A stretch of DNA of 64,000 nt from an uncultured Prevotellaceae bacterium (lineage in GTDB: Bacteria; Bacteroidota; Bacteroidia; Bacteroidales; Bacteroidaceae), in assembly GCA_947167515.1 (NCBI GenBank), contig CAMVIM010000001.1:124001-188000 (forward strand). Direction: 5' to 3'. The stretch's first letter is position 1. Each line of letters opens with the position of its first letter. The position numbers and the translations under genes were made by a program. Of the stretch, positions 1 to 64,000 are shown in pieces. Below the pieces are notes generated by a model, which did not search any database, was not told where the DNA came from, and saw only the letters and a list, made by a program, of their open reading frames with translations.

Positions 1-147
1 GGTGGCCTCATCATGAAACCTATAGAAGAGGCTTACAACCGTGCTGTCATGCCCATCTTCCGTGGCAAGGCCAAGTTTCTTGTCAGTGGTCTGATGAACG
101 CCAACGCTGCTGTGTTGGGTGCTTCGGCATTGGGTTGGGGAGAGTGA
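1..147 (+). CDS. ROK family protein (glucokinase-like), C-terminal end
   Basis: The first 48 codons seen here are open from the window edge and end at TGA 145-147; the start lies outside the window. The visible peptide includes 'AVMPIFRGKAKFLV' and ends 'NANAAVLGASALGWGE'. This closing stretch is typical of Bacteroidetes ROK sugar kinases, where the residues before the end pack against the kinase fold. The ATP and sugar sites are not visible, so a ROK repressor cannot be excluded. The gene runs convergently into the alpha-galactosidase, with only 8 bp between the two stop codons. A sugar kinase beside an alpha-galactosidase would fit use of released hexose, which is inference. Confidence 0.7.
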   Translation, partial: GGLIMKPIEEAYNRAVMPIFRGKAKFLVSGLMNANAAVLGASALGWGE

Positions 148-155
148 AAAGTGAA

Positions 156-1895
156 TCACTTCATCATCTTCTTTCCTTTTTGGATGATGATGCCATGTGC
201 TTGCTGTGGATTGACTGGCTGTCCTTGCAGGTTGTAGGTGGCTTCACGAGCATCAGACTTGGAAGACTGAATGCTGTTGATGGCGGTAGGGGTGGTGCAT
301 TCTAATTCAATGTAGTCGATGTCGGGCATCCAACCGCTGGTGTTGTAAAGGCGAATCTGGTTGTCTCCCTGTTCCAGTTGGATGGTTGTGGTCTTCTTGC
401 CTACGGTGCCCCAGCCACCAGAGTTGCAGGAGAGAGTCTTCACTTTCCTTCCGTTCACGTCAATGCTGATGTTGCGGTTTTCACCACTGATAAAGGCAAT
501 GGTGAGTTTGTAGTCGCCACCTTGGGCGTGAACTTCGCGCCATTGGAGGTCGTTCTTTGCGCTGTAGCCTAAGTAGCCGGCCTTGTAACCTCCTGAGCAG
601 TTGGCTGCGGCTTCATAAACACCCGTCTTCTCGGCTACATTGTTCTTGATTTCCTGATAGTCGCTGATGTAGCCCGTCTCTGCCTCGTAGCGAGTGCGTT
701 CTAAGCGTGTTTCAGCTTCTGCCACATAGATGCGGGTGCCATGAGCAGGCACACTCACCTCATATTGCTCCGTCAATTCACCTTCCACATCGGCCTTCTG
801 GAACACGTCTCTCAACTTGACCTTTCCTCCAAGGTCTATGTCCTTGAATTTCACGGTGACAGTCTTCTTTTCTTCGTTGGGGTTATAGACGGCGAAGGCT
901 CTTTTGTTGCCATATTTCGTCTCAATATCCTTTACCAAAATGTGGCATCCGTTGATCAGCCCTGCCACATAGGCTTGCTGAAAGAGCGGGTCTTGATTGA
1001 GGGCGATGAGTTCCTTGTTGCGAAGCAGGAGAAGCGTTTTGGTGTTCATGCTGGAGAGGTCGCATCCAATCAGCAGGGGTGAGTTCATGATGCACCACAT
1101 GCCGAAGTGCGTCTTGTCCTCTTCGTATGTCAACGAACGGCCCACTTCAAGCATGTCCATGTCATTGTAATGCCCTTCGCTGCAGTAGGCAGACAGGTAG
1201 AGGTTTTCAGCCAGAATGCCTTTCACAGATTCCCAACTACAGTTGATGTCGCCTGTGGTGCGCCAAGAGAAGGCTGCATCGTCCACCCATGTACCAGGAT
1301 AGGCCCATCGGCAGGCGTTCATGCGCACATCCGTTCGTCCCGTGTTCTTGATAGCCTGTGCGATGGCGGTGTAGCGTTCCTTTTCGTCCAGCACCAAGTG
1401 GTCCTCGTTGTGGAAATATGAGCCGCCACAGAAATCCACCTTGATGAAGTCGAAACCCAACTCCTTGAAGAAGAAGTCGGCATCCTGCTGGTCGTGCTCA
1501 TAAAGGCCGACTCCCTTGCCGATGACATCGCCATTGAACATGCTGCCGCAGGTGTTTCTGCCCGCATCGCTGTAGATGCCGGCTTTCAGTCCCTTGCCAT
1601 GGATGTAATCCACCAGCCCTTTCAGTCCGTTGGGGAAGCGGGTGGGGTGGATGAGCAGTTGTCCTGTTTCGGGATCGCGTCCGCCAAAGTAGCCATCGTC
1701 GATGTTGATGTGGTTGTAGCCTGCATTGAGCAAACCTTTCGACACCATCGCGTTGGCCTGAGCACGAATGGTGTTTTCGTTGATGTTGACACCATAGGTG
1801 TTCCACGAACTCCAGCCCATCGTGGGGCCGTTTTGTGCGTATGCACTTCCTGAAGTTGTGGCAACTAACGCCACTGTTATGAGAAAATGTTTCAT
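156..1895 (-). CDS. Secreted GH27 alpha-galactosidase with C-terminal carbohydrate-binding module
   Basis: 579 aa with a signal peptide (residues 1-20, cleavage after SAYA). The GH27 TIM barrel begins 'NGPTMGWSSWNTYG' (22-35). The nucleophile is expected at D154 in 'FIKVDFCGG', and the acid/base at D216 in 'WRTTGDINCSW'. The 'YNDMDMLEVG' motif (243-252) also fits the family. An antiparallel C-domain follows, then a CBM6/CBM35-like module at about 400-535 ('YEAETGYISDY...WMPDIDYIELE'). The last 40 residues carry the Prevotella-type tail 'YNLQGQPV...GIIIQKGKK', also found on the GH53 enzyme in this window. Expected activity is removal of terminal alpha-galactose from galactomannan or raffinose-type sugars outside the cytoplasm. 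It appears monocistronic, with a -7 box at 1915-1922. Confidence 0.93.
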   Translation of the reverse strand: MKHFLITVALVATTSGSAYAQNGPTMGWSSWNTYGVNINENTIRAQANAMVSKGLLNAGYNHINIDDGYFGGRDPETGQLLIHPTRFPNGLKGLVDYIHGKGLKAGIYSDAGRNTCGSMFNGDVIGKGVGLYEHDQQDADFFFKELGFDFIKVDFCGGSYFHNEDHLVLDEKERYTAIAQAIKNTGRTDVRMNACRWAYPGTWVDDAAFSWRTTGDINCSWESVKGILAENLYLSAYCSEGHYNDMDMLEVGRSLTYEEDKTHFGMWCIMNSPLLIGCDLSSMNTKTLLLLRNKELIALNQDPLFQQAYVAGLINGCHILVKDIETKYGNKRAFAVYNPNEEKKTVTVKFKDIDLGGKVKLRDVFQKADVEGELTEQYEVSVPAHGTRIYVAEAETRLERTRYEAETGYISDYQEIKNNVAEKTGVYEAAANCSGGYKAGYLGYSAKNDLQWREVHAQGGDYKLTIAFISGENRNISIDVNGRKVKTLSCNSGGWGTVGKKTTTIQLEQGDNQIRLYNTSGWMPDIDYIELECTTPTAINSIQSSKSDAREATYNLQGQPVNPQQAHGIIIQKGKKMMK

Positions 1896-1914
1896 CTATC
1901 TGTTTTTGTTGCTA

Positions 1915-1922
1915 CAAAGGTA
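1915..1922 (-). promoter_or_regulatory. -7 promoter box for the alpha-galactosidase
   Basis: Minus-strand TACCTTTG matches the Bacteroidetes -7 consensus TAnnTTTG and lies 20 bp upstream of the alpha-galactosidase ATG. I see no good -33 TTTG. Confidence 0.7.
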
Positions 1923-2076
1923 CGGAGAAAAGTTTCCACTTGCCCCTCTTCTTGTTGCATTTTCTTTTCTTCATGTAACATATACTGCTCTTATGCTGAA
2001 GAAGGTGAGAAAGGCGTATCAAAAAAAGAAACGCCCTTGTTGAGAGCTTTTATTGCCTGATTTCATCGAACTGACG

Positions 2077-3486
2077 TTAAATGTTTTGCAGCACCACGTC
2101 CATGATTTTCTTGCCGATTTCGTCGGCAGCCTCCATCGTCTCGGCTTCGGAATAGACGCGGATGATGGGTTCGGTGTTGGACTTGCGGAGGTGAACCCAC
2201 TTGTCGGGGAAGTCAATCTTCACGCCGTCAATGTCGTTCACTTCGGTGCCAGGCTTTCCTGTGTACATCGCCTTCACTTTGGCGAGAATGGCGTCCACGT
2301 CGGTAGAGGCATCGAGGTCGATGCGGTTCTTGGCAATGGCGTAGTTGGGGTAGGTGGCTCGGAGCTGGCTGACGGTAAGTCCTGGTTGTGCCTCGCGCTC
2401 GTGTGCCAAGTGGCTGAGGAATAGGGCTATGCCCACGAGGGCATCACGTCCGTAGTGTGCAGCGGGATAGATGACACCGCCGTTGCCTTCGCCGCCGATG
2501 ACGGTGTTGGTCTCTTTCATTTTCGTCACCACATTCACCTCGCCTACAGCGGCAGCGTTGTACTGCTGGCCATACTTGCGGGTCACGTCGCGCAAGGCAC
2601 GGGTGGATGAGAGGTTGCTCACGGTGTTGCCTGGCGTGTGTTTCAGAATGTAGTCAGCTACCGTCACAAGCGTGTATTCCTCACCGTACATCTTGCCGTC
2701 TTCGCAGATGAAAGCCAATCTGTCCACATCGGGATCTACCACGAAGCCGACATCCTTGCCGCCCTTCGCCATGAGGCTCATGATGTCGCCAAGGTTTTTC
2801 TCCAGCGGTTCGGGATTGTGCTGGAAGTCGCCCGTCGGCTCTCCATAGAGTGGGGTCACATCCTCTACGCCCAGTGCCTTGAAGAGTTTGGGGAGGATGA
2901 TGCCGCCCACCGAGTTGATGCTGTCAAAAGCCACTTTGAAGCCCTGCTTCTTGATGGCTGGCACATCCACAAGGTCGAGACCCAGCACCATGTCAATGTG
3001 CTTCTGGTCGTAGGAGTTATCTTCGGTGTATTTGCCGAGTCCATCGACATCGGCATAGTCGAAGTCTTCGGCTTCGGCTATCTTCAGCACCTCGTTGCCT
3101 TCTGCGGCATTGAGGAACTCGCCTTTCTCGTTGAGGAGCTTGAGGGCATTCCAGTGACGGGGGTTGTGGCTGGCGGTGATGATGATGCCGCCGCAAGCGC
3201 CTTCCATCGCCACCGCAATCTCGGTGGTGGGGGTGGAGGCAAGGCCGATGTTGACCACGTCGAAGCCCATGCCCATGAGAGTGCCGCACACCACATTCTT
3301 CACCATCTCGCCAGAGATGCGGGCATCGCGTCCCACCACGATTTTATTGCTTTCCACCTTGGTGGTGCGGCGAATCAGCGTTGCGTATGCACTAGTGAAC
3401 TTCACGATGTCGAGAGGGCTCAAGCCCTCGCCTGCGCGTCCGCCGATAGTGCCGCGGATGCCAGAAATAGATTTAATAAGACTCAT
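2077..3486 (-). CDS. glmM: Phosphoglucosamine mutase (alpha-D-phosphohexomutase family)
   Basis: 469 aa, full family length. The phosphoserine loop 'TASHNP' is at 104-109 with S106 as the phosphorylated serine. The metal-binding loop 'DPDVDR' is at 251-256, the sugar-binding loop is 'GGEGNGGV', and the phosphate-binding loop 'RKSNTEPIIR' lies near 434-443. The enzyme converts glucosamine-6-P to glucosamine-1-P for UDP-GlcNAc, peptidoglycan and LPS. The N in the last loop (usually G) is commonly seen in Bacteroidetes members. Phosphoglucomutase/phosphomannomutase activity is the alternative within the superfamily. It starts 73 bp after the upstream lipoprotein gene, with no -7 box between, so it is probably co-transcribed with it. 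Confidence 0.88.
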   Translation of the reverse strand: MSLIKSISGIRGTIGGRAGEGLSPLDIVKFTSAYATLIRRTTKVESNKIVVGRDARISGEMVKNVVCGTLMGMGFDVVNIGLASTPTTEIAVAMEGACGGIIITASHNPRHWNALKLLNEKGEFLNAAEGNEVLKIAEAEDFDYADVDGLGKYTEDNSYDQKHIDMVLGLDLVDVPAIKKQGFKVAFDSINSVGGIILPKLFKALGVEDVTPLYGEPTGDFQHNPEPLEKNLGDIMSLMAKGGKDVGFVVDPDVDRLAFICEDGKMYGEEYTLVTVADYILKHTPGNTVSNLSSTRALRDVTRKYGQQYNAAAVGEVNVVTKMKETNTVIGGEGNGGVIYPAAHYGRDALVGIALFLSHLAHEREAQPGLTVSQLRATYPNYAIAKNRIDLDASTDVDAILAKVKAMYTGKPGTEVNDIDGVKIDFPDKWVHLRKSNTEPIIRVYSEAETMEAADEIGKKIMDVVLQNI

Positions 3487-3559
3487 CTTCGGTATGTTTG
3501 ATTACTTAGTTGCTTTAATCTTCTAATGATCAGTTCTTCACCTTTCGACCTTTCCGTTT

Positions 3560-4240
3560 TTAGCCGTTAGGTGGAATCTGGTAAGTGATTTCATAATAAA
3601 ACGGTAGCACATAGCCCGATGCGTTGTTGGTGCCTGAAGAGTGGGGCACGATGATACGCACCTTAGCTTCTTCGCCCGCCACCTTGGTCAGACGAATGAA
3701 GTTGAGGGGCTTGAGCCATCCTTTAGGCACGTTGGAACCGTACTTATCCTTCATCTTCCCCACCGTATAGTAGGCCTCGTAGCTACGGCTGTAGTGGCTG
3801 TAAGTACACCTCATCTTGTCGTTGATGCTGGCTTGTGTCGGACCGATGTTGAGGCAGGTGGTGTCGTTTGCCTTGATGTCGTACTCGAAGAACTTGCACA
3901 AGATCTCGCATCTGGCGGTCGAGTCGGGACGTGCCTTTGCCCGTTCTATCATCGAGAGTCCTGTGCCTTTGCGCACAATCTGCATGTAGATGCCATCCTC
4001 GTTGAAGAGAACGAACTCGTTTTCATCGATATTGGTGGTGCTGTCTTGTGCATAGAAGTCCGACTCGCTGATGACCTTGATTCTTCCCACAATGTCGTTG
4101 TTGAGCAGGAACTGATTGATGGCATTCTTCTCTTTTTCCTTCTGTTTGGCGTAGGACTCACTATCCTCGCAGCCTGTCGTTATGAACATGGAAGTGCTTA
4201 CGGCGCATACCGTAAGCACTAAGTAGAGCAATTTCTTCAC
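3560..4240 (-). CDS. Lipoprotein, DUF4827-like (FKBP-like fold suspected)
   Basis: 226 aa. The start codon is GTG at 4240, and no in-frame ATG lies upstream before a stop. A lipoprotein signal ends in 'ITTGC', with C24 as the lipidated residue. The mature part contains 'FVLFNEDGIYMQIVRKGTG' and 'RCEILCKFFEYDIKANDT', a pattern resembling FKBP-type immunophilins. I link it to DUF4827 from memory only. It probably sits on the periplasmic side of a membrane; no enzymatic residues are identifiable. It lies 55 bp after the flotillin gene and 73 bp before glmM, all on the same strand, with no terminator or -7 box visible between them. Confidence 0.7.
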   Translation of the reverse strand: MKKLLYLVLTVCAVSTSMFITTGCEDSESYAKQKEKEKNAINQFLLNNDIVGRIKVISESDFYAQDSTTNIDENEFVLFNEDGIYMQIVRKGTGLSMIERAKARPDSTARCEILCKFFEYDIKANDTTCLNIGPTQASINDKMRCTYSHYSRSYEAYYTVGKMKDKYGSNVPKGWLKPLNFIRLTKVAGEEAKVRIIVPHSSGTNNASGYVLPFYYEITYQIPPNG

Positions 4241-4295
4241 TGGTTATTTCTTCTTTTTATCATTTTTTTGTTCATTGCTTCCGTCCAGCCGAGTT

Positions 4296-5696
4296 TCAAT
4301 CATTTTGGGGAAACACGGGAGGAGTGGGTGGAAGAGCTTCTTCCTCCTCCTCTTTCTCTGCGTTTTCCTTTTTCTTGGCCAGATATTCGGGCAGAGCCAA
4401 TCCTGCCTGGTCGAAAAGTTCGTGGAGTGGGGGAACGCTCTTCATCAGGCCGCTCAGGAAGTTGGCGGTGCTGCCTTTTCCGTCGGCTGAATTGCCTGAA
4501 TCCCAAACCGTCACATGGTCGATGTTGATGCCCTTCACGGCTTCCACCTGTGTCTTCACCAGTTCGGGCAACTTCTCCAGGAGCAGGAGCATATAAGCCT
4601 TGTTCGCATCGCCACCGGCTGCCTGCACCATCTTGTCGTAACCTGATGCCTGACGGCTCAATATCTCGAAGAGACCTCTTGCCTCTGCCTCCATCTTGGC
4701 GTATGCGGCATCAGCCTCACCTTTTGCGTTCACACGAATCTTCTCGGCTTCTGCTTCTGCCTCGATGATCTTGCGCTTTTTCTCAATCTCCTGGCTCACC
4801 AGCACGTTGGCGCTCTGCGTAGCGCGTTCGCGGTCGGCACGGGCTTCCTCGGCTTTCTCTTCTGCCGAATAAGCCTCTTGCAAAGCCTTGGCGGCAGCCA
4901 CTTTTTCGGCAGCGATGGCCTTGCGCTGTGCTTCAGCCTCACGCTCGCGGCGGTCGGCGTCGGAGTTGGCTATCTGCACCTTTGCCTCGTTTTCGCCCTG
5001 CACGGCCTGTGCATTGGCTTCGGCGGTGCGGATACGGGTCTCTCGGTTGGCTTCTGCCTTACCGATTTCACCAAACTTCTCCTGCTCTGCCACACGCACC
5101 TTTGCCTCGTTGATGGCCTTGGCAGCAGCCTCCTGACCCAGTGCCTCGATGTAGCCGCTCTCGTCGTTGATGTCGGTCACGTTCACGTTGATGAGGCGCA
5201 GACCTATCTTCTTCAGTTCCACCTCCACGTTGCTTGAGATGGCTTCAAGGAACTTATCGCGGTCAGAGTTCAGTTCCTCAATGCTCATGGTGGCGATGAC
5301 CAGACGCAGCTGACCGAAGAGGATGTCTCGCGCCAGTTCCTGAATCTGCCCAGCCGTCAAGCCCAGCAGACGCTCAGCCGCAGCCGTCATGCTCTCCGTG
5401 TCAGTAGAGATACCCACTGTGAAGCGGCAGGGCACATCCACACGGATGTTCTGACGTGACAGGGCGTTGGTCAGGTTGGCGTCGATGCTGATGGGGGTGA
5501 GGCTCAGATAGGCATAATCCTGAATGATGGGCCATACAAACGTACCGCCGCCGTGTACACACTTGGCAGAGCCTCGGTTGCCTGTGGTTCCATAAACTAC
5601 CAGAATCTTGTCCGACGGACATCTTCTGTACCGATTGATGATGGAGATTAAAAGCACGATGGCTACGACCACCGCTACAACGATAAGATAGACCAT
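4296..5696 (-). CDS. Flotillin-like SPFH/band-7 membrane protein
   Basis: 466 aa. One N-terminal membrane helix (3-21) is followed by a short basic stretch and an SPFH/band-7 domain to about residue 185. A long Ala/Glu-rich coiled coil follows at about 185-345, with repeated 'EAxA' and 'AEAEAE' patterns, then a flotillin-type C-terminal region. The tail is acidic and Pro-rich ('EEEEEALPPTPPVF'). Flotillins form oligomers in ordered membrane microdomains and act as scaffolds. The partner NfeD-like gene lies 37 bp upstream, the usual pairing for bacterial flotillins. No promoter is visible between the two, so they are likely one transcript. Confidence 0.88.
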   Translation of the reverse strand: MVYLIVVAVVVAIVLLISIINRYRRCPSDKILVVYGTTGNRGSAKCVHGGGTFVWPIIQDYAYLSLTPISIDANLTNALSRQNIRVDVPCRFTVGISTDTESMTAAAERLLGLTAGQIQELARDILFGQLRLVIATMSIEELNSDRDKFLEAISSNVEVELKKIGLRLINVNVTDINDESGYIEALGQEAAAKAINEAKVRVAEQEKFGEIGKAEANRETRIRTAEANAQAVQGENEAKVQIANSDADRREREAEAQRKAIAAEKVAAAKALQEAYSAEEKAEEARADRERATQSANVLVSQEIEKKRKIIEAEAEAEKIRVNAKGEADAAYAKMEAEARGLFEILSRQASGYDKMVQAAGGDANKAYMLLLLEKLPELVKTQVEAVKGINIDHVTVWDSGNSADGKGSTANFLSGLMKSVPPLHELFDQAGLALPEYLAKKKENAEKEEEEEALPPTPPVFPQND

Positions 5697-5733
5697 AGTT
5701 ATTTACAATTTTACTATTTGCAATGTACCTTTT

Positions 5734-6345
5734 TTATTTCACTAATACGGTGGAACCATCCACGATGCTAATCACTTCCACCTTCTGTCCGCTGGCGATG
5801 CTGTCGCCATCGGTCATCGCCTCAAACTCCTGCACCGAACCGTTCAGGCTCACCTGCACCTTTCCTTTGCCGCCTTTGCTGGCGGGGATGCGCAGATAGA
5901 CATCCACCGTCTTGCCCACGCAGTCGGCGATGTTGAACGCACCGTTATGTTCCAGTTTCTTCGTCTGCTTCTTGATGAAGAAGAACATGAGCACAAACGC
6001 CACGCCCACCAGCACAGCCACCAGCGTGAGCAGCCATTTGTTCTCGATGGCACCGCTGAAGCACACACCGCCCCAGCCGAAGCCCACGATGAAGTTGACG
6101 AAGTTCTTGATGCTGAACAGCGAGATGCCACCGCCCAAATCCATCGTGTCCCCCCCGTCAAAATCGACATCGATGTCGCTATGATCCATGCCCATCAGCG
6201 TCAGCACCATCTGCACAATGAAGATGAGCGAGCCGATGACGGCACATCCCCAGAACACCTGCATCCAGGTGTCCAGGTCCTGATACGTCTCCCACCAGGT
6301 CATGCCCGACTCTGGCGGAACAATGGCATCTAATATTCCCAACAT
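5734..6345 (-). CDS. NfeD-like membrane protein with C-terminal OB fold
   Basis: 203 aa from ATG 6345. A TTG further upstream at 6378 lies inside the -7 box 6376-6383 and cannot be the start. There are about three membrane segments (near 27-50, 75-95 and 100-120), with an acidic Gly-rich loop between the first two ('DIDVDFDGGDTMDLGGG'). A C-terminal OB-fold domain (about 133-203) begins 'NIADCVGKTVDVYLRIP'. Short NfeD1b-type proteins of this kind accompany SPFH proteins and are thought to help them assemble or function. It is the first gene of a probable operon with the flotillin. Confidence 0.83.
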   Translation of the reverse strand: MLGILDAIVPPESGMTWWETYQDLDTWMQVFWGCAVIGSLIFIVQMVLTLMGMDHSDIDVDFDGGDTMDLGGGISLFSIKNFVNFIVGFGWGGVCFSGAIENKWLLTLVAVLVGVAFVLMFFFIKKQTKKLEHNGAFNIADCVGKTVDVYLRIPASKGGKGKVQVSLNGSVQEFEAMTDGDSIASGQKVEVISIVDGSTVLVK

Positions 6346-6375
6346 AGTTGTGAGTGCTTTAGTTGAAACTCGCCA

Positions 6376-6383
6376 CAAATTTA
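6376..6383 (-). promoter_or_regulatory. -7 promoter box for the nfeD-flotillin operon
   Basis: Minus-strand TAAATTTG, 30 bp upstream of the NfeD-like ATG. It fixes the start codon choice because it overlaps the alternative TTG start. Confidence 0.65.
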
Positions 6384-6552
6384 CATCTTTTCTTTCACTC
6401 CACCAAATGAATTATAACTTTTTAATGATAAAGTGTCATCTGAGAGCTGCATCAACGCCTCCGACGCACCTGCAAAGCGGTTGGCAAGGCAATGCCGTCC
6501 CCTCTTCAGCCTCAGTTCCACGGCTTTTTCTGCCTTGCCGACACATCCTCCT

Positions 6553-6621
6553 CAACCTCAGTGCCACTTCTTTCTCAACCTCACCGCCACTTCTTTCTCT
6601 GCCTCACCGTCGTTTCCATCT
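6553..6621. repeat. Tandem array, 23-bp units (locus A, first array)
   Basis: Three head-to-tail 23-bp units at 6553-6575, 6576-6598 and 6599-6621, the first two beginning CAACCTCA. A more diverged copy starts near 6508. The array joins directly to the 21-bp array. The interval 6384-6951 holds no convincing gene. Confidence 0.8.
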
Positions 6622-6625
6622 TAGA

Positions 6626-6707
6626 TTCATACTATGAATTATACAATCCATAGAATGAATTACATAATTCATAGAAAGGATTATACAATTCATAGAATGG
6701 ATTTAAG
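6626..6707. repeat. Tandem array, 21-bp palindromic units (locus A, second array)
   Basis: Four units at 6626-6646, 6647-6667, 6668-6688 and 6689-6707 (last one truncated), built on TTCATAG/CTATGAA. The first half-site junction reads ATTCATA-C-TATGAAT, a perfect palindrome. The same array recurs at 20585-20666. A hairpin (arms GCTTTTGC 6738-6745 and GCAAAAGC 6757-6764) lies just beyond it. Confidence 0.85.
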
Positions 6708-6789
6708 CTCCGAACGAGTATCTTCTGCAAGAAGAAAGCTTTTGCGCCATCTGGAGGCAAAAGCACACCGAAGAAACTCTTTCCAATGG

Positions 6790-6797
6790 CAAAGATA
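6790..6797 (-). promoter_or_regulatory. Putative -7 box reading into repeat locus A
   Basis: Minus-strand TATCTTTG. Transcription from it would run through the hairpin 6738-6764 and then the 21-bp and 23-bp arrays. An identical box lies at the same relative place in locus B (20759-20766). Confidence 0.45.
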
Positions 6798-6913
6798 CGA
6801 ATAACTTGCCGAATTGCCCAATGAAGTGTGTTTTATTTGACTGAAATGGGCATATCAAGACGCACGGAACGAGATTTTAATATATAAAATGTGTAAGTTT
6901 CACGAAAAATCCG

Positions 6914-6921
6914 TAAATTTG
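6914..6921 (+). promoter_or_regulatory. -7 promoter box for the UPF0371 gene
   Basis: TAAATTTG, 30 bp upstream of the ATG at 6952. Confidence 0.65.
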
Positions 6922-6951
6922 CAACCGAAAAAAGAAAGCGGAAAAAAGATT

Positions 6952-8415
6952 ATGAAGATAGGATTTGACAACGAGAAATACCTGAAGATTCAGTCGGAAC
7001 ACATCAGGGAAAGAATCGCAACGTTTGACGGGAAACTGTATCTGGAGTTGGGCGGAAAACTGTTCGACGACCACCACGCTTCACGTGTGCTGCCTGGCTT
7101 CAAACCCGACTCCAAACTGCGTATGTTCGCCCAGTTGCGTGACAGCTTGGAAATTGTGATTGTGATTAGTGCGGAGGACATTGAGCAGAACAAGATGAGG
7201 GCTGATCTCGGCATTACCTATGATGAAGATGCCTTGCGCCTTCGCGATGAGTTTATGAGCCGTGGCTTCATGGTAGGTTCAGTGGTCATCACCCACTACG
7301 ATGGTCAGCGCGCTGCCGACCAGTTCCGTCACCGCCTCGAACGTATGGGCATCAAGTCCTATTTCCACTATCTGATTGACGGCTACCCTCACAATGTGGA
7401 ACTGATAGCCTCAGACGATGGCTTTGGTAAAAATGATTACGTGGAGACAACCCGTCCGTTGGTCATCGTGACAGCTCCCGGTCCTGGCAGCGGCAAGATG
7501 GCAGTGTGTCTGAGCCAACTCTATGGTGAGAACAAACGGGGCATCCGTGCTGGCTATGCCAAGTTTGAAACTTTCCCGGTGTGGAACCTGCCGCTGAAGC
7601 ACCCCGTCAACATCGCTTATGAGGCTGCAACGGCCGACTTGAACGATGTGAACATGATTGACCCCTTCCACTTCGACGCCTACGGCAAAGTGGCCATCAA
7701 CTATAACCGTGACATCGAAATTTTCCCTGTTCTCAACGCGCTCTTCGAAGGCATCTACGGCGAGAACCCCTATAAGTCACCGACCGATATGGGCGTGAAC
7801 ATGGTGGGCTTCTGCATCAGTGACGACGAGGTGTGCAGTCAAGCCTCGAAGGATGAGATTATCCGTCGCTACTACGATGCCACTAACAAGCTGGCTGACG
7901 GGGCTTGCAACGAGAACGAGGTGAGTAAGATTCAGCTGTTGTTCAATCAAGCGAAAATCACGGCTACTGACCGAAAAGTGGCTGTGGCTGCCAATGAACG
8001 GAAGGTGCAGACAGGAGTGCATTGTGCCGCAATGGAAATGGAGGATGGTACCATCATCACCTCCAAAACGGGTGACCTGCTGGGCTGCTGTGCTGCCCTG
8101 CTGCTCAACGTGATGAAGCACTTGGCAGGCATTGGTCATGAAGTCAAACTCATTCCGCAGAGCATGATTGAGCCTATTCAGAAGACGAAGACCGAATACT
8201 TGGGCGGTCATAACCCCCGTCTCCACACCGACGAGGTGCTGGTGGCCATCTCGGTGCTCTCGCAGCACGACGAGAACTGCCGTCGTGCCCTGGAGCAGTT
8301 GCCCAAACTGCGGGGCTGCCAGATGCACAGTACCGTCATGTTGGGCGAGGTGGATAGAAAGATACTGAAGAAATTGGGTTGCGGCCTCACTTGCGACCCT
8401 GTGAGAAAGAAGTAA
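6952..8415 (+). CDS. UPF0371/DUF1846 family protein
   Basis: 487 aa starting 'MKIGFDNEKYLKIQSEHI', the usual family start. An in-frame extension upstream to 6889 overlaps the promoter and is ignored. The protein has the family hallmarks 'GKLFDDHHASRVLPGF' near residue 37, 'VTAPGPGSGKMAVCLSQLY', a glycine-rich P-loop-like segment, and 'GVHCAAMEMEDGTIITSK'. Structures of family members are known, but I know of no settled function; nucleotide or phosphate binding is plausible from the Gly-rich loop. It is a soluble, cytoplasmic, single-gene unit with its own promoter and a strong terminator (8453-8505). Confidence 0.88.
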   Translation: MKIGFDNEKYLKIQSEHIRERIATFDGKLYLELGGKLFDDHHASRVLPGFKPDSKLRMFAQLRDSLEIVIVISAEDIEQNKMRADLGITYDEDALRLRDEFMSRGFMVGSVVITHYDGQRAADQFRHRLERMGIKSYFHYLIDGYPHNVELIASDDGFGKNDYVETTRPLVIVTAPGPGSGKMAVCLSQLYGENKRGIRAGYAKFETFPVWNLPLKHPVNIAYEAATADLNDVNMIDPFHFDAYGKVAINYNRDIEIFPVLNALFEGIYGENPYKSPTDMGVNMVGFCISDDEVCSQASKDEIIRRYYDATNKLADGACNENEVSKIQLLFNQAKITATDRKVAVAANERKVQTGVHCAAMEMEDGTIITSKTGDLLGCCAALLLNVMKHLAGIGHEVKLIPQSMIEPIQKTKTEYLGGHNPRLHTDEVLVAISVLSQHDENCRRALEQLPKLRGCQMHSTVMLGEVDRKILKKLGCGLTCDPVRKK

Positions 8416-8452
8416 AGTAGGGATTCTCACAGATAGACACAGGAACCAATAA

Positions 8453-8505
8453 AAACGGAAAAGCGGGAGAACTACCACGATGGCACTCCTCCCGCTTTTC
8501 CGTTT
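8453..8505. terminator. Bidirectional terminator hairpin
   Basis: Perfect 17-bp stem (8453-8469 with 8489-8505, arm AAACGGAAAAGCGGGAG) between convergent genes. Read on the minus strand the stem is followed by a T-rich run, and on the plus strand by a short T run. Confidence 0.85.
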
Positions 8506-8518
8506 GTCAACATGTATG

Positions 8519-9238
8519 CTACTCTTTGTTCTTGAAGGCTTCCTTGTTGGCCTTGATTTGTTCCTCTGCCTGCTTGTAGGCATCGCTTTGCCTGTCCATG
8601 ATGACAATCTTGGCCAGCTTTGCCCATTGGGCTGCGTTGTAGTCATCGGGACTGATGAAGAACCCCGCTCCGAACTTCTTGCCTTCCTTAATGGGGTAGT
8701 CGCTGTACGAGACACTTCTGCCTCCCACGGCGATGGCATTGCCATCTGTGTCGAAGGCTACGGGGATGTACATCAGCACGGGTGTGTCATTCGAAGCCTC
8801 AGCCGTGAATACAAAGCTTGCTCCCGCCTCGCGCTTGTCATCGAGTGTGAAGTTCTTTTCTATTGTTGCAGGGATGCCCTCAGCCAGTTCGGTCGGAATC
8901 TCCTTGCCTTCCAGTGTCTTTGCAATGGTGGGCAAGGTCTCTTTCTTGAACTTGGTGGCATTGCCCTGATGCAGATACTCCGTCCAGAATTCCGTTGCCT
9001 TGTCGGGGTCGCTCTGCTTTAGTTCCTCGTACTTGGCATTTGCAGCGGCTTCAGAAGCTGCATATTCGGCCACTGCCTTTGGCAGTTCGCCCAAGATTCC
9101 GTCTGTTGGGATGCTGCTGACCGCATCGCTGTCTCCATCGCCATTGCCCTCACCGTTATTGCCTCCGCATGCAGAGAAGGTTAAGCCAGCCATGAGTACC
9201 GTAGCACCCAGAATGAGAAAATTCTTCATTGTTTTCAT
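8519..9238 (-). CDS. Lipoprotein of unknown function
   Basis: 239 aa. The lipoprotein signal ends at 'FSAC' (C24) and is followed by a flexible Gly/Asn/Asp linker ('GGNNGEGNGDGDSDAV'). The mature part is mostly helical and charged. Its second half reads 'KREAGASFVFTAEASNDTPVLMYIPVAFDTDGNAIAVGGRSVSY', then 'IKEGKKFGAGFFISPDDYNAAQWAKLAKIVIMDR', a beta-rich domain I do not recognise. An ATG three codons later (9229) is an equally good start. It has its own promoter (9319-9326). A Ca-binding or stress lipoprotein is possible, but nothing in the sequence proves it. Confidence 0.75.
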   Translation of the reverse strand: MKTMKNFLILGATVLMAGLTFSACGGNNGEGNGDGDSDAVSSIPTDGILGELPKAVAEYAASEAAANAKYEELKQSDPDKATEFWTEYLHQGNATKFKKETLPTIAKTLEGKEIPTELAEGIPATIEKNFTLDDKREAGASFVFTAEASNDTPVLMYIPVAFDTDGNAIAVGGRSVSYSDYPIKEGKKFGAGFFISPDDYNAAQWAKLAKIVIMDRQSDAYKQAEEQIKANKEAFKNKE

Positions 9239-9318
9239 GTTCTAATTTTTTTTTAAGTGGTTAATAAATGAATTATGTGTAGGTGTGATTCCTATTGTCT
9301 CGAATCAGGTTCACTCTG

Positions 9319-9326
9319 CAAATATA
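9319..9326 (-). promoter_or_regulatory. -7 promoter box for the lipoprotein gene
   Basis: Minus-strand TATATTTG, 80 bp upstream of the start codon, giving a leader of roughly 70 nt. Confidence 0.6.
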
Positions 9327-9495
9327 GGAAGAATAGGCACTCCGTGTGATAGATGTATGTGATGATGATGTTTCAACTATCCAAAACATCTCCGTCAACC
9401 TGACAAAAGGCGTTCAAAGCGTAAATCCAATAGTTCAAATCGTAAAAAAACAAGAACGTTGCAGGTGAAAATGGCTGATTGTGCAGGATTTTCTT

Positions 9496-9503
9496 TACCT
9501 TTG
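9496..9503 (+). promoter_or_regulatory. -7 promoter box for the AraC-type regulator
   Basis: TACCTTTG ends only 8 bp before the ATG at 9512, so the predicted transcript would start at or within a few bases of the start codon (leaderless or nearly so). Confidence 0.6.
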
Positions 9504-9511
9504 TGGCTAAT

Positions 9512-10621
9512 ATGAATATTTCTGCATTTCTGATAGGTGTAGCAACGGCGTTCTTCGCTATCTTTTCCTTGCACATTCTTTTCTGGAATCGGCACCGCAC
9601 CCGTTTCCAGACCGTGTTAGGCATTATTATGGCTGTGTGGGCCGTGTGGTGTGCCAAAGACCTGATTACCACTTTTCCTGATATGTATCGCGAGGATGTC
9701 ATGCGATGGATCTTCATCATCGACGGTTGGTCGGCACTCTCCTATACGGTGTTCATCCATGAGGTGGTCATGCCTGGCTGGACCACATGGCGACGGCTTG
9801 CACTGTCAGCCTTGCCTTTTGGAGCATTCACGGCACTCTATGCCGGATGGCCATACACGGAGGTTATCTATGCCTATGCCGCTTTCCTCTGGTGCTACGG
9901 ATGGACCATCGTCATTGTGGGGTGGGTCAAGATGCAGCGCTATCTCCGCTATGTGCGTCGCGAATACTCCAACATCGACCGGGTGGATGTGCTGTGGTTG
10001 CGCCCCGTGTTCTTTTTTGCCATTGTGGGACAACTCGCATGGCTCTTCACCTCGCTTTATGCCTCAGTCGTGGCCGATATCTTCTATTATGTCGGCGTCA
10101 TCCTTCTCTGGTTGCTTGTGCTGCACTATAGTTGGAATTTCCGTCCCTTGAAGATTGAGGACGAATCGGCTTCTGAGACAGGCTCTGAGGACGGTGTGCC
10201 ACCTCTTGAAGAGCCTTTGGTGGCTAACGGTGATTCCGAAGGCGTGGGTGTGACATCTATACCTCCGCTTCCTCGCGGTAAACTGGAAAGGGTGGTGGAG
10301 GAACAGAAGCTCTATCTGCATCCTAATCTGACGCTGCGAGAACTGGCAGAGGCTTTGAACACGAACAGAACCTACGTGAGTAACTATCTGAGTCAAGTGG
10401 TGGGGCAAACGTTCTATGACTATATCAATCAATTGCGCATCAAACTCGCTGCCATTCCTCTTGTCACTCAGCACCCGGAATACACCTTTGAGTATATTGC
10501 CAGCCAAAGTGGATTCGCCTCGATGTCCACTTTCCGCCGTGCTTTTGCCAAATATACAGGCAAGACCCCCAGCCAGTATGTGGCGGAGGTCTGTCAAGAA
10601 CGTACCCCTCGGCTACGATAA
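9512..10621 (+). CDS. Membrane-anchored AraC-family transcriptional regulator
   Basis: 369 aa from ATG 9512 ('MNISAFLIGVATAFFAIF'). The first ~200 residues form about six or seven hydrophobic helices. A Pro/Glu-rich linker follows ('SASETGSEDGVPPLEE'), then a classic AraC double helix-turn-helix at about 260-360. The first HTH is 'LTLRELAEALNTNRTYVSNYLSQ'; the second is 'YTFEYIASQSGFASMSTFRRAFAKYTGKTPSQY'. The layout suggests a signal sensed in or at the membrane controls a DNA-binding domain on the cytoplasmic face. Targets are unknown; the neighbouring lipoprotein and HAD genes are candidates. The 3' end overlaps an unusual set of competing stems (10601-10670). Confidence 0.85.
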   Translation: MNISAFLIGVATAFFAIFSLHILFWNRHRTRFQTVLGIIMAVWAVWCAKDLITTFPDMYREDVMRWIFIIDGWSALSYTVFIHEVVMPGWTTWRRLALSALPFGAFTALYAGWPYTEVIYAYAAFLWCYGWTIVIVGWVKMQRYLRYVRREYSNIDRVDVLWLRPVFFFAIVGQLAWLFTSLYASVVADIFYYVGVILLWLLVLHYSWNFRPLKIEDESASETGSEDGVPPLEEPLVANGDSEGVGVTSIPPLPRGKLERVVEEQKLYLHPNLTLRELAEALNTNRTYVSNYLSQVVGQTFYDYINQLRIKLAAIPLVTQHPEYTFEYIASQSGFASMSTFRRAFAKYTGKTPSQYVAEVCQERTPRLR

Positions 10622-10670
10622 GGCGTACCCTTGGGTACGGCATACTGTATCCGAGGGGTACGCCTTATCG
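10601..10670 (+). promoter_or_regulatory. Mutually exclusive hairpins at the 3' end of the AraC gene
   Basis: Three inverted repeats overlap. CGTACCCCTCGG (10601-10612) pairs perfectly with 10651-10662. CGATAAGGCGTACCC (10616-10630) pairs perfectly with 10656-10670. CGTACCC (10624-10630) can also pair locally with 10633-10639. The 12-bp and 15-bp stems share 10656-10662, so only one can form at a time. The stop codon (10619-10621) lies inside. There is no U-run, so this is not a standard terminator. Confidence 0.6.
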
Positions 10671-10702
10671 AATAAAGGAGAATCGGTGGAGGCGTGGTGA
10701 CT

Positions 10703-11452
10703 TCAAGATGTTGCCAGCACCTGCGTGAGCTTCTCGTAGGTCATGCCCTCAAAACTGTCGAGGACGTAGTTGCATCGGTCTTTGATTTCTTCGCGTGTGT
10801 GACCAGTAGGTAGCCCGATGGTGAAGATGCCCGATGCCATGCCTGCTTGAAGACCTGTGTAGGCATCTTCAAACACCACGCACTCGTCGATGTCGGCACC
10901 AAACACTTTGGCCCCTTGCAGATAGCAGTCAGGGGCAGGCTTGGAGGCGGTGAAGTCTTCGGCAGTGAGCACACGGTCGAAAATGTTGTCGAAGTCGGGA
11001 ATCTGCCGCTTCACGCTTAGCATCTTTGGGATGTTGGAACTGGTCACAACGGCGCATTTCACACCGTTGCGTTTCAGATCGTTCAGAAAGTCGAGTGCGC
11101 CAGGATAGAAAGCATACTTCATTTGTGCCTCGTAGGCATTCAGTCCTTCTGTGATCTCTTCTTGCCATTGCGGGTCGGGAAAGTAGGTGTCGAAGATTTG
11201 GGTGAGGGTAGTGCCCTTGATGAGAAATTCGAGCCTTGGCACGTCGGGACGGTACTTTCGTGCGGTGGCTCCCCAGAAGACGGTGTATTGGTCTTCTGTA
11301 TCGACCAATGTGCCGTCAAGGTCGAAGAGTGCCACCTTGAGTTTGCGTCGGCGAGGGATATTTCTGTCACCCTTCACAAACAGTTCTCCCCAAGGCATTG
11401 CAGTCTTCTCATCTTCAATGTCTTCGTTGCGTTTTGTCCAAAATGTTGCCAT
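10703..11452 (-). CDS. HAD-superfamily phosphatase (beta-phosphoglucomutase-like)
   Basis: 249 aa from ATG 11452; an in-frame extension upstream spans the promoter and is ignored. A charged N-terminal extension of about 38 residues precedes HAD motif I 'ALFDLDGTLVDTE' (D44 nucleophile, D46 acid/base). Motif II is 'VVTSSN' (T137/S138), motif III is K171 in 'ASKPAPDCY', and motif IV is 'VFEDAYTG' (E195, D196). The helical cap sits between motifs I and II, as in the HAD-IA/beta-PGM group. Likely substrates are sugar phosphates or other small phosphates; the exact one cannot be read from the sequence. It is transcribed divergently from the nitroreductase gene. Confidence 0.88.
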   Translation of the reverse strand: MATFWTKRNEDIEDEKTAMPWGELFVKGDRNIPRRRKLKVALFDLDGTLVDTEDQYTVFWGATARKYRPDVPRLEFLIKGTTLTQIFDTYFPDPQWQEEITEGLNAYEAQMKYAFYPGALDFLNDLKRNGVKCAVVTSSNIPKMLSVKRQIPDFDNIFDRVLTAEDFTASKPAPDCYLQGAKVFGADIDECVVFEDAYTGLQAGMASGIFTIGLPTGHTREEIKDRCNYVLDSFEGMTYEKLTQVLATS

Positions 11453-11473
11453 GATTTTTTCATTTTTCTGATG

Positions 11474-11481
11474 CAAAGGTA
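11474..11481 (-). promoter_or_regulatory. -7 promoter box for the HAD phosphatase
   Basis: Minus-strand TACCTTTG, 21 bp upstream of the ATG at 11452. Confidence 0.65.
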
Positions 11482-11503
11482 GTCTTTTCTTGTGAATTTT
11501 GTC

Positions 11504-11511
11504 TAATTTTG
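11504..11511 (+). promoter_or_regulatory. -7 promoter box for the nitroreductase
   Basis: TAATTTTG, 37 bp upstream of the ATG at 11549. With 11474-11481 it forms a divergent promoter pair whose -33 regions must overlap. Confidence 0.6.
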
Positions 11512-11548
11512 CACTGAAAATGAAATGGAACATCTAAAAACACATCCT

Positions 11549-12172
11549 ATGAAGAATTTAGTTTTATTGACTGCCGCCGTGCTGATGGGCATTACGGCAT
11601 TTGCACAAACCACTCAACTTCCTCAACCCAACATGCAGCGCAAGACGCTCACCGTGATGGAAACCTTCCAGCAGCGTAAGTCTGTGCGCGAGTACAGTGC
11701 AACTCCTCTTTCCGACCAAGACCTCAGCGACCTTTTGTGGGCTGCTCAGGGTCAGAATCGTCCTGACGGGCATCTGACGGCTCCTACGGCGATGAATCGT
11801 CAGGAAATTAGTCTCTATGTCTTCACGGCAAAGGGCGTGTCACTCTACGACCCTAAGTCGCACAGCCTCAAGCAAGTGGCTGAAGGTGACCACCGCGACA
11901 TGGTGGCCAGTCGTCAGGACTTTGCCAAGACGGCTCCTGTCTGCCTTGTGACGGTGGGCGACTTCGGCAAGTTCGGCTCTATAAACGAGTATGCGGCGAT
12001 GGTGGCGGTCGATGCAGGCATCGTGACTCAGAACATCGACCTGTTTTGTGCAGCCGCTGGCCTTGCTACCGTTCCTCGTGCCACGATGGACGTGCAGGGC
12101 ATTCGGTCACTTCTTGGATTGGGTGAGAATCAAGTGCCTATCATGAACAATCCTGTTGGATATATAAAATAA
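11549..12172 (+). CDS. Exported nitroreductase/SagB-type oxidoreductase
   Basis: 207 aa from ATG 11549 with a signal peptide ('MKNLVLLTAAVLMGITAFAQ'). The nitroreductase fold is shown by 'FQQRKSVREYSATPLSDQDL', the FMN-phosphate-binding arginine segment at the start of the domain. Also present are 'LLWAAQGQNRP', 'TAPTAMNRQEISLYVF' and the C-terminal 'VDAGIVTQNIDLFCAAAGLATV'. Members use FMN and NAD(P)H, which raises the question of how a periplasmic form is supplied with reductant. It is common in Bacteroidetes. The substrate is unknown. A long inverted-repeat element follows immediately. Confidence 0.87.
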   Translation: MKNLVLLTAAVLMGITAFAQTTQLPQPNMQRKTLTVMETFQQRKSVREYSATPLSDQDLSDLLWAAQGQNRPDGHLTAPTAMNRQEISLYVFTAKGVSLYDPKSHSLKQVAEGDHRDMVASRQDFAKTAPVCLVTVGDFGKFGSINEYAAMVAVDAGIVTQNIDLFCAAAGLATVPRATMDVQGIRSLLGLGENQVPIMNNPVGYIK

Positions 12173-12188
12173 AGATTTTAAGTTTCGG

Positions 12189-12402
12189 AAGTTCCAAACG
12201 CTTCATTTTCAACAACGAATAAAGCGAATAATTCTAATTTACCATGCGGCGAGAAGATGTATTTTCCTAATGCCGCAAGCGGCAACGAATGGAATCGAAT
12301 GGCTACACTCAGCATTCGCTTTTATTCGTTGCACCCTTGGGTGCATTGTATAAATTCGTCATATTCGAAATATTCGTTGTTGAAAAAAGCATCCGAAACT
12401 TC
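12189..12402. repeat. Long inverted-repeat element, copy 1
   Basis: The arms 12189-12238 and 12349-12402 are imperfect reverse complements (inner part CAACAACGAATA against TATTCGTTGTTG). Inside are two smaller hairpins: GCCGCAAGCGGC, and GCACCC-TT-GGGTGC near 12331-12344. A 22-nt core at 12269-12290 is identical to 22101-22122 in copy 2. The element fills the gap between the nitroreductase and transporter genes, where I see no -7 box. Confidence 0.75.
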
Positions 12403-12417
12403 AATAAAGATTATAAA

Positions 12418-13950
12418 ATGGAGTTGGGAAATTTTGTCTCTCAGACCGAGTGGCTCGGTCTCACACTTGGTGCATGGATAACCATTGTGGTTATTCTCGG
12501 TATGTTTGCCACTTTGATTGTGACAAAAGTAAAGGCCTGGGTGGCTTTCTTTGCTGCCACGATGCTGCTCTTCCTGTCGGGGGTGCTCTCGCCAGAAGAT
12601 GCTTTTGCTGGCTTCAGTAGTTCCAGCGTGGTGGTGGTGATGATTCTTTTTGTGGTCATAGCGGGACTCACCTATACGGGCGTCTTGCAGTGGATTGCAA
12701 AATATCTGATGGGTACGCCGAAGAGCATCTCTGGTGCGATCGTGCGCGTGATGGCACCAGCGGCTTTGCTCAGTGCTTTCCTCAGCAACACAGCCGTTGT
12801 CGCACTCTTCATCAGTGTGGTCAAGACGTGGAGCCGCAAACTGGGCATCGCCCCTTCAAAACTGTTGATTCCTTTGAGTTACGCTTCGGGAATGGGCGGT
12901 ATCTGTACGTTGATTGGTACGCCGCCCAACCTGATTATTTCGGGTATGTACAGGGAGCAGACAGGTGTGGAACTCAGTATATTTGCAACTACGGGTGTGG
13001 GTCTGTTTTGTCTGGTTGTGGGTATTCTCGGTATGCTGGCTATGCAGAAGTTGCTGCCTGTTCGCCAGACTCCCGACGAGAAGATGAACGTGATGGAAGC
13101 CACTATTGAACTGAAAGTGCCTGCACGAAGCCATCTGGTAGGGCAACCTGTGGCTGCCTTTAGATTGGCAGAATGGAAAGATTTGGAACTCAAGGGCATT
13201 GTGGATTTCGATGGCGAGGTGAATGGTCATGTTTCAGACGAAGACTTCCTTTTGGGTGGTGACACCCTTGTCTTCACGGGTTCGCGTGAAAAGATACTTA
13301 CTCTTGCCAAACGTTATGGTTTGGAGTGTTCTCCTGCCGATGTGGAATTCGAGCCTAATCGTGGCAAGAAAACCCTCATGGCTGGACTCATCATGATTGG
13401 CATGGTGGCATTGTCGGGCTTTGGCGTAATGACCTTGTTGCAGGCTGCTGTGGTGGCAGCTATCTTGATGATTATCTTCCGTTGCTGTAGCTCAGATCAA
13501 GCTTTCCATAGCATCGATTGGCAAATCATCACGATTTTTGCATGTAGTGTGGCATTGGGTTCTTCCATCGAGAAAACAGGCTTGGCCGAGATGATAACCC
13601 GTGGTCTGCTCTCCATCTGTGGCACCGATCCTCTGGTGGTGCTCATCGTCCTTTGTTTTGCTGGTACTTTCATGACTGAATTTATTAGTAATACGGCTTG
13701 TGGTGCCATGTTCTATCCCATTGCCATGTCGGCAGCAGCTGCTACGGGGGCTAATCCTCTCACGTTTGCCATTGCCCTTATGATTGCCGTGAGTTCCAGT
13801 TTTGCCACCCCCATTGGCTCTCCCACTCACATGCTGGTCTATATTCCCGGTGGCTACAAGTTTACGGATTTCACGAAGATTGGTTTCTGGATGAACCTCA
13901 TCATCCTTGCAGCCAATATCTTCATCACCACGCTTGTCTATCCTCTGTAG
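12418..13950 (+). CDS. SLC13/DASS-type sodium:anion symporter with one RCK_C domain
   Basis: 510 aa from ATG 12418; an upstream in-frame extension lies in the repeat element and is ignored. There are about ten membrane helices in two inverted halves. Each half carries the sodium/substrate SNT motif: S123-N124-T125 in 'LSNTAVVALF' and S424-N425-T426 in 'ISNTACGAMFYP'. A single RCK_C (TrkA-C) regulatory domain of about 75 residues sits between the halves (about 225-300). The family imports di/tricarboxylates, sulfate or related anions with Na+. Substrate cannot be assigned; sulfate or succinate are both plausible. Confidence 0.87.
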   Translation: MELGNFVSQTEWLGLTLGAWITIVVILGMFATLIVTKVKAWVAFFAATMLLFLSGVLSPEDAFAGFSSSSVVVVMILFVVIAGLTYTGVLQWIAKYLMGTPKSISGAIVRVMAPAALLSAFLSNTAVVALFISVVKTWSRKLGIAPSKLLIPLSYASGMGGICTLIGTPPNLIISGMYREQTGVELSIFATTGVGLFCLVVGILGMLAMQKLLPVRQTPDEKMNVMEATIELKVPARSHLVGQPVAAFRLAEWKDLELKGIVDFDGEVNGHVSDEDFLLGGDTLVFTGSREKILTLAKRYGLECSPADVEFEPNRGKKTLMAGLIMIGMVALSGFGVMTLLQAAVVAAILMIIFRCCSSDQAFHSIDWQIITIFACSVALGSSIEKTGLAEMITRGLLSICGTDPLVVLIVLCFAGTFMTEFISNTACGAMFYPIAMSAAAATGANPLTFAIALMIAVSSSFATPIGSPTHMLVYIPGGYKFTDFTKIGFWMNLIILAANIFITTLVYPL

Positions 13951-14013
13951 GAGACTTTTGGCAAGAGAATCTGGGCGTATTTTCACGTTAAAAGTAAAAA
14001 AAGGATTTTTTTA

Positions 14014-14045
14014 TTTTGTAGTATCTAAAAAATGTGCTACCTTTG
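14014..14045 (+). promoter_or_regulatory. Promoter of the tRNA-Pro gene
   Basis: A -33 element TTTTG (14014-14018), a 19-bp spacer and -7 TACCTTTG (14038-14045). It is a near-ideal Bacteroidetes promoter, with the start predicted about 10 nt before the mature tRNA. Confidence 0.8.
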
Positions 14046-14062
14046 CACTCGATTTAAAGAAT

Positions 14063-14136
14063 CGGGAAGTAGCGCAGTTGGTTAGCGTACGCGTCTGGGG
14101 GGCGCGTGGTCGCCAGTTCGAGTCTGGTCTTCCCGA
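14063..14136 (+). tRNA. tRNA-Pro (anticodon GGG)
   Basis: 74 nt. The acceptor stem CGGGAAG pairs with CTTCCCG and the discriminator is A. The D-arm is GCGC-AGTTGGTTA-GCGT. The anticodon arm is CGCGT-CTGGGGG-GCGCG with anticodon GGG, and the T-arm is GCCAG-TTCGAGT-CTGGT. CCA is not encoded. Six consecutive G residues run from the anticodon into the 3' stem. Confidence 0.95.
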
Positions 14137-14146
14137 CTTCAACAAA

Positions 14147-14186
14147 AGCAGGAGTGGTGTTTTAGGATACCGCTCCTGCTTTTTTC
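14147..14186 (+). terminator. Rho-independent terminator after tRNA-Pro
   Basis: AGCAGGAGTGGT pairs with ACCGCTCCTGCT and is followed by a run of T. It ends 27 bp before the radical SAM start codon. Confidence 0.85.
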
Positions 14187-14212
14187 ATCCACATCATTAA
14201 TAATAAAGACAG

Positions 14213-15499
14213 ATGTTGACGGAGAAGACTTTGGAAAAGCTACGTATATTGGCGGAATCGGCAAAGTATGATGTGTCGTGTTCCTCCAGTGGCACCGTGC
14301 GTGGCGGTAAGCAAGGCATGGTGGGCAACACCGTGGGAGGGGTGGGCATTTGTCATTCATTTGCTGACGACGGACGTTGCATCTCGCTTCTGAAAGTGAT
14401 GTTGACCAACTATTGCATGTATGATTGTGCCTATTGTGTGAACCGTCGGAGTAACGACATCAAGCGGGCCACGTTGGCGGTGCATGAGTTGGAGGAGATT
14501 GTGATGGAGTTCTACCGAAGAAACTACATTGAAGGGCTTTTTCTGAGCAGTGGGGTGGTGAGGAACCCTGACTACACGATGGAACGTCTGGTGGCGATAG
14601 CGAAGGACTTGCGCACGGTGCATCATTTCAATGGTTACATCCACTTGAAAAGCATTCCAGGTGCCAGCCGGGAATTGATGAGTGAGGCTGGAAGATATGC
14701 CGACCGTATGAGCGTAAACATCGAGATTCCCAACGAAGCCTCTCTGAAACTTTTGGCACCAGAAAAGGATCACCAGAGCGTATTCGCTCCCATGAAGTTC
14801 ATTCAGCAGGGGGTGTTGGAGAACAAGGAAGACCGGAAACATCTGCGTCATGTTCCTCGTTTTGTGCCTGCAGGGCAAAGCACCCAGATGATTGTGGGGG
14901 CGACGGCAGAGACTGACCGTGACATCCTGCACATGTCATCGGCGATGTATGGTCAGCCCACCATGCGGCGTGTCTATTACTCCGGTTATGTGAGCGTGAA
15001 CACCTACGACCCTCGTCTGCCCGTGCTGAAACAACCACCATTGGTGCGCGAGAATCGCCTCTATCAAGCTGATTGGCTCATGCGCTTCTATCAGTTCAAG
15101 GTGGAAGAAATAGTAGATGAGGCTAATGCTAATCTTGATCTTGAAGTGGATCCCAAACTGGCATGGGCACTGAGGCATCCGGAACAGTTCCCCGTCGATA
15201 TCAACCGCGATGACTATGAGAAGATTCTTCGTGTGCCAGGCATTGGCGTGAAGTCGGCTACCCTCATTGTCAACTCCCGACGTTTCAACCACATCACGTC
15301 TTATCATTTGAAGAAGATGGGGGTGGTGATGAAGAAAGCCAAATATTTCATCACGTGCCACGAACTCACTGACGGCTATGCCAATCCTATTGTAGGCATC
15401 AACGAACTGCATCCAGAACGTCTCAAACCATTGCTCATATCGAAGGCTCAACAGAAGAAGGCGGCAGAGGAACTGCAGCTGACGTTAGACTTTGAATAA
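14213..15499 (+). CDS. Radical SAM protein, putative DNA modification/repair family
   Basis: 428 aa. The radical SAM cluster motif CxxxCxxC is present as C68, C72 and C75 in 'NYCMYDCAYCVNRRS'. Additional conserved cysteines precede it (C23, C47, C56). A helix-hairpin-helix near 337-362 ('YEKILRVPGIGVKSATLIV') suggests nucleic-acid contact. This matches the family described as putative DNA modification/repair radical SAM proteins (TIGR03916 as I recall it), which travels with a TIGR03915/DUF4130 partner. That partner follows at once and overlaps this gene's stop region. The substrate is not known. It is probably transcribed by read-through from the tRNA promoter or from a weak unseen promoter. 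Confidence 0.9.
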   Translation: MLTEKTLEKLRILAESAKYDVSCSSSGTVRGGKQGMVGNTVGGVGICHSFADDGRCISLLKVMLTNYCMYDCAYCVNRRSNDIKRATLAVHELEEIVMEFYRRNYIEGLFLSSGVVRNPDYTMERLVAIAKDLRTVHHFNGYIHLKSIPGASRELMSEAGRYADRMSVNIEIPNEASLKLLAPEKDHQSVFAPMKFIQQGVLENKEDRKHLRHVPRFVPAGQSTQMIVGATAETDRDILHMSSAMYGQPTMRRVYYSGYVSVNTYDPRLPVLKQPPLVRENRLYQADWLMRFYQFKVEEIVDEANANLDLEVDPKLAWALRHPEQFPVDINRDDYEKILRVPGIGVKSATLIVNSRRFNHITSYHLKKMGVVMKKAKYFITCHELTDGYANPIVGINELHPERLKPLLISKAQQKKAAEELQLTLDFE

Positions 15500-15503
15500 A
15501 GTC

Positions 15504-16301
15504 ATGTTCCCGACACCCATGCTTGTATATACCATTGATAGAACCCTTGACGGAGTGCTTTCTGCCGTCTTTGATGCCTTCTCGCTGCATCAGCAACCCG
15601 AGATGCTGGTGGGGAAGGGAGAGCCGTTGCCATTGTTTTGCGATGAAGTGCATGAGGTGGAAACGGCAGATGACCGTGCTCGACGAGTGTGGGCAGGGCT
15701 GGAGAAGAGGGTGTCGAAGGAGGCGATGAAATTGCTGGCGGTCAGTTTCCTGTCAGAACTGCCCGAGCTGAATACGCCTTTGTTTAATTATATATGTAAG
15801 GTGTTTCATCAGCCCGAAGGCGCAAGAAGTATCGAACGGAATTTCTCTGACCCGGATGTGCTGTCTGTGACCAACATCTTCAGGAAGGTGATGCATGAAC
15901 GATTACGGATGATGCAGTTTGTGCGCTTCCAGAAGACGAAAGATGGAACCTATCTTGGTGTTGTTGCTCCCGACCATAATGTGCTGCCTTTGGTGGTGGC
16001 ACATTTCAAAGATCGTTTTGGAGACCAGCCATGGCTTCTCTATGATGCCAAACGTCGCTACGGCTTCTACTACGACCAGCAAGAGGTGGTGCGCATCACG
16101 TTTCAGGATGAAGAGCAGTTGCCCTTCGACCTTGCTAACGGTAAACTGAACGAGGAAGTGTTGAGTGAGGATGACAAACTCTTTCAGGACTTGTGGCGCA
16201 CTTACTTCAAGGCTATCTGTATTCGCGAGCGGATGAATCCGAGGAAACAGCTCAACGACATGCCTCGTAGATATTGGAAATATATGACGGAAAAGAATTG
16301 A
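15504..16301 (+). CDS. DUF4130/TIGR03915-type putative DNA metabolism protein
   Basis: 265 aa from ATG 15504. A TTG at 15492 would overlap the radical SAM gene, and an ATG at 15519 ('MLVYTIDRTLDGVL') fits the family start equally well. The pattern 'YTIDRTLDGVLSAVFDAF' at the start matches TIGR03915. So do 'VTNIFRKVMHERLRMMQFVRFQKTKD' in the middle and 'PWLLYDAKRRYGFYYD' further on. Proteins of this family are relatives of uracil-DNA-glycosylase-like folds and are nearly always encoded beside the radical SAM protein. Together with the Vsr gene 33 bp further on, this looks like a DNA-repair operon. The reaction is unknown. Confidence 0.85.
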   Translation: MFPTPMLVYTIDRTLDGVLSAVFDAFSLHQQPEMLVGKGEPLPLFCDEVHEVETADDRARRVWAGLEKRVSKEAMKLLAVSFLSELPELNTPLFNYICKVFHQPEGARSIERNFSDPDVLSVTNIFRKVMHERLRMMQFVRFQKTKDGTYLGVVAPDHNVLPLVVAHFKDRFGDQPWLLYDAKRRYGFYYDQQEVVRITFQDEEQLPFDLANGKLNEEVLSEDDKLFQDLWRTYFKAICIRERMNPRKQLNDMPRRYWKYMTEKN

Positions 16302-16333
16302 AAGACTGAAAAAATGAAAGATAGAAGTGACTT

Positions 16334-16879
16334 ATGGCAGACAAGATGACACCCGAACAGCGCAGTAACTGCATGCGTAGAATCAAGTCAAAGAATACGC
16401 GGCCAGAGATGCTTGTGCGCCGGTTTCTGTTCAGCCACGGTTTCCGCTACCGCATTCACGCCAAAACCTTACCGGGTACTCCCGACCTTGCCATCGTTGG
16501 TTTGCGTACTTGCATTTTTATCAACGGCTGTTTTTGGCATGGGCACGAAGGGTGTTCTATGTATAAGATTCCTCAGACACACATTGATTTTTGGACACAT
16601 AAGATTGAACGGAACAAAGTGCGTGACCACGAAAACCGACAAGCTCTCAAAGCTTTAGGATGGCATACAGTAGAAGTGTGGGAGTGTCAACTCAAACCTA
16701 AAGAACGTGAGAAAACTTTGCAGGGACTGCTCAGAACTCTCAACTACATTGCTTTGGAAAACCAAGGGGCAAAAATGGGCTATGACTTTGACAGGGAGGA
16801 AGAGCCGAGTCTTGCGGCTGAAGATGAAGATGCTTATTCGTTGGGAATATCGACGATAAAGCGCGCGCCATCGGTATAG
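16334..16879 (+). CDS. vsr: Very short patch repair endonuclease
   Basis: 181 aa. It begins 'MADKMTPEQRSNCMRRIKSKNT' and carries D51 in 'LPGTPD', H69 in 'FINGCFWHGH', zinc ligands H71/C74, and C117 in 'VEVWEC'. The catalytic aspartate and histidine fall at the same numbers as in E. coli Vsr. Vsr nicks beside T:G mismatches arising from deaminated 5-methylcytosine. No cytosine-C5 methyltransferase is in the window, so the mismatch source must be encoded elsewhere or the enzyme works with the two preceding repair-like genes. The C-terminal ~40 residues extend past the usual end and are acidic. The last 46 bp overlap the 3' end of the convergent kinase-like gene. Confidence 0.93.
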   Translation: MADKMTPEQRSNCMRRIKSKNTRPEMLVRRFLFSHGFRYRIHAKTLPGTPDLAIVGLRTCIFINGCFWHGHEGCSMYKIPQTHIDFWTHKIERNKVRDHENRQALKALGWHTVEVWECQLKPKEREKTLQGLLRTLNYIALENQGAKMGYDFDREEEPSLAAEDEDAYSLGISTIKRAPSV

Positions 16880-18741
16880 TTGGTGTCAAGTATCATGCTG
16901 CCTCCTAAGTTGATGACATGCTGACGCGTGAGACCGAGTCCGATGCCCAATCCTTCGCTGAAATTGTCGAGTTTGACAAATGGCTCAAACACACGTTCGC
17001 TTTCATCGATGGGAATGCCTGGTCCTGTGTCTTGAATGACAAAACGAATCATGTCGGCTTTGATGTTGGCGGTGAACGTGACGATGCTGTTGGGCGCAAA
17101 CTTCTTCGCATTAATCAGCAACTCGCGTAGAATGCGGTGAAAATAGAGTTGGTTTGTATGAATGTAGAGCGGATTGGGAATGTTAAACATAAAGTGCAAC
17201 CGCATGTTGTGAGGCTGTCGATCGTTGAAGTCCTTGATGGAATCCTCGATGACGGCATTGACCTCCACTTCTTTGGATCTATCATACATGGTGCGTTCCC
17301 CTTTCCACGATACATCGAAGAGCATGTGTGCCATGCGTCTGACGGTAGTGGCATTCTGTTTGATGGCCTCAAGAGTTGTGTCTTGTTCTTCATCAAGTTG
17401 GAACTTTGCAGGGGCATCCAGCATTTGGGTGAACCCGGAAATGATGTTCAGCGGTGTGCGTATCTGTAACGACACATCCTTGATGAAGTTTTCTTTCCGT
17501 TGTTCTGCCTCCAGAGCCAGTTGATGAGCTGCTGCGAGTTGGGTGTTGCGGCGTTCGGTTTCCTCATTCACTCTCTTTGTTTCGGCAATGTGTCTGTTAA
17601 TGGTTTCCAGCATGATTCTGAAACTGTTCTGCAAATTGCCCACGACATCGACGCGGTTGCTCCTGGCAATCTCTTGGTCGAAATGTCCTTCGGCAACATC
17701 GCGTGACTGAGCTGCCAAAAGGTCAAGTGGCGAAATGAAGTGGCGGATGATTTTCCAGCAGATAAGTGCCATGAGGAGCAGGCCGACGAGAAGGATGGGA
17801 ATGAGGGGCAGTAACACCTTCTGATACCCAGCCAACATTTCTTTTTCCGGACACACAAGGCCAATGCTCCATCCTGTACCTTTGATGGGCTGATAGAACA
17901 CGAGGGATTTCATTCCATTTACACGTATGGACTTATAGCCTTTCTTGCCATTTACCATCTCATTGCCCAGTTCGTTGACAGCTTTTGTTTGGTTATCATC
18001 GGTGGGCGTTAGGATGGTTTTTTTGATGTTTTTTTTGCGGTCGGGATGCACAAAGTAGCATCCGTCTGAACCAATCATGAATCCATAAGCATTAGGGGTG
18101 GGCTTCATCTCTAACACCATTTGGGAGATCTGAGTGATAGCAATGTCTGTGGAAATGACGCCGATGAGGCTGTCCTTTTCATCGTAGAGAGGCTTGCCAT
18201 AGGATGCGATGGGGAAGGGGGAGGAGAGGGTGCCTTTGTTGAAGTCATTGTAAAGGTCTGTCCAACAGGCTTGGCCTTTATCTGTGGGCTTCTTGTACCA
18301 TTCCTTTTCATAGTAGTTATACTCCCCCTCGATTTCGGTTATCACTTGGTCATCCATTCGGATGGAGTAGGAAGAAAAAGGTCTATCTAACTGTGGAAAG
18401 AACTTTGGCTCCATCGTAATGGAGCATCCATTGATGTTGGGGTTAAGCTCAACCACTCGTTGAGTGTATTGTAGCAGCGAATCGGGTTGGGAATGTTGGA
18501 GGATGAGCTCGTCGAAACTCTCGGTTGCAGCTTCTGCCTCTTCAACGTATGTCAGAATGCGCAGTGCTGTATTTTCCAATATGTGGGTTGCATGTTCAAT
18601 GGCTTCTTGCTTTACGATCTTGCATGAACGTTCGTACAGGAATCCTAAGCTGACAATGAACACCACTGCCACAAAGCCTAAGATGCCAAGGCTTAGTGTC
18701 AGCGACAAGGATTGTTTTTTATGTGATTTTCTTTTTTTCAT
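16834..18741 (-). CDS. Sensor histidine-kinase-like protein lacking the phospho-acceptor histidine
   Basis: 635 aa. TM1 is at about 15-35, a large extracytoplasmic double-Cache (PDC) sensor at about 40-300, TM2 at about 308-330 and HAMP at about 331-383, then a coiled coil. A HisKA-like region 'FIKDVSLQIRTPLNII' follows (419-434). The residue where the H-box histidine belongs is L425 (codon TTA). The ATPase domain looks complete: N-box 'RELLINAKKF' (539-548), G1 'DTGPGIP' (571-577), F-box 'FEPF' and G2 'GLGIGLGL' (597-604). It may therefore bind ATP but cannot autophosphorylate in the normal way. The start overlaps the upstream paralog's stop by 4 bp (ATGA), implying coupled translation. Confidence 0.9.
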   Translation of the reverse strand: MKKRKSHKKQSLSLTLSLGILGFVAVVFIVSLGFLYERSCKIVKQEAIEHATHILENTALRILTYVEEAEAATESFDELILQHSQPDSLLQYTQRVVELNPNINGCSITMEPKFFPQLDRPFSSYSIRMDDQVITEIEGEYNYYEKEWYKKPTDKGQACWTDLYNDFNKGTLSSPFPIASYGKPLYDEKDSLIGVISTDIAITQISQMVLEMKPTPNAYGFMIGSDGCYFVHPDRKKNIKKTILTPTDDNQTKAVNELGNEMVNGKKGYKSIRVNGMKSLVFYQPIKGTGWSIGLVCPEKEMLAGYQKVLLPLIPILLVGLLLMALICWKIIRHFISPLDLLAAQSRDVAEGHFDQEIARSNRVDVVGNLQNSFRIMLETINRHIAETKRVNEETERRNTQLAAAHQLALEAEQRKENFIKDVSLQIRTPLNIISGFTQMLDAPAKFQLDEEQDTTLEAIKQNATTVRRMAHMLFDVSWKGERTMYDRSKEVEVNAVIEDSIKDFNDRQPHNMRLHFMFNIPNPLYIHTNQLYFHRILRELLINAKKFAPNSIVTFTANIKADMIRFVIQDTGPGIPIDESERVFEPFVKLDNFSEGLGIGLGLTRQHVINLGGSMILDTNYTDGARFIVDIPNE

Positions 18742-20216
18742 GCTTTGTTGTTCGTTGAGATTTCAGTCATTTTATTGAGCTGCTCATTGATGATTTTGAC
18801 TTGTGCCATCACATTTTTTGACAATGATCGCAAGTCCTCCTTCGTGAGTGTGGAATAGCTGTGACATAGCTTGTTGATGGCAGCCTCAATCACTTTGGTT
18901 GGAGAAATGATTTTGTCTGCTATTTGATGAATGAGCGTAGTTTTCACCCCGTCAGATTCCTTCACTTTATTGTAAGCGCTGCTGAGCGATTCGTTGCGCT
19001 CTTTGAGCAAGTCTGATAAATGATGGATTTCGTCCACTTGATTAGATAGCGACTTCTGCATGCTGCTGAAGCTGTTTTGCAGAGTGCCTATTTCGTCCTT
19101 CCTGTTGGTCGTGGGAATGGCTTGGTCAAACTCTCCTTTTGCAATGCGATGAGTGGTTTCCTCCAGCATGTCAAGAGGCTGCATTTGTCGGTTGATGAAG
19201 AACAGACAGAAAAACAGAATAATCCAAAGCCCCATAAGGGTGATGACAAGCATGTAGAGCCGCATTCGCTCGTTAGGTTCAAAAATGTCGCTTTCGGGGC
19301 ACACGATGCAGGCACTCCAATGTCCATTGTTAAGAGATTTGTAGATGATGTAACTGTCTTCTCCGAACAAATGCACGGCACTCCATCCCGACTTTCCTTC
19401 CAGCATGTCGTTCACCACATTCTTCACCCTGGGGTCTGGCTCGTTTTTCATCACGTCTCGTATCATCGTGTGATAAAGTTTCGCCTTGTCCGGATGGATA
19501 AGGTAAGTGCCTTGAACACCGAGCATGCAGCAGTATGAGTTGGGGTAGGGTTTGGTCGCAAGGATGGTTTTCGATAGCCAATCGACCGAAATGTCAACGG
19601 CCAGAATGCCAACGACCCTTCCGCTGGGTTCATGAATGGGCATGCCGCAAGTGATAATGCTGGAAAGAATAGAGTCTGTGGCTGCATGCGGACGAACCCA
19701 ACAGATGGTGTTTTCTTGCTTGGGAATAAAGTACCAGTTGTGCCCAACATAGGGGAGACCGCTATTGACATACGGCTCAATTTCCATGGGGTTATGGTGG
19801 GTCACAATGCTGTCCTTGTAATAGGGAGACCAATAGGAGTACGACACGAAAAATTCTCCCTTCTCTTGGTAGTAGTTAGGTTCGAAGGCAATGGCACAAC
19901 CGACGATGTTGCGATTGTTTCTCACCAGTTCCCTGCTGTATGCCGCCATTGCGTCGGGGTCGTCAAGATGGTGCTCAACGTTCCAAAGCATGTTCGTGCC
20001 CGAAACCTCCATTTGGTGCAACATGTTGTCAATACGTAGCACTGTTCCATTGAGCATCTCTTCTGCTTTTGCCAACGATTCCTTCTCGATGGCTTTGTGG
20101 GCATATACATATATGACAGTAAAAGTCGCAACATAAAGGATGATGACAGATGCAAAAATCCACACGCAGAGACGTGCGGAGAATCTTTCTCGTAGGTATT
20201 GGTAAGGATTAAACAT
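18738..20216 (-). CDS. Double-Cache/HAMP sensor with truncated, His-less dimerisation region
   Basis: 492 aa. TM1 is at about 18-38, an extracytoplasmic double-Cache sensor at about 45-315, TM2 at about 320-341 and HAMP at about 342-395. A coiled coil and a HisKA-like helix pair come next (421-490). Aligning 'IADKIISPTKVI' with the paralog's 'VSLQIRTPLNII' puts D434 where histidine is expected. The protein ends without any ATPase domain. HAMP segments of the two proteins are clearly paralogous ('GEFDQAIPTTNRKDEIGTLQNSF' versus 'GHFDQEIARSNRVDVVGNLQNSF' in part). Methyl-accepting signalling segments are absent, so it is not a chemoreceptor. The pair probably forms a hetero-oligomeric sensor; its output is not encoded here. 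Confidence 0.85.
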   Translation of the reverse strand: MFNPYQYLRERFSARLCVWIFASVIILYVATFTVIYVYAHKAIEKESLAKAEEMLNGTVLRIDNMLHQMEVSGTNMLWNVEHHLDDPDAMAAYSRELVRNNRNIVGCAIAFEPNYYQEKGEFFVSYSYWSPYYKDSIVTHHNPMEIEPYVNSGLPYVGHNWYFIPKQENTICWVRPHAATDSILSSIITCGMPIHEPSGRVVGILAVDISVDWLSKTILATKPYPNSYCCMLGVQGTYLIHPDKAKLYHTMIRDVMKNEPDPRVKNVVNDMLEGKSGWSAVHLFGEDSYIIYKSLNNGHWSACIVCPESDIFEPNERMRLYMLVITLMGLWIILFFCLFFINRQMQPLDMLEETTHRIAKGEFDQAIPTTNRKDEIGTLQNSFSSMQKSLSNQVDEIHHLSDLLKERNESLSSAYNKVKESDGVKTTLIHQIADKIISPTKVIEAAINKLCHSYSTLTKEDLRSLSKNVMAQVKIINEQLNKMTEISTNNKA

Positions 20217-20263
20217 GGTCTAATATGATTACTTTTCTCTGGCTTCATTCAGAGTGAGTGCCA

Positions 20264-20295
20264 CAAAGGTACGACTTTTTGTGGTCACACCCAAA
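20264..20295 (-). promoter_or_regulatory. Promoter of the sensor pair
   Basis: On the minus strand, -33 TTTG (20295-20292), a 20-bp spacer and -7 TACCTTTG (20271-20264), about 47 bp upstream of the start codon. Confidence 0.7.
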
Positions 20296-20406
20296 TGTTT
20301 TGCAAAAAAAAACTTATAATACGCCATTTTGATATAAGGTATCGCCTCAGCCAAAAGGCGAAAAAACATTTGGCTTCATATTTTCTTATATCGAACAGAT
20401 GACCGT

Positions 20407-20544
20407 GGAGTGTTCTCCATCGCCCTTGTGGAGTGTCCACTATCGCCCTTGTGGAGTGTCCACCATCGCCCTTGTGCCGGATCCACCATCGCCCTTGTGC
20501 CGTATCCACCATTGCCCTTGTGCCGTATCCACCATTGACTCTAC
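20407..20544. repeat. Tandem array, six 23-bp units (locus B, first array)
   Basis: Six exact-length units start at 20407, 20430, 20453, 20476, 20499 and 20522; most share CCA(C/T)(C/T)AT(C/T)GCCCTTGT. The first three begin GGAGTG and the last three GCCG. The interval 20296-20999 has no supportable gene. A 120-codon minus-strand reading frame across it simply translates the repeats. Confidence 0.9.
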
Positions 20545-20584
20545 GCAACTGCCTCTTCTGACTCAGTGCCGTTTCCACTTTAGA

Positions 20585-20666
20585 TTCATAGTATGGATTA
20601 TATAATTCATAGTATGGATTACACAATTCATAGAAAGAATTATACAATTCATAGAATGAATTTAAG
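20585..20666. repeat. Tandem array, 21-bp palindromic units (locus B, second array)
   Basis: Four units at 20585, 20606, 20627 and 20648 (last truncated at TTTAAG), with the same sequence family and unit count as locus A 6626-6707. A long-loop hairpin follows, with arms GTGCTTTCGG (20676-20685) and CCGAAAGCAC (20727-20736). Confidence 0.88.
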
Positions 20667-20758
20667 AAAAGATGGGTGCTTTCGGCTCAAAGTTGTTTCT
20701 CTATAGAAAAAAAGGAAGTTGATACACCGAAAGCACAAAACAATCCTCTTTTCGTATG

Positions 20759-20766
20759 CAAAGATA
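20759..20766 (-). promoter_or_regulatory. Putative -7 box reading into repeat locus B
   Basis: Minus-strand TATCTTTG, identical in sequence and relative position to the one at locus A (6790-6797). It would give an RNA containing the hairpin and both arrays. Confidence 0.45.
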
Positions 20767-20999
20767 AGGAAAAAGTGGGACTCTTCCAAGCGTTGACGCT
20801 TCAAAAAAGCAGGAAAGGCGAAAAAACTGATGACTCCAGCAATGTGGAACTTGCTAAATAGGTCGAACAAACGCTCATTGAGGGGCGTTTGCCTCTCCGA
20901 CATAACAAACTTGTGGCATTTGAGAGGTGTAAATGACGATTTTTTTTGTGCAATCTGAAAAAAAATGGGCGTTTTGTTGTTTGTTAGGGGGAAAAGGGG

Positions 21000-21007
21000 T
21001 ACTTTTG
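21000..21007 (+). promoter_or_regulatory. -7 promoter box for malate dehydrogenase
   Basis: TACTTTTG, 40 bp upstream of the ATG. A TTTTG lies about 23 bp further up. Confidence 0.65.
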
Positions 21008-21047
21008 CAAAATCGTATGTTTAACTATATAAAAATAATGTAATATT

Positions 21048-22046
21048 ATGGGATTCTTAACGAACGACAAACTCGTGATTGTAGGAGCCGGTGGTGCTAT
21101 CGGTTCGACGATGGTGCAGTTGGCTCTGACGATGAAGCTGACTCCAAATGTGTGTCTCTATGACGTGTATGCTCCGGGCATGGAAGGTGTGATGGAAGAA
21201 ATGTTCCACTGCGGCTACGATGGTGTGAACTTGACCGCCACCACCGATGTGGCTGAAGCATTCAAGGATGCTAAATACATCATTTCTTCAGGTGGCGCTC
21301 CCCGTAAGGCTGGCATGACTCGTGAAGACCTTCTGGCTGGTAACTGCAAGATTGCTGAAGAGCTGGGTAAGAACATCAAGGCTTATTGCCCCGACGTGAA
21401 GCATGTGACCGTTATATTCAATCCTGCTGACTTGACAGGTCTGGTGACCTTGCTCTACTCGGGTCTGAAGCCAGGTCAGGTGACCACATTGGCAGCTCTC
21501 GACTCAACTCGTTTGCAGTCAGCATTGGCCAAGAAGTTTGGGGTGAAGCAGTATGAAGTGACGGGTTGCGCTACATACGGCGGTCATGGCGAACAGATGG
21601 CTGTGTTTGGCAGTGCTGTGAAAGTGGCAGGCAAGCCTCTGAATGAGTTGATAGGCACTCCAGCACTTCCTGAAGAGGAATGGGAACAGCTGAAGGTGGC
21701 TGTGACGAAGGGTGGTGCTAAGATTATCGAGCTTCGTGGTCGTAGCTCTTGGCAAAGCCCCGCTTTCTGCTCTGTTGAGATGATTCGTTCCGTGATGGGT
21801 GGCGAGAAGTTCCGCTGGCCTGCTGGTACTTACGTTTGCAACGAGAAGTACAACCACATCATGATGGCAATGGACACAACCCTCGACACGAACGGCTGCA
21901 CCTACAAGATGCCTACTGGCACTGCTGAGGAAATGGCCAAACTGGACGCTTCTTATGAGCATCTCTGCAAGATGCGTGACGAACTCGTAACGCTCAACAT
22001 TGTTCCACCAATTTCAGAATGGAACAAGATTAACCCGAACTTGTGA
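21048..22046 (+). CDS. mdh: Malate dehydrogenase
   Basis: 332 aa, LDH/MDH family. The NAD-binding glycine loop is 'VGAGGAIGS' (12-20), and the mobile-loop arginines R86 and R92 are in 'GGAPRKAGMTRED'. 'NPADLT' (125-130) follows, then R155, and the catalytic histidine H180 in 'TYGGHGEQMAVF'. It interconverts malate and oxaloacetate with NAD, in the reductive branch that makes succinate in anaerobic Bacteroidales. The arginine-rich loop and neighbouring sequence favour malate over lactate. The gene is expected to be strongly expressed and has its own promoter. An inverted-repeat element follows the stop codon. Confidence 0.93.
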   Translation: MGFLTNDKLVIVGAGGAIGSTMVQLALTMKLTPNVCLYDVYAPGMEGVMEEMFHCGYDGVNLTATTDVAEAFKDAKYIISSGGAPRKAGMTREDLLAGNCKIAEELGKNIKAYCPDVKHVTVIFNPADLTGLVTLLYSGLKPGQVTTLAALDSTRLQSALAKKFGVKQYEVTGCATYGGHGEQMAVFGSAVKVAGKPLNELIGTPALPEEEWEQLKVAVTKGGAKIIELRGRSSWQSPAFCSVEMIRSVMGGEKFRWPAGTYVCNEKYNHIMMAMDTTLDTNGCTYKMPTGTAEEMAKLDASYEHLCKMRDELVTLNIVPPISEWNKINPNL

Positions 22047-22049
22047 TTG

Positions 22050-22202
22050 TTTTTTACAACAGCGAATTTGACGAATGAAACGAATTTTTTTCATGTGGCA
22101 ATGCCGCAAGCGGCAACGAATAGGGCGAATGCCATTCGTGCTCATTCGGCACACCGAAGGTGTATTGCTGTAAGAAATTCGTTTCATTCGTTGTAAAAAA
22201 CG
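22050..22202. repeat. Long inverted-repeat element, copy 2
   Basis: The arms 22050-22092 and 22172-22202 pair (TTTTTTACAACgAATGAAACGAA type), apart from an 11-nt insertion in the left arm. Internal hairpins are GCCGCAAGCGGC and CACACC-GAA-GGTGT. The 22-nt core 22101-22122 is identical to copy 1. It fills the gap between mdh and tamB; no -7 box is visible in it. Confidence 0.78.
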
Positions 22203-22214
22203 CCTCTTGGTGTT

Positions 22215-25200
22215 ATGACAAAGTACGGTAAGTACACGATATGGGGTTGGAGTTGGCGTGTCCTTCTATGGATAGTGCTAACTCCAATTCTCTTATTTTT
22301 GTTACTTTTCGTGCTGATATACACCCCTCCTGTACAGAAATTTGCAGTCGATAAGGCTGCCGAATGGCTGAGTGAGGAGATGGGAATGGATGTGACTGTT
22401 GAGGAGGTGAGTCTGAAGTTCCCGCTCGACCTCTCGATGGGAGGAATGTTGGCCATTCAGGATGGCGATACGGTTGTGGCTGCACGCGAATTAGACATCA
22501 GCGTGAAGGCATTGCCGCTCTTTCATTTGGAGGCGGAAGTGGATGGCATCCATCTATATGATGCAAAGGTCAATACCAAGCAGTTGATAGATGCTTGTGT
22601 GGTGAAAGGGACATTGGCTGAATTGAGTCTTGATAGCCACAGTACAGACCTGAAAGAAGAACTGGCTGTGGTTAACAAGGCACTGCTGAGAGATGCTGAT
22701 TTGACGGTGCTCTTGGCAGATACGGTGCCGGAAGATACGGCTGAAAGCGAACCCGTCCGATGGAAGATTGACGCAAGGGATGTGGAACTGCAAAGAGTGA
22801 AGGCAACCGTCTTGCTCACCCCGCAAGCAGACAGCACCTTTGTGATGGCTGACATCGCTCATGCTCAAGCAAAGGCATATCTTGACCTCGACAAGGAAAT
22901 CTACCAAGTAAGTCATTTGCAGGTCGATGGCTCGTCAGCGGGATTTGACTTGCGTAAGGAACCCCGTTTCCCCGACCGCTTCGACCCCAGTCATCTGCTG
23001 TTCACGCAGATAACATTAGAGGTGGACTCTTTTGAATACAAGGGAACGGGGGAGATGCAACTGAATCTGAAACAACTGGCTGGCGTTGAGCAGACGGGTC
23101 TCGCCATTCAAGAGACACAAGGCAGGGTGGAAATGGATTCGTTGACCCTGACCGTTCCGAAACTTCACATCAAAACAGCAGACAGCGACCTGGCGTTGGC
23201 CTATCGGATGGATATGAACGCCTTTGATGATGTCCATCCCGGCACTTTTTCCTTTTGGGGAGAAGGGCTGATGGGCAAGGGCGACATTATGTATTTTACG
23301 CGTATGGGAGGCGAAGACACGCGTGAAGTGTCAACGATGCTGAATCAACAACTCTCGGCTCGTCCCGTGGAGTTGCAGTTGAAGGCAGAGGGAAATCTCG
23401 ACGAACTGGTGGTGAAGAAACTATGGGCTAAGGTGCCGGGAATGGCGCTGGTGGAAGGTGATGCGACTTTGTGGGATGTGGCAAACGACCTGTCGCTGAA
23501 GACCAACCTGAGTCTGAAGGATGTGAATGGGGCTTCTGCCAACCTAAACGGCAGTTATGTGATGGCGATTGATGCTTACAAGGCCGATGTGGCCTTTAGC
23601 AATCTGGTCTTGAACAACTATGTGGAACTGGACGACAAGACCGTTCTTACGGGTAAGGCCTCCGTGCACGGACGAGGTTTTGACTATCTTGCACCAAGTA
23701 CACAACTTGAGGCTTCGGCCAGTTTGACGGATGGACAGATGGGCAACATCAACCTGAGCAATGTGGAGGCTGATGCTTCGCTGAAGGGCGGAAAACTGAC
23801 GTTGGCGTTGCTGGCTGATAATGATCAGGTGCAGACAGACCTCGCGTTCGATGGAGAACTGAAGAGGAACCTCATTGCCGGTGTGCTCAATCTCAACCTG
23901 CCTTTTGTCGATGTGCAGCGTATGGGATTCAGCGAAGATTTGTTGTTGGTCAGCACCAGTGGCACGATGGAGTTTTCCTATAATCTTGACAAACTCTTCA
24001 AGGTTGAGGCTCAAGTGGATGCCCTCAATCTGAAGATGGCGAACGACAGCATCAGGACAGATGCTTTCTACCTGATGGCTGAAGCCTTGAAAGATTCCAC
24101 CTCTGCCTTTTTGAGAACGGGCGACCTCGACTTCTCCCTTGTCACTTCCCATAATTTGTTCAATCTCTTGCCGAAGATAGAACGTCTGCAAAGGGAAACC
24201 ATCTCGCAGTTTCAGAAACACGACGTGAATCTCGATGCCCTCAAAAGCTATTTGCCCGACCTCACGATTTACGCTCAAGCAGGGCGAAACAATCCTGTGT
24301 CCGACATTTTGAAGATGTATGGTATCCGCTTTGGCGAGCTGAAGGTGGATGTCTTGTCTTCCCCGGTGGAGGGACTGACGGGCCGAGGTCACGTTTATGC
24401 TTTCCGAACGGATAGTGTGAGGGTTGATACGGCATTTTTCGATGTGGCACAGGACTCCACACAGTTCAACTATCATGTCGGAATGCGTTGCAGCGACCAG
24501 CCTTTATTGCCAGCCTTCAAGGCCTATCTGGATGGCTACGTGAAAGCCGATGAGGTGGATGCCCATCTGACCTATTTCGACAAGAAAGACAAGAAAGGCA
24601 TCGACCTCGGTGTGAGAGGGGTGGCAGACGAGAAGAGTGTGCATTTCAGCCTCTATCCGCAAAAGCCAGTGTTGGCCTATCGTGAGTTTTCCATCAACGA
24701 AGATAACTACATTGTCACTCGTCCCAATCGTCCGATTTTGGCCGATGTGCGATTGACAAGCACCACCGACAGCTGCTATGTCGCCGTGTTTGCCGACGAA
24801 AGCGATATGGGTGAACAAATCGCCAATGTGCTGGTGAACGATCTGGACTTGAGCGAGATGCTGTCCGTTGTCCCCATTCCGGGCTTGCCTAAGATGGACG
24901 GAAACCTTCATCTCGATGCCACCTATATAGACCTGGGAGAGAACTTCATGGTGGAAGGCGCACTCGATGCCGACCGCTTCCACTATGAGGGCATGAAAGT
25001 GGGCGACCTTGCTTCCCGCTTCACCTATATGCCTCAAGGCGAAATGGTCCATTCGGTCAATGCCTCGTTGTCCTATAACAGCACCGATGTCTTGCATTTG
25101 GCAGGAACCTACAACGCACAAGGAGAGGGCGCACTCGATGCCGACCTTTCCTTCATGGATGTGCCCATGTCGATGTTCTCAGCCTTTGTTCCCGACCAGA

Positions 25201-26750
25201 TTGTCGGCTTCACGGGTCAGTTGTCGGGAGGCATGAAAGTGACAGGCCCGATGGGAGCCTTGCTCTTCAATGGAGCCTTGGTTCCCAAAGATGTACACGC
25301 GGTCTCTCAGCAGTATAGTCTCAACTTGGCAATGGCCAACGACAGCATCAAGTTCAACAATAGCCGTGTGGATTTCGATGCGTTCAAGTTTTATGGCGCC
25401 GACTCTAACCCGCTCACCCTCAACGGCTATGTGGATTTCTCTAATTTTGAGGAAGTCTTTATGTCGCTGTCACTCAATGGCCGCAACTTCAAACTCATCG
25501 AAGCACAGCAGTCCAGCAAGTCGTTACTTTATGGCGATATGTATGGCGACTTCTTCGCCCGTGTCATAGGCTCCACCCAAGACCTGACGGTGCGTGGGCT
25601 TGTGCGTGTGCTGCCCACCACCGACATCACCTATGTGATGACCGAGACAGCCCTCTATCAAGGCGACCGACTGGAAGACATCGTCACCTTCGTCGATTTC
25701 AACGCACCGCCTCCACCCCTTGAGAGCTTGCCCAAGAAAACATTTACAGGCATTGACATGAACCTCGTGCTCAGCATTGAGGACGGTGCCAAGTTGCGGG
25801 GCGAATTTTCAGCCGATAAGCAGAGCTATGTCGTTGTGCAGGGTGGAGGATCTGTCACGATGACCTACACGCCTGAAGGAGTCATCAACATGCAGGGACG
25901 CTATACTATCAATGAAGGTGAGATGAAATACACCCTCCCGATCATCCCGCTCAAGACCTTCACCATCCATAAGGGTTCCTACATCGAGTTTGCAGGTGAC
26001 CCGACCAATCCCCTGCTCAACATTGCTGCAACCGAACGAATCAAGGCCACCGTGGGGGAGAGCGATGGAACGAGTCGAAGCGTCACCTTCGATACGGGCT
26101 TGAAGATAAACAACACATTGAACAACATGGAATTGCTCTTCACCATCGAGGCTCCCGAAGACATCTCCGTGCAGAACGAGTTGGCCAGTCTTTCTGCCGA
26201 AGAGAAAAATAAGCTCGCGGTAGGTATGCTTGCTACGGGAATGTACCTCTCTGGTTCCAACCGTAAGGGATTCACCGCTGGCAATGCCCTCAACAGTTTC
26301 TTGCAGAACGAAATCAACAACATAGCCGGCAAGGCGATGTCCACAATGGTGGAAGTCAATGTGGGCATGGAGAAAATGACTCGCGATGATGGAACCACCC
26401 GCACCGACTACTCCTTCAAGTTCTCGCGCCGCTTCTTCTCCGACCGTCTCAATGTCATCATTGGCGGCAAAGTGAGTAACGATGAGGGAAGAGATGCCGT
26501 CGCTCGCAAGTCGGGTGCCTACATCGATGACGTTTCACTCGAATGGCGACTCGACAATGGCGGCACCGAATACATCCGTCTTTTCCACGTGAAAGACTAT
26601 TCCAACCTGATTGAGGGCGAAATCGACAAGAACGGAGTCGGTATCCTCTTGCGTCGCAAGGTTGACCGCCTCTCCGACCTGATTATCTGGCGAAAGAAGG
26701 AGGACAAGAACCCGCCAGAGAGAAAAGAAACCCAAACGCCGGCGGAATGA
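22215..26750 (+). CDS. tamB: TamB-like translocation/assembly module inner-membrane protein (DUF490)
   Basis: 1511 aa. An N-terminal signal-anchor helix (about 15-38) is followed by 'FAVDKAAEWLSEEMGMDVTVEEVSLKFPLDLSM', the AsmA/TamB entry region. A very long stretch of repeated beta strands follows, as expected for the hydrophobic groove that spans the periplasm. The DUF490/TamB C-terminal domain occupies roughly 1150-1470 ('LSIEDGAKLRGEFSADKQSYVVVQGGGSVTMTYTP' is within it). The protein works with the outer-membrane TamL, encoded next with a 4-bp overlap (ATGA), in outer-membrane protein assembly and possibly lipid transport. It ends in a short charged tail ('KKEDKNPPERKETQTPAE'). Confidence 0.9.
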   Translation: MTKYGKYTIWGWSWRVLLWIVLTPILLFLLLFVLIYTPPVQKFAVDKAAEWLSEEMGMDVTVEEVSLKFPLDLSMGGMLAIQDGDTVVAARELDISVKALPLFHLEAEVDGIHLYDAKVNTKQLIDACVVKGTLAELSLDSHSTDLKEELAVVNKALLRDADLTVLLADTVPEDTAESEPVRWKIDARDVELQRVKATVLLTPQADSTFVMADIAHAQAKAYLDLDKEIYQVSHLQVDGSSAGFDLRKEPRFPDRFDPSHLLFTQITLEVDSFEYKGTGEMQLNLKQLAGVEQTGLAIQETQGRVEMDSLTLTVPKLHIKTADSDLALAYRMDMNAFDDVHPGTFSFWGEGLMGKGDIMYFTRMGGEDTREVSTMLNQQLSARPVELQLKAEGNLDELVVKKLWAKVPGMALVEGDATLWDVANDLSLKTNLSLKDVNGASANLNGSYVMAIDAYKADVAFSNLVLNNYVELDDKTVLTGKASVHGRGFDYLAPSTQLEASASLTDGQMGNINLSNVEADASLKGGKLTLALLADNDQVQTDLAFDGELKRNLIAGVLNLNLPFVDVQRMGFSEDLLLVSTSGTMEFSYNLDKLFKVEAQVDALNLKMANDSIRTDAFYLMAEALKDSTSAFLRTGDLDFSLVTSHNLFNLLPKIERLQRETISQFQKHDVNLDALKSYLPDLTIYAQAGRNNPVSDILKMYGIRFGELKVDVLSSPVEGLTGRGHVYAFRTDSVRVDTAFFDVAQDSTQFNYHVGMRCSDQPLLPAFKAYLDGYVKADEVDAHLTYFDKKDKKGIDLGVRGVADEKSVHFSLYPQKPVLAYREFSINEDNYIVTRPNRPILADVRLTSTTDSCYVAVFADESDMGEQIANVLVNDLDLSEMLSVVPIPGLPKMDGNLHLDATYIDLGENFMVEGALDADRFHYEGMKVGDLASRFTYMPQGEMVHSVNASLSYNSTDVLHLAGTYNAQGEGALDADLSFMDVPMSMFSAFVPDQIVGFTGQLSGGMKVTGPMGALLFNGALVPKDVHAVSQQYSLNLAMANDSIKFNNSRVDFDAFKFYGADSNPLTLNGYVDFSNFEEVFMSLSLNGRNFKLIEAQQSSKSLLYGDMYGDFFARVIGSTQDLTVRGLVRVLPTTDITYVMTETALYQGDRLEDIVTFVDFNAPPPPLESLPKKTFTGIDMNLVLSIEDGAKLRGEFSADKQSYVVVQGGGSVTMTYTPEGVINMQGRYTINEGEMKYTLPIIPLKTFTIHKGSYIEFAGDPTNPLLNIAATERIKATVGESDGTSRSVTFDTGLKINNTLNNMELLFTIEAPEDISVQNELASLSAEEKNKLAVGMLATGMYLSGSNRKGFTAGNALNSFLQNEINNIAGKAMSTMVEVNVGMEKMTRDDGTTRTDYSFKFSRRFFSDRLNVIIGGKVSNDEGRDAVARKSGAYIDDVSLEWRLDNGGTEYIRLFHVKDYSNLIEGEIDKNGVGILLRRKVDRLSDLIIWRKKEDKNPPERKETQTPAE

Positions 26751-29113
26751 AAACCAGACACAGTATGAGAAAGACCCTTCTGTACATATTTACATTATAT
26801 ATAGTGGGACTCCTTGCAGCCTGTTCCACCACTTCCCATCTGCCCGAAAACGAGACCCTCTACATCGGCATCGACAAGGTGAAGGTTCATGACCAGTTGC
26901 ACACACCAGCCGAAGAGACAGCTGTGGCTGAAGTGGAGGCTGCACTCGATTATGCCCCCAATGGAGCCCTCATTGGCAGTTCCTATGCACGAAGTCCCTT
27001 GCAGATAGGTCTTTGGACCTACAACGCGCTGGTGGATAAGCCGCGCAAGGGGTTCAACAAGTGGTTCTTCAATGCCTTTGCCGCCACCCCCGTCACCATC
27101 TCGCAGGTGTCGCCCGACATTCGTGCCAAGGTGGCATCCAACCTCTTGCAGAACTATGGCTACTTTCGTGGCAGGGTCGATTTCCATCTTGTTGACCAAC
27201 GCAATCCCAAGAAGCAGAAGATTTTCTACGATGTCCATCTGGGACAGCCCTATCTCTTCGACAGCATCCGCTATGCCTTTCGCGACACCATTCAAGACAG
27301 CATCCTCAAAGCCACATCGGAGGAAGCCTACATCCATAAGGGGGGGCAGTTCTCCACCTTCGACCTCACCAACGAGAAAACCCGCATCGTCAATGACTTC
27401 CGCAATAACGGCTACTACTACTATCGTCCCGACTACGTCAGCTACTTTGCCGACTCCACCAACATTCCCTATCGCGTGAAACTGCTCGTGGTGCCCGACA
27501 AGGACATTCCCGAAAAAGCCAATCGGCAGTTCTATTTTGGCAAAGTGAGCACCTACATCCGTCAGAACATGAGAAGTGCGGAGGCGAGACAGCGCCGACT
27601 GGAGGGACGGCAAAACACCTACGACGATTCCCTCATGCTGCGCAGCGTCAAGATTGCCTATCAGGGTGAACGAATCCCCATCGCTCCACGGGTGCTGTTC
27701 AAGAACTTCAAGTTTTGGCGGCGCAGGCTCTTCAACCAGTCCAATGTGGACAAGACCCTTGTCAACCTTCACAGCATGGACATCTTCTCCAACGTCAAGT
27801 TCACCTTCACCCCACGCGACACCACGGTGCTCAACGATACGATGGATGTGAGGCTCGACTTGACGATGGACCAACTCATCGACACCGAGACCAACTTCAG
27901 TATCACCCAGAAGTCCAATGCGCAGATAGGCCCTTCGTTAGGCATCACCTTCTCCAAGCGCAATGCCTTCCATCATGGCGAGACCCTCTCCGTCGGGCTT
28001 AAAGGCAGTTACGAATGGCAGACCCGCAAGCAGTTCGGATCGCCCAAGCGCATCGACTCGTGGGAAATCGGAGCCGATGTCTCCCTGTCTTATCCCTGGA
28101 TAGCTTTCCCTTGGCTCAACAAGCGGTTCTACAAATATCCCACATCCACTCGCTTCCGAATCAGCGCCGACCAGCTGAACCGAGCCAATTACTACCGGCT
28201 CATGTCCTTTATCGCTGAAGCCACTTACGGCTTCCAGACCTCCCGTTCGTGGAGCCATCAGCTCTCGCCCCTCACCATTTCCTACAACAAGATGCAGGAA
28301 ACCACCGCACGGTTCGATTCCATCGTGCGGCGCAACTCCGCTCTCTACGTCTCCCTGCGCGACCAGTTCATCCCTGCCATGCAGTATTCCATCATCTACG
28401 ACAACCGCTGGAACTCACGCATCCCTCATGCGATGCACTTCGAGGCAACGGTCAAGGAGTCGGGCAACTTCCTCAATCTCACCAACGCCCTCTTGGGTTT
28501 CGACTACTACCAGAAGGACAAGAAACTCCTCTTCACCCAATATTCCCAGTTCCTCAAGTTCCTCTTCACCCTCAAGAACACCTTCCACCTGAGCGATAAG
28601 ACCTCCATTGCCACCCGTGTGCAGTTGGGCGGCATCTGGACTTATGGCAACTCTGACTATGCCCCCTACAGCGAACTCTTCTACATTGGTGGAGCTAATA
28701 GCATCCGTGCCTTTGCCGTGCGCAGCATCGGTCCCGGCAGCTATCAGGACACTTCTGGACGAGGCACCTATCTTGACCAATCAGGCGACATGAAGCTGGA
28801 ACTCAATGCCGAATATCGTTTTCCCATCGTCAAGGAACTGCAAGGTGCCTTCTTCGTCGATGCCGGCAACGTCTGGCTCATGCACGGTGACGACTCCCAT
28901 CCTGGTGGCAAGTTCACAGCCAGCCGTTTCTTCAAAGACCTTGCCGTGGGCACAGGTTTCGGCTTGCGCTACAACCTCGAATACCTCATCCTCCGTCTCG
29001 ACCTCGGAGTGGGCGTTCATGCCCCCTACGACACAGGCAAATCCTCCTACTTCAACCTGCGTCGCTTCAAAGACGCTGTCGCCTTCCATCTGGCAGTCGG
29101 CTATCCATTCTGA
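26747..29113 (+). CDS. tamL: TamL: lipidated Omp85-family outer-membrane assembly protein
   Basis: 788 aa. The lipoprotein signal ends 'GLLAAC' (C26), the feature that sets Bacteroidetes TamL apart from proteobacterial TamA. An ATG at 26765 would also leave a working signal. POTRA-like domains fill roughly 40-330, followed by a 16-strand Omp85 barrel. Signature segments include 'IRAFAVRSIGPGSYQDTSGRG' and 'AEYRFPIVKELQGAFFVDAGNVW'. The terminal phenylalanine in 'LAVGYPF' is the usual BAM signal. It is translationally coupled to tamB. Confidence 0.9.
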   Translation: MKTRHSMRKTLLYIFTLYIVGLLAACSTTSHLPENETLYIGIDKVKVHDQLHTPAEETAVAEVEAALDYAPNGALIGSSYARSPLQIGLWTYNALVDKPRKGFNKWFFNAFAATPVTISQVSPDIRAKVASNLLQNYGYFRGRVDFHLVDQRNPKKQKIFYDVHLGQPYLFDSIRYAFRDTIQDSILKATSEEAYIHKGGQFSTFDLTNEKTRIVNDFRNNGYYYYRPDYVSYFADSTNIPYRVKLLVVPDKDIPEKANRQFYFGKVSTYIRQNMRSAEARQRRLEGRQNTYDDSLMLRSVKIAYQGERIPIAPRVLFKNFKFWRRRLFNQSNVDKTLVNLHSMDIFSNVKFTFTPRDTTVLNDTMDVRLDLTMDQLIDTETNFSITQKSNAQIGPSLGITFSKRNAFHHGETLSVGLKGSYEWQTRKQFGSPKRIDSWEIGADVSLSYPWIAFPWLNKRFYKYPTSTRFRISADQLNRANYYRLMSFIAEATYGFQTSRSWSHQLSPLTISYNKMQETTARFDSIVRRNSALYVSLRDQFIPAMQYSIIYDNRWNSRIPHAMHFEATVKESGNFLNLTNALLGFDYYQKDKKLLFTQYSQFLKFLFTLKNTFHLSDKTSIATRVQLGGIWTYGNSDYAPYSELFYIGGANSIRAFAVRSIGPGSYQDTSGRGTYLDQSGDMKLELNAEYRFPIVKELQGAFFVDAGNVWLMHGDDSHPGGKFTASRFFKDLAVGTGFGLRYNLEYLILRLDLGVGVHAPYDTGKSSYFNLRRFKDAVAFHLAVGYPF

Positions 29114-29133
29114 CCCCCTTTTTGTTTTCTTCA

Positions 29134-29276
29134 TTCAACTTTCGCGAGTATGAGTTTATTGGAGTTAAAGGAGTTATCGCTTCGCTCTAGAGTTAAAAGC
29201 CGAGACTTCGACACCAACATATCATTTGGCTTTAACTCCTCTATCTACAAAGCAAGCGGAACTCCTGAAAGTTGAG
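29134..29276. repeat. Nested inverted-repeat element downstream of tamL
   Basis: The outer arms are TCAACTTTC near 29135 and GAAAGTTGA near 29267-29275. The inner arms are GAGTTAAAAGCC (29190-29201) and GGCTTTAACTC (29228-29238), with GGAGTTAAAGGAGTT-type spacers. The sequence is unrelated to the elements at 12.2 and 22.1 kb but has a similar nested design. The inner stem could serve as a terminator for tamBL. The rest of 29114-29359 shows nothing else. Confidence 0.65.
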
Positions 29277-29359
29277 TCAAATTACAACGAACAAAATAAT
29301 CATAAAAAAATTTGTTCCGGCCGTTGGCGGCGGTGTATGGGGAAGGGTTGAGGGTTGTC

Positions 29360-30961
29360 TTAAAGGGCGTAGCTGATGCCTATTTTCCATTCGTGGCTCT
29401 TGCCTGTGAGGGAGGGGTAGAGGCGGTAGTTTCCGTGGCGGAAGTTGAACTCATGCTGGAGGTTGAGCTGGAAACTGTGGGTGAGGTTGACCTGTAGGAA
29501 GGCTCGGTTTTGCAGGATGCTCTGTTCGCCTTTGTCGCCCCATGCTACGGTGCCGGTTTGCAGGTCGGCGGCGTGTTTTTCGGGGTCTTCGAGATATTGC
29601 TGAATGAGGTGCGGCTCTGTGCCTTTGAGGATGAAGAGGCGCATGAAGTAGAAGTCGTTGCCGACGGTGAAGCGTCGGTTGAGGGAGAACTGGAAGCGGT
29701 AGCGGGTGGAGAAGCCTGTGCCGAAGTTGTAGCGGCGCATCTTGAAGTAGTCGGCAGCGGAACCGCCCAGCGGAACGGCATTGAGGGTGAAGTCGTGGGT
29801 GAGGGTTGTCTTGCGGCCTTGCCGCTGGGCGTAGAAGCCTGCACCGAAACTGGCGGCTTCGGAGATGAGGGGAAGGTTGCCTGGTGCGTCCTCGTCGTTC
29901 TTGTTGTAGTGGTCGATGTATTTGATGTTCTGGTTGAAGCTGATGTCGAGTTTCCACTCGTGGGGGAGTTGGCGCTGGATGGAGCCGATTCGTCCGCGCA
30001 GGTCGAGTTCGCCAATGGTGGGGTGTTCCGGGGCGAAGTTGAGGAGCATGTAGAGGTCGAAGCAGTCGTAGGCGCGTGGGCTTTTCCCGAGATCGAGGTG
30101 GTTGAAGTGGTCGCCGTAGTTGAAGCGGATGTCGAGATAGGGGATGTTGCCGAAGAAGCGTTCTTCGGTGTTGGGATGTGTGGGGCCGATGTCGTAGATG
30201 TAGCGGTTGCCTGTGCCTATTTGAAAGCTATAGGGCATGGGCTGTTCGCGCTTGCCTGCGTTGAGGGGGTTCACCCGAAACATCTCGCCGGAGATGATGC
30301 GGTGAAGGCCTCTTACGGGGTTTGTGAGGGTGCCGAGAAGTTCACGCACTACACGTTCGGGACCTCGCTTGGTGTTGTCGAAGAAGATGTCTGACACGCG
30401 GTGGGTGACTTCGCCGATGGCGGCACCACCGATGCCTGTGGAGAGGAGGTCGTTGTAGGCGGGCCGGTTGGTCTCGCAGAAGACTTCCCAGGTGAAGGAG
30501 CCTGCCAGCGGATAGAGGAGGGAAACGCCGTAGGAGAGGCCGTGCTGGCGGGCGGCGTTGTAGAACATACTGCCGTGGTAGGGATGGGCGAACTGGTTGC
30601 CTGAGAAGCTGTCGCTGTCCCACACCCACCCCTCGGTGAGGTTGCTCTTAATGTGGTGGCGGGTGACTCTTGCCCAGTCGCGGCGCTGCACGTAATAGTC
30701 CCATCCGAGCACGAGAGCGTTGATGCTGAAGTCCTCGATGAGTGCCTGGAGGGCAGGTGCCTTGGGGGAGCCGTCGGGGTTCTTGCCGAAGAAGTGGAGC
30801 GAACAAGTGTAGGGGTTGAGAGTATCGACCTTTTGCAGGTGGGTTCGTATGCCCGAAACGGAGTCGAGCCACACCGAGTCGGTCACTGTGGGTTCGACAG
30901 CGAGACTGGTTGCAACGGTTCCACAGAAGAACAATGTGTGGATGAATCGTAGTGTGGTCAT
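29360..30961 (-). CDS. DUF3943 family outer-membrane-associated protein
   Basis: 533 aa from ATG 30961. A further upstream TTG at 30991 lies in the -7 box and is rejected. There is a signal peptide at about 1-22. The family core 'NQFAHPYHGSMFYNAARQHGLSY' (residues split across about 120-142) and 'WEVFCETNRPAYNDLLSTGIGGAAIGEV' identify DUF3943. The C-terminal 250 residues are strongly beta with alternating hydrophobics and end 'HEWKIGISYAL', typical of outer-membrane barrels. Function is unknown. It is transcribed divergently from radA; the two -7 boxes are 43 bp apart. Confidence 0.85.
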   Translation of the reverse strand: MTTLRFIHTLFFCGTVATSLAVEPTVTDSVWLDSVSGIRTHLQKVDTLNPYTCSLHFFGKNPDGSPKAPALQALIEDFSINALVLGWDYYVQRRDWARVTRHHIKSNLTEGWVWDSDSFSGNQFAHPYHGSMFYNAARQHGLSYGVSLLYPLAGSFTWEVFCETNRPAYNDLLSTGIGGAAIGEVTHRVSDIFFDNTKRGPERVVRELLGTLTNPVRGLHRIISGEMFRVNPLNAGKREQPMPYSFQIGTGNRYIYDIGPTHPNTEERFFGNIPYLDIRFNYGDHFNHLDLGKSPRAYDCFDLYMLLNFAPEHPTIGELDLRGRIGSIQRQLPHEWKLDISFNQNIKYIDHYNKNDEDAPGNLPLISEAASFGAGFYAQRQGRKTTLTHDFTLNAVPLGGSAADYFKMRRYNFGTGFSTRYRFQFSLNRRFTVGNDFYFMRLFILKGTEPHLIQQYLEDPEKHAADLQTGTVAWGDKGEQSILQNRAFLQVNLTHSFQLNLQHEFNFRHGNYRLYPSLTGKSHEWKIGISYAL

Positions 30962-30988
30962 TGGGGGTTCCGAATCAGAAAAACGTTG

Positions 30989-30996
30989 CAAAGGTA
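30989..30996 (-). promoter_or_regulatory. -7 promoter box for the DUF3943 gene
   Basis: Minus-strand TACCTTTG, 27 bp upstream of the ATG at 30961. Confidence 0.65.
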
Positions 30997-31038
30997 CGTT
31001 TTTTCAGCGAAAAGTGGGGGATGAAAGAGAAAAAAGCG

Positions 31039-31046
31039 TACCTTTG
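31039..31046 (+). promoter_or_regulatory. -7 promoter box for radA
   Basis: TACCTTTG, 19 bp upstream of the ATG at 31066. Confidence 0.65.
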
Positions 31047-31065
31047 TGGGCAAAATGGAACGATT

Positions 31066-32469
31066 ATGGCGAAAGAAAGAGTAGCATACGTTTGTAGCTC
31101 TTGTGGCTATGACAGCCCTAAATGGATTGGGAAATGCCCTGCCTGTGGCGAATGGAACACCTTCACCGAATACCGATTGGGCAAGAAGAAACTGGTGGAG
31201 GGTGTGCGCGAGGAGTTCAGCTTGGCGACGAAATCCAGCCCTATCTCGATGTCGAAGATTCAGACGGAAGATGAGCCTCGCATCAATATGGGTGACGGGG
31301 AACTGAACCGTGTGCTCGGTGGCGGATTGGTGCCTGGCAGCATGACGCTGTTGGGCGGCGAACCGGGCATCGGAAAATCGACGCTGGTGCTGCAGACCGT
31401 GTTGAGGCTGAGGGGGATGCGTGTTCTCTATGTGAGCGGTGAGGAAAGTGCGCGTCAGTTGAAGTTGCGGGCCGACCGGCTGGTGGAGAAATATGAGGAT
31501 GGGGCGTCGATCGAGGTGCTGGCTGACGTGCAGGTGGTGTGCGAGGCGATGATAGAGACGGTGTTTGAACACGTGAAGGCCGTGCAGCCTGACCTGCTGG
31601 TGGTCGATTCCATACAGACGATGGCTACCGAAACTGTCGAGTCGTCACCTGGCAGCGTGAGTCAGATTCGTGAGTGCGCGGCGATGCTGCTGAAGTTTGC
31701 CAAGGAGTCCAACACACCTGTCATTGTGATAGGCCACATCAACAAGGAGGGCACCATTGCGGGGCCGAAGATACTGGAGCACATGGTCGATACTGTGTTG
31801 CAGTTCGAGGGCGACCAACACTATATGTACCGCATCGTCCGCGCCATCAAGAACCGCTTTGGTTCTACGGCCGAACTGGGCATCTACGAGATGGTTCATA
31901 ATGGGTTACGTCCAGTGGCCAATCCTTCTGAACTGCTGTTGAGCGATGTGAAGGATGGCGAGGAATTGAGTGGTGTGGCGGTGGCATGCTCCATCGAAGG
32001 TGTGCGTCCTCTGCTTATCGAGACCCAAGCCCTCGTGAGCACGGCAGCCTATGGCACTCCCCAGCGCTCAGCCACAGGCTTTGACCTGCGTCGACTGAAC
32101 ATGCTGTTGGCAGTGCTTGAAAAGCGGGTGGGATTCAAGTTACCTCAACGTGACGTGTATCTGAATATTGCCGGAGGCATCCGCGTGACCGACCCTGCCA
32201 TCGACCTGAGTGTGATAGCGGCGGTTCTGTCGAGCAATGTCGATACGGGCATTTCCCGCGACATCTGTTTTGCTGGTGAAGTGGGGCTGAGTGGCGAAGT
32301 GCGTCCCGTGAGTCGAATCTTGCAGCGTGTGGCAGAGGCTGACAAGTTGGGATTCCGGAAAATTATTGTGCCCCGCGCCAACATGAACGGACTCGACAAG
32401 GGGAAATTCCAAATAGAGATTGTGCCTGTCAGAAAAGTGGAGGAAGCGTTGCGGGAATTGTTCGGATGA
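31066..32469 (+). CDS. radA: DNA repair ATPase RadA
   Basis: 467 aa from ATG 31066; an in-frame extension to 30952 crosses the promoter and is ignored. It has an N-terminal C4 zinc finger (C10, C13, C24, C27) and Walker A 'GGEPGIGKST'. The RadA-specific 'KNRFGST' motif and a C-terminal Lon-protease-like domain from about 290 ('SIEGVRPLLIETQALV') are also present. RadA is a RecA-like helicase that drives branch migration during recombinational repair. It is a full-length, single-gene unit. Confidence 0.96.
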   Translation: MAKERVAYVCSSCGYDSPKWIGKCPACGEWNTFTEYRLGKKKLVEGVREEFSLATKSSPISMSKIQTEDEPRINMGDGELNRVLGGGLVPGSMTLLGGEPGIGKSTLVLQTVLRLRGMRVLYVSGEESARQLKLRADRLVEKYEDGASIEVLADVQVVCEAMIETVFEHVKAVQPDLLVVDSIQTMATETVESSPGSVSQIRECAAMLLKFAKESNTPVIVIGHINKEGTIAGPKILEHMVDTVLQFEGDQHYMYRIVRAIKNRFGSTAELGIYEMVHNGLRPVANPSELLLSDVKDGEELSGVAVACSIEGVRPLLIETQALVSTAAYGTPQRSATGFDLRRLNMLLAVLEKRVGFKLPQRDVYLNIAGGIRVTDPAIDLSVIAAVLSSNVDTGISRDICFAGEVGLSGEVRPVSRILQRVAEADKLGFRKIIVPRANMNGLDKGKFQIEIVPVRKVEEALRELFG

Positions 32470-32567
32470 GCACAGCGAAGTATTTTAACATTATTTTTGT
32501 GCATCTTTTAATTTACTGAAATTCCGAATGTTCTATTGTTTTTGTCTTAAAAGTGTGTAAAAGTTTT

Positions 32568-32597
32568 TTTGTGGTTTGAAAAATTTTTTGTAATTTT
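32568..32597 (+). promoter_or_regulatory. Promoter of the tetR-fabG-rluA operon
   Basis: -33 TTTG (32568-32571), an 18-bp spacer and -7 TAATTTTG (32590-32597), 50 bp before the TetR ATG. Confidence 0.65.
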
Positions 32598-32647
32598 GCA
32601 CTCACAACATTTCGTACACATAGAACACAAAAGACGATAATTGGATT

Positions 32648-33241
32648 ATGTCGGTAGTGAAAACAAGGAGCCTCTTGGTGGATGTGGCACGCCAGCTGTT
32701 TGCCAAGAATGGCTTTGAAAATACATCGATGAATGATATTGCGGTGGCAGCCAATAAGGGACGCCGCACTCTTTACACCTATTTCAACAGTAAGGAGGAA
32801 ATATACTATGCGGTAATTCAGACTGAGTTGGATCGCTTGTTCGAGCGTATGGAAGAGGTGGCTCGCAAGAACATTTCGCCCGAAGAAAAACTGGTGCAAC
32901 TCATCTTTGCCCATCTTGACGTGATGAAGGAAGCTGTCTATCGCAATGGAAACTTGAGGGCGGAATTCTTTCGCGACATCTGGAAGGTGGAAGCGGTGCG
33001 TAAGAATTTCGACAAGAATGAAGTCAACCTTTTTCGCCGCATCCTCAACGAGGGTATCGACAAAGGGGTGTTCGAGCTGCGCAACGTGCGCCTTACCGCT
33101 GAGATTATGCACTATTGCCTGAAAGGTTGCGAGGTGCCCTATATTTACGGACGCTATGCCGCCCAGAACGCCGAGGAACTCTACCCCTACGTGCGCAATA
33201 TGGTCTTTAAGAATTTTGGTAGAAACTTAAGATACAATTAA
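32648..33241 (+). CDS. TetR/AcrR family transcriptional regulator
   Basis: 197 aa. The N-terminal TetR HTH reads 'ARQLFAKNGFENTSMNDIAV' then 'ANKGRRTLYTYFNSKEEIYYAV', at about 13-60. A helical ligand domain follows, with 'MHYCLKGCEVPYIYGRYAAQ' near the end. It lies 24 bp upstream of fabG on the same strand, so it may sense acyl-CoA/acyl-ACP or a related lipid signal and control its own operon. That role is inferred from position only. I found no clear palindromic operator near its promoter. Confidence 0.88.
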   Translation: MSVVKTRSLLVDVARQLFAKNGFENTSMNDIAVAANKGRRTLYTYFNSKEEIYYAVIQTELDRLFERMEEVARKNISPEEKLVQLIFAHLDVMKEAVYRNGNLRAEFFRDIWKVEAVRKNFDKNEVNLFRRILNEGIDKGVFELRNVRLTAEIMHYCLKGCEVPYIYGRYAAQNAEELYPYVRNMVFKNFGRNLRYN

Positions 33242-33265
33242 TTAATCAACAAAAAAAGAAACATT

Positions 33266-34024
33266 ATGGGACTTTTGACTGGTAAGACAGCGATTGTGAC
33301 GGGTGCCGCTCGTGGCATTGGCAAAGCTGTCGCAATGAAGTTTGCACAGGAAGGTGCTAACATCGCATTCACTGATTTGGTGTTGAACGACGACATGGCC
33401 GCTGGCCTTGAAGCCACTCGCAAGGAGATTGAGGCTCTTGGCGTGACCTGTCGTGCTTATGCTGGCAACGCTGCCGACTTTGCTGAGACTGAGGCTGTGG
33501 TGAAGCAGATTCACGCCGATTTCGGCTCTATCGACGTGCTGGTGAACAACGCGGGTATCACGAAGGATGGTCTGATGCTCCGCATGACTGAGCAGCAGTG
33601 GGACGCTGTGCTCAACGTGAACCTGAAGTCAGCCTTCAACTTCATCCACGCATGTGCTCCTATCATGCTTCGTCAGCGTGGTGGTTCCATCATCAATATG
33701 TCTTCGGTCGTGGGTGTTCACGGCAATGCCGGTCAGTGCAACTACTCCGCTTCAAAGGCTGGTATGATTGGCTTGGCCAAGTCCATCGCTCAGGAACTCG
33801 GTCCTAAGGGTGTGCGTGCCAACGCTGTGGCTCCTGGCTTCATCGAGACTGCCATGACTGCTCAGCTCCCAGAGGAAATCCGTGCAGACTGGATGAAGAA
33901 GATTCCACTCCGTCGTGGTGGTCAGGTAGAGGATATTGCCAACGTATGTCTTTTCCTCGCTTCTGACATGTCCAGCTACGTGTCTGGTCAGGTTATCCAG
34001 ATTGACGGTGGCATGAACATGTAA
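33266..34024 (+). CDS. fabG: 3-oxoacyl-[acyl-carrier-protein] reductase
   Basis: 252 aa short-chain dehydrogenase. The cofactor loop is 'GAARGIGK' (13-20), 'NNAG' is at 94-97, N119 is present, and the catalytic set is S147 ('INMSSVVG'), Y160 and K164 ('YSASK'). It reduces beta-ketoacyl-ACP with NADPH in fatty-acid elongation. The C-terminal 'VSGQVIQIDGGMNM' is typical of FabG. Its stop codon overlaps the next gene's ATG by one base (TAATG). Confidence 0.92.
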   Translation: MGLLTGKTAIVTGAARGIGKAVAMKFAQEGANIAFTDLVLNDDMAAGLEATRKEIEALGVTCRAYAGNAADFAETEAVVKQIHADFGSIDVLVNNAGITKDGLMLRMTEQQWDAVLNVNLKSAFNFIHACAPIMLRQRGGSIINMSSVVGVHGNAGQCNYSASKAGMIGLAKSIAQELGPKGVRANAVAPGFIETAMTAQLPEEIRADWMKKIPLRRGGQVEDIANVCLFLASDMSSYVSGQVIQIDGGMNM

Positions 34025-34716
34025 TGGAAGTAATCTACGAGGATAATCACATCATCATTGTTTCGAAAACGACAGGGGAAATTGTACAAGGTGACAAGAC
34101 CGGTGACAAGCCCCTGAGCGAAACAGTGAAACAATACATCAAGGAAGCGTACGCCAAACCTGGCGACGTTTTCCTTGGTGTTGTTCATCGTCTTGACCGC
34201 CCTGTGTTCGGACTCGTCTTATTTGCACGTACTTCTAAGGCATTGGCACGTCTCAATGCAATGTTTGCAAATGGAGAAGTGAAGAAGAAATATTGGGCGA
34301 TTGTGAAAGATGCTCCTGCTGAGTCGGAAGGAACTCTCACTCATTGGCTTGTGCGCAATGAGAAGCAGAACAAGTCTTATGCCTACGACCATGAAGTGCC
34401 TCGCAGCAAAAAGGCTGTGCTTGACTACCGTGTCATTGGCCACTCCGACAACTACTATCTCTTGGAGGTGAACCTCCACACAGGTCGCCACCATCAGATT
34501 CGCTGCCAGCTGGCCAAAATAGGTTGTCCCATCAAAGGCGACCTCAAATACGGCGCCAAGCGGAGCAACCCCGATGGCAGCATCTCGCTCTTGAGCCGCT
34601 CCATGCAGTTCATCCATCCCGTCAGCAAAAAGGAAATTGCGGTTGAGGCACCTCTGCCCGACGACAAACTCTGGCAATCCTTCAACCTTTACTCTATTCC
34701 ACCACGTAAGCCTTGA
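34024..34716 (+). CDS. RluA-family RNA pseudouridine synthase
   Basis: 230 aa. The catalytic motif 'HRLDRP' (55-60) contains the nucleophilic D58. Further family segments are 'KKYWAIVKDAPAESEGTLTHW', 'LLEVNLHTGRHHQIRCQL' and 'GCPIKGDLKYGA'. There is no S4 domain, so it is the short catalytic-only type that acts on tRNA or 23S rRNA; the target uridine is not predictable. It is the third gene of the tetR-fabG operon. Its last 23 bp overlap the 3' end of the convergent cyclophilin gene. Confidence 0.92.
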   Translation: MEVIYEDNHIIIVSKTTGEIVQGDKTGDKPLSETVKQYIKEAYAKPGDVFLGVVHRLDRPVFGLVLFARTSKALARLNAMFANGEVKKKYWAIVKDAPAESEGTLTHWLVRNEKQNKSYAYDHEVPRSKKAVLDYRVIGHSDNYYLLEVNLHTGRHHQIRCQLAKIGCPIKGDLKYGAKRSNPDGSISLLSRSMQFIHPVSKKEIAVEAPLPDDKLWQSFNLYSIPPRKP

Positions 34717-35524
34717 CGATTCTCACCTCCTTCAGAGGCACCTCTTGCGCATTCGTCTTGATTTTCTGTATGGCTTCGACCGCCTTCATGCCTTCGACGA
34801 CTTCGCCGAAGACGGTGTATTCGTTGTCAAGCCAAGGGGCACCTCCGTGCATCTTGTAGGCTCTGCGCAGTTCCTTGGGATAGGTAATGGGCGGATTCTC
34901 TGACACTTCCCAACGGGCTTGGTCTTGGAGCTTCTCCAATAGGTTGCTCACGCCATCTCGGTCGCGGGCAGCTCGGAGGGCATCGAGTTTCTTTTTGTTC
35001 TCCTGCTGTTTCTTGAGGAAGAGAACTTCGGCATCTCGCTGTTCGCGGGCTGTTTCGAGGTTGTCCAGCTCGTCATCGGAGTGTACCTTGCCCGTGACGA
35101 TGTAGAACTGGTATTTGTCACTCATTCGTTGGGGATTCTCTTCGTCACCGTCACGGGCGGCTGCCAGCACCCCTCGCACGTTGTAGTGTTTGGGCCATAC
35201 GATTTCGGCAGGTATGCGTTCGGTAATGGTGTCGCCCTGTTCGTCGATGTGGGGTGGAAAGCCTTCGGGACGGGTGGCAGGGTCGCCTGTCTGAATCATG
35301 AAGTTACGGATGACACGGTGGAAGGTCACGCCTGTGTAGAGTCCTTCGCGCACGTTGCGGATGAAGTTATCGCGATGCCCAGGCGTGTCATCATAAAGTT
35401 TCAGACGTATCTCACCTGCGGTGGTTTCCAGCACCACTTCGGTCTCTTGTCCCGGATTCTGCCCTGTGCAACCGACACTGACCATGCAGCACAGCAGGAG
35501 GGCTAATGCTAAGTTCTTTTTCAT
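34694..35524 (-). CDS. Cyclophilin-type peptidyl-prolyl isomerase lipoprotein
   Basis: 276 aa from ATG 35524; a long in-frame extension upstream crosses the promoter and is ignored. The lipoprotein signal ends 'MVSVGC' (C19). Cyclophilin core segments are 'TTAGEIRLKLYDDTPGHRDNF', 'VTFHRVIRNFMIQTGDP' and 'YQFYIVTGKV'. A lysine/glutamate-rich insert of about 60-70 residues, coiled-coil in character, interrupts the fold before the final strands ('NEYTVFGEVVEGMKAVEAI'). It likely acts as a proline isomerase or chaperone on envelope proteins. The insert is seen in other Bacteroidetes members. Confidence 0.9.
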   Translation of the reverse strand: MKKNLALALLLCCMVSVGCTGQNPGQETEVVLETTAGEIRLKLYDDTPGHRDNFIRNVREGLYTGVTFHRVIRNFMIQTGDPATRPEGFPPHIDEQGDTITERIPAEIVWPKHYNVRGVLAAARDGDEENPQRMSDKYQFYIVTGKVHSDDELDNLETAREQRDAEVLFLKKQQENKKKLDALRAARDRDGVSNLLEKLQDQARWEVSENPPITYPKELRRAYKMHGGAPWLDNEYTVFGEVVEGMKAVEAIQKIKTNAQEVPLKEVRIVKAYVVE

Positions 35525-35546
35525 GTGCTTCAATTGTATTTGGGGG

Positions 35547-35554
35547 CAAATGTA
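35547..35554 (-). promoter_or_regulatory. -7 promoter box for the cyclophilin gene
   Basis: Minus-strand TACATTTG, 22 bp upstream of the ATG. Confidence 0.6.
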
Positions 35555-35579
35555 CATAATTTTGTGGGATTGACAAAGC

Positions 35580-35833
35580 AAAAAAAAATGAAATCCATCG
35601 CGGATTCCATTTTCCTTGTCATTTTTCATTGGATGAAAAACAAACCTTAATCTTTTTACTAACCTAAAACCTATTGTATAACCTATGTATATAATCTCTT
35701 TTTTCGTTATCCTTGGAAACAATCAGTTTACCAAAACTAACCTTACTGATGAACTTTACCTATAAAACTAATACCTTACTAACCTATATTTCGTCGGTCT
35801 TTTGACCGGTGTGTTGTGTCTTTTTCCTTTTTG
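35580..35833 (-). ncRNA. Candidate small RNA of about 250 nt
   Basis: On the minus strand a -7 box TAACTTTG (35847-35840) predicts a start near 35833. A strong rho-independent terminator ends the unit: stem AATGGAATCC/GGATTTCATT with loop GCGAT (about 35587-35612), followed by eight or nine T. No open reading frame of note lies between. Internal features are a 5' hairpin GGTC-AAAA-GACC, a second hairpin CAGT...ACTG, and repeated AGGTTAGT/AGGTTAT motifs. I cannot match it to tmRNA, SRP RNA or RNase P RNA. Comparison with 6S and Bacteroidales-1 models would be needed. Confidence 0.5.
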
Positions 35834-36115
35834 ACGATGCAAAGTTACGGGGTTTTCCCGAATGACGAAGCACGAATGATTGAAAATCTTTCGAAAAGAC
35901 GCGTTTCTTTGATATATATCAATAAAAGTGTGCGCACACAATCTATTTCCAGTGTTTTGTGCTCGCACACAGCCCTTTTTTTGAGCTGTGAGGAAAAGTG
36001 CGGAAATTTAGGTGGACTTTTACCTCTTTTTGAGGTGTGTAATTGTAAAAAATGGGGCTTATAGTGGTGTTTTTGTATTAAATAAGGCGTCAAATGTGCT
36101 CTTTTTAGTGATTTC

Positions 36116-36148
36116 TTTTGTGGGGATGCTGAATAATGTCTAATTTTG
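36116..36148 (+). promoter_or_regulatory. Promoter of the small histidine kinase gene
   Basis: -33 TTTTG (36116-36120), a 20-bp spacer and -7 TAATTTTG (36141-36148). The leader is about 57 nt. The stretch 35848-36115 shows nothing else. Confidence 0.72.
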
Positions 36149-36211
36149 CAAACCGAAAAGGATGTATATGTAAGAATGTTTACAAAAAATGGAGGTTATA
36201 ATTGAAAGAAT

Positions 36212-37003
36212 ATGCTAACGGTATTGATTGTAAGTGTTGTCGTTTTGGTTGTTGCGTTAGGGGTGCTGGGATATTTGTATTATAAGGAACGCAGCAAATG
36301 CCAGAAATATAAGAAGGGTATTGCCATTCAGAAGGTGTATCTGCAGAATATGAGTCATGACATTCGAACTCCCATGAATGCCATCTGTGGTTTTTCGCAA
36401 ATACTTTGCAATAGCCAGATACGTGATATGTTGTCGGAGGAGGAAATCACCGAATATGGAGTGATTATCCAAAGCAATACGGACTTGTTGAGCACTTTGG
36501 TGAACGACATCCTCGATATCTCCGATATGGAGAGCGGCAAGTATAAGATGAACATCGGCACTTGTGTCGTGAACGAGGTGTGCCGAAATGCCATCCGCAC
36601 GGTGAAGTACCGCTGTCCGGAAGGAGTGAACATGTACATGACCACAGATGTGCCTGACACCTACACGATTCAGAGCGACCCGAAGCGTGTGGAACAGGTG
36701 ATTATGAACTATTTGACCAATGCTGAGAAACATACAGATGAGGGCGAGATTCATGTGCATGTGTCGCTGGACGAGAATCCTGGCATGGTGACCTTCTCGG
36801 TGACAGATACGGGTGAAGGCGTCTCGCCGGAGAATGCAGAACGTATCTTTGGCCGATTTGAGAAGTTCAATACCATTAATGGCGGCACGGGATTAGGTCT
36901 GCCCATCTGCCGAAAGATTGCTACGCAGTTGGGCGGTGAGGCGAAACTTGACCTGTCGCACAAAGGGAAGGGTGCCCGCTTTGTGTTCACACATCCCGTG
37001 TGA
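36212..37003 (+). CDS. Sensor-less membrane histidine kinase
   Basis: 263 aa. A single N-terminal membrane helix (about 3-25) is followed directly by HisKA with an intact H-box ('QNMSHDIRTPMNAICGF'). The ATPase domain has N-box 'NYLTNAEKHT', G1 'DTGEGVS', F-box 'FGRFEKF' and G2 'GGTGLGLPI'. There is no extracytoplasmic sensor, PAS, HAMP or receiver domain, so input must come from the membrane or a partner. No response regulator is adjacent. The 3' end overlaps the convergent gene by 17 bp. Confidence 0.88.
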   Translation: MLTVLIVSVVVLVVALGVLGYLYYKERSKCQKYKKGIAIQKVYLQNMSHDIRTPMNAICGFSQILCNSQIRDMLSEEEITEYGVIIQSNTDLLSTLVNDILDISDMESGKYKMNIGTCVVNEVCRNAIRTVKYRCPEGVNMYMTTDVPDTYTIQSDPKRVEQVIMNYLTNAEKHTDEGEIHVHVSLDENPGMVTFSVTDTGEGVSPENAERIFGRFEKFNTINGGTGLGLPICRKIATQLGGEAKLDLSHKGKGARFVFTHPV

Positions 37004-38003
37004 ACAGATTTTTCACAATGATTTTCACAAGGAAATAGGCGAGGGCTGTGAGTATGAAGTAGCCCACGTAGATGAGTGTTGTCCACGAAACGATGAGGTA
37101 GGTGCACATGGCGGCTCCTGTCAGTTTGGCAAGGTAAGTGATGCCTGGCAGGAAATAGAAATGATGATAGATTTCGTCGATGACAGCCAGATAGGTGATG
37201 ATGACAAGCCACATCATCACGACGAGTGTGGCCATCAGTGGGGGCAACACCAGCGGGTTGAGGGTGGGGTGAAAGTAGTATTCCTTCCAAAACTCGGGCA
37301 CGAAGTTCTGCACAGACGCATAGAGCGAGGCCATGAGGGCTACAAGAAGCAGAAAGAGGGGTGGGTAGATGCTGTTCATCTCTTCCAGAAAGCCTTGGGG
37401 ATGCCAAGTTCGGATTTCGTTTAGGATTTGTGCTGGTTGCCATGTGCGCATTTCCTTTTTCCGTCCGAGCACGATGGCGATGGCTCCCAGCATGATGAGG
37501 GTTGACATCCAGATGGCGCGGCTGTCTGAAAGGGTGTTGAGCAGTTGGGAAATGGCATCGTCAGGAGTTGCTCCTTTCAGCAGGTCACCTTCGGGAATCC
37601 AGCCCATGATGTGCTGGCTGCTGGCCACTTTCACCCAAACCGAGTCGATGGAGTCGGTGTGGATGGTCTTGATGGAGGCGACGGCAATAATTTCTCCCCG
37701 ATACACATGGCAGGTGTCGGTGATGAGGTCGCCTTCGCGAGGAATGAGCATGAGGGAATCTGCCTTGACCTGAAAGTTGAAGTTCTCCGAATAGTGATGG
37801 GTCAGACGAAACTCTAACGAATCCATCTGCTGCGGACTCAGCACCATGAGGGTCGTGTCGGAGGCGATGGCCGTATCGACGATGTTGACGATGGTGGGAA
37901 CGGAGTCGCTATCCAAAGGTACTGCATCGGTGGGTCGTGAAACAGAACCTCCCACACACGAGGCTATCAGGGTTGCAAAGATGATGTATAGCAGTTTCTT
38001 CAT
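36987..38003 (-). CDS. SH3-like domain membrane lipoprotein of unknown function
   Basis: 338 aa from ATG 38003. The lipoprotein signal ends 'ATLIASC' (C16). A periplasmic part with a probable bacterial SH3-like fold follows ('ADSLMLIPREGDLITDTCHVYRGEIIAVASIK...VWVKVASSQHIMGWIPEGDLL', about 80-165). Four or five hydrophobic helices then fill the second half. Combining a lipid anchor with several membrane helices is unusual and suggests an inner-membrane protein. It lies 13 bp after the U32 gene and is probably co-transcribed. I do not recognise the family. Confidence 0.72.
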   Translation of the reverse strand: MKKLLYIIFATLIASCVGGSVSRPTDAVPLDSDSVPTIVNIVDTAIASDTTLMVLSPQQMDSLEFRLTHHYSENFNFQVKADSLMLIPREGDLITDTCHVYRGEIIAVASIKTIHTDSIDSVWVKVASSQHIMGWIPEGDLLKGATPDDAISQLLNTLSDSRAIWMSTLIMLGAIAIVLGRKKEMRTWQPAQILNEIRTWHPQGFLEEMNSIYPPLFLLLVALMASLYASVQNFVPEFWKEYYFHPTLNPLVLPPLMATLVVMMWLVIITYLAVIDEIYHHFYFLPGITYLAKLTGAAMCTYLIVSWTTLIYVGYFILTALAYFLVKIIVKNLFTRDV

Positions 38004-38016
38004 TGTCGGTTCGTTT

Positions 38017-39693
38017 TCACTGTAGGTAGAGTTCCATGAAGCAGTTTTTGCAGTCGAAATCAAGGCGGAAGGTGGTGCCGTTCGCCATTCTCAGGGCTAA
38101 GTGCTGCGGCTTTCCTATCAAAGGGAAGGCTGGTTTTCTCCCTTGTCCCTCCATCGTCGTTAAGTTTTTGGGACAGATGCCCAGTTGCCTTCGGATGCAG
38201 TACTTGCAAATCATGACAGGGGTGTCCTTGTCGTGGGTCAGTTCGTAAGGTTTCTCTGTCTCAATGGCAATAGGTTGGTGTTCCTGCCGTTCGAGCGGGT
38301 AGAACTTTTTTCTTTCCTCGGTCAGTTTGTCAGATAGTTCCCGCCGCCATCTGCTCAGGAGGGAAGAAGGGAAGAAGTAGTTCTTCTTGAGGTTGATGTT
38401 CATCTCCTTTACGTCGAAGATGGTGTCACCAAGTTTGCTCAGTTGGCGTTCGATGTTTTCTCTCTGGTGGGTATGTGCCAACTCGTAATCTCCTTGAATG
38501 CAGACTTGTGCCGTCAATCCATCTTCGTCAGTCATCATGATGTTTTTCTCGTCCATCGTCACCTGCACGGCTATCTTCCGTTCGGCTGATGGCTTGCTGA
38601 GCATCTTGTCCCATTCCACATCCTGATTGCGGAAGTATTGCACCCCTCGCATGGGTCGGAAGGCTTCCACGTTGTTCACTCGGAAACCGACCAGTTTGCC
38701 CTTCTCCATGTAGCAAAGCCCGTCGCCATTGTGCAGGACGGTGTTGCGTGTGAAGGGTTCGCCCATTGCTTTAGGCGTGTGAATGTTGGCATCGGGTTGG
38801 CTTACGTCCTTCACAAAGCCCCGATTGAAACTTCTTCTCACATCAGGCTTGAACTTCAGGTGCACATGTCCTGAAGATGCTCTGCAGAACTCTGTTGGGT
38901 GCAAGGCTATGAGTTGGTTGAGGGCTTCTGAATAGGCGGCTGTCACATTCTTCACATAGTCGGCATCTTTCAACCTCCCCTCGATTTTCAGCGAAGAAGC
39001 CCCTGCTCTTAGCAGTTCTTCCAGACGGTCGATTTGACAGTTGTCCTTCAGCGAGAGGAGATGCTTGTCTTTCATCACCGTCTTTCCATCGGCCAGAAGG
39101 TCGAAAGCCATGCGGCACACCTGAGCACATTCTCCTCGGTTTGCGCTTCGGCTGAAAAGGGCTTCGCTGGCGTTGCAGCGTCCGCTCAGACAAACACATA
39201 ATGCCCCGTGCACAAAGACTTCGAGCTTTGTGTCGGGGCATTTTTCATGTATCTCTGCGATATCCTCTGTAGTCAATTCTCTGGCCAGCACCACTTGCGG
39301 AAACCCTAAGTCAGCCAATCGTTGCACCTTTTCGGGGGTTCGGTTGTCCATCTGGGTACTGGCATGAAGGGGAATGGGGGGGAGATGGAGGGAAAGTAGC
39401 CTCAGATCCTGCACAATGAGGGCATCGACGTTGATGTCGTGCAGTTGCCAAATGAGTCGTTCCACCTTCTGCATCTCGGCGTCGAAAATGAGGGTGTTCA
39501 CCGTCACATAAACTTTCGCCTTGTAGAGATGTGCAAACAGAACCAGCCGTTCGATGTCTTCCACGCTGTTGCCAGCAGCCGCTCTTGCTCCCCAAGCAGA
39601 GGCTCCGATATAGACAGCATCAGCACCGTGCTTGATTGCCTCGATGCCAATGTCTGCTGTTTTTGCTGGTGCGAGAAGCTCTATCTTCCTCAT
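38017..39693 (-). CDS. U32-family protein (RNA hydroxylase/RlhA-TrhP-like)
   Basis: 558 aa. It starts 'MRKIELLAPAKTADIGIEAIKHGADAVYIG', the U32 TIM-barrel opening. The signature 'EVFVHGALCVCLSGRC' (C166, C168, C173) and 'NRGECAQVCR' (C189, C193) supply likely iron-sulfur ligands. A further cysteine set sits near the C-terminus ('CKYCIRRQLGICPK' and 'DFDCKNCF'). E. coli relatives RlhA and TrhP hydroxylate 23S rRNA C2501 or tRNA U34 using prephenate, and are not peptidases despite the name. Which RNA is modified here is not clear. It starts 37 bp after metA on the same strand. Confidence 0.85.
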   Translation of the reverse strand: MRKIELLAPAKTADIGIEAIKHGADAVYIGASAWGARAAAGNSVEDIERLVLFAHLYKAKVYVTVNTLIFDAEMQKVERLIWQLHDINVDALIVQDLRLLSLHLPPIPLHASTQMDNRTPEKVQRLADLGFPQVVLARELTTEDIAEIHEKCPDTKLEVFVHGALCVCLSGRCNASEALFSRSANRGECAQVCRMAFDLLADGKTVMKDKHLLSLKDNCQIDRLEELLRAGASSLKIEGRLKDADYVKNVTAAYSEALNQLIALHPTEFCRASSGHVHLKFKPDVRRSFNRGFVKDVSQPDANIHTPKAMGEPFTRNTVLHNGDGLCYMEKGKLVGFRVNNVEAFRPMRGVQYFRNQDVEWDKMLSKPSAERKIAVQVTMDEKNIMMTDEDGLTAQVCIQGDYELAHTHQRENIERQLSKLGDTIFDVKEMNINLKKNYFFPSSLLSRWRRELSDKLTEERKKFYPLERQEHQPIAIETEKPYELTHDKDTPVMICKYCIRRQLGICPKNLTTMEGQGRKPAFPLIGKPQHLALRMANGTTFRLDFDCKNCFMELYLQ

Positions 39694-39730
39694 TTTAATT
39701 GATAATTCTCAATTGTCAATTCTCAAATCC

Positions 39731-40648
39731 TTAATTGATGTCTTCGATATTGAACGGTGTTTCTTGATAGACGTAGTAGTTCAGCCAGTTGGTGTAGAGC
39801 AAGTTGGCTGCTGCACGCCAACGGACGATGGGCATTTTAGTCGGGTCGTTCTTGGGGTAGTAGTTCAGCGGTAAGTTGATGGGCTTCCCCTTTGCTAAGT
39901 CACGCTTGTATTCCCCGTCCAGCGTGAGTGGCGAGTATTCCAAGTGGCAGGTGATGAAAAACTCGCGGCCGTTTCTTGCCTCCACGATGGTCACACCCGC
40001 TTCCTTGCTGTCTGCGATGATGTGCAGCCCTGGCACTTTCTCGATGTCCTTTCGGTACACCTCGCAATGGCGGCTATGAGGAGCAAAGAACACATCGTCG
40101 AAACCTCTGAAGATGGGCAGTTCAGGAGCCAGCATCTGGTGCTCAAACACACCAAAAATCTTGTTGGCCGTGTTGTATTTGGGCACACCATAGAAGTGGT
40201 ATAACCCAGCAAACGCTGCCCAGCACACATAGATGGTGCTGGTCACGTGGTTGTGTGCCCAGTTGAACACTTCCTGCAGTTCCTGCCAATAGGTCACATC
40301 CTCATAGTTGATAAACTCCAGAGGGGCTCCCGTCACGATGAGTCCGTCATACTTCTCCTGCTTCATATCCTCAAAGTTGCGGTAGAATGCCAGCATGTGC
40401 TCGATAGGCGTGTTCTTGCTGGTGTGCGACTTGATTTTCATGAACTCCACCTTGATTTGCAGTGCGGAGTTAGAAAGGATGCGGATGAAATCGGTTTCCG
40501 TTGTGATTTTCAACGGCATGAGGTTGAGCACAGCCAAGCGGAGCGGACGAATCTGCTGACTGTCCGCTCGCTTGTAGCCCATCGTGAAGATATTTTCCTG
40601 TTTCAGCTCGTCGATGGCGGGGAGCTGGTCGGGTAAGATGAGAGGCAT
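39731..40648 (-). CDS. metA: Homoserine O-acyltransferase (MetA family), probably acetyl-CoA-specific
   Basis: 305 aa. The catalytic triad is C142 ('YVCWAAFAGLY'), H235 and E237 ('ITCHLEYSP'). Residue 111 in 'VTGAPLEFINYE' is glutamate. In published work on MetA enzymes, Glu at 111 goes with acetyl-CoA use and Gly with succinyl-CoA, so O-acetylhomoserine is the likely product despite the usual 'succinyltransferase' name. This is the first committed step of methionine synthesis. The ATG overlaps the leuB stop codon by one base, so translation is coupled to leuB. Confidence 0.92.
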   Translation of the reverse strand: MPLILPDQLPAIDELKQENIFTMGYKRADSQQIRPLRLAVLNLMPLKITTETDFIRILSNSALQIKVEFMKIKSHTSKNTPIEHMLAFYRNFEDMKQEKYDGLIVTGAPLEFINYEDVTYWQELQEVFNWAHNHVTSTIYVCWAAFAGLYHFYGVPKYNTANKIFGVFEHQMLAPELPIFRGFDDVFFAPHSRHCEVYRKDIEKVPGLHIIADSKEAGVTIVEARNGREFFITCHLEYSPLTLDGEYKRDLAKGKPINLPLNYYPKNDPTKMPIVRWRAAANLLYTNWLNYYVYQETPFNIEDIN

Positions 40649-41709
40649 TACTTATTTTTAATGTAATCAACAATCCAGGCACCCACTTCCTTCGTGCCGT
40701 ACTTGGCGCCGCCTTCCACCTGAATTTCAGGTGTGCGCACATTCTGGTCGAGCGAAGCGTTCACAGCCTCACGGATGAGGGCACCCTCCTCCTTCAAATC
40801 GAAGTATTCGTAGAGCATGGCAACAGAAAGAATCTGAGCCAGTGGGTTGGCGATGTTCAGGCCCTTTGCCTGTGGCCAACTGCCGTGGATAGGTTCAAAC
40901 ACTGGTGTGTGTTCACCTGTCGAAGCTGATGGGAGCAAACCCATGGAACCTGTGATGCACGAACCTTCGTCGGTCAGGATGTCGCCGAAAGTGTTCTCAG
41001 TCACCATCACATCGAAGAACTTAGGCTCCTGAATCATGCGCATCGAAGCATTGTCCACATACATGAAGTCGGTGGTCACATCGGGATACTGCGGTGCCAT
41101 TTCCTGAGCCACGGCTCTCCACAGACGGCTCGATGCCAGCACGTTAGCCTTATCCACCACTGTCAGGTGCTTCCTTCTCTGACGAGCATACTGATAAGCC
41201 ACCTTCAAGATGCGCTCCACCTCTGCACGGCTGTAGGCATTGGTGTCGTAAGCGTAGTCGTTGCCCTCTTTCTTCTCACCGAAGTACATGCCACCCGTCA
41301 ACTCGCGGATGCAGATGAAGTCAGCACCACGCACCAGCTCGTCCTTCAGAGGAGACTTGTGTACGAGGCAGTCGAAGGTCGTCACAGGACGCACGTTGGC
41401 AAACAGACCCAACTTCTTTCTCATTGCCAACAATCCTTGCTCAGGGCGCACCTTCGCATTTGGGTTGTTGTCAAACTTGGGGTCACCCACCGATGCGAAC
41501 AGCACAGCATCGGCATCCATACACGTCTGGAAGGTTTCCTCCGGGAATGGGTCGCCCACCTCATCAATGGCATGTGCGCCACAGATGGCTTCCTTGTAAC
41601 TTACTTCGTGTCCAAACTTCTCGGCGATGGCGTTGCACACAGCCACGCCCTGTTCCATAATCTCTGGCCCGATACCGTCACCGGCCAGTACTGCAATTTT
41701 CAGTTTCAT
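40648..41709 (-). CDS. leuB: 3-isopropylmalate dehydrogenase
   Basis: 353 aa. It begins '[21 protein letters not shown]' and contains the arginine set in '[22 protein letters not shown]', '[12 protein letters not shown]' for substrate binding, and '[11 protein letters not shown]'. The metal/NAD motif is '[25 protein letters not shown]'. It oxidatively decarboxylates 3-isopropylmalate in leucine synthesis. leuA and leuCD, its usual neighbours, are absent; instead it sits between a ThiD-like kinase gene (11 bp gap) and metA (1-bp overlap). Confidence 0.94.
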
Positions 41710-41720
41710 CTTTTTTCTAT

Positions 41721-42581
41721 TTAGTTATAAATTCTTTCGTGTAGCACCTTGTCCTCCATGAAGCACGGATGCACAGGGCCATAGCCGTGTCCGAACTCAT
41801 ATTCGGCACCTAAGGCGATGGCCTTGCCGATAAATTCCTCGCCTTTCTCCACCGCCTCGCCCAGTGTGCAGCCTTTGGCCAGATAGGTGGCGATGGCCGA
41901 AGAGAACGAGTCGCCTGTACCGTTCACGTTGTGAGTGGCGATGCGGCGTTTCCGAAATTCCTTCACCTCACCCGTCTCAGCGTTGTAGAGGAAGTCGGAC
42001 AGCATATCCTGTGCAGAACTGCCTCGCCCGTTCAGCACTTGGCTCTGCATGCTCTTCACGATGACGCTGTTGCCCCATTGCCCCAACTCCTTGATGTCCT
42101 CCCAGATGTTGGTGATTTTCCGCTTCAGCAGCACTTCCGCCTCGCGGAAATTGGGTGTGATGAGGGTGGCGATGGGGAAGAGCTTTTCCTTGTAGGCTCC
42201 GATGCTCTCGTCGCTCACCAGCTGCACCCCGTTGCTGTCCACGATGACAGGGTCAATCACCTTCTTCACATCAGGATAACGTTTGAGCAAGTCAGCGACC
42301 CCATCGATGATTTCTGCGGTGGGCAACACGCCCGTCTTGATGCACTGTGCGCCCACATCGCCCAGAAACGATTCCGCCTGACTCACCACCAGCTCGACGG
42401 GCAGGGGGGTCACGCTCTTCACGCGGCGTGTGTCCTCATCCACTATGCCTGTCAGTGCGCATGCCGCATAGCCCCCACACGCGGTGATGGCCTTGATGTC
42501 TGCCTGCATGCCCGCACTGCCCAGAGGCTCGCTGCCCGCAATCAGAAAAACGATGTTCAGTTGCTTCTTGCTCATGTACAT
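41721..42581 (-). CDS. ThiD-like (hydroxymethylpyrimidine/pyridoxal) kinase
   Basis: 286 aa; an ATG two codons in (42575) is equally possible. It is a ribokinase-fold ThiD-type protein. Motifs are '[25 protein letters not shown]' in two parts (15-24 and 25-39), '[14 protein letters not shown]' (109-122) and '[13 protein letters not shown]'. The anion-hole motif is '[10 protein letters not shown]' (221-230). ThiD enzymes usually have GTGC here and pyridoxal or ribokinase-type enzymes GTGD, and the substrate loop is less glycine-rich than in classic ThiD. Phosphorylation of HMP(-P) is the likeliest role, with pyridoxal as an alternative. It leads a five-gene minus-strand run with its own promoter. 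Confidence 0.82.
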
Positions 42582-42597
42582 TATTTATAATTGAGTG

Positions 42598-42605
42598 CAA
42601 AGGTA
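42598..42605 (-). promoter_or_regulatory. -7 promoter box for the thiD-leuB-metA operon
   Basis: Minus-strand TACCTTTG, 16 bp upstream of the first ATG. Confidence 0.65.
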
Positions 42606-42883
42606 TAAAAAAGTTGCGAGTTAAGAGTTAGAAGCAGCGGAGTTTTTGTTATTTCGGGTACTTTTCTGGCTAAAAGAGAGAAAAAGAGCAAATGGCATGA
42701 AGAAAACTGGCGGTAACTCGCGAAATGTCGGCAGCCATTTTTGTGGAGAAAACTTTGAGGAAATGCGAGACTATACAGAATGTCGTATTCAAGGAGGCTG
42801 ACGGAGATGTTTTCCGTCTTTTGCTGATGCAGCAGAGGTGGGAACTTCTCGCTTGCCACTACAGCGACACTTCCGATGTGGAA

Positions 42884-42991
42884 TTTGCTACATGCCCTGT
42901 GTAGCAGTTGCTACACCGCCAGTGTAGCATTTACTACACCGCCACTGTAGCAGTTGCTACACTGGCAGTGTAGCGTTTGTTACAACGGCTC
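42884..42991. repeat. Tandem palindromic array, 23-bp units (TGTAGCA...TGCTACA)
   Basis: Four full units start at 42900, 42923, 42946 and 42969, and a partial one at 42884. Each holds a near-perfect palindrome such as TGTAGCAGTTGCTACA plus a 7-nt spacer (CCGCCAG type). The array sits between the divergent thiD and luxS promoters. The remainder of 42606-43116 shows no gene. Confidence 0.9.
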
Positions 42992-43116
42992 TCTTTGTTG
43001 AGCAAATACGTCGTGTCTGTCTGCGCAAAGATTCCACTCCTGCATCGGCGAAAAAGGCATCTTCGGGGGAGAAAAAGTGATGGGAAAGAGGGAAAAAACG
43101 TGGTGTGTTCGGACAC

Positions 43117-43134
43117 ACATGTTATCAAACATGT
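43117..43134 (+). promoter_or_regulatory. Possible operator upstream of luxS
   Basis: Perfect palindrome ACATGTT-ATCA-AACATGT ending 8 bp before the luxS -33 element, a typical activator position. Confidence 0.4.
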
Positions 43135-43142
43135 TTTAGGGC

Positions 43143-43173
43143 TTGTCTGCACGAGGGAAAGTGTGTACCTTTG
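43143..43173 (+). promoter_or_regulatory. Promoter of luxS
   Basis: TTG (43143-43145), a 20-bp spacer and -7 TACCTTTG (43166-43173). It predicts a leader of about 150 nt. Confidence 0.65.
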
Positions 43174-43228
43174 CAACATCCTAAAAACAATCTTTTTACC
43201 TTAAAAAAATTAATACTTATTGAGAACA

Positions 43229-43262
43229 GAAAAGCGTGAGTCGTGATGATTCGCGCTTTTTC
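43229..43262 (+). terminator. Terminator-like hairpin in the luxS leader
   Basis: GAAAAGCGTGA pairs with TTCGCGCTTTTTC and is followed by a modest T-rich stretch. It lies about 50 nt into the leader and 70 nt before the start codon, so it could attenuate luxS. Confidence 0.45.
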
Positions 43263-43332
43263 ACTTTCTAACGCCAAAAACATCTGGGCGTCGCAAAAAA
43301 TATTAACATCATATCACACTAAACAAAACATT

Positions 43333-43827
43333 ATGGAAGTAATAAAAAGTTTTACGATTGACCACACCTGCTTGAAGCCGGGTATTTATGTTTCGCGCAT
43401 GGATAAAGGCTTCACCACTTTCGACCTGCGCATCACGGAACCGAACAAGGAGCCTGCTGTTGCCCCTGCTGCCATTCACAGCATCGAGCACCTGATGGCC
43501 ACTTGGTTCCGCAACTCGGAGGCGAAGGAGGACGTGGTGTATGTGGGGCCGATGGGGTGCCTCACGGGTATGTACATCATCATGATGGGTGCTTACACAG
43601 TGGAGGATATGAGGCGTCTGACCATCGAGTGTCTGGAGTGGATTCTCACCCAAGACAAGGTGCCTGCCACCGAGCCTCAAACCTGCGGCAACTATTTGCT
43701 GCACGACCTCCCCATGTGCAAGTGGGAGTGTGCCCGCTATCTTGACCGTCTGAAGAACGATTTCCACTGCGAATACACTCAGTTGCAAATCACTCTCGAC
43801 GACGGAAAGGTTTTTGCCGATGCGTGA
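43333..43827 (+). CDS. luxS: S-ribosylhomocysteine lyase (AI-2 synthase)
   Basis: 164 aa from ATG 43333; an in-frame upstream extension contains the leader hairpin and is ignored. Metal ligands are H49 and H53 ('HSIEHLMATW') and C118 ('PQTCGNYLLH'); the catalytic cysteine is C76 ('GPMGCLTGMY'). It splits S-ribosylhomocysteine into homocysteine and DPD, the AI-2 precursor, recycling the SAM by-product. It is single-gene, with a long leader that carries a hairpin, and lies close to metA on the divergent strand. Confidence 0.95.
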   Translation: MEVIKSFTIDHTCLKPGIYVSRMDKGFTTFDLRITEPNKEPAVAPAAIHSIEHLMATWFRNSEAKEDVVYVGPMGCLTGMYIIMMGAYTVEDMRRLTIECLEWILTQDKVPATEPQTCGNYLLHDLPMCKWECARYLDRLKNDFHCEYTQLQITLDDGKVFADA

Positions 43828-44039
43828 AAACCCATGTGGAGAAAGGTGTGTGGAGCGGGGGAAAGGGTGTGGAAAATGGGTGTTCGGTTGTTCTATTTGG
43901 CGGTAAAGATGGACGGAAACTTCGGAAACATCGGAAAGGAATAGGTCTAAAGGTCGAATTGCTTATCCTTTTTTCAGTTTTGTTTCTTTTTTATATTTAA
44001 TATGTGTTAAAGGAAGTTGGTCGCATGGTGATTTATTGC

Positions 44040-44047
44040 TAACTTTG
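44040..44047 (+). promoter_or_regulatory. -7 promoter box for the RND efflux operon
   Basis: TAACTTTG, 40 bp upstream of the TolC-family start. Confidence 0.6.
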
Positions 44048-44087
44048 CACCGTTTTTCGTATGTGTTATCAATAAATAGAACAAGAA

Positions 44088-45431
44088 GTGAAAGTGAAAG
44101 GTAAAAAAATGCTGATGTGTCTTGGGTTGCTGATGGCGGGAACGCTATTTTGCAGTGCTCAGGAACAGAATAAGACTTCGCTCGGCACCATCGATCTGAC
44201 GCTTGAGAAAGCGATTGAGATTGCGTTGGCTGAAAATCCGACCATCCATGTTGTTGACAGGGACATAGAACTGAAGAAGGTGGCTGACAAGGAGGCTTGG
44301 CAGGCGCTCTTGCCGACGGCTGACGTCAACTTGTCGCTGACGGACAACGTGAAGGTGGCGAAGATGAAGACGAGCATGGGTGAATTTAAGATGGGTATTG
44401 ACGGAACGGTGTCAACCGTAGGAGGATTGACGGTCAATCTGCCCCTGTTCGCTCCCGCTGTCTATCAGAACATGAAACTGACCAAGCAGGACATCCTCTT
44501 GGCACAGGAGAAGGCTCGCGGCAGCCGTCTCGACCTCATCAATCAGGTGACGAAAGCATACTACAGTGCGTTGCTCTCCAGCGACAGCTACGATGTGATG
44601 AAGCGCAGCTATGAGGTGGCTAAGCAGAACTTCGACGTGGTGAACGAGAAGTTCAAGGTGGGTCGCGTGAGCGAGTATGACAAGATTTCGGCTGACGTGC
44701 AGGCCCGCAACATGAATGCCGCTATGGTGAGCGCGGAAACGGGCAAGACGCTCTCTCTCCTGCAACTGAAGGTGCTCATGGGTGTGACGGCTGATGTGGA
44801 CATTGCCATCAACGACAGCTTGAGCCACTACAAGGATGAGCTGGTGCTGCCAGTGGCAGAGAAAGTGGGGGGCGACAACTCTTCCCTGCGTCAGTTGGAT
44901 TACAACAGACAAATGCTGGAGCGCACTCGCAAGCTGCTGAAGACGAATTTCCTGCCGACTGCCTCGCTGCAGTTTGGCTATCAGTATCAGAGCTACAGTA
45001 ATAATAACTGGAATGTGTTTGACTATAGCTATTCGCCCAGTTCCACGCTGTCCTTTGCCATCAGCATTCCGCTCTTTCATGCCAGCAACTGGACGAAGCT
45101 GAAGAGCAATAAGTTGCAGTTGATGCAGCTGGATGACCAACGCCTGAACGTCGAGCGTCAGCTGAACTTGGCGGCTGAGAGCTATCGCCAAAACATGGCG
45201 AGCACAATGACGCAGGTGGAAAGTAATGCGGAAGCCGTGAAGCAGGCCGACAAAGCGGTGGCCATTGCCGGCAAGCGATATGAGGTGGGGCGTGGAACCA
45301 TCCTCGAACTCAATCAGAGCGAAACAGCCCTCACGCAGGCAGAACTGACCTATGTGCAGAGCATCTATAACTACTTGACTAATAAGGCCGACCTCGACTA
45401 CACGCTGGGGCGCGAGGCTTATCTGAAATGA
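44088..45431 (+). CDS. TolC-family outer-membrane efflux protein
   Basis: 447 aa from GTG 44088, which gives the signal peptide a basic N-end ('MKVKGKKMLMCLGLLMAG'). ATG 44109 is the alternative. Two outer-membrane-efflux repeats are visible: 'LTLEKAIEIALAENPTI...' in the first half, and the second half with 'SLRQLDYNRQMLERTRKLLKTNFLPTASL' and 'SIPLFHASNWTKLKSNK' in parts. Long helices with heptads form the periplasmic tunnel. It is the exit duct of the tripartite pump encoded downstream. A short copy of its 3' end (CTTATCTGAAAT) recurs 43 bp later, before the next gene. Confidence 0.92.
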   Translation: MKVKGKKMLMCLGLLMAGTLFCSAQEQNKTSLGTIDLTLEKAIEIALAENPTIHVVDRDIELKKVADKEAWQALLPTADVNLSLTDNVKVAKMKTSMGEFKMGIDGTVSTVGGLTVNLPLFAPAVYQNMKLTKQDILLAQEKARGSRLDLINQVTKAYYSALLSSDSYDVMKRSYEVAKQNFDVVNEKFKVGRVSEYDKISADVQARNMNAAMVSAETGKTLSLLQLKVLMGVTADVDIAINDSLSHYKDELVLPVAEKVGGDNSSLRQLDYNRQMLERTRKLLKTNFLPTASLQFGYQYQSYSNNNWNVFDYSYSPSSTLSFAISIPLFHASNWTKLKSNKLQLMQLDDQRLNVERQLNLAAESYRQNMASTMTQVESNAEAVKQADKAVAIAGKRYEVGRGTILELNQSETALTQAELTYVQSIYNYLTNKADLDYTLGREAYLK

Positions 45432-45488
45432 ATGGAAGCGTGTCAGGAAACAAACGCAGTGTGACTTATCTGAAATAAACAACACATT

Positions 45489-46502
45489 ATGAAATATATT
45501 AAGACATTATCCCTTGTGGCTCTTGGTATGCTGGCCGTGTCGTGTGGCAGCAAGAGCGACGAAAAGGCTGCACCTCAGGAGACAAAGGTGCAAGTGAAAA
45601 TCACTAAGGTGACCAGTGAGAACATCCCTCAGACTGAGATTTATACAGCCACGGTGGAGAGCGATGTGAAGAATAACATCGCGCCCAACACCACCTACCG
45701 CATTGAGCGCATCTATGTGGATGTGGGCGACCCCGTGCGTAAGGGTCAGGTGCTTGTTCAGCTGGATGCCAGCAACTTGCAGCAGCTGAAACTCCAGTTG
45801 GAGAACCAGAAGGTTGAGTTCAACCGCACCGCGCAGCTCTATCAGGTGGGTGGTGCCAGCAAGGCGGAGTATGACAATGCCAAGTTGCAACTCGACGTAT
45901 ATTCCACCCAGTATCGTCAGTTGGTGGAAAACACCCAGTTGGTGGCTCCCATCAGCGGTGTGGTGACTGTGCGCAACTATGACAGCGGCGATATGTATAG
46001 TGTTGAAAAACCCATCCTCACCATTGAGCAGACAAACCCTGTGAAGGTGATGGTGAACATTTCGGAGCTTTATTACAAGCAAATCTACAAGGGCATGCCT
46101 GTTGACATTCAGCTGGATGCCTATGAGGGCGAGACATTCTATGGCAAGGTGACCATCGTTTCTCCCACCATCGACCAATCGACCCACACGTTCCCTGTAG
46201 AGGTGACCATCAGCAATCCTGAACAGAAGGTGCGTCCGGGCATGTATGCACGTGCCACAGTGAACTTCGGCAGCCAGAACCACGTGCTCGTTCCCGACGA
46301 GGCGCTGGTGAAGCAGATTGGCGCAGGCGACCGCTATGTCTATGTGTATAAGGACGGAAAGGTTTCCTACAACAAGGTGGAACTGGGCAAGCATATAGGC
46401 TCAAAGTACGAGATACTCAGCGGCGTGAAGCCTGGTGACGATGTGGTCATTGCCGGACAGAGTCGCCTTGCCAACGGAAAGGAAGTGGAAGTAATTAAAT
46501 AA
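45489..46502 (+). CDS. RND efflux periplasmic adaptor (membrane-fusion) lipoprotein
   Basis: 337 aa. The lipoprotein signal ends 'LAVSC' (C19). It has a split lipoyl domain ('IYVDVGDPVRKGQVLVQLDAS' in two parts and 'TQLVAPISGVVTVRNYDSGDM'), a short alpha-hairpin between about 95 and 140, then beta-barrel and membrane-proximal domains ('VRPGMYARATVNFG'). It bridges the inner-membrane pump and the TolC-like duct. It is second in the efflux operon, 57 bp after the TolC-family gene. Confidence 0.93.
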   Translation: MKYIKTLSLVALGMLAVSCGSKSDEKAAPQETKVQVKITKVTSENIPQTEIYTATVESDVKNNIAPNTTYRIERIYVDVGDPVRKGQVLVQLDASNLQQLKLQLENQKVEFNRTAQLYQVGGASKAEYDNAKLQLDVYSTQYRQLVENTQLVAPISGVVTVRNYDSGDMYSVEKPILTIEQTNPVKVMVNISELYYKQIYKGMPVDIQLDAYEGETFYGKVTIVSPTIDQSTHTFPVEVTISNPEQKVRPGMYARATVNFGSQNHVLVPDEALVKQIGAGDRYVYVYKDGKVSYNKVELGKHIGSKYEILSGVKPGDDVVIAGQSRLANGKEVEVIK

Positions 46503-46521
46503 AAAGTGAAAAATGAAGAGT

Positions 46522-46602
46522 GAAGAGTGAAAAATCTAAGTTATTTTTATTAATGGGTTGCCAATACTCCTAAAGGTTGGTAACTTAGATTTTTCACTCT
46601 TC
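46522..46602. repeat. Perfect 22-bp inverted repeat inside the efflux operon
   Basis: The arms 46522-46543 and 46581-46602 are exact reverse complements (GAAGAGTGAAAAATCTAAG...). Outer GTGAAAAGT-type sequence extends the pairing with gaps. The element sits between the adaptor stop and the pump start. Confidence 0.85.
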
Positions 46603-46638
46603 ACTTTTCACTGCTTACTTCAAAATTTTTTTGAATTT

Positions 46639-49600
46639 ATGAGCTTATACGAAGGAGCGGTCAAACGACCGATTATGACGAGCCTCTGCTTTCTGGCTGT
46701 CATTATCTTGGGTCTCTTCTCAGCCATCAAGCTGCCAATAGACCTCTATCCGGACATTGACACGAACACCATCATGATTATGACGTACTACACAGGTGCG
46801 TCGGCTGAAGATATTGAGAACAACGTGACACGTCCGCTGGAGAACGTGCTCAACTCGGTGGAACACCTGAAGCACGTGACCAGCAACAGCCGTGAAAACG
46901 TGTCTGTCATCACGTTGGAGTTTGAATATGGTCATGACATTGATGCCTTGACCAACAATGTGCGAGACAAACTGGACATGGTGTCAAACTCGCTGCCCGA
47001 TGAGGCGCAGACACCTATCCTGTTCAAATTCTCGACAGACATGATTCCTATCCTGCTGCTTTCGGTGCAGGCCGAAGAGTCGCAGCAAGCGCTGTATAAG
47101 ATTCTCGACGACAACGTGGCCAACCCTCTGGCGCGTATCGATGGAGTCGGAACGGTGAGCATTGCGGGTGCTCCCCAGCGTGAAATCAACATCTACATGG
47201 ATCCGCAGAAGATGGAAGCCTACAACTTGAGTCCTACACAGGTGGCAAGTGCCATTTCGGCAGAGAACCACAATGTGACGAATGGTACGGTGGATGTGGG
47301 TACCCAAACCTTCACCGTGCGTGTGGAGGGCGAGTTTGACGACCCCAGGCAGATGCTGAATGTCATAGTGGGTTCCCGCGATGGTATCAATATCTATCTG
47401 CGCGATGTGGCTCGTATCGTCGATAACGTGGAGGAGCGTTCGCAGAAAACCTTCACCAACGGCACGCAGGGAGCCATGATTATTGTGCAGAAGCAGAGTG
47501 GTGCCAACTCGGTGGAAATCTCCAACAAGGTGATGGACATGCTGCCCACCTTGCAGAAGAATCTTCCTTCTGACGTGAAGCTGGGCATCATCGTCAACAC
47601 GTCGGACAACATCATGAACACCATCGGCACGCTGAAGGAGACCATCATCTTCGCCATGATATTCGTGGCACTCGTGGTGTTCATCTTCTTGGGTCGTTGG
47701 CGCGCCACAACCATCATCGTCATCACCATCCCGATGTCGTTGATTGCCTCGTTCATCTATCTGTACGGAACTGGTGGCTCTTTCAACATGATTTCGCTCT
47801 CCTGTCTCTCCATCGCCATCGGTAACGTGGTCGATGATGCCATTGTGGTGCTGGAGAACGTGACAACCCACATTGAGCGAGGTTCTGCCCCCAAGCAGGC
47901 GGCTATCCATGCGACGAACGAAGTGGCTATCTCGGTGATTGCTTCCACGCTCACCATGATTGCCGTGTTCTTCCCCCTCACGATGGTGACGGGTATGTCG
48001 GGTGTGCTCTTCAAGCAGTTGGGTTGGATGATGTGTATCATCATGACCATCTCCACCACCAGCGCCCTTTCGTTCACCCCGATGCTCTGTTCGCAGATGC
48101 TTCGCTTGCAGAAGAAACAAAGCAAGGTGTTCAAGACATTCTATGGTCCTATCGGCCAAGCGCTTGACCGTCTTGACACTTGGTATGAACGTCGCATCAA
48201 CTGGGCTGTGCGTCATCGCTGGACGATTGTGGCAGGTAGTTTTGGACTCTTCATCATCAGTCTTGTCATAGCGGGCGTGGTGGGTATCAAGAGTGAATTC
48301 TTCCCTGCCAACGACTCTGGCCGTATCGGCGTTACCCTCCAATTGCCCATCGGTACCCGTGTGGAGATGTCGGAAGATCTGGCCAAGTCGCTCGTGCAGA
48401 AGTGGCAGGAGCGTTACGGAGCCGATATGCAGTCATGCAATTTCACGGTGGGACAGGCAGGCGATGACAACACCTGGGCCTCTCTCTCCGACAACGGTAC
48501 CCACATCGTGTCCTTCAACATCATGATGGTGCCTTCCAATCAGCGTGAAAAAGGTTTGGCGCAAATCTGCGACGAGATGCGTGCCGACCTGAAGCAAATA
48601 CCAGATCTTGCCAAATATCAGGTGAATCTTGGTGGTAACAACAGTGCCCGAGGCATGGGTGGACAGGCAACAGCCACCTTCGAGATTTACGGCTATGACC
48701 TCGATGCCACCCGTGAACTGGCAGAAGAAATGGCTGCCAAGTTCCGCGAGAGCGAAATGATTACGCAGGTCAACATCTCACGTTCCGACTTCCAGCCGGA
48801 AATTGTGGTGAACTTCGACCGTGACAAATTGGCTCAGCAGGGCATCGGACTTGCTTCTGCCGCCAATGCTGTCCGCTCCCTCATCTACGGTTCTGTCATG
48901 AGCCGCTATCGTGAAGACGGTGAAGAGTATGACATCAAGGTGCGTTACGAACCCACCGCCCGTGTGTCTATCGAAGACATTGAGAATATGATTATCACCA
49001 ACTCGCAAGGTCAGAATGTACGCATCCGCGACATCGCCTCCGTTTCGGAAAGTGCCATTCCTCCCACCATCGAGCGCAAGGACCGTCAGCGTATCGTCAC
49101 CGTTTCGGCTGTGTTGGCCGATGGCTATGCACTCTCTGAAGGTGTGGAACTCGGCGAATCCTTCTACGACCAGATGGACATTCCCAATGGTGTCACTATT
49201 CAGGTGGCAGGTTCTTACGAAGACCAGCAAGACTCCAACCGTGACCTCGGCACACTTGGCATCCTCATCATCCTCTTGGTGTTCATCGTTATCGCCGCAC
49301 AGTTCGAGTCACTCACATACCCCTTCATCATCATCCTCTCCGTGCCATTCGCCTTCTCGGGTATCATTCTGGCACTTGTCATGACGGGTACCACCCTCAA
49401 CATCATGTCGATGCTCGGAGGTATCATGCTGATTGGTATCGTGGTGAAGAACGGTATTGTGCTTATCGACTATACCCAGCTCCTGCGTGAACGTGGCATC
49501 GGACTTATCCGTGCAGCAGTCATGGCTGCCCGTTCACGTCTGCGACCCATCCTCATGACCTCGCTCACCACCATTCTCGGTATGCTTCCAATGGCTATCA

Positions 49601-49872
49601 GTCATGGTGTCGGTGCCGAAATGTGGCGTCCTCTTGGTGTGGCTGTCATCGGCGGTCTTACCGTGTCAACTGTCCTCACCCTCATCTACGTGCCTTCCAT
49701 GTTCTGCATCTTTGGTGCGGTAGGCGTGAAGCGTCAGCGTCGCAAGATCAAGGCGCAGCGCGAATTGGCTGCTTACTGGAAGGAGCATAAGGCAGAGGAA
49801 ATGCTCACCTCCACCCGCACCAGCGTGATGGAGAAGAGTGCACAGCGAGAAATTAAAAACCATCGAGATTGA
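46639..49872 (+). CDS. RND (HAE1/AcrB-type) efflux pump
   Basis: 1077 aa from ATG 46639 ('MSLYEGAVKRPIMTS'); an upstream in-frame extension lies in the hairpin and is ignored. It has twelve membrane helices in two repeats with large periplasmic loops after TM1 and TM7. The proton-relay aspartates D399-D400 in 'GNVVDDAIVVLENV' mark the hydrophobe/amphiphile class rather than heavy-metal pumps. Early and late repeat signatures are 'LPIDLYPDIDTNTIMI' and 'MLGGIMLIGIVVKNGIVLIDY'. Substrates could be drugs, bile salts or fatty acids. The C-terminus continues as a charged cytoplasmic tail. Confidence 0.94.
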   Translation: MSLYEGAVKRPIMTSLCFLAVIILGLFSAIKLPIDLYPDIDTNTIMIMTYYTGASAEDIENNVTRPLENVLNSVEHLKHVTSNSRENVSVITLEFEYGHDIDALTNNVRDKLDMVSNSLPDEAQTPILFKFSTDMIPILLLSVQAEESQQALYKILDDNVANPLARIDGVGTVSIAGAPQREINIYMDPQKMEAYNLSPTQVASAISAENHNVTNGTVDVGTQTFTVRVEGEFDDPRQMLNVIVGSRDGINIYLRDVARIVDNVEERSQKTFTNGTQGAMIIVQKQSGANSVEISNKVMDMLPTLQKNLPSDVKLGIIVNTSDNIMNTIGTLKETIIFAMIFVALVVFIFLGRWRATTIIVITIPMSLIASFIYLYGTGGSFNMISLSCLSIAIGNVVDDAIVVLENVTTHIERGSAPKQAAIHATNEVAISVIASTLTMIAVFFPLTMVTGMSGVLFKQLGWMMCIIMTISTTSALSFTPMLCSQMLRLQKKQSKVFKTFYGPIGQALDRLDTWYERRINWAVRHRWTIVAGSFGLFIISLVIAGVVGIKSEFFPANDSGRIGVTLQLPIGTRVEMSEDLAKSLVQKWQERYGADMQSCNFTVGQAGDDNTWASLSDNGTHIVSFNIMMVPSNQREKGLAQICDEMRADLKQIPDLAKYQVNLGGNNSARGMGGQATATFEIYGYDLDATRELAEEMAAKFRESEMITQVNISRSDFQPEIVVNFDRDKLAQQGIGLASAANAVRSLIYGSVMSRYREDGEEYDIKVRYEPTARVSIEDIENMIITNSQGQNVRIRDIASVSESAIPPTIERKDRQRIVTVSAVLADGYALSEGVELGESFYDQMDIPNGVTIQVAGSYEDQQDSNRDLGTLGILIILLVFIVIAAQFESLTYPFIIILSVPFAFSGIILALVMTGTTLNIMSMLGGIMLIGIVVKNGIVLIDYTQLLRERGIGLIRAAVMAARSRLRPILMTSLTTILGMLPMAISHGVGAEMWRPLGVAVIGGLTVSTVLTLIYVPSMFCIFGAVGVKRQRRKIKAQRELAAYWKEHKAEEMLTSTRTSVMEKSAQREIKNHRD

Positions 49873-49877
49873 ATTAT

Positions 49878-50171
49878 ATGAAAACTATCTTCATAGCATA
49901 CGACCAGGCTCATCATGAAAACGTGATTGAAGCCCTCAACGACTCCAACGTGCGCGGTTACACTCTCCTCGAACAGGCGGGTGGCCGCGGCACCAAGGGA
50001 GGTGACCCGCATCTGGGTTCACACGCATGGCCTTCCATGAACAGTGCCATCATTTCCATTGTCGAAGACCATCAGGTGCAGCCCCTTTTAGGGCGACTCA
50101 AGGCACTCGACGAAGATAACCCCATGCTCGGCCTTCGTGCCTTTGTGTGGGCATGCGAGCAGAGCATCTGA
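49878..50171 (+). CDS. Small PII-like protein linked to the RND pump
   Basis: 97 aa from ATG 49878; a TTG at 49869 would overlap the pump stop. The sequence 'MKTIFIAYDQAHHENVIEALND' then 'VRGYTLLEQAGGRGTKGGDPHLGSHAWPSMNSAIISIVED' fits a ferredoxin-like PII/DUF3240-type fold. The glycine-rich loop takes the place of the PII T-loop. The gene starts 5 bp after the pump stop. Small PII-like proteins beside transporters often gate them in response to nucleotides or ions; a role in controlling this pump is inferred. Confidence 0.8.
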   Translation: MKTIFIAYDQAHHENVIEALNDSNVRGYTLLEQAGGRGTKGGDPHLGSHAWPSMNSAIISIVEDHQVQPLLGRLKALDEDNPMLGLRAFVWACEQSI

Positions 50172-50185
50172 CGTAGGGGCATCTT

Positions 50186-50293
50186 TTGACCAAGTTACAT
50201 CTTTTTCTTGGTCAAGCAACATCTTATCTTGGCCAAGTGATTTCTTTCTCTTGGCCAAGTTGTTTCTTTTCTTGGTTAAGTGGCATTGATTTC
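50186..50293. repeat. Tandem palindromic array, 21-22-bp units (TTGGCCAA)
   Basis: Five units start at 50186, 50208, 50229, 50251 and 50272, each beginning TTG(A/G)(C/T)(C/T)AAG, followed by a pyrimidine-rich filler. The last unit stops 1 bp before the tex stop codon. It fills the whole gap between convergent genes. Confidence 0.88.
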
Positions 50294-50294
50294 T

Positions 50295-52466
50295 TTATGC
50301 CTCCATTCCCTTCATGCTCAGCTGCATCCTGCCGCGTTGCAGGTCGATGCCGATGACGCGCACCGTCACGTGCTGATGCAGTTGCACCTCTTCTGAAGGG
50401 TCTTTCACAAAGTGGTTGGCCAATTCGCTGATGTGGACAAGTCCCTTCGTGTGGACACCCACATCGACAAAACAGCCGAAGTTGGTGATATTGGTGATGA
50501 TGCCAGGCAGCACCATCCCCACTTGCACATCCTCCAGTTCTTTCACGTCTTTGGAGAACTCAAACACGGTCAGTTGTTGGCGTGGGTCACGCCCTGGCTT
50601 GTCCAACTCCTGCATGATGTCTTGCAGGGTGGGAAGACCCACCTTGTCGGACACATAGCGTTGAATGTCCACCTTTTCGCGCAGCTCCTTTTTCGCCATC
50701 AGTTCAGCCACCGTGCAATGCTGGTCTTTCGCCATCTTCTCCACAATGGGGTAACTTTCAGGATGGACGGCACTGTTGTCGAGGGGCTGTTTCCCACCGC
50801 TCACACGCAGGAATCCAGCTGCCTGCTCAAAGGCTTTAGGACCTAACTTTGGCACCTTCATGAGCTCTTTGCGCGAGGTGAAAGCACCTTTTTCTGCACG
50901 ATAAGTCACAATGTTTTGGGCAATGGCAGGGCCGAGTCCTGAAATGTAGGTGAGCAGGTGCTTGCTGGCTGTATTCACGTTCACACCCACTTTGTTCACA
51001 CACAGTTCCACCGTCTGGTCGAGCGAGTGCTTCAGTTCCTTCTGGTCAACGTCCTTCTGATATTGTCCCACGCCGATGCTGCTGGGGTCAATCTTCACCA
51101 GTTCTGCCAGCGGATCCATCAGTCGGCGACCAATGCTCACCGCGCCACGCACCGTCACATCATAGTCGGGGAACTCTTCGCGAGCCACTTTCGATGCCGA
51201 ATAGATGCTGGCACCGTCTTCGCTCACCACAAAAATCTGTATCTCTTTGGGCAATCCCAATCCACGCACAAACTCCTCCGTTTCGCGGCTGGCGGTGCCG
51301 TTACCGATGGAGATGGCTTCAATCTTGTATTGCTTGACGAGTGTCCATAACTTGGAAGCCGCTGCCTGTCGCTCGTTCTTGGGAGGATGGGGATAAATCG
51401 CCTCGTTGTGCAGGAGGTTCCCTTCGGCATCGAGACACACCACCTTGCATCCTGTGCGGAACCCTGGGTCAAGTGCCAGCACTCGCTTTTGACCCAAGGG
51501 AGCCGCCATGAGCAGTTGTTCCAGATTCTTCACGAAGATGCGGATGGCTTCCTTGTCCGCCTGTTCTTTGGAAAGGTTGGCAAACTCTGTTTCGATGCTG
51601 GGTTTGAGCAGTCGCTTGAAGCCATCCTCAATGGCATCCCACACCAGTTCGGCGCTTCTGCTGGAGTTTCTCAGGAACTGACGGTCGAGCCGGTCGAGGC
51701 ATCGCTCATCATCGCCGTTGATGCTTACACGCAGCACACCCTCCGCTTCGCCGCGTCGCATGGCCAACAGACGGTGGGAAGCACAACGGGCGAGTTTTTC
51801 GCTGAATTCAAAGTAGTCGCGAAACTTTTGTGCCTTCTCTTCCCATTCCTTTTCCTCCTCAGCCGTCTTGGTCTTAGGCTTCACTTTCGTGGAGGTGATG
51901 ACGGCATCCTTCTTGAAGTTGAACCTCACGATGTTGCGGGCTTCTTCGTTCTCACTCACCTGTTCGGCGATGATGTCCTGTGCTCCCTGAATGGCCTCTT
52001 CAGCTGTGTTCACGCCTTTCTCTTTACTGATGAACTCACGCACCTTCTTATCGACATCAGCGTTCGGATTCTGCAACATCAAGAAGGTGGCCAGTGGTTC
52101 CAACCCCTTCTGCCGAGCCACTTCTGCACGAGTCTTCCGCTTGGGCTTGTAGGGCAGATAGATGTCTTCCAGTTCGGTGCTGTCCCATGAACCTTCTATG
52201 CGCTTCCGCAGTTCGGGCGTCAGTTTTCCCTGTTCCTCTATCGTCTTCAGGATGGTTTCCTTCCGCTTCTCCAGTTCCTTGAACTTCTCCAACTGGTCGC
52301 TCACGTTGGCCACCTGCACCTCGTCCAGCGCACCTGTCACTTCCTTCCTGTATCGGCTGATGAAGGGGATGGTGCAACCCTCCTCAAGCAATCCCACGGT
52401 GCCCTGCACCTGTCGTTCGCCAATGCCTGTCGTCTTGGCGATAAGTTTTACAAATTGATTGTCCAT
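50295..52466 (-). CDS. tex: Tex-family S1 RNA-binding protein
   Basis: 723 aa from ATG 52466; an upstream in-frame extension includes the -7 box and is ignored. It has an N-terminal Tex helical domain ('TTGIGERQVQGTVGLLEEGCTIPFISRYRKE' in parts) and a YqgF/RNase H-like domain ('VLALDPGFRTGCKVVCLD'). Tandem helix-hairpin-helix follows ('ISGLGPAIAQNIVTYRAEKGAF', 'VPKLGPKAFEQAAGFLRV'), then a C-terminal S1 domain (about 640-720, 'GMVLPGIITNITNFGCFVDVGV'). Tex binds nucleic acids and is linked to transcription and stress tolerance. It is full length with its own promoter. Confidence 0.95.
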   Translation of the reverse strand: MDNQFVKLIAKTTGIGERQVQGTVGLLEEGCTIPFISRYRKEVTGALDEVQVANVSDQLEKFKELEKRKETILKTIEEQGKLTPELRKRIEGSWDSTELEDIYLPYKPKRKTRAEVARQKGLEPLATFLMLQNPNADVDKKVREFISKEKGVNTAEEAIQGAQDIIAEQVSENEEARNIVRFNFKKDAVITSTKVKPKTKTAEEEKEWEEKAQKFRDYFEFSEKLARCASHRLLAMRRGEAEGVLRVSINGDDERCLDRLDRQFLRNSSRSAELVWDAIEDGFKRLLKPSIETEFANLSKEQADKEAIRIFVKNLEQLLMAAPLGQKRVLALDPGFRTGCKVVCLDAEGNLLHNEAIYPHPPKNERQAAASKLWTLVKQYKIEAISIGNGTASRETEEFVRGLGLPKEIQIFVVSEDGASIYSASKVAREEFPDYDVTVRGAVSIGRRLMDPLAELVKIDPSSIGVGQYQKDVDQKELKHSLDQTVELCVNKVGVNVNTASKHLLTYISGLGPAIAQNIVTYRAEKGAFTSRKELMKVPKLGPKAFEQAAGFLRVSGGKQPLDNSAVHPESYPIVEKMAKDQHCTVAELMAKKELREKVDIQRYVSDKVGLPTLQDIMQELDKPGRDPRQQLTVFEFSKDVKELEDVQVGMVLPGIITNITNFGCFVDVGVHTKGLVHISELANHFVKDPSEEVQLHQHVTVRVIGIDLQRGRMQLSMKGMEA

Positions 52467-52491
52467 AGTGTTCTTGACTTCCTTTTCTTTG

Positions 52492-52499
52492 CAAAGGTA
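52492..52499 (-). promoter_or_regulatory. -7 promoter box for tex
   Basis: Minus-strand TACCTTTG, 25 bp upstream of the ATG. Confidence 0.65.
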
Positions 52500-52620
52500 G
52501 GACAAAATGGAGAGAGAACCAAATGATTGGTCTTTTTTGTGAAGAAAAAACAGCACAGAAAGGCTTGTTTCTGCCACGCCTTCGATTGGTTAAAATGTAC
52601 ACACCCATAGCCTCAAAATC

Positions 52621-52683
52621 GGTGTGAGTCACACCTGCATGGGCGGTGTGACTCACACCTATGTGTGGGGTGTGAGTCACACC
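52621..52683. repeat. Tandem palindromic array, 24-bp units (GGTGTGAGTCACACC)
   Basis: Three perfect 15-bp palindromes at 52621, 52645 and 52669, spaced exactly 24 bp, separated by 9-nt spacers. A closely matching array lies at 61859-61921. Apart from this array, the tex promoter and a terminator, 52467-52822 is empty. Confidence 0.92.
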
Positions 52684-52714
52684 GATATAAAGGCAGTTGG
52701 AATTGGTCATTTTG

Positions 52715-52756
52715 TATGAAAAAACCGTCCCACTCCGCGTGGCGAAGTGGGACGGT
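52715..52756 (-). terminator. Terminator of the propeller-yhcH operon
   Basis: On the minus strand, stem ACCGTCCCACT...AGTGGGACGGT (with an inner GCG/CGC pair) followed by six T. It lies 67 bp after the YhcH stop codon. Confidence 0.85.
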
Positions 52757-52822
52757 CAGCTTTTCTTGTGGGGGAGACTCATCGAACGATGGCTTTTGCC
52801 ACAGTATGCAGGTCAAAGTGCC

Positions 52823-53464
52823 TTACATGGCATTATCCACCTTAATCACCAGCACACGTAAGTTTTGGCTCTCGCTGTTCGTCTTCACTTTTGCTACATG
52901 CCAGTCGCAGGGGAACATGATGTTGAACGTGCCGGGAATGGAGGTGAACTGCTGCAGACGGTCATACTCGAAGGTGTATTCCAGACGGTCTGGCTTGTAG
53001 GGCGCGCGAGGCTTTGAGGTCTCATGGTCGAGGCGGCAGAAACCCTCCGTGCCGCGCACCACATACATGAAATCAATCTTCTCATAGTGGCTTTCGCTGC
53101 CCTTACCAGCACGGAGATCATCCTGCGAACACCAGTTGTCACCATCCTCTACACTTACCGTCAGCGTGGTGCCAGGAATGGGAGTGCGTCCAGCAGGGAT
53201 AGCTAGCAAATCTGTTTCCTGCAGCCACTTGAACACCGCCTTCCACTGCTCTGGGTTCTTCTGATACTGCAAGTAAAACTCCGCCAGATTCACCGTCGGG
53301 GCAGGAGAAGCCTTCGTGAAGCCGTTGCGCCACTCACCCTTCTTCACCCATTTCTCGGCCAGTCGGGTCACCTCTTTCGAGTACGAATTTGTGTACGTCT
53401 GCGCTATGCCTCCCACAAAAGGGAGTGCCGCCAGCAGTAAAGCCATACTAATATTCTTCATCAT
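52823..53464 (-). CDS. Secreted YhcH/YjgK/YiaL (DUF386) family protein
   Basis: 213 aa with a signal peptide ('MALLLAALPFVGGIAQ'), unlike the cytoplasmic E. coli YhcH. The cupin-like DUF386 core is recognisable: 'SHYEKIDFMYVVRGTEGF', then 'FEYDRLQQFTSIPGTFNIMFPCDWHVAKV', with the histidine and glutamate likely metal ligands. Relatives act on sialic acid-type or anomeric sugars and on beta-linked disaccharides. It lies 15 bp after the propeller-cupin gene, so it belongs to the same operon. The substrate may be a sugar released outside the cytoplasm. Confidence 0.85.
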   Translation of the reverse strand: MMKNISMALLLAALPFVGGIAQTYTNSYSKEVTRLAEKWVKKGEWRNGFTKASPAPTVNLAEFYLQYQKNPEQWKAVFKWLQETDLLAIPAGRTPIPGTTLTVSVEDGDNWCSQDDLRAGKGSESHYEKIDFMYVVRGTEGFCRLDHETSKPRAPYKPDRLEYTFEYDRLQQFTSIPGTFNIMFPCDWHVAKVKTNSESQNLRVLVIKVDNAM

Positions 53465-53479
53465 GGTCTGTTTTTTTAT

Positions 53480-55186
53480 TTATTCTAATGGTATCTCGGG
53501 GTGCTGGATGGAGAGTTCCTTGCCTTCCTGCGAAAGGTAGAACATATAGAGGATGACGGGCTTCGAGCCACGATTCTCGCCCCGATGGATGGCGTCCACC
53601 ATCTCGACCACTGCTTCGCCTTCATGCACCACCTTGGTCGTTCCGTCCTGTCGGATGAGGGTCAGTTCGCCTTGGAGCAGTACGCCGTAGTTCATCACGG
53701 GGTGGTGATGCCATCCCACTTTCTTCCCTGCTGGAAAAACGTATTTCACAGCGACCAGTTCGGGCTTCCCTTCCAGATAGGGAGGCAGTTCGACTCCGTC
53801 CCAGCTCTGGCTGGTGCGAAGGAGTTCAGTTCTTTCCTCTTGGGGAGCGTACACATGGAAGATATCCACGCAGTTGCCGCCTCCGTTGCTGCGACCTTGC
53901 GAGGTGGTGAAGACGTAGCGGCCGTCTTTCGACACTTCAAGGCCTACGGGATAGCTGTCGATGGCCATGGAGGTGACCACTTGGTAGGCTTTGGTATCCA
54001 CCACATAGAGGGTGGAGCTGGCGTTGCAGGCAGCATAGATGTAGCGGCCGTCGGGCGAGAATTCGATGGTGCGTGCCCCATTGCCCACCTTGCAGTTTTC
54101 CCATCCCGAAAGGGACGTGGTCTTGCTGGCAGATGCTTTGAGAGCAGGGATAGCTGCCAAGAACTGGGTGAGTGGCATGCGCTGGATGTAGCCGTCGCGG
54201 TTGATGCTCAGATAGACGTAGCCGTCGCGGATGAGAAGGTGGCGCATGTTGTACATGTTGCCTGTCACTCTGCCGAGGTATTGCATGGTGGTAAGGTCGA
54301 CCACGGCGATGCCGAAACTCTGTTCATTCTTGCCCGCCATACAGCCCACGAGCAGATAGTGGTTGTCTGGTGTGAAAGCTGTGCCACGCAGGCAGTAGCC
54401 ACTCTCGTTGTCGCGGTCAATCTGCTTGGTCATGCTGAAGTTGAGTTCCAGTTTCTGGTCGATGATGGCTAGAGAGGTGTAGTGCCAGTCGAAGGGGTTC
54501 TCGCTCTCGATGTTGATGATGCCGACTGTGTTGTCGCCCCATTGGGTGATGGCCACAAGTTTTCCATCGGGCGAGGTTGCAATCATTTTAGGCAGAGGCC
54601 CCGTGTCCATGAGTCGGATGATGGAGTCGGTCTCTGTGTCGATGATGGCCACTGCTGAAGGGTCTTGGGCGTTGATATCGTAGTCGCGTCGATAGTAGGG
54701 CACCCAGAGATACTTACCTCCATGTGTGAAGGTGCTCTCCACGGGTTTGCCGTAGAATGCTCCCCAACCCCCAAAGGGGGAGGCTGGGTGTTTGCTGTCT
54801 GGTAAATAATGCGTGAATTTATAGAAAGGCTTGAAGTTCTTACCCAGCAGCACGGTGTCGGCATCCGTGAATTCGTGGCGGATGACCTTCAGCTTCTCGT
54901 TCGTCTTGAAGTCATATACCACCGTTGTGGCTCCCTCGAGGGAGTTGACGTAATATTTTGTGGCATTGGGGTGCATGTTCACCGACTTGGGCGAGTTGAT
55001 GTCCTTGTCGGCTGTTGTGGTCTCCGTAGGAGCATAATATTGCTTTTTGCCTATCAGCTCAATGCAGAAGCTGCTGTCGGTGCTGTAGGCTTTGGAGCCG
55101 ATGGCAGGGTGGGTAATGGGTGCCACCTGAGCGTACGAAACCCAAAGTGAAAAACTAAATACTAAAAGTGAAAGAGTCCTTTTCAT
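53480..55186 (-). CDS. Secreted beta-propeller (YncE-like) fused to a C-terminal cupin
   Basis: 568 aa from ATG 55186, with a signal peptide ('LLVFSFSLWVSYAQ'). Residues about 25-440 are a YncE-type seven-bladed propeller with repeats such as 'DPSAVAIIDTETDSIIRLMDTGPLPKMIATSPDGKLVAITQWG' in sections and 'GARTIEFSPDGRYIYAAC'. A single-domain cupin follows at about 460-560 ('GWHHHPVMNYGVLLQGELTLI' region, with HHH and a later H in 'VDAIHRGENRG' as likely metal ligands). The propeller is clearly a paralog of the next gene upstream, which lacks the cupin. The biochemical role is unknown. Confidence 0.85.
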   Translation of the reverse strand: MKRTLSLLVFSFSLWVSYAQVAPITHPAIGSKAYSTDSSFCIELIGKKQYYAPTETTTADKDINSPKSVNMHPNATKYYVNSLEGATTVVYDFKTNEKLKVIRHEFTDADTVLLGKNFKPFYKFTHYLPDSKHPASPFGGWGAFYGKPVESTFTHGGKYLWVPYYRRDYDINAQDPSAVAIIDTETDSIIRLMDTGPLPKMIATSPDGKLVAITQWGDNTVGIINIESENPFDWHYTSLAIIDQKLELNFSMTKQIDRDNESGYCLRGTAFTPDNHYLLVGCMAGKNEQSFGIAVVDLTTMQYLGRVTGNMYNMRHLLIRDGYVYLSINRDGYIQRMPLTQFLAAIPALKASASKTTSLSGWENCKVGNGARTIEFSPDGRYIYAACNASSTLYVVDTKAYQVVTSMAIDSYPVGLEVSKDGRYVFTTSQGRSNGGGNCVDIFHVYAPQEERTELLRTSQSWDGVELPPYLEGKPELVAVKYVFPAGKKVGWHHHPVMNYGVLLQGELTLIRQDGTTKVVHEGEAVVEMVDAIHRGENRGSKPVILYMFYLSQEGKELSIQHPEIPLE

Positions 55187-55191
55187 TGGCA

Positions 55192-55216
55192 ATAAAAAAT
55201 CGCCCAGCGCGTGGGC
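55192..55216 (-). terminator. Terminator-like hairpin between the two propeller genes
   Basis: On the minus strand, GCCCA-CGCGC-TGGGC is followed by GATTTTTTATT. It lies within the 33-bp gap, so it may reduce read-through to the downstream propeller-cupin gene. Confidence 0.5.
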
Positions 55217-55219
55217 TGG

Positions 55220-56515
55220 TTATTTGTATGTCACTTTGAAGATGTCGACAGCATTGCCGCCACCCTTGCCAGAGTGGCCTTGTGCCGTGGTGAAGACATA
55301 TTTTCCGTCTTTCGAGATGTCGAGACCCACGGGGTAGCTGTCGGCAGGAATGCTGGTGATGACCTTCATCTCTTTGGCATCAACCACATAGAGCGCGCTG
55401 GCGTTGTTGCAGGCAGCAAAGATGTACTTGCCCGAAGGGGAGAGTTCGATGGTGCGGGCACCTGCGCCCACCTTGCAGTTGGTCCATCCAGTGATGGTGC
55501 CTTTCTTGTTTTGCATCTTCGAGATGGCATCCAGCACGGTGTCGAGCGATACCTTTTGTACGTAGCCAGCCCCATTGATGGAGAGGTAGAGGAAACCGTT
55601 CTTCAGTACTAGGTGACGCACGTTGGCCATCATGCCTTGCAGGCGACCCAGATACTCCGACTTCTGGAGGTCAATCACAGCGATGCCGCCACCGCCGCCC
55701 ATGCAGCCGACGAGCAGATAGTGGTTGTCGGGGGTGAACACCGTGCCGCGCAGGGCATAGCCGCTGCCAGCATCACGATTCACCGAACGGTTCATCGGGT
55801 AGTTCAGTTGTAGCTGGTAATCCACGATGTGGCAAGCCTTGTGCTTCCACTGCTTGGGGTCGGTGCTGCTGATGTCGATGATGCCGATGGTGTTGTTGCC
55901 CCAGTGGGAAATGGCCACATATTTGCCGTCGGGTGAAGTCGCAATCATCTTGGGCAGAGGGCCTGTCTCCATCAGTCGGATGATTTTGTCGGTCTGAGTG
56001 TCGATGATGGCCACCGCCGAGGGGTCTTGGGCGTTGATGTCGTAGCTGCGACGGTAGTAGGGCACCCACAGATACCTGCCTCCGTGCGAGAAAGTACTTT
56101 CCACAGGCTTGCCGTAGAAAGTGTTCAGTTGGTTGTTCTTGTAGTGGGTGAAGGGGTAGAGGCCTGATGGTTTGCTCCACAGGGCGGCATCCTTTGTCTG
56201 GTCAAAGTGGTGCTTGATGACTGCCAACTTCTTGAACGTGTGCATTTCATACACCACCGTAGTGGCACCTTCCAGCGAGTTTACATAGAATTTCTTGCCG
56301 TTGGGGTGCACATTCACCGACTTGGGCGAGTTGATGTCGGGGTCGGCCGTTTCTTTGTCGCCTGGGGCAAAGAACTGCTTTTTGCCGATGAGTTCGATGC
56401 TGATGCGGCCGTCGGCCGACTGTGCTGTCTTGCCTATCTTGGGGTGAACCACCTGTGCCTGAGCGAGCAGGGGAGTGGTGAGGGCGAGTGTGAGAAGTAA
56501 CCGTTTGAATTTCAT
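55220..56515 (-). CDS. Secreted beta-propeller protein, YncE-like
   Basis: 431 aa with a signal peptide ('LLLTLALTTPLLAQAQ'). The same seven-bladed layout as the downstream paralog is visible: 'INSPKSVNVHPNGKKFYVNS', 'HGGRYLWVPYYRRSYDINAQ', 'GARTIELSPSGKYIFAACNN' and 'SYPVGLDISKDGKYVFTTAQ'. It ends at the last blade without a cupin. Many stretches are near-identical to the paralog, showing a local duplication. No catalytic residues are evident; propellers of this type bind ligands or proteins. It is the first gene of the operon. Confidence 0.87.
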   Translation of the reverse strand: MKFKRLLLTLALTTPLLAQAQVVHPKIGKTAQSADGRISIELIGKKQFFAPGDKETADPDINSPKSVNVHPNGKKFYVNSLEGATTVVYEMHTFKKLAVIKHHFDQTKDAALWSKPSGLYPFTHYKNNQLNTFYGKPVESTFSHGGRYLWVPYYRRSYDINAQDPSAVAIIDTQTDKIIRLMETGPLPKMIATSPDGKYVAISHWGNNTIGIIDISSTDPKQWKHKACHIVDYQLQLNYPMNRSVNRDAGSGYALRGTVFTPDNHYLLVGCMGGGGGIAVIDLQKSEYLGRLQGMMANVRHLVLKNGFLYLSINGAGYVQKVSLDTVLDAISKMQNKKGTITGWTNCKVGAGARTIELSPSGKYIFAACNNASALYVVDAKEMKVITSIPADSYPVGLDISKDGKYVFTTAQGHSGKGGGNAVDIFKVTYK

Positions 56516-56543
56516 TTTTTCTTTTTTTAATGGAAATGATGTG

Positions 56544-56551
56544 CAAAGGTA
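56544..56551 (-). promoter_or_regulatory. -7 promoter box for the propeller operon
   Basis: Minus-strand TACCTTTG, 28 bp upstream of the ATG. It lies 12 bp from the oppositely directed box at 56564-56571. Confidence 0.68.
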
Positions 56552-56563
56552 GAAAATTTTCGT

Positions 56564-56571
56564 TACCTTTG
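56564..56571 (+). promoter_or_regulatory. -7 promoter box for the esterase-phosphatase operon
   Basis: TACCTTTG, 21 bp upstream of the esterase ATG. The two divergent promoters overlap, so polymerase can occupy only one at a time. Confidence 0.68.
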
Positions 56572-56592
56572 CATCAAATTTCGTGAAAAGAT

Positions 56593-57399
56593 ATGTATAA
56601 GTTCCGATATATTCTTGTCATTGTGGCTTTTTTGTGTTGTTTGACCACTTATGCACAGGACACCAGCAAGGCGTATTATAACACGGTGGCTGACAGCTAC
56701 AACTACTGGTTCTATCGCCCGGACGAGGATGAAAGTGACGGAGTGCATCGGCCGTTGCTCATTTTTCTGCATGGGGCCAGCCTCTGCGGACGTGACCTGC
56801 AGAAGGTGAAGCGCTATGGCCCGATGGAGGCTCTGAAACGTGGACGTGCCATCGACTGCTACATCTTGGCTCCGCAGAATCCTGGAGGTGCCTGGAGCCC
56901 CTTGAAAATTATGAAGCTCATCGAGTGGGCAGAGGCCAACTTCCATGTGGACAGCGACCGCATCTACTGCTATGGCATGAGTCTGGGCGGGTATGGCACC
57001 CTCGACCTCTGTGCCACCTATCCTGACCGCATCGCTGCGGGAATGGCCATGTGTGGTGGTGCGACGGTGAAGGATCTGAGCGGCCTCTCGCGCATCCCCA
57101 TGTGGATTGTGCATGGCACGGCCGATACAGCTGTACCGGTGTCGGCTTCAGACCGTGTGGTGGAGGCCATCAAGAAGACAGGCGACGACTCGCGCCTCAT
57201 CTACACCCGCATGCCTGGCATTAATCATGGTCGTCCTGCCCGCTTGTTCTATTGCTATCAGACGTACGACTGGATGTTCTCACATTCGTTGAAGGACGAA
57301 GGACGCCCCATCAACCGCGACTTCGAAATCACGCCACAGCTCCTGCAGAACGCTTACCACGATCTGGGACGCAACGCCAATTTTGCCACTTATGACTGA
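56593..57399 (+). CDS. Secreted alpha/beta-hydrolase esterase (CE1/feruloyl-esterase-like)
   Basis: 268 aa, signal peptide 1-21 ('LCCLTTYAQ'). The nucleophile elbow is 'YGMSLGGYG' with S130, the acid is D178 in 'HGTADTAVP', and the catalytic histidine is H212 in 'GINHGRP'. The oxyanion loop is 'FLHGASLCGRD'. The fold resembles polyhydroxybutyrate-depolymerase/CE1-type acyl esterases that remove acetyl or feruloyl groups from plant polysaccharides. The exact ester is unknown. It is followed after 49 bp by a histidine phosphatase with no promoter in between. Confidence 0.85.
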   Translation: MYKFRYILVIVAFLCCLTTYAQDTSKAYYNTVADSYNYWFYRPDEDESDGVHRPLLIFLHGASLCGRDLQKVKRYGPMEALKRGRAIDCYILAPQNPGGAWSPLKIMKLIEWAEANFHVDSDRIYCYGMSLGGYGTLDLCATYPDRIAAGMAMCGGATVKDLSGLSRIPMWIVHGTADTAVPVSASDRVVEAIKKTGDDSRLIYTRMPGINHGRPARLFYCYQTYDWMFSHSLKDEGRPINRDFEITPQLLQNAYHDLGRNANFATYD

Positions 57400-57448
57400 T
57401 GGGCATCTCACCATCATACTATCACGAAAAGAATCAAAAATAACCAAT

Positions 57449-58738
57449 ATGAAAAAAAATCTTTTGCTATTCTCATTCCTTCTTTCTGCTCTCGCAGCTT
57501 CTGCACAGACGGCGAAGGAGGAAATCTATGCCGATGTGCTCAAGGCTGGTTCTAATCACATGGCTTATCAGGTGCCAACTCAGCCGTTGACGAAGGCACC
57601 TAAGGGCTACACGCCTTTCTACATGTCGCACTATGGCCGTCACGGATCGCGTTGGCTCCTTAACGAAAACGACTACCTGAATGTTCTCCGCCCCCTGCGT
57701 CGCGCCAAAGAGCTGGGTGTGCTCACTCCGCTGGGAATGGAGGCTCTGGAGAAGTTGGAGCGTTTCTATCCCTGCACGATTGACCGTTTGGGCGACCTTT
57801 CTGACATTGGCGAACAGCAACATCATGGCATCGGAAAGCGCATGACCGAACATTTTCCCGAAATCTTCAAGGGGAAGGAGGCACAGGTGGATGCACGAAG
57901 CACGGTGGTTGTCCGCTGCATTCTCAGCATGACTGCCGAGTGTGAGGAACTGACGGCTTTCAATCCGCAACTGAAGATACACAACGATGTGAGTGAGGCG
58001 TTTCAGTATTACCTCAACCACGATTTTTCTCGCCGACTCCGCAACGCCAGCAGAGACCGTGGGCGCATCGTGGAGGAATATAGAAGGAAATACACGCACC
58101 CCGAACGCTTTTGCCGCGCTCTCTTCACCGACGAGAGTTTCTGGAACGACGAGGATTTTCGTCCACGTGCCTACATGAGGGCAATGGCTGGTGTGGTGTC
58201 GAACATGCAGAGTCACGGATGTGGCGAAGACTTGTGGCACCTCTTTACGAAGGAGGAAATCTACGACCTCTGGAAAATCGTGAACATCGACTGGTATCTG
58301 GGTTATGGTGCCGCTCCGCAAACGGGTAGTATCATGCAGTTCAATCAAGCCAATCTGCTGCGCAACATCATTGAGACGACTGATACCGTGATGGCCAGCA
58401 AGACCTATAAGAATGGTGCCACTCTCCGCTTCGGCCACGAGGTGTGCGTGATGCCCTTGGCTTGTCTGATGGAACTCGACAGCTGCGGCCGTCAGGTGGA
58501 AGACCTCGACCATCTGGAAGACCAGTGGGTCAACTACCGCATCTACCCGATGGGATGCAACATCCAGTTGGTGTTCTATCATTCAAAGAAAGCCTCTGAC
58601 CCCATCCTCGTCAAGGCTCTGCTCAACGAGAAGGAAACCACGCTGCCCGTTCCCACCAACCAATATCCTTATTACAAGTGGGATGACCTCCGTGCCTACT
58701 ATTTGAAGAAATTGGAAGAGTTCGAGAAGGGCGAGTGA
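57449..58738 (+). CDS. Secreted histidine-type acid phosphatase (phytase/MINPP-like)
   Basis: 429 aa from ATG 57449, with a signal peptide ('LLFSFLLSALAASAQ'). The phosphate pocket is 'SHYGRHGSRWL' with R64 and nucleophile H65, giving RHGSR instead of the usual RHGxRxP. The proton-donor dyad is H330-E331 in 'FGHEVCVMPL', as in MINPP-type enzymes rather than HD-type ones. It probably removes phosphate from inositol phosphates or other phosphoesters in the periplasm. The gene ends 11 bp before a perfect hairpin shared with the convergent GH53 gene. Confidence 0.87.
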   Translation: MKKNLLLFSFLLSALAASAQTAKEEIYADVLKAGSNHMAYQVPTQPLTKAPKGYTPFYMSHYGRHGSRWLLNENDYLNVLRPLRRAKELGVLTPLGMEALEKLERFYPCTIDRLGDLSDIGEQQHHGIGKRMTEHFPEIFKGKEAQVDARSTVVVRCILSMTAECEELTAFNPQLKIHNDVSEAFQYYLNHDFSRRLRNASRDRGRIVEEYRRKYTHPERFCRALFTDESFWNDEDFRPRAYMRAMAGVVSNMQSHGCGEDLWHLFTKEEIYDLWKIVNIDWYLGYGAAPQTGSIMQFNQANLLRNIIETTDTVMASKTYKNGATLRFGHEVCVMPLACLMELDSCGRQVEDLDHLEDQWVNYRIYPMGCNIQLVFYHSKKASDPILVKALLNEKETTLPVPTNQYPYYKWDDLRAYYLKKLEEFEKGE

Positions 58739-58748
58739 GGAGTAGTTG

Positions 58749-58784
58749 GAAGTGAAAAGTGAAAAACTCTTCACTTTTCACTTC
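58749..58784. terminator. Perfect 15-bp hairpin between convergent genes
   Basis: GAAGTGAAAAGTGAA (58749-58763) pairs with its exact complement (58770-58784) around a 6-nt loop. It overlaps the GH53 stop codon. It likely ends both transcripts and belongs to the GTGAAAAGTG repeat family also seen at 46.5 and 61.2 kb. Confidence 0.6.
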
Positions 58785-60043
58785 ACCCGATATTTCTTTT
58801 TTCCCTGAATGTAAATGCCGGGTGTGCTCATGGAGCGCACCCGTTGTCCGTTAAGGTTGTAGATGGGAGCATCTGCTTGGGGTGCGATGTCCGTTCTGAT
58901 GCCTTCGATGCCTACGGTTTCTTTCTCCGTGAGGAAGTTCTTGAGCGATGTCAGTCCTGTTTTTGCCTTGTGGGAATTGTTGTCCCAAAGGCCACGATTG
59001 AGCCATGCAGTTTGAGTCTTGGTGTCCGTGCTGCCGCTTCCGTTCTCTTCGGGATACCAGTAGTAGAGTCCTGTCACGTTGTTGTGTGCGGCAAGGGCGG
59101 TGCAGAGGTCTTCGATGAACTTCTTTTGCCCTGCTTGAGTAGCAGGCCAAGTACTGGTGGTGTTGATGACACTGGAGTCATCGGTGGGGAAATTGCTGTA
59201 AAAGTAAGCCGTTTCCACAATTTGCACAGGCTTGTCGGGAAAGGTGGTGGAAAGGGTGTTGAGGGTGTTCGACAAGGTGTTGAGGTCGCCGTGCCAGAAG
59301 GGGTAGTAGGAGAGTCCGATGATGTCGTAATCGACTTGGTTGTTCTTCATGTTGGTGAAGAAATTCTTGCAGGCATTGGCATCCTTGGTACGCTCGATGT
59401 GGAGGATGATTTTGGCATCGGGTGTGATTTCACGCACGGCTTTGGCTCCTGCCTTCAGAAATTGGTAGAACCGTGTCCAGTAGTTGCTGTTGTTGTAGAG
59501 CTTGTCATTTGCCACTCCTTCGCGCCAAAGCATGCCGTAGCTGATTTCGTTGCCTATCTGCACAAAGTCGGGGGTGGCACCGTTGGCTTTCAGATGTTCC
59601 AGACAGCGCTTGGTGTAGGCATAGACGGAATCGGCCATTTCGGCATTGGTCTTCACTTGGCTCCAAAGGCTGGGGATGGTTTGATGGGAAGGGTCTGCCC
59701 ATGTGTCGCTGTAGTGGAAATCGACCATGAGGTTCAATTCGGCATCCTTGATGCGTTTGCCCAAGGCGGTCACGTAGTTGAGGTCTTGCACCAGCGTGGG
59801 GTCTTGTGCAGTGGCTTCAGGTGTGACGAAAAGGCGCACACGCATGGAGTTCATTTTCACCTGCGAGTTCTTCAGGTAGTTCAGTACGTTGGGAATCTTT
59901 ACTCCAGAGTTGCTGTAATAAGTTGCTCCTGCCTTTTCATATTGTGGCAGCATGGAAATGTCGGCACCAAGATTGTAGGCATTCTGAGCCTGTGTGCCAC
60001 ACATGGTAGCACACGCCAAGATGGTTAATAAGGTCTTTTTCAT
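58778..60043 (-). CDS. Secreted GH53 endo-beta-1,4-galactanase
   Basis: 421 aa, signal peptide 1-19 ('MCGTQAQ'). GH53 barrel with 'LGADISMLPQYEKAG' near the start. The acid/base is E166 in 'VQIGNEISYGMLW' and the nucleophile E278 in 'QIVETAYFY'. 'VDFHYSDTWADPSHQ' (108-120 region) is also typical. It cuts beta-1,4-galactan side chains of pectin. The C-terminus carries the tail 'APIYNLNGQRV...GIYIQGKKKY', like the GH27 enzyme. No -7 box is visible in the 95-bp gap after the glycosyltransferase gene, so it may be read from that promoter. Confidence 0.94.
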   Translation of the reverse strand: MKKTLLTILACATMCGTQAQNAYNLGADISMLPQYEKAGATYYSNSGVKIPNVLNYLKNSQVKMNSMRVRLFVTPEATAQDPTLVQDLNYVTALGKRIKDAELNLMVDFHYSDTWADPSHQTIPSLWSQVKTNAEMADSVYAYTKRCLEHLKANGATPDFVQIGNEISYGMLWREGVANDKLYNNSNYWTRFYQFLKAGAKAVREITPDAKIILHIERTKDANACKNFFTNMKNNQVDYDIIGLSYYPFWHGDLNTLSNTLNTLSTTFPDKPVQIVETAYFYSNFPTDDSSVINTTSTWPATQAGQKKFIEDLCTALAAHNNVTGLYYWYPEENGSGSTDTKTQTAWLNRGLWDNNSHKAKTGLTSLKNFLTEKETVGIEGIRTDIAPQADAPIYNLNGQRVRSMSTPGIYIQGKKKYRVK

Positions 60044-60138
60044 TATGTTAGGATAAGATAATCAGTCGAGAAAAGGTGTGGAAAAAGAGGATGGAAAGGC
60101 GGCCTCTGTTCTTACCGCCTTACCAGTTTGCCGATGCT

Positions 60139-61140
60139 TTACCGCCTTGCCCTCTTGCTGAGCGAAATCCGCAGGGCAGTCTTCCATGCGGTGGTGCTGC
60201 CCAACAAGGTGCAGAAACGCAGCCAGTTGGCGACGCATCGCTGTGAGAATGTCGGATTGAAGTTCTCGCCGATGAATACCGTGAGTGCCTTCGATGCCAT
60301 CTTGTACTTCTTGCAGCGTCCGTTCATCTTCTCGCGTTGCAACTGTCCGAGCAGGATGTTCGTGCGCAGGTAGAGCGGATAGATGAGCAGGTCGAGGTGA
60401 GGATAGAGGCAGGAGAGATGCTGTCCATGATAGTGAGAGAGGGGTTGCAGGATGGACGAGTGCAGGGCTGTCATCACGGCTGAAAGGGTGCGAATCAACT
60501 CCTTGTAGTGCATCGAGAGGCTGCCTTCAGGGCTGTCCTCCTTGCGGGGAGTGAGTGTGTGGAAAGCCTTTTCGGTGAACCACAGGATGCGTGGCTGATG
60601 AAGCATGAGGCGGATGCCGAGTTCCCAATCCTCCCATGTGCGGCAGGCTGTGTTCCATTCGCCGATGGCATGAAGGTAATCCGTGCGGAAAATGAGGGAG
60701 GGAGTGGTGAAGGCACTGGCAATCAGCTGCACACGGGGGTCTTCCGACGGGATGAACGTGCGCACATGCTCCTTGCCATTGGCATTTTCCTTCACTGGCA
60801 ACGCCACCACATCATAGCCTTCGGCATCAATCTGGCCGAAGGTTGACATGAAATTGTAGTCGAAGTGGTTGTCGCCATCGAAAAAATACACCCATTCCGT
60901 CTTGCACGACTTCAGACCTTTGTTGCGGGCGGCAGCGGCTCCTGGAAATGTCTCCCTGAGCAGAGTGACATTGGGGCGGCTCTTGATATATTGCTCACAG
61001 AACTGATAGGTGCCGTCTGTGCTTTCGTTGTCCACAATGATGACTTCCTTAGGCGGAATACCCGACTTCAGGATGCTGTCGAGCGTCTTTCCGATGTGCT
61101 CGCGTTGGTCTTTTACGGGTATGATGACTGTTATTTCCAT
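60139..61140 (-). CDS. Family 2 glycosyltransferase
   Basis: 333 aa from ATG 61140; a hydrophobic in-frame extension upstream overlaps the -7 box and is ignored. The GT-A fold starts 'MEITVIIPVKDQREHIGKTL'. The nucleotide-binding 'IIVDNESTDGT', the DxD-type 'YFFDGDNHFD' and the acceptor-side 'TWEDWELGIRLML' follow. There is no membrane segment. It probably transfers a sugar to a lipid-linked or surface glycan in the cytoplasm; donor and acceptor are unknown. The C-terminal 25 residues are very basic. Confidence 0.88.
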   Translation of the reverse strand: MEITVIIPVKDQREHIGKTLDSILKSGIPPKEVIIVDNESTDGTYQFCEQYIKSRPNVTLLRETFPGAAAARNKGLKSCKTEWVYFFDGDNHFDYNFMSTFGQIDAEGYDVVALPVKENANGKEHVRTFIPSEDPRVQLIASAFTTPSLIFRTDYLHAIGEWNTACRTWEDWELGIRLMLHQPRILWFTEKAFHTLTPRKEDSPEGSLSMHYKELIRTLSAVMTALHSSILQPLSHYHGQHLSCLYPHLDLLIYPLYLRTNILLGQLQREKMNGRCKKYKMASKALTVFIGENFNPTFSQRCVANWLRFCTLLGSTTAWKTALRISLSKRARR

Positions 61141-61163
61141 GATGTTAAGTAGTAAAAACAATG

Positions 61164-61171
61164 CAAAGGTA
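61164..61171 (-). promoter_or_regulatory. -7 promoter box for the glycosyltransferase
   Basis: Minus-strand TACCTTTG, 23 bp upstream of the ATG at 61140. Confidence 0.65.
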
Positions 61172-61179
61172 ATAAAACA

Positions 61180-61221
61180 AGTGAAAAGTGAAAAAAGAAA
61201 AGTGAAAAAAAATGAAAAGTG
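61180..61221. repeat. GTGAAAA direct repeats
   Basis: Four irregular copies of (A)GTGAAAA in 42 bp. They are related in sequence to the arms of the hairpins at 46.5 and 58.75 kb. Confidence 0.5.
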
Positions 61222-61274
61222 ACTCAAATTATTGGAAAATATTTTTCAAGTGCGTCTGAAAAGCGAAAAATCCC

Positions 61275-61282
61275 TAACTTTG
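61275..61282 (+). promoter_or_regulatory. -7 promoter box for the Met-sulfoxide reductase
   Basis: TAACTTTG; the start codon options lie 22 and 49 bp downstream. Confidence 0.6.
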
Positions 61283-61331
61283 CAAAATAAGTAAACGAAT
61301 TGACATGGGATTGTCAATCCTCAAAATTTGT

Positions 61332-61817
61332 ATGGCTGAAGAATTCATCATATCATCTGGCTCGAAGGAAGAGAAGTACCGAGAGCTGCTTCCGCAAATC
61401 AAGGCGGTGGTGGAGGGCGAGAGCGACCTCATCGCCAACATGGCCAACGTGGCCAGCATGCTCCACGAGACGTTTGGCTTCTGGTGGACAGGCTTTTATC
61501 GCGTTCCCCCCCCACAGGATGGACAGGAGGACTTTCTCATTCTTGGCCCCTTTCAAGGTCCCCTTGCCTGCACTCGCATCAAAAAGGGAAAGGGTGTGTG
61601 TGGAACGGCTTGGGAACGGGGCGAGACGGTGATTGTGCCTGATGTGGATGCCTTTCCTGGTCACATCGCCTGCTCCAGCCTTAGCCGCAGCGAAATCGTC
61701 GTGCCCATCAAGAAGGATGGGGAAGTGGTGGCTGTGCTTGACATCGACAGCAAGGAACTCGCCACCTTCGACGAGGTGGACAAGAAATACTTGGAGGAAG
61801 TGGCGGAAGTGCTGTGA
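61332..61817 (+). CDS. Free methionine-(R)-sulfoxide reductase (GAF domain)
   Basis: 161 aa from ATG 61332 ('MAEEFIISSGSKEEKY'); ATG 61305, in frame, would add nine residues. It is a single GAF domain with 'GFWWTGFYRV' and 'ILGPFQGPLACTRIKKGKGVCGTAW' in two parts. The three redox cysteines C80, C90 and C114 ('HIACSSLSRSEIVVPI') are all present. The enzyme reduces free Met-(R)-sulfoxide using thioredoxin-type donors, protecting against oxidants. It is single-gene and convergent with the BlaR1-like gene. Confidence 0.92.
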   Translation: MAEEFIISSGSKEEKYRELLPQIKAVVEGESDLIANMANVASMLHETFGFWWTGFYRVPPPQDGQEDFLILGPFQGPLACTRIKKGKGVCGTAWERGETVIVPDVDAFPGHIACSSLSRSEIVVPIKKDGEVVAVLDIDSKELATFDEVDKKYLEEVAEVL

Positions 61818-61858
61818 AGAAAGCACTCTGCAAACACCCTTTTTGACACCTAAAAATT

Positions 61859-61921
61859 GGTGTGACTCACACCTATGGTAGGGGTGTGACTCAGACCTAT
61901 GGTAGGGGTGTGACTCACACC
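61859..61921. repeat. Tandem palindromic array, 24-bp units (GGTGTGACTCACACC)
   Basis: Three 15-bp palindromes at 61859, 61883 and 61907 spaced exactly 24 bp; the middle one has a single change (CAGACC). It is the same family, count and period as 52621-52683, and both arrays have CGAT beyond the last unit. It sits between convergent genes. Confidence 0.92.
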
Positions 61922-61960
61922 GATTTTGAGGCACAGAAAAGACCCTTGGGGAAAATGAAC

Positions 61961-62004
61961 AAAAAAGCCCTCTGCACGGGCATCGCTGCCAGTGCGAGAG
62001 GGGG
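61961..62004 (-). terminator. Terminator of the blaI-blaR1-like operon
   Basis: On the minus strand an imperfect stem (CCCTCTC-GCAC with GTGC-AGAGGG) is followed by six T. It lies 88 bp after the BlaR1-like stop codon. Confidence 0.65.
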
Positions 62005-62091
62005 TGTACACTTAGAGTTTAACTAATCTTTAATTACTAACACGTGTGTGCTATTGCAGGCAGAAGGTGGCGAGAGGGCAATCGTGAAGAT

Positions 62092-63768
62092 TTAATCCTC
62101 GTTGGTATAGACGGTCTTCCAATCCTTGTTGGTATAGGTCTTCCCGTGCATCACGATTTTCTTGACAGGCTTTCCGTTGATGGTGATACTGCCATCATCG
62201 TGTTTTTCTACACCAGGCAGTTTCCCGACAAGGGAATCAATCGGCACTTCTTCTTCGGGAGTTTGGGTCTTGTTTCCGACCACGACCGTGTCCTTCGGTT
62301 CCGCTTGGAAAGCCTTGGTCTCGATGCTGATGACTCCGTTCTTGCCTTTATCGCCATAGATGGCTGTGGCGGCACCATTTCTGAAGACGGTGATGGATGC
62401 GATGTCATCTTTGTTGATGTGGAACAGTTGGGCGAGCACGTCCTCGTCTTCAAGGTTCTTTTTCTTGTTGAGAAACTCTGCGGGAAGTTCCACCACCTTG
62501 CCGTCCAGCAGAACGAGGGGCTCGTCTTCAATACTTGTAGTTGTGAAGCAGATGATGCCGTGCTTGTCCTTGTAGTTGTACTGGGGAGTTCCGTCAGCAT
62601 TCTTGATGATTTGGAAGGCTGAGTAGTTCTTGTAGTTTCTCAATTCGGCTTCAGTGGCTTGGCGTCCGTTGATAAACACATATTCAGCGGTGCATGCGAA
62701 ATCGCCGGCAGCAGGTTCCCCTTCGTGCGAGAAGCCGATGATTCTGCCATGTTGGTCTCTGACGGGATGGATGGCAAAAGGAGCGTTGTCGTCGATGGCT
62801 GCTTCGGCGGTTTCTTCCGTTGGGGCGAGAAGGGTTTCTTTCACTTCGTTGAAGGCAGGCACTTTCGTCGTTTCCAACGTCTTCACCATGTCTTCCACGG
62901 GGTCGGTCTCAATGGGTGTGGCGAAGGCATTGAGGGTCAATGCCACCACGGGGACGGCGCATAAGGCTTTCAGCATGAGCCATCGGTTAGAAGGTTTCTG
63001 GTACATCATAACGATACGTTTTTTGAGTGAACCGTGATTCAGATTGTTGGTGAAAGGCTGCAGTCGATTCCCGACCACCTTCATCACGAGAAGTTGTTGA
63101 TATGATTTTGCATCGATGCCTTGGTTGATGACCGCCTGGTCTGCCTCGTACTCATGCACTGCCTTGAGATCGCGGCTGATGAACCAGACGAAGGGATTGA
63201 ACCACTGGAAGGTCTTCATGGCTTCCAAGAGGATGAGGTCGTAGGTGTGTCCCAGACGAATGTGTTCCTGTTCATGGGTGAGGATATACTGGCGGTGTTG
63301 CTCATAGTCCTGCACGTTCATCACGATGTGGCGGAAGATGCTGAAGGGAGTGACATCGCCCTTGAGTAGCACGACGGTGTTGCCTTGCGAGTCGGTGTGG
63401 CGCAGACCGTTGTGCATGAGACGGATGAGTGAGATGACTTGCAGGATGGTCAGCAAGAGCATCATGGCCACTCCCGTCAGATATACGCTCGTGAACACTT
63501 GTACCCATGTGAGGCGAGGGGCTTCTTCCGTCTGCACCACAAACATGGGCGTTTCTTCCATGCTTGTCTCCATCTCATACAGTTCTTCGTTGATGACCGT
63601 CGGGTGTTCGGTGGTGAAGTGGAACAGCGGCACGACGAGCGAAACGAGCATGATGCCCACCAGCATGCAGCGGTTGAACCGATGGAAAGTTTCTTTGCTC
63701 AGAAAGAGGAAAAAACAACTGTAGAGCAGTGCCAATGTGATGGCGGTTTTGAGGATATATAGCATCAT
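62092..63768 (-). CDS. BlaR1-like M56 membrane metallopeptidase with TonB-plug-like modules
   Basis: 558 aa. About four membrane helices: three in the first 115 residues and one near 275-292. The zinc site is H165-E166-x-x-H169 in 'LTHEQEHIRLGH', with a glutamate in 'VHEYEADQAV' as third ligand. The periplasmic C-terminal half lacks a penicillin-binding domain. Instead it has two stretches like the plug of TonB-dependent receptors: 'DIASITVFRNGAATAIYGDKG' (split) near 460-480, and 'IDSLVGKLPGVEKHDDGSITINGKPVKKI' (split) near 510-545. It probably senses an envelope signal and cleaves the partner repressor encoded 30 bp upstream. No beta-lactamase is nearby. Confidence 0.87.
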   Translation of the reverse strand: MMLYILKTAITLALLYSCFFLFLSKETFHRFNRCMLVGIMLVSLVVPLFHFTTEHPTVINEELYEMETSMEETPMFVVQTEEAPRLTWVQVFTSVYLTGVAMMLLLTILQVISLIRLMHNGLRHTDSQGNTVVLLKGDVTPFSIFRHIVMNVQDYEQHRQYILTHEQEHIRLGHTYDLILLEAMKTFQWFNPFVWFISRDLKAVHEYEADQAVINQGIDAKSYQQLLVMKVVGNRLQPFTNNLNHGSLKKRIVMMYQKPSNRWLMLKALCAVPVVALTLNAFATPIETDPVEDMVKTLETTKVPAFNEVKETLLAPTEETAEAAIDDNAPFAIHPVRDQHGRIIGFSHEGEPAAGDFACTAEYVFINGRQATEAELRNYKNYSAFQIIKNADGTPQYNYKDKHGIICFTTTSIEDEPLVLLDGKVVELPAEFLNKKKNLEDEDVLAQLFHINKDDIASITVFRNGAATAIYGDKGKNGVISIETKAFQAEPKDTVVVGNKTQTPEEEVPIDSLVGKLPGVEKHDDGSITINGKPVKKIVMHGKTYTNKDWKTVYTNED

Positions 63769-63798
63769 GGAATTTACAATTTAACGATTGACAATGTA

Positions 63799-64000
63799 CT
63801 ATTTTCTTTGAATCATTTCCACGATTTCCTTCAGTTCTTCTTCCGACACTTCTTCCTGCCGAGCGAAGAAGGAGAGCATGGATTTCAGCGAGTTTCCGAA
63901 GAAGGTGGACTTCACCTCCTTCATCACGCGGTTGGTGTAAGCCTCCCTGCTGATGGTGGGTGTAAACACGAAGGTCTTTCCGCCTCCCTCCTGTTTGCGC
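63799..64000 (-). CDS. BlaI/MecI-family repressor, C-terminal part
   Basis: The last 66 codons are visible (stop TAG at 63801-63799); the N-terminal winged helix lies beyond the window. The peptide has 'KTFVFTPTISREAYTNRVMKEV', the family's cleavage-region and dimerisation helix. 'FFGNSLKSMLSFFARQEEVS' then 'EEELKEIVEMIQRK' complete it. BlaI-type repressors are inactivated by the adjacent M56 peptidase, which is the next gene. Targets are unknown. Confidence 0.88.
   Translation of the reverse strand, partial: RKQEGGGKTFVFTPTISREAYTNRVMKEVKSTFFGNSLKSMLSFFARQEEVSEEELKEIVEMIQRK

Follow-up and report, generated by a model that had tools for sequence, protein, structure and literature searches.

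Dispersed intergenic arrays of dyad-symmetric repeats with 21–24 bp periods in a Prevotellaceae genome and its relatives: candidate protein-binding, MITE-like elements

Introduction

An earlier note on a 64-kb stretch of the genome of an uncultured Prevotellaceae bacterium (64,000 nucleotides, hereafter the window) had pointed out six intergenic places where units of 21–24 bp are repeated in tandem, and had proposed that the arrays either bind proteins cooperatively on one face of the DNA or arise from a common amplification mechanism. This raised the question of what such arrays are, and whether they belong to the chromosome, to mobile elements or to the transcripts of their neighbours. If the arrays bind proteins, the genus holds dense, phased, multi-site intergenic landmarks that are blank in ordinary annotation. 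If their cores switch in place, they would offer a natural series for following the co-change of DNA-binding protein specificity and dispersed sites. Moreover, a period of 21–24 bp common to unrelated sequences makes the origin of bacterial minisatellites directly testable.

Results

Arrays in the window

A repeat scan combined with a rough gene caller confirmed tandem arrays at all six places, all of them outside genes. The results revealed eight arrays there (Table 1), six palindromic ones and two 23-bp companions beside the CTATGAA arrays, to which the description "mostly palindromic" does not extend (palindrome test, p 1.0 and 0.63); the test also misses 0.05 for the TTGGCCAA array (p 0.30) and for one CTATGAA array (p 0.055). 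The cores do differ, though less than had been supposed: the two CTATGAA arrays (T21) are members of a single family and the two GGTGTGA arrays (T24) of a second, so that the six palindromic arrays come from four families. The count of six was too low in addition because a ninth array, of the CGTACCC family, had been overlooked; its middle unit is shorter by one base. The TTGGCCAA-like array, placed where a P-II-like gene and tex converge, consists of two overlapping rows of 22 and 21 bp, and one pattern found no second locus of it in the fetched sample, in which the GCTACAC..GTGTAGC array has a second locus (L021 5736).

Table 1. Tandem arrays and arms located in the window.
Feature	Position	Strand	Remark
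23-bp non-palindromic companion array, CTCAACCTCACCGCCACTTCTTT x2.6	6551-6609	.	adjoins T21 array
T21 array (CTATGAA), four ATTCATnnnATGAAT-like dyads, period 21 bp x3.8	6625-6703	.	
CGTACCC-family array, three dyads, period ~23 bp	10601-10662	.	units by eye; overlaps end of ORF 9479-10621
23-bp non-palindromic companion array, CCATCGCCCTTGTGCCGTATCCA x5.2	20417-20535	.	adjoins T21 array
T21 array (CTATGAA), four dyads, period 21 bp x3.8	20584-20662	.	
GCTACAC..GTGTAGC array, 23 bp x3.9, ~four units	42885-42974	.	upstream of luxS (43243-43827 +)
TTGGCCAA-like array, ~22 bp, five units	50186-50282	.	units by eye
Left arm (type A frame) of T24 element	52586-52620	.	by eye
T24 array, three GGTSTGASTCASACC dyads, 24 bp x2.7, 9-bp spacers	52620-52683	.	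array of the element placed at 52621-52683; upstream of tex (50295-52577 -)
Right arm (type A frame) of the 52620-52683 T24 element	52684-52718	.	by eye
Left arm of T24 element	61843-61858	.	by eye
T24 array, three dyads, 24 bp x2.6	61859-61921	.	between stop of GAF-domain gene (61305-61817 +) and terminator-like inverted repeat
Right arm GATTTTGAGGCACAG of the 61859-61921 T24 element	61922-61936	.	by eye

Abundance and period

Arrays of the window's type are genuine and greatly exceed chance expectation. The 427,179 bases sampled from the window's genome (G000, 98.85% complete) contained 74 tandem arrays of all periods, compared with a mean of 1.3 over three dinucleotide-shuffled copies; at periods of 20–25 bp the numbers were 35 and 0.67. 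The two controls named by the earlier note, shuffled sequence and DNA beyond the window, thus both came out in its favour, the second also through the T24 elements described below. Periods of 21, 22, 23 and 24 bp accounted for 13, 2, 12 and 8 arrays, respectively, with none at 20, 25 or 26 bp in this sample, and 30 of the 35 lay mostly outside called genes. A palindromic consensus (p<=0.05) was found in 15/35 arrays of period 20–25 bp, 0/21 of period 12–19 bp and 2/9 of period 26–60 bp.

Unit numbers are nearly fixed, with three dyads at periods of 23–24 bp and four at 21 bp, and the spacers measure 4 bp in the CCGAC family, 6 bp in the CGTACCC family and 9 bp in T24. In the 427-kb sample T21 dyads, searched with a loose pattern, formed five groups of four and 20 singletons, and T24 dyads (<=2 mismatches) formed seven triplets, one pair and eight singletons, of which seven carried two mismatches and one carried one. 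As to the supposed position on one DNA face, only the 21-bp family agrees with it: at 10.5 bp per turn periods of 23 and 24 bp rotate successive dyads by ~69 and ~103 degrees by arithmetic.

The T24 elements and their arms

Searching with up to 3 mismatches yielded 35 three-dyad T24 elements in G000 and 35 in its relative G014, whereas the pattern read backwards gave no match. Among 150 genomes searched, T24 was restricted to one genus of gut Bacteroidaceae, in which adjacent T24 pairs numbered from 0 to 75 per genome (45 genomes).

Two families, T24 and CCGAC, are framed by short inverted arms. By eye, T24 type B and CCGAC elements are bounded alike by CTTCCACAGCCTC- and GAGGCTGTGGAAG-like arms, and the element ends of the two families are CTTCCACAGCCTC- or AATTGGTCAAAATGTAC-like; CGTACCC arrays lack the T24 arms. 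At the inner 11 arm positions of T24, a mean of 8.69/11 were complementary in G000 (35 elements) and 8.77 in G014, compared with ~3.8/9 and 3.4/10 at outer arm positions (G000). The T24 elements thus carry terminal inverted repeats as MITEs do. Some are composite, with a 23-bp array and a tail common to them joined to the T24 element (L139, L018, which is the L131 place, L185 and L196; partially L145 and L254). A search with the frame for further cores returned two extra pairs that look like chance.

At ten orthologous arrays of G000 and G014 (the near-identical pair L176/L196 excluded), the fixed dyad positions differed in 6/360 cases, the spacers in 76/180 and the G/C-tolerant positions 4, 8 and 12 in 30/90. 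Dyads at orthologous T24 sites are therefore more conserved than spacers, as would be the case in an array of protein-binding dyads. The divergence of the spacers themselves is similar to that of intergenic DNA close by and so does not show rewriting by gene conversion, and spacer identity was dropped as proof of it.

Pairing within the dyads and arms was then compared. Positions 4 and 12 of 102 G000 dyads (three further dyads with T at either position excluded) were paired in 47, deviant in one half in 29 + 23 and in both in 3, a deviation in the direction opposite to stem covariation (Fisher p=0.014); the G014 counts of 80, 14, 8 and 0 point the same way, not significantly (p=0.59). At the inner positions of the outer arms, pairing within elements was no better than across them, 127 of 1000 shuffles being as good in G000 and 109 in G014. 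Arms that pair without covariation fit protein-bound DNA dyads better than RNA hairpins.

Gain, loss and persistence among relatives

The arrays are dispersed, lie mostly outside genes and, in the case of T24, are inherited at some sites between species. Nine of the 35 G000 sites were common to G014 by both flanks and two more by one flank; no counterpart of the other 24 was detected in G014, which is a draft (83% complete). Empty sites, another trait of MITEs, were found in relatives: the G014 sites L153 and L189 map to much shorter G000 gaps with no T23 or T24 array, and G035 lacks the array at the GAF locus described below.

The comparison with G007 was made gap by gap, the hits of a wider scan in relatives often being weak A/T-rich or 46-bp arrays. 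In this small test, with one-flank mapping and with the tex gap included despite its different far-side gene, G007 had an array in 4/13 gaps where G000 has one and in 1/31 where it has none (p=0.022), unmappable gaps (8/21 with arrays, 42/73 without) being left out. Removal of the tex gap gave 3/12 vs 1/31 (p=0.059), and gaps of >=250 bp gave 2/8 vs 0/8, which is not significant (p=0.47). Flank matches placed 14 G000 elements in the G007 stretches. For 11 of them no T23 or T24 array lay within 600 bp of the predicted place (one of these at a stretch end and one through a 69-bp match only), and the remaining three had a CCGAC array, one through a weak distant match.

One site with different cores

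The region downstream of the GAF gene carries an array in 9/30 loci of the genus, with T24 cores in six species, CCGAC in one and CGTACCC in two; G011 is one 24-bp unit short of G010 and G013, and G035 retains the GAF gene and right flank with no array. It looks as though one recognition sequence had replaced another within an unchanged design. Since CGTACCC arrays lack the T24 arms, independent insertion at this locus is also possible. The three core families are each abundant in different genomes, and several genomes hold more than one; of the 45 genus genomes, 17 have T24, 13 CCGAC and 14 CGTACCC. A second candidate for a core change, the tex locus (T24 in G000, CCGAC in G007), was set aside and is not counted as orthologous because tex has different upstream neighbours in the two genomes. 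Neither the T24 dyad pattern nor the TTGGCCAA pattern occurred at eight tex loci of lower or equal kinship. The pattern search of the fetched sample leaves out one of four E. coli stretches, and cores seen twice in overlapping loci were counted once.

Discussion

We propose, at about even chances, that the arrays fall into several families of elements dispersed over the chromosome, each with a near-fixed number of dyad-symmetric sites; these would spread like MITEs, bind dimeric proteins and allow a site to change its core. A dimeric DNA-binding protein would occupy each dyad, every dyad family having its own protein or paralogue, and the spacing of the three or four sites by about two turns would let them be bound jointly. 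The elements would spread as non-autonomous, MITE-like units, and a site could later keep its array while the core type changes, either through gene conversion via shared arms or through reinsertion. The bound array might serve the chromosome, in its organisation or in domain marking, or the element alone. Protein binding, as the earlier note had it, is retained in part, with cooperativity as a putative feature of it: nearly invariant dyads beside drifting spacers, the near-fixed unit number and arm pairing that is not conserved all speak for bound proteins. We further put forward, as a tentative extension, that these are a site-persistent, core-switching class, in which position, unit number, period and sometimes arms persist and the palindrome is replaced blockwise in all units, often by the genome's abundant dyad family, so that recognition code and binding proteins would turn over through conversion between dispersed copies.

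Inverted arms and dispersal would also be expected of purely selfish MITE-like elements, whose dyads and arms would be transposase sites with no host role and whose orthologous sites would be leftovers of old insertions or hot spots. The wide range of T24 pairs among genus genomes, the array-free sites in G035 and G000, and the 24 of 35 G000 sites with no counterpart detected in the draft G014 all agree with that. Old shared sites, however, keep their dyads while their spacers drift, which idle remnants would not do if no active copies had converted them. Inspection by eye of the 33 loose matches to the frame in the 427-kb sample revealed no autonomous partner, and no binding protein or transposase for the arrays was found, the transposase profile searched in G000 being Y1_Tnp (PF01797), which gave 0 matches at E<=0.001 and was matched in 5/14 control genomes. 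We regard this selfish reading as rather unlikely. A phage origin was discarded, exact T24 and CGTACCC patterns being absent from viral contigs. An RNA role, in which tandem UTR hairpins would stabilise, terminate or titrate transcripts, appears improbable. Most units could form a short hairpin, the GAF-locus array precedes a terminator-like inverted repeat, and the CCGAC arrays are strand-coherent in their G-U vs A-C deviations (minority 26/149; simulated mean 44, minimum 30), which an RNA could also explain. Yet the T24 stem positions anti-covary in G000, the arms show no covariation, the G-U strand of CCGAC agrees with the gene strand in 12/19 tandem-gap cases (p=0.36), and Rfam at the gathering threshold found one tRNA and no other family in the whole window. 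The gaps that hold the 35 T24 elements of G000 are 17 tandem, 9 divergent and 5 convergent, with 4 called coding; terminators were rejected, as these arrays show no preference for convergent gaps.

The same mixture of gaps speaks against ordinary operators through which a transcription factor would control the adjoining gene, a reading that intergenic placement and the T21 arrays, found in divergent gaps at 4/5 sampled loci, would suit. The genes that adjoin arrays in the window are unrelated in kind (tex, a GAF protein, an M56 peptidase, luxS, an Ldh-type enzyme and DUF1846), and the core families, abundant in different genomes and coexisting in several, also fit poorly, so that we consider operators very improbable. 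Least probable of all are neutral minisatellites formed by replication slippage with a preferred step of 21–24 bp. Arrays that our script classed as non-palindromic, a class that takes in some degenerate members of palindromic families, fall in the same range (13, 4, 21 and 13 arrays at 21, 22, 23 and 24 bp, 2 at 25 and 0 at 26); the period is exactly 23 bp in 12/22 non-palindromic neighbours of palindromic arrays, compared with 32/186 other non-palindromic arrays. Furthermore, tex loci of Bacteroidales outside the genus yielded 23 arrays of period 20–25 bp among 62, and the unit missing from G011 at the GAF locus is what slippage would produce. Slippage does not, however, yield near-fixed unit numbers, dispersed sequence families or dyad constraint. 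The common amplification mechanism of the earlier note hence finds partial backing, among the non-palindromic arrays, and slippage may lie behind the 23-bp companions, whereas dispersed elements of near-fixed unit number make up the main palindromic families.

Comparison with known systems

CRISPR arrays have unique spacers of ~30 bp between their repeats and were ruled out here, where the spacers are just 4, 6 or 9 bp. Neisserial dRS3/NIME arrays and pneumococcal BOX elements are modular intergenic repeats built of small inverted or tandem units, but are not known to share the sequences or layout of the present arrays. SlmA and Noc are nucleoid-occlusion proteins (PMC4331003, PMC4726725). Each binds tens of palindromic sites dispersed over the chromosome; the arrays here are likewise dispersed, with binding that is putative, and SlmA and Noc sites are not known to form three-site arrays with inverted arms.

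REP, BIME and REPIN palindromes, which are associated with RAYT transposases, are dispersed, extragenic and sometimes clustered (PMC3733652), whereas the unit here is a regular array of near-fixed number in a genome with no Y1_Tnp match, and a REP/RAYT origin was set aside on the latter ground. Dispersed intergenic families of tandem repeats are described in a few prokaryotes, for example Leptospira interrogans, and the available part of that article, 'Satellites in the prokaryote world', describes no 21–24 bp palindromic class in Bacteroidales (PMC6749651). Among the matches listed in a literature search on palindromic, tandem, dispersed and MITE repeats, which covered few subscription journals, none beyond BrickBuilt was recognised as describing these arrays.

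The closest known system is BrickBuilt of Porphyromonas gingivalis, in the available text a 23-nt minisatellite within a MITE, with 19 dispersed copies in one strain and imperfect units (PMC4596501). Like the arrays here it belongs to the Bacteroidales and is intergenic; its tandem 23-nt units lie between a leader and a tail with inverted ends (PMC4596501), a layout that the T24 composites may share. BrickBuilt has 1 to 22.8 units and no spacers, whereas three or four dyads make up most of the palindromic arrays described here, and its ends are IS5-like (GAGACCTTTGCA), from which the T24 and CCGAC arms differ when compared by eye with the published table (PMC4596501). Unlike BrickBuilt as described there, the present arrays comprise several core families and include one site whose core differs between species.

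Abundance and Period of the Arrays

Tandem Repeats Finder detected arrays at every one of the six intergenic places in the window that the earlier note had pointed out. The scan sample comprised the window and 19 stretches of its own draft genome (G000; 3.68 Mb in 74 contigs), 427,179 bases together, and yielded 74 arrays with a score of at least 50. A period of 20–25 bp was found for 35 of them, every one at 21–24 bp (13, 2, 12, and 8 arrays with periods of 21, 22, 23, and 24 bp, respectively), whereas three dinucleotide-shuffled copies gave means of 1.3 arrays in total and 0.67 arrays with this period. The consensus was palindromic at p ≤ 0.05 in 15 of the 35 arrays, in 0/21 arrays with periods of 12–19 bp, and in 2/9 arrays with periods of 26–60 bp. 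According to a rough dicodon gene caller, by which about 90% of the sample was called coding, 30 of the 35 arrays lay mostly outside genes. For comparison, three stretches of Escherichia coli K-12 (150 kb) contained one array. Loci of tex from Bacteroidales, taken as outside the genus by a tex identity of ≤72%, contained 62 arrays in 673 kb, and 23 of these had a period of 20–25 bp, so that the period preference, in weaker form, seems to reach beyond the genus.

Dyad Families and Unit Number

The T24 family consists of three GGTSTGASTCASACC dyads with 9-bp spacers and a 24-bp period. Across the whole own genome, 75 adjacent T24 pairs were counted when up to two mismatches were allowed and 35 three-dyad elements when up to three were allowed, with 0 occurrences of the same pattern read backwards. 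The congeneric genome G014 likewise holds 35 three-dyad elements. Among 150 genomes searched (own, genus, family, and order), T24 was present in 17, all belonging to the 45 genomes of the genus, and in 0/105 genomes outside it. The CCGAC family (T23; CCGAYRT-N5-AYRTCGG, 4-bp spacers, 23 bp) was found in 13/45 genus genomes, and a looser pattern detected 24 adjacent pairs of it in the own genome. The CGTACCC family (23 bp, with 6-bp spacers) was found in 14/45, with a maximum of 170 pairs in G036. The ATTCAT family (T21; four dyads, 21 bp) was located at 11 places of the own genome (20 rows over both strands). Searched with one pattern each in the fetched own sequence, GCTACAC arrays occurred at two loci and TTGGCCAA arrays at one. 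Judged by the tex protein, the nearest named records among the best 80 listed were uncultured Bacteroidaceae from ruminants and horse. Downstream of tex in G036 (L353), two GGTGAGANTCTNACC-like dyads are flanked by TTCAAAACA and TATTTTGGAG and may represent another core type within a T24-like frame. Coordinates of selected features are collected in the table.

Coordinates of selected arrays and composites
Feature	Location	Remark
CGTACCC-family array, three dyads	window 10601-10662	absent from the earlier note; contains the stop codon of ORF 9479-10621
GAF-gene T24 array	window 61,859-61,921	41 bases past the stop codon
Composite: T24 element, ~100 bp or more, 23-bp tandem array (ACCCGTATCAACCTCGC...), common tail	L139 1564-2000; L018 13362-13717; L185 222-632; L196 4289-4626	
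21-bp palindromic arrays (TACATATCCTTGTA...) between 22-23 bp non-palindromic arrays	L297 12637-12836; L300 5908-6136; L303 4498-4721	G007
23-bp arrays of AATTTGGCTTGAATACAA-like units	L272 5892-6024; L291 17121-17184 (G007); L339 downstream of tex (G020)	

With up to two mismatches allowed, the T24 dyads of the contiguous sample fell into seven runs of three, a single run of two, and eight singletons; there were two mismatches in seven of the singletons and one mismatch in the remaining singleton. With loose patterns, T21 dyads formed five runs of four and 20 singletons, and CCGAC dyads in the G007 sample formed 11 runs of three, one of four, one of two, and 55 singletons; in the own sample, CCGAC dyads gave one run of three and 33 singletons. 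Unit number is not absolutely fixed, since a four-unit T24 array was seen in G013 and a two-unit array in G011. At the locus of the GAF-domain gene, G011 (L317) carries two T24 units and G010 (L310) and G013 (L320) carry three, a difference of one 24-bp unit lost or gained.

Constraint on the Dyads

Nine of the 35 G000 T24 sites were matched in G014 by both flanks; L167/L181 and L176/L196 were matched on one flank, the latter also being aligned through the array. In 10 of these 11 orthologous pairs, the near-identical L176/L196 being excluded, 6/360 fixed dyad positions differed, as did 30/90 at dyad positions 4, 8, and 12 (G or C) and 76/180 in the spacers. Near-flank identity over the 11 pairs ranged from 0.52 to 1.00, and therefore the spacers drift approximately like other intergenic DNA while the dyads are kept. 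At positions 4 and 12 of 102 G000 dyads, 47 were paired, 29 and 23 had one deviating half, and 3 had both (p = 0.014; three more dyads with T at either position were left out); the corresponding counts in G014 were 80, 14, 8, and 0 (p = 0.59). The G000 pattern fits better with a dimeric protein accepting one weak half than with a stem, which would favour double change. Pairing of the outer T24 arms was no better within elements than across elements. Pairing deviations in CCGAC arrays run one way per array (26/149 in the minority, against a simulated mean of 44), which could be explained by RNA or by shared descent of oriented elements; the G-U strand was the gene strand in 12/19 cases, with no significant agreement (p = 0.36). 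The protein binding proposed in the earlier note is supported in part, and its placement of the units on a single DNA face is supported only for the 21-bp period.

Possible Persistence of Arrays with Exchange of Cores

Gaps of G000 were mapped to the contiguous G007 sample, which is without the GAF locus, by the stronger flank and within 450 bp. Among own gaps with an array, 13/21 were mapped and 4/13 had an array in G007, each with a different core; among own gaps without one, 31/73 were mapped and 1/31 had an array (p = 0.022). The four include the tex gap, where the gene on the far side is not the same; without this gap, p = 0.059. For gaps of at least 250 bp the counts were 2/8 and 0/8 (p = 0.47). 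Fourteen T23/T24 elements of the own genome had a flank match in G007 stretches. A CCGAC array lay no more than 600 bp from the predicted place in 3/14 (tex, GAF, and L134, the last placed by a match that was weak and distant). In the other 11/14, neither a T23 nor a T24 array lay within that distance, one of these being at a stretch end and one placed by a 69-bp match only. Nine such G007 places viewed more closely included two with another 21-bp array nearby. At the G000 places corresponding to the G014 T24 sites L153 and L189, the gap was far shorter and held no T23 or T24 array.

The GAF gene is present in 37/45 genus genomes, and its comparison rests on 30 loci, 21 of which have no array. 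T24 dyads occur in G000, G010, G011 (two units), G013, G037, and G020 (23-bp spacing), CCGAC in G007, and CGTACCC in G036 and G018. The right-hand anchor sequence was found at each of the six T24 loci, as well as in G007 and array-free G035, and by eye G036 and G018 have a similar stretch, unscored by the substitution-only search; on these grounds, 9 of the 10 species apparently sharing this gap have an array there, and three different cores are represented among them. The core may have been replaced in place, the elements may have inserted at a favoured site, or an array may have been lost and then regained. Placed on the tex tree, the core labels need two changes, the minimum possible. Genome-wide, CGTACCC pairs number 170 in G036 and 98 in G018, and CCGAC pairs 48 in G007, each in keeping with the core at the GAF locus; G020 is the exception, with T24 there and 4 T24 versus 49 CGTACCC pairs in its genome.

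Frames and Composite Repeats

T24 gaps were tandem in 17 cases, divergent in 9, and convergent in 5, with 4 called coding, and T21 arrays lay in divergent gaps at 4/5 sampled loci. The inverted arms of T24 elements are by eye of two kinds, the long type A (AATTGGTCAAAATGTAC...GTAGCCTCAAAATC / GATTTTGAGGC...GGTCATTTTGTACGATT) and the short type B (CTTCCACAGCCTCAAAATC / GATTTTGAGGCTGTGGAAG). In G000 and G014, type-B-like arms flank many CCGAC elements, and the CGTACCC arrays examined were without T24/CCGAC-type arms. The data fit dispersed, framed elements whose payload would be a small, nearly fixed set of putative protein-binding dyads.

Within 200 bp of palindromic arrays in three genomes, 12/22 non-palindromic neighbours had a 23-bp period, versus 32/186 other non-palindromic arrays (p = 0.0003). 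It is mainly for these 23-bp companions that the common mechanism suggested by the earlier note finds partial support. At L272, two AATTTGGCTTGAATACAA-like arrays are opposed in inverted orientation. The arrays at L297, L300, and L303 share the composite layout of the T21 loci in the window, with an unrelated core. Together with a 23-bp tandem array and a common tail, some type A T24 elements make up a larger composite; the composites at L139, L018, L185, and L196 are similar to BrickBuilt in layout.
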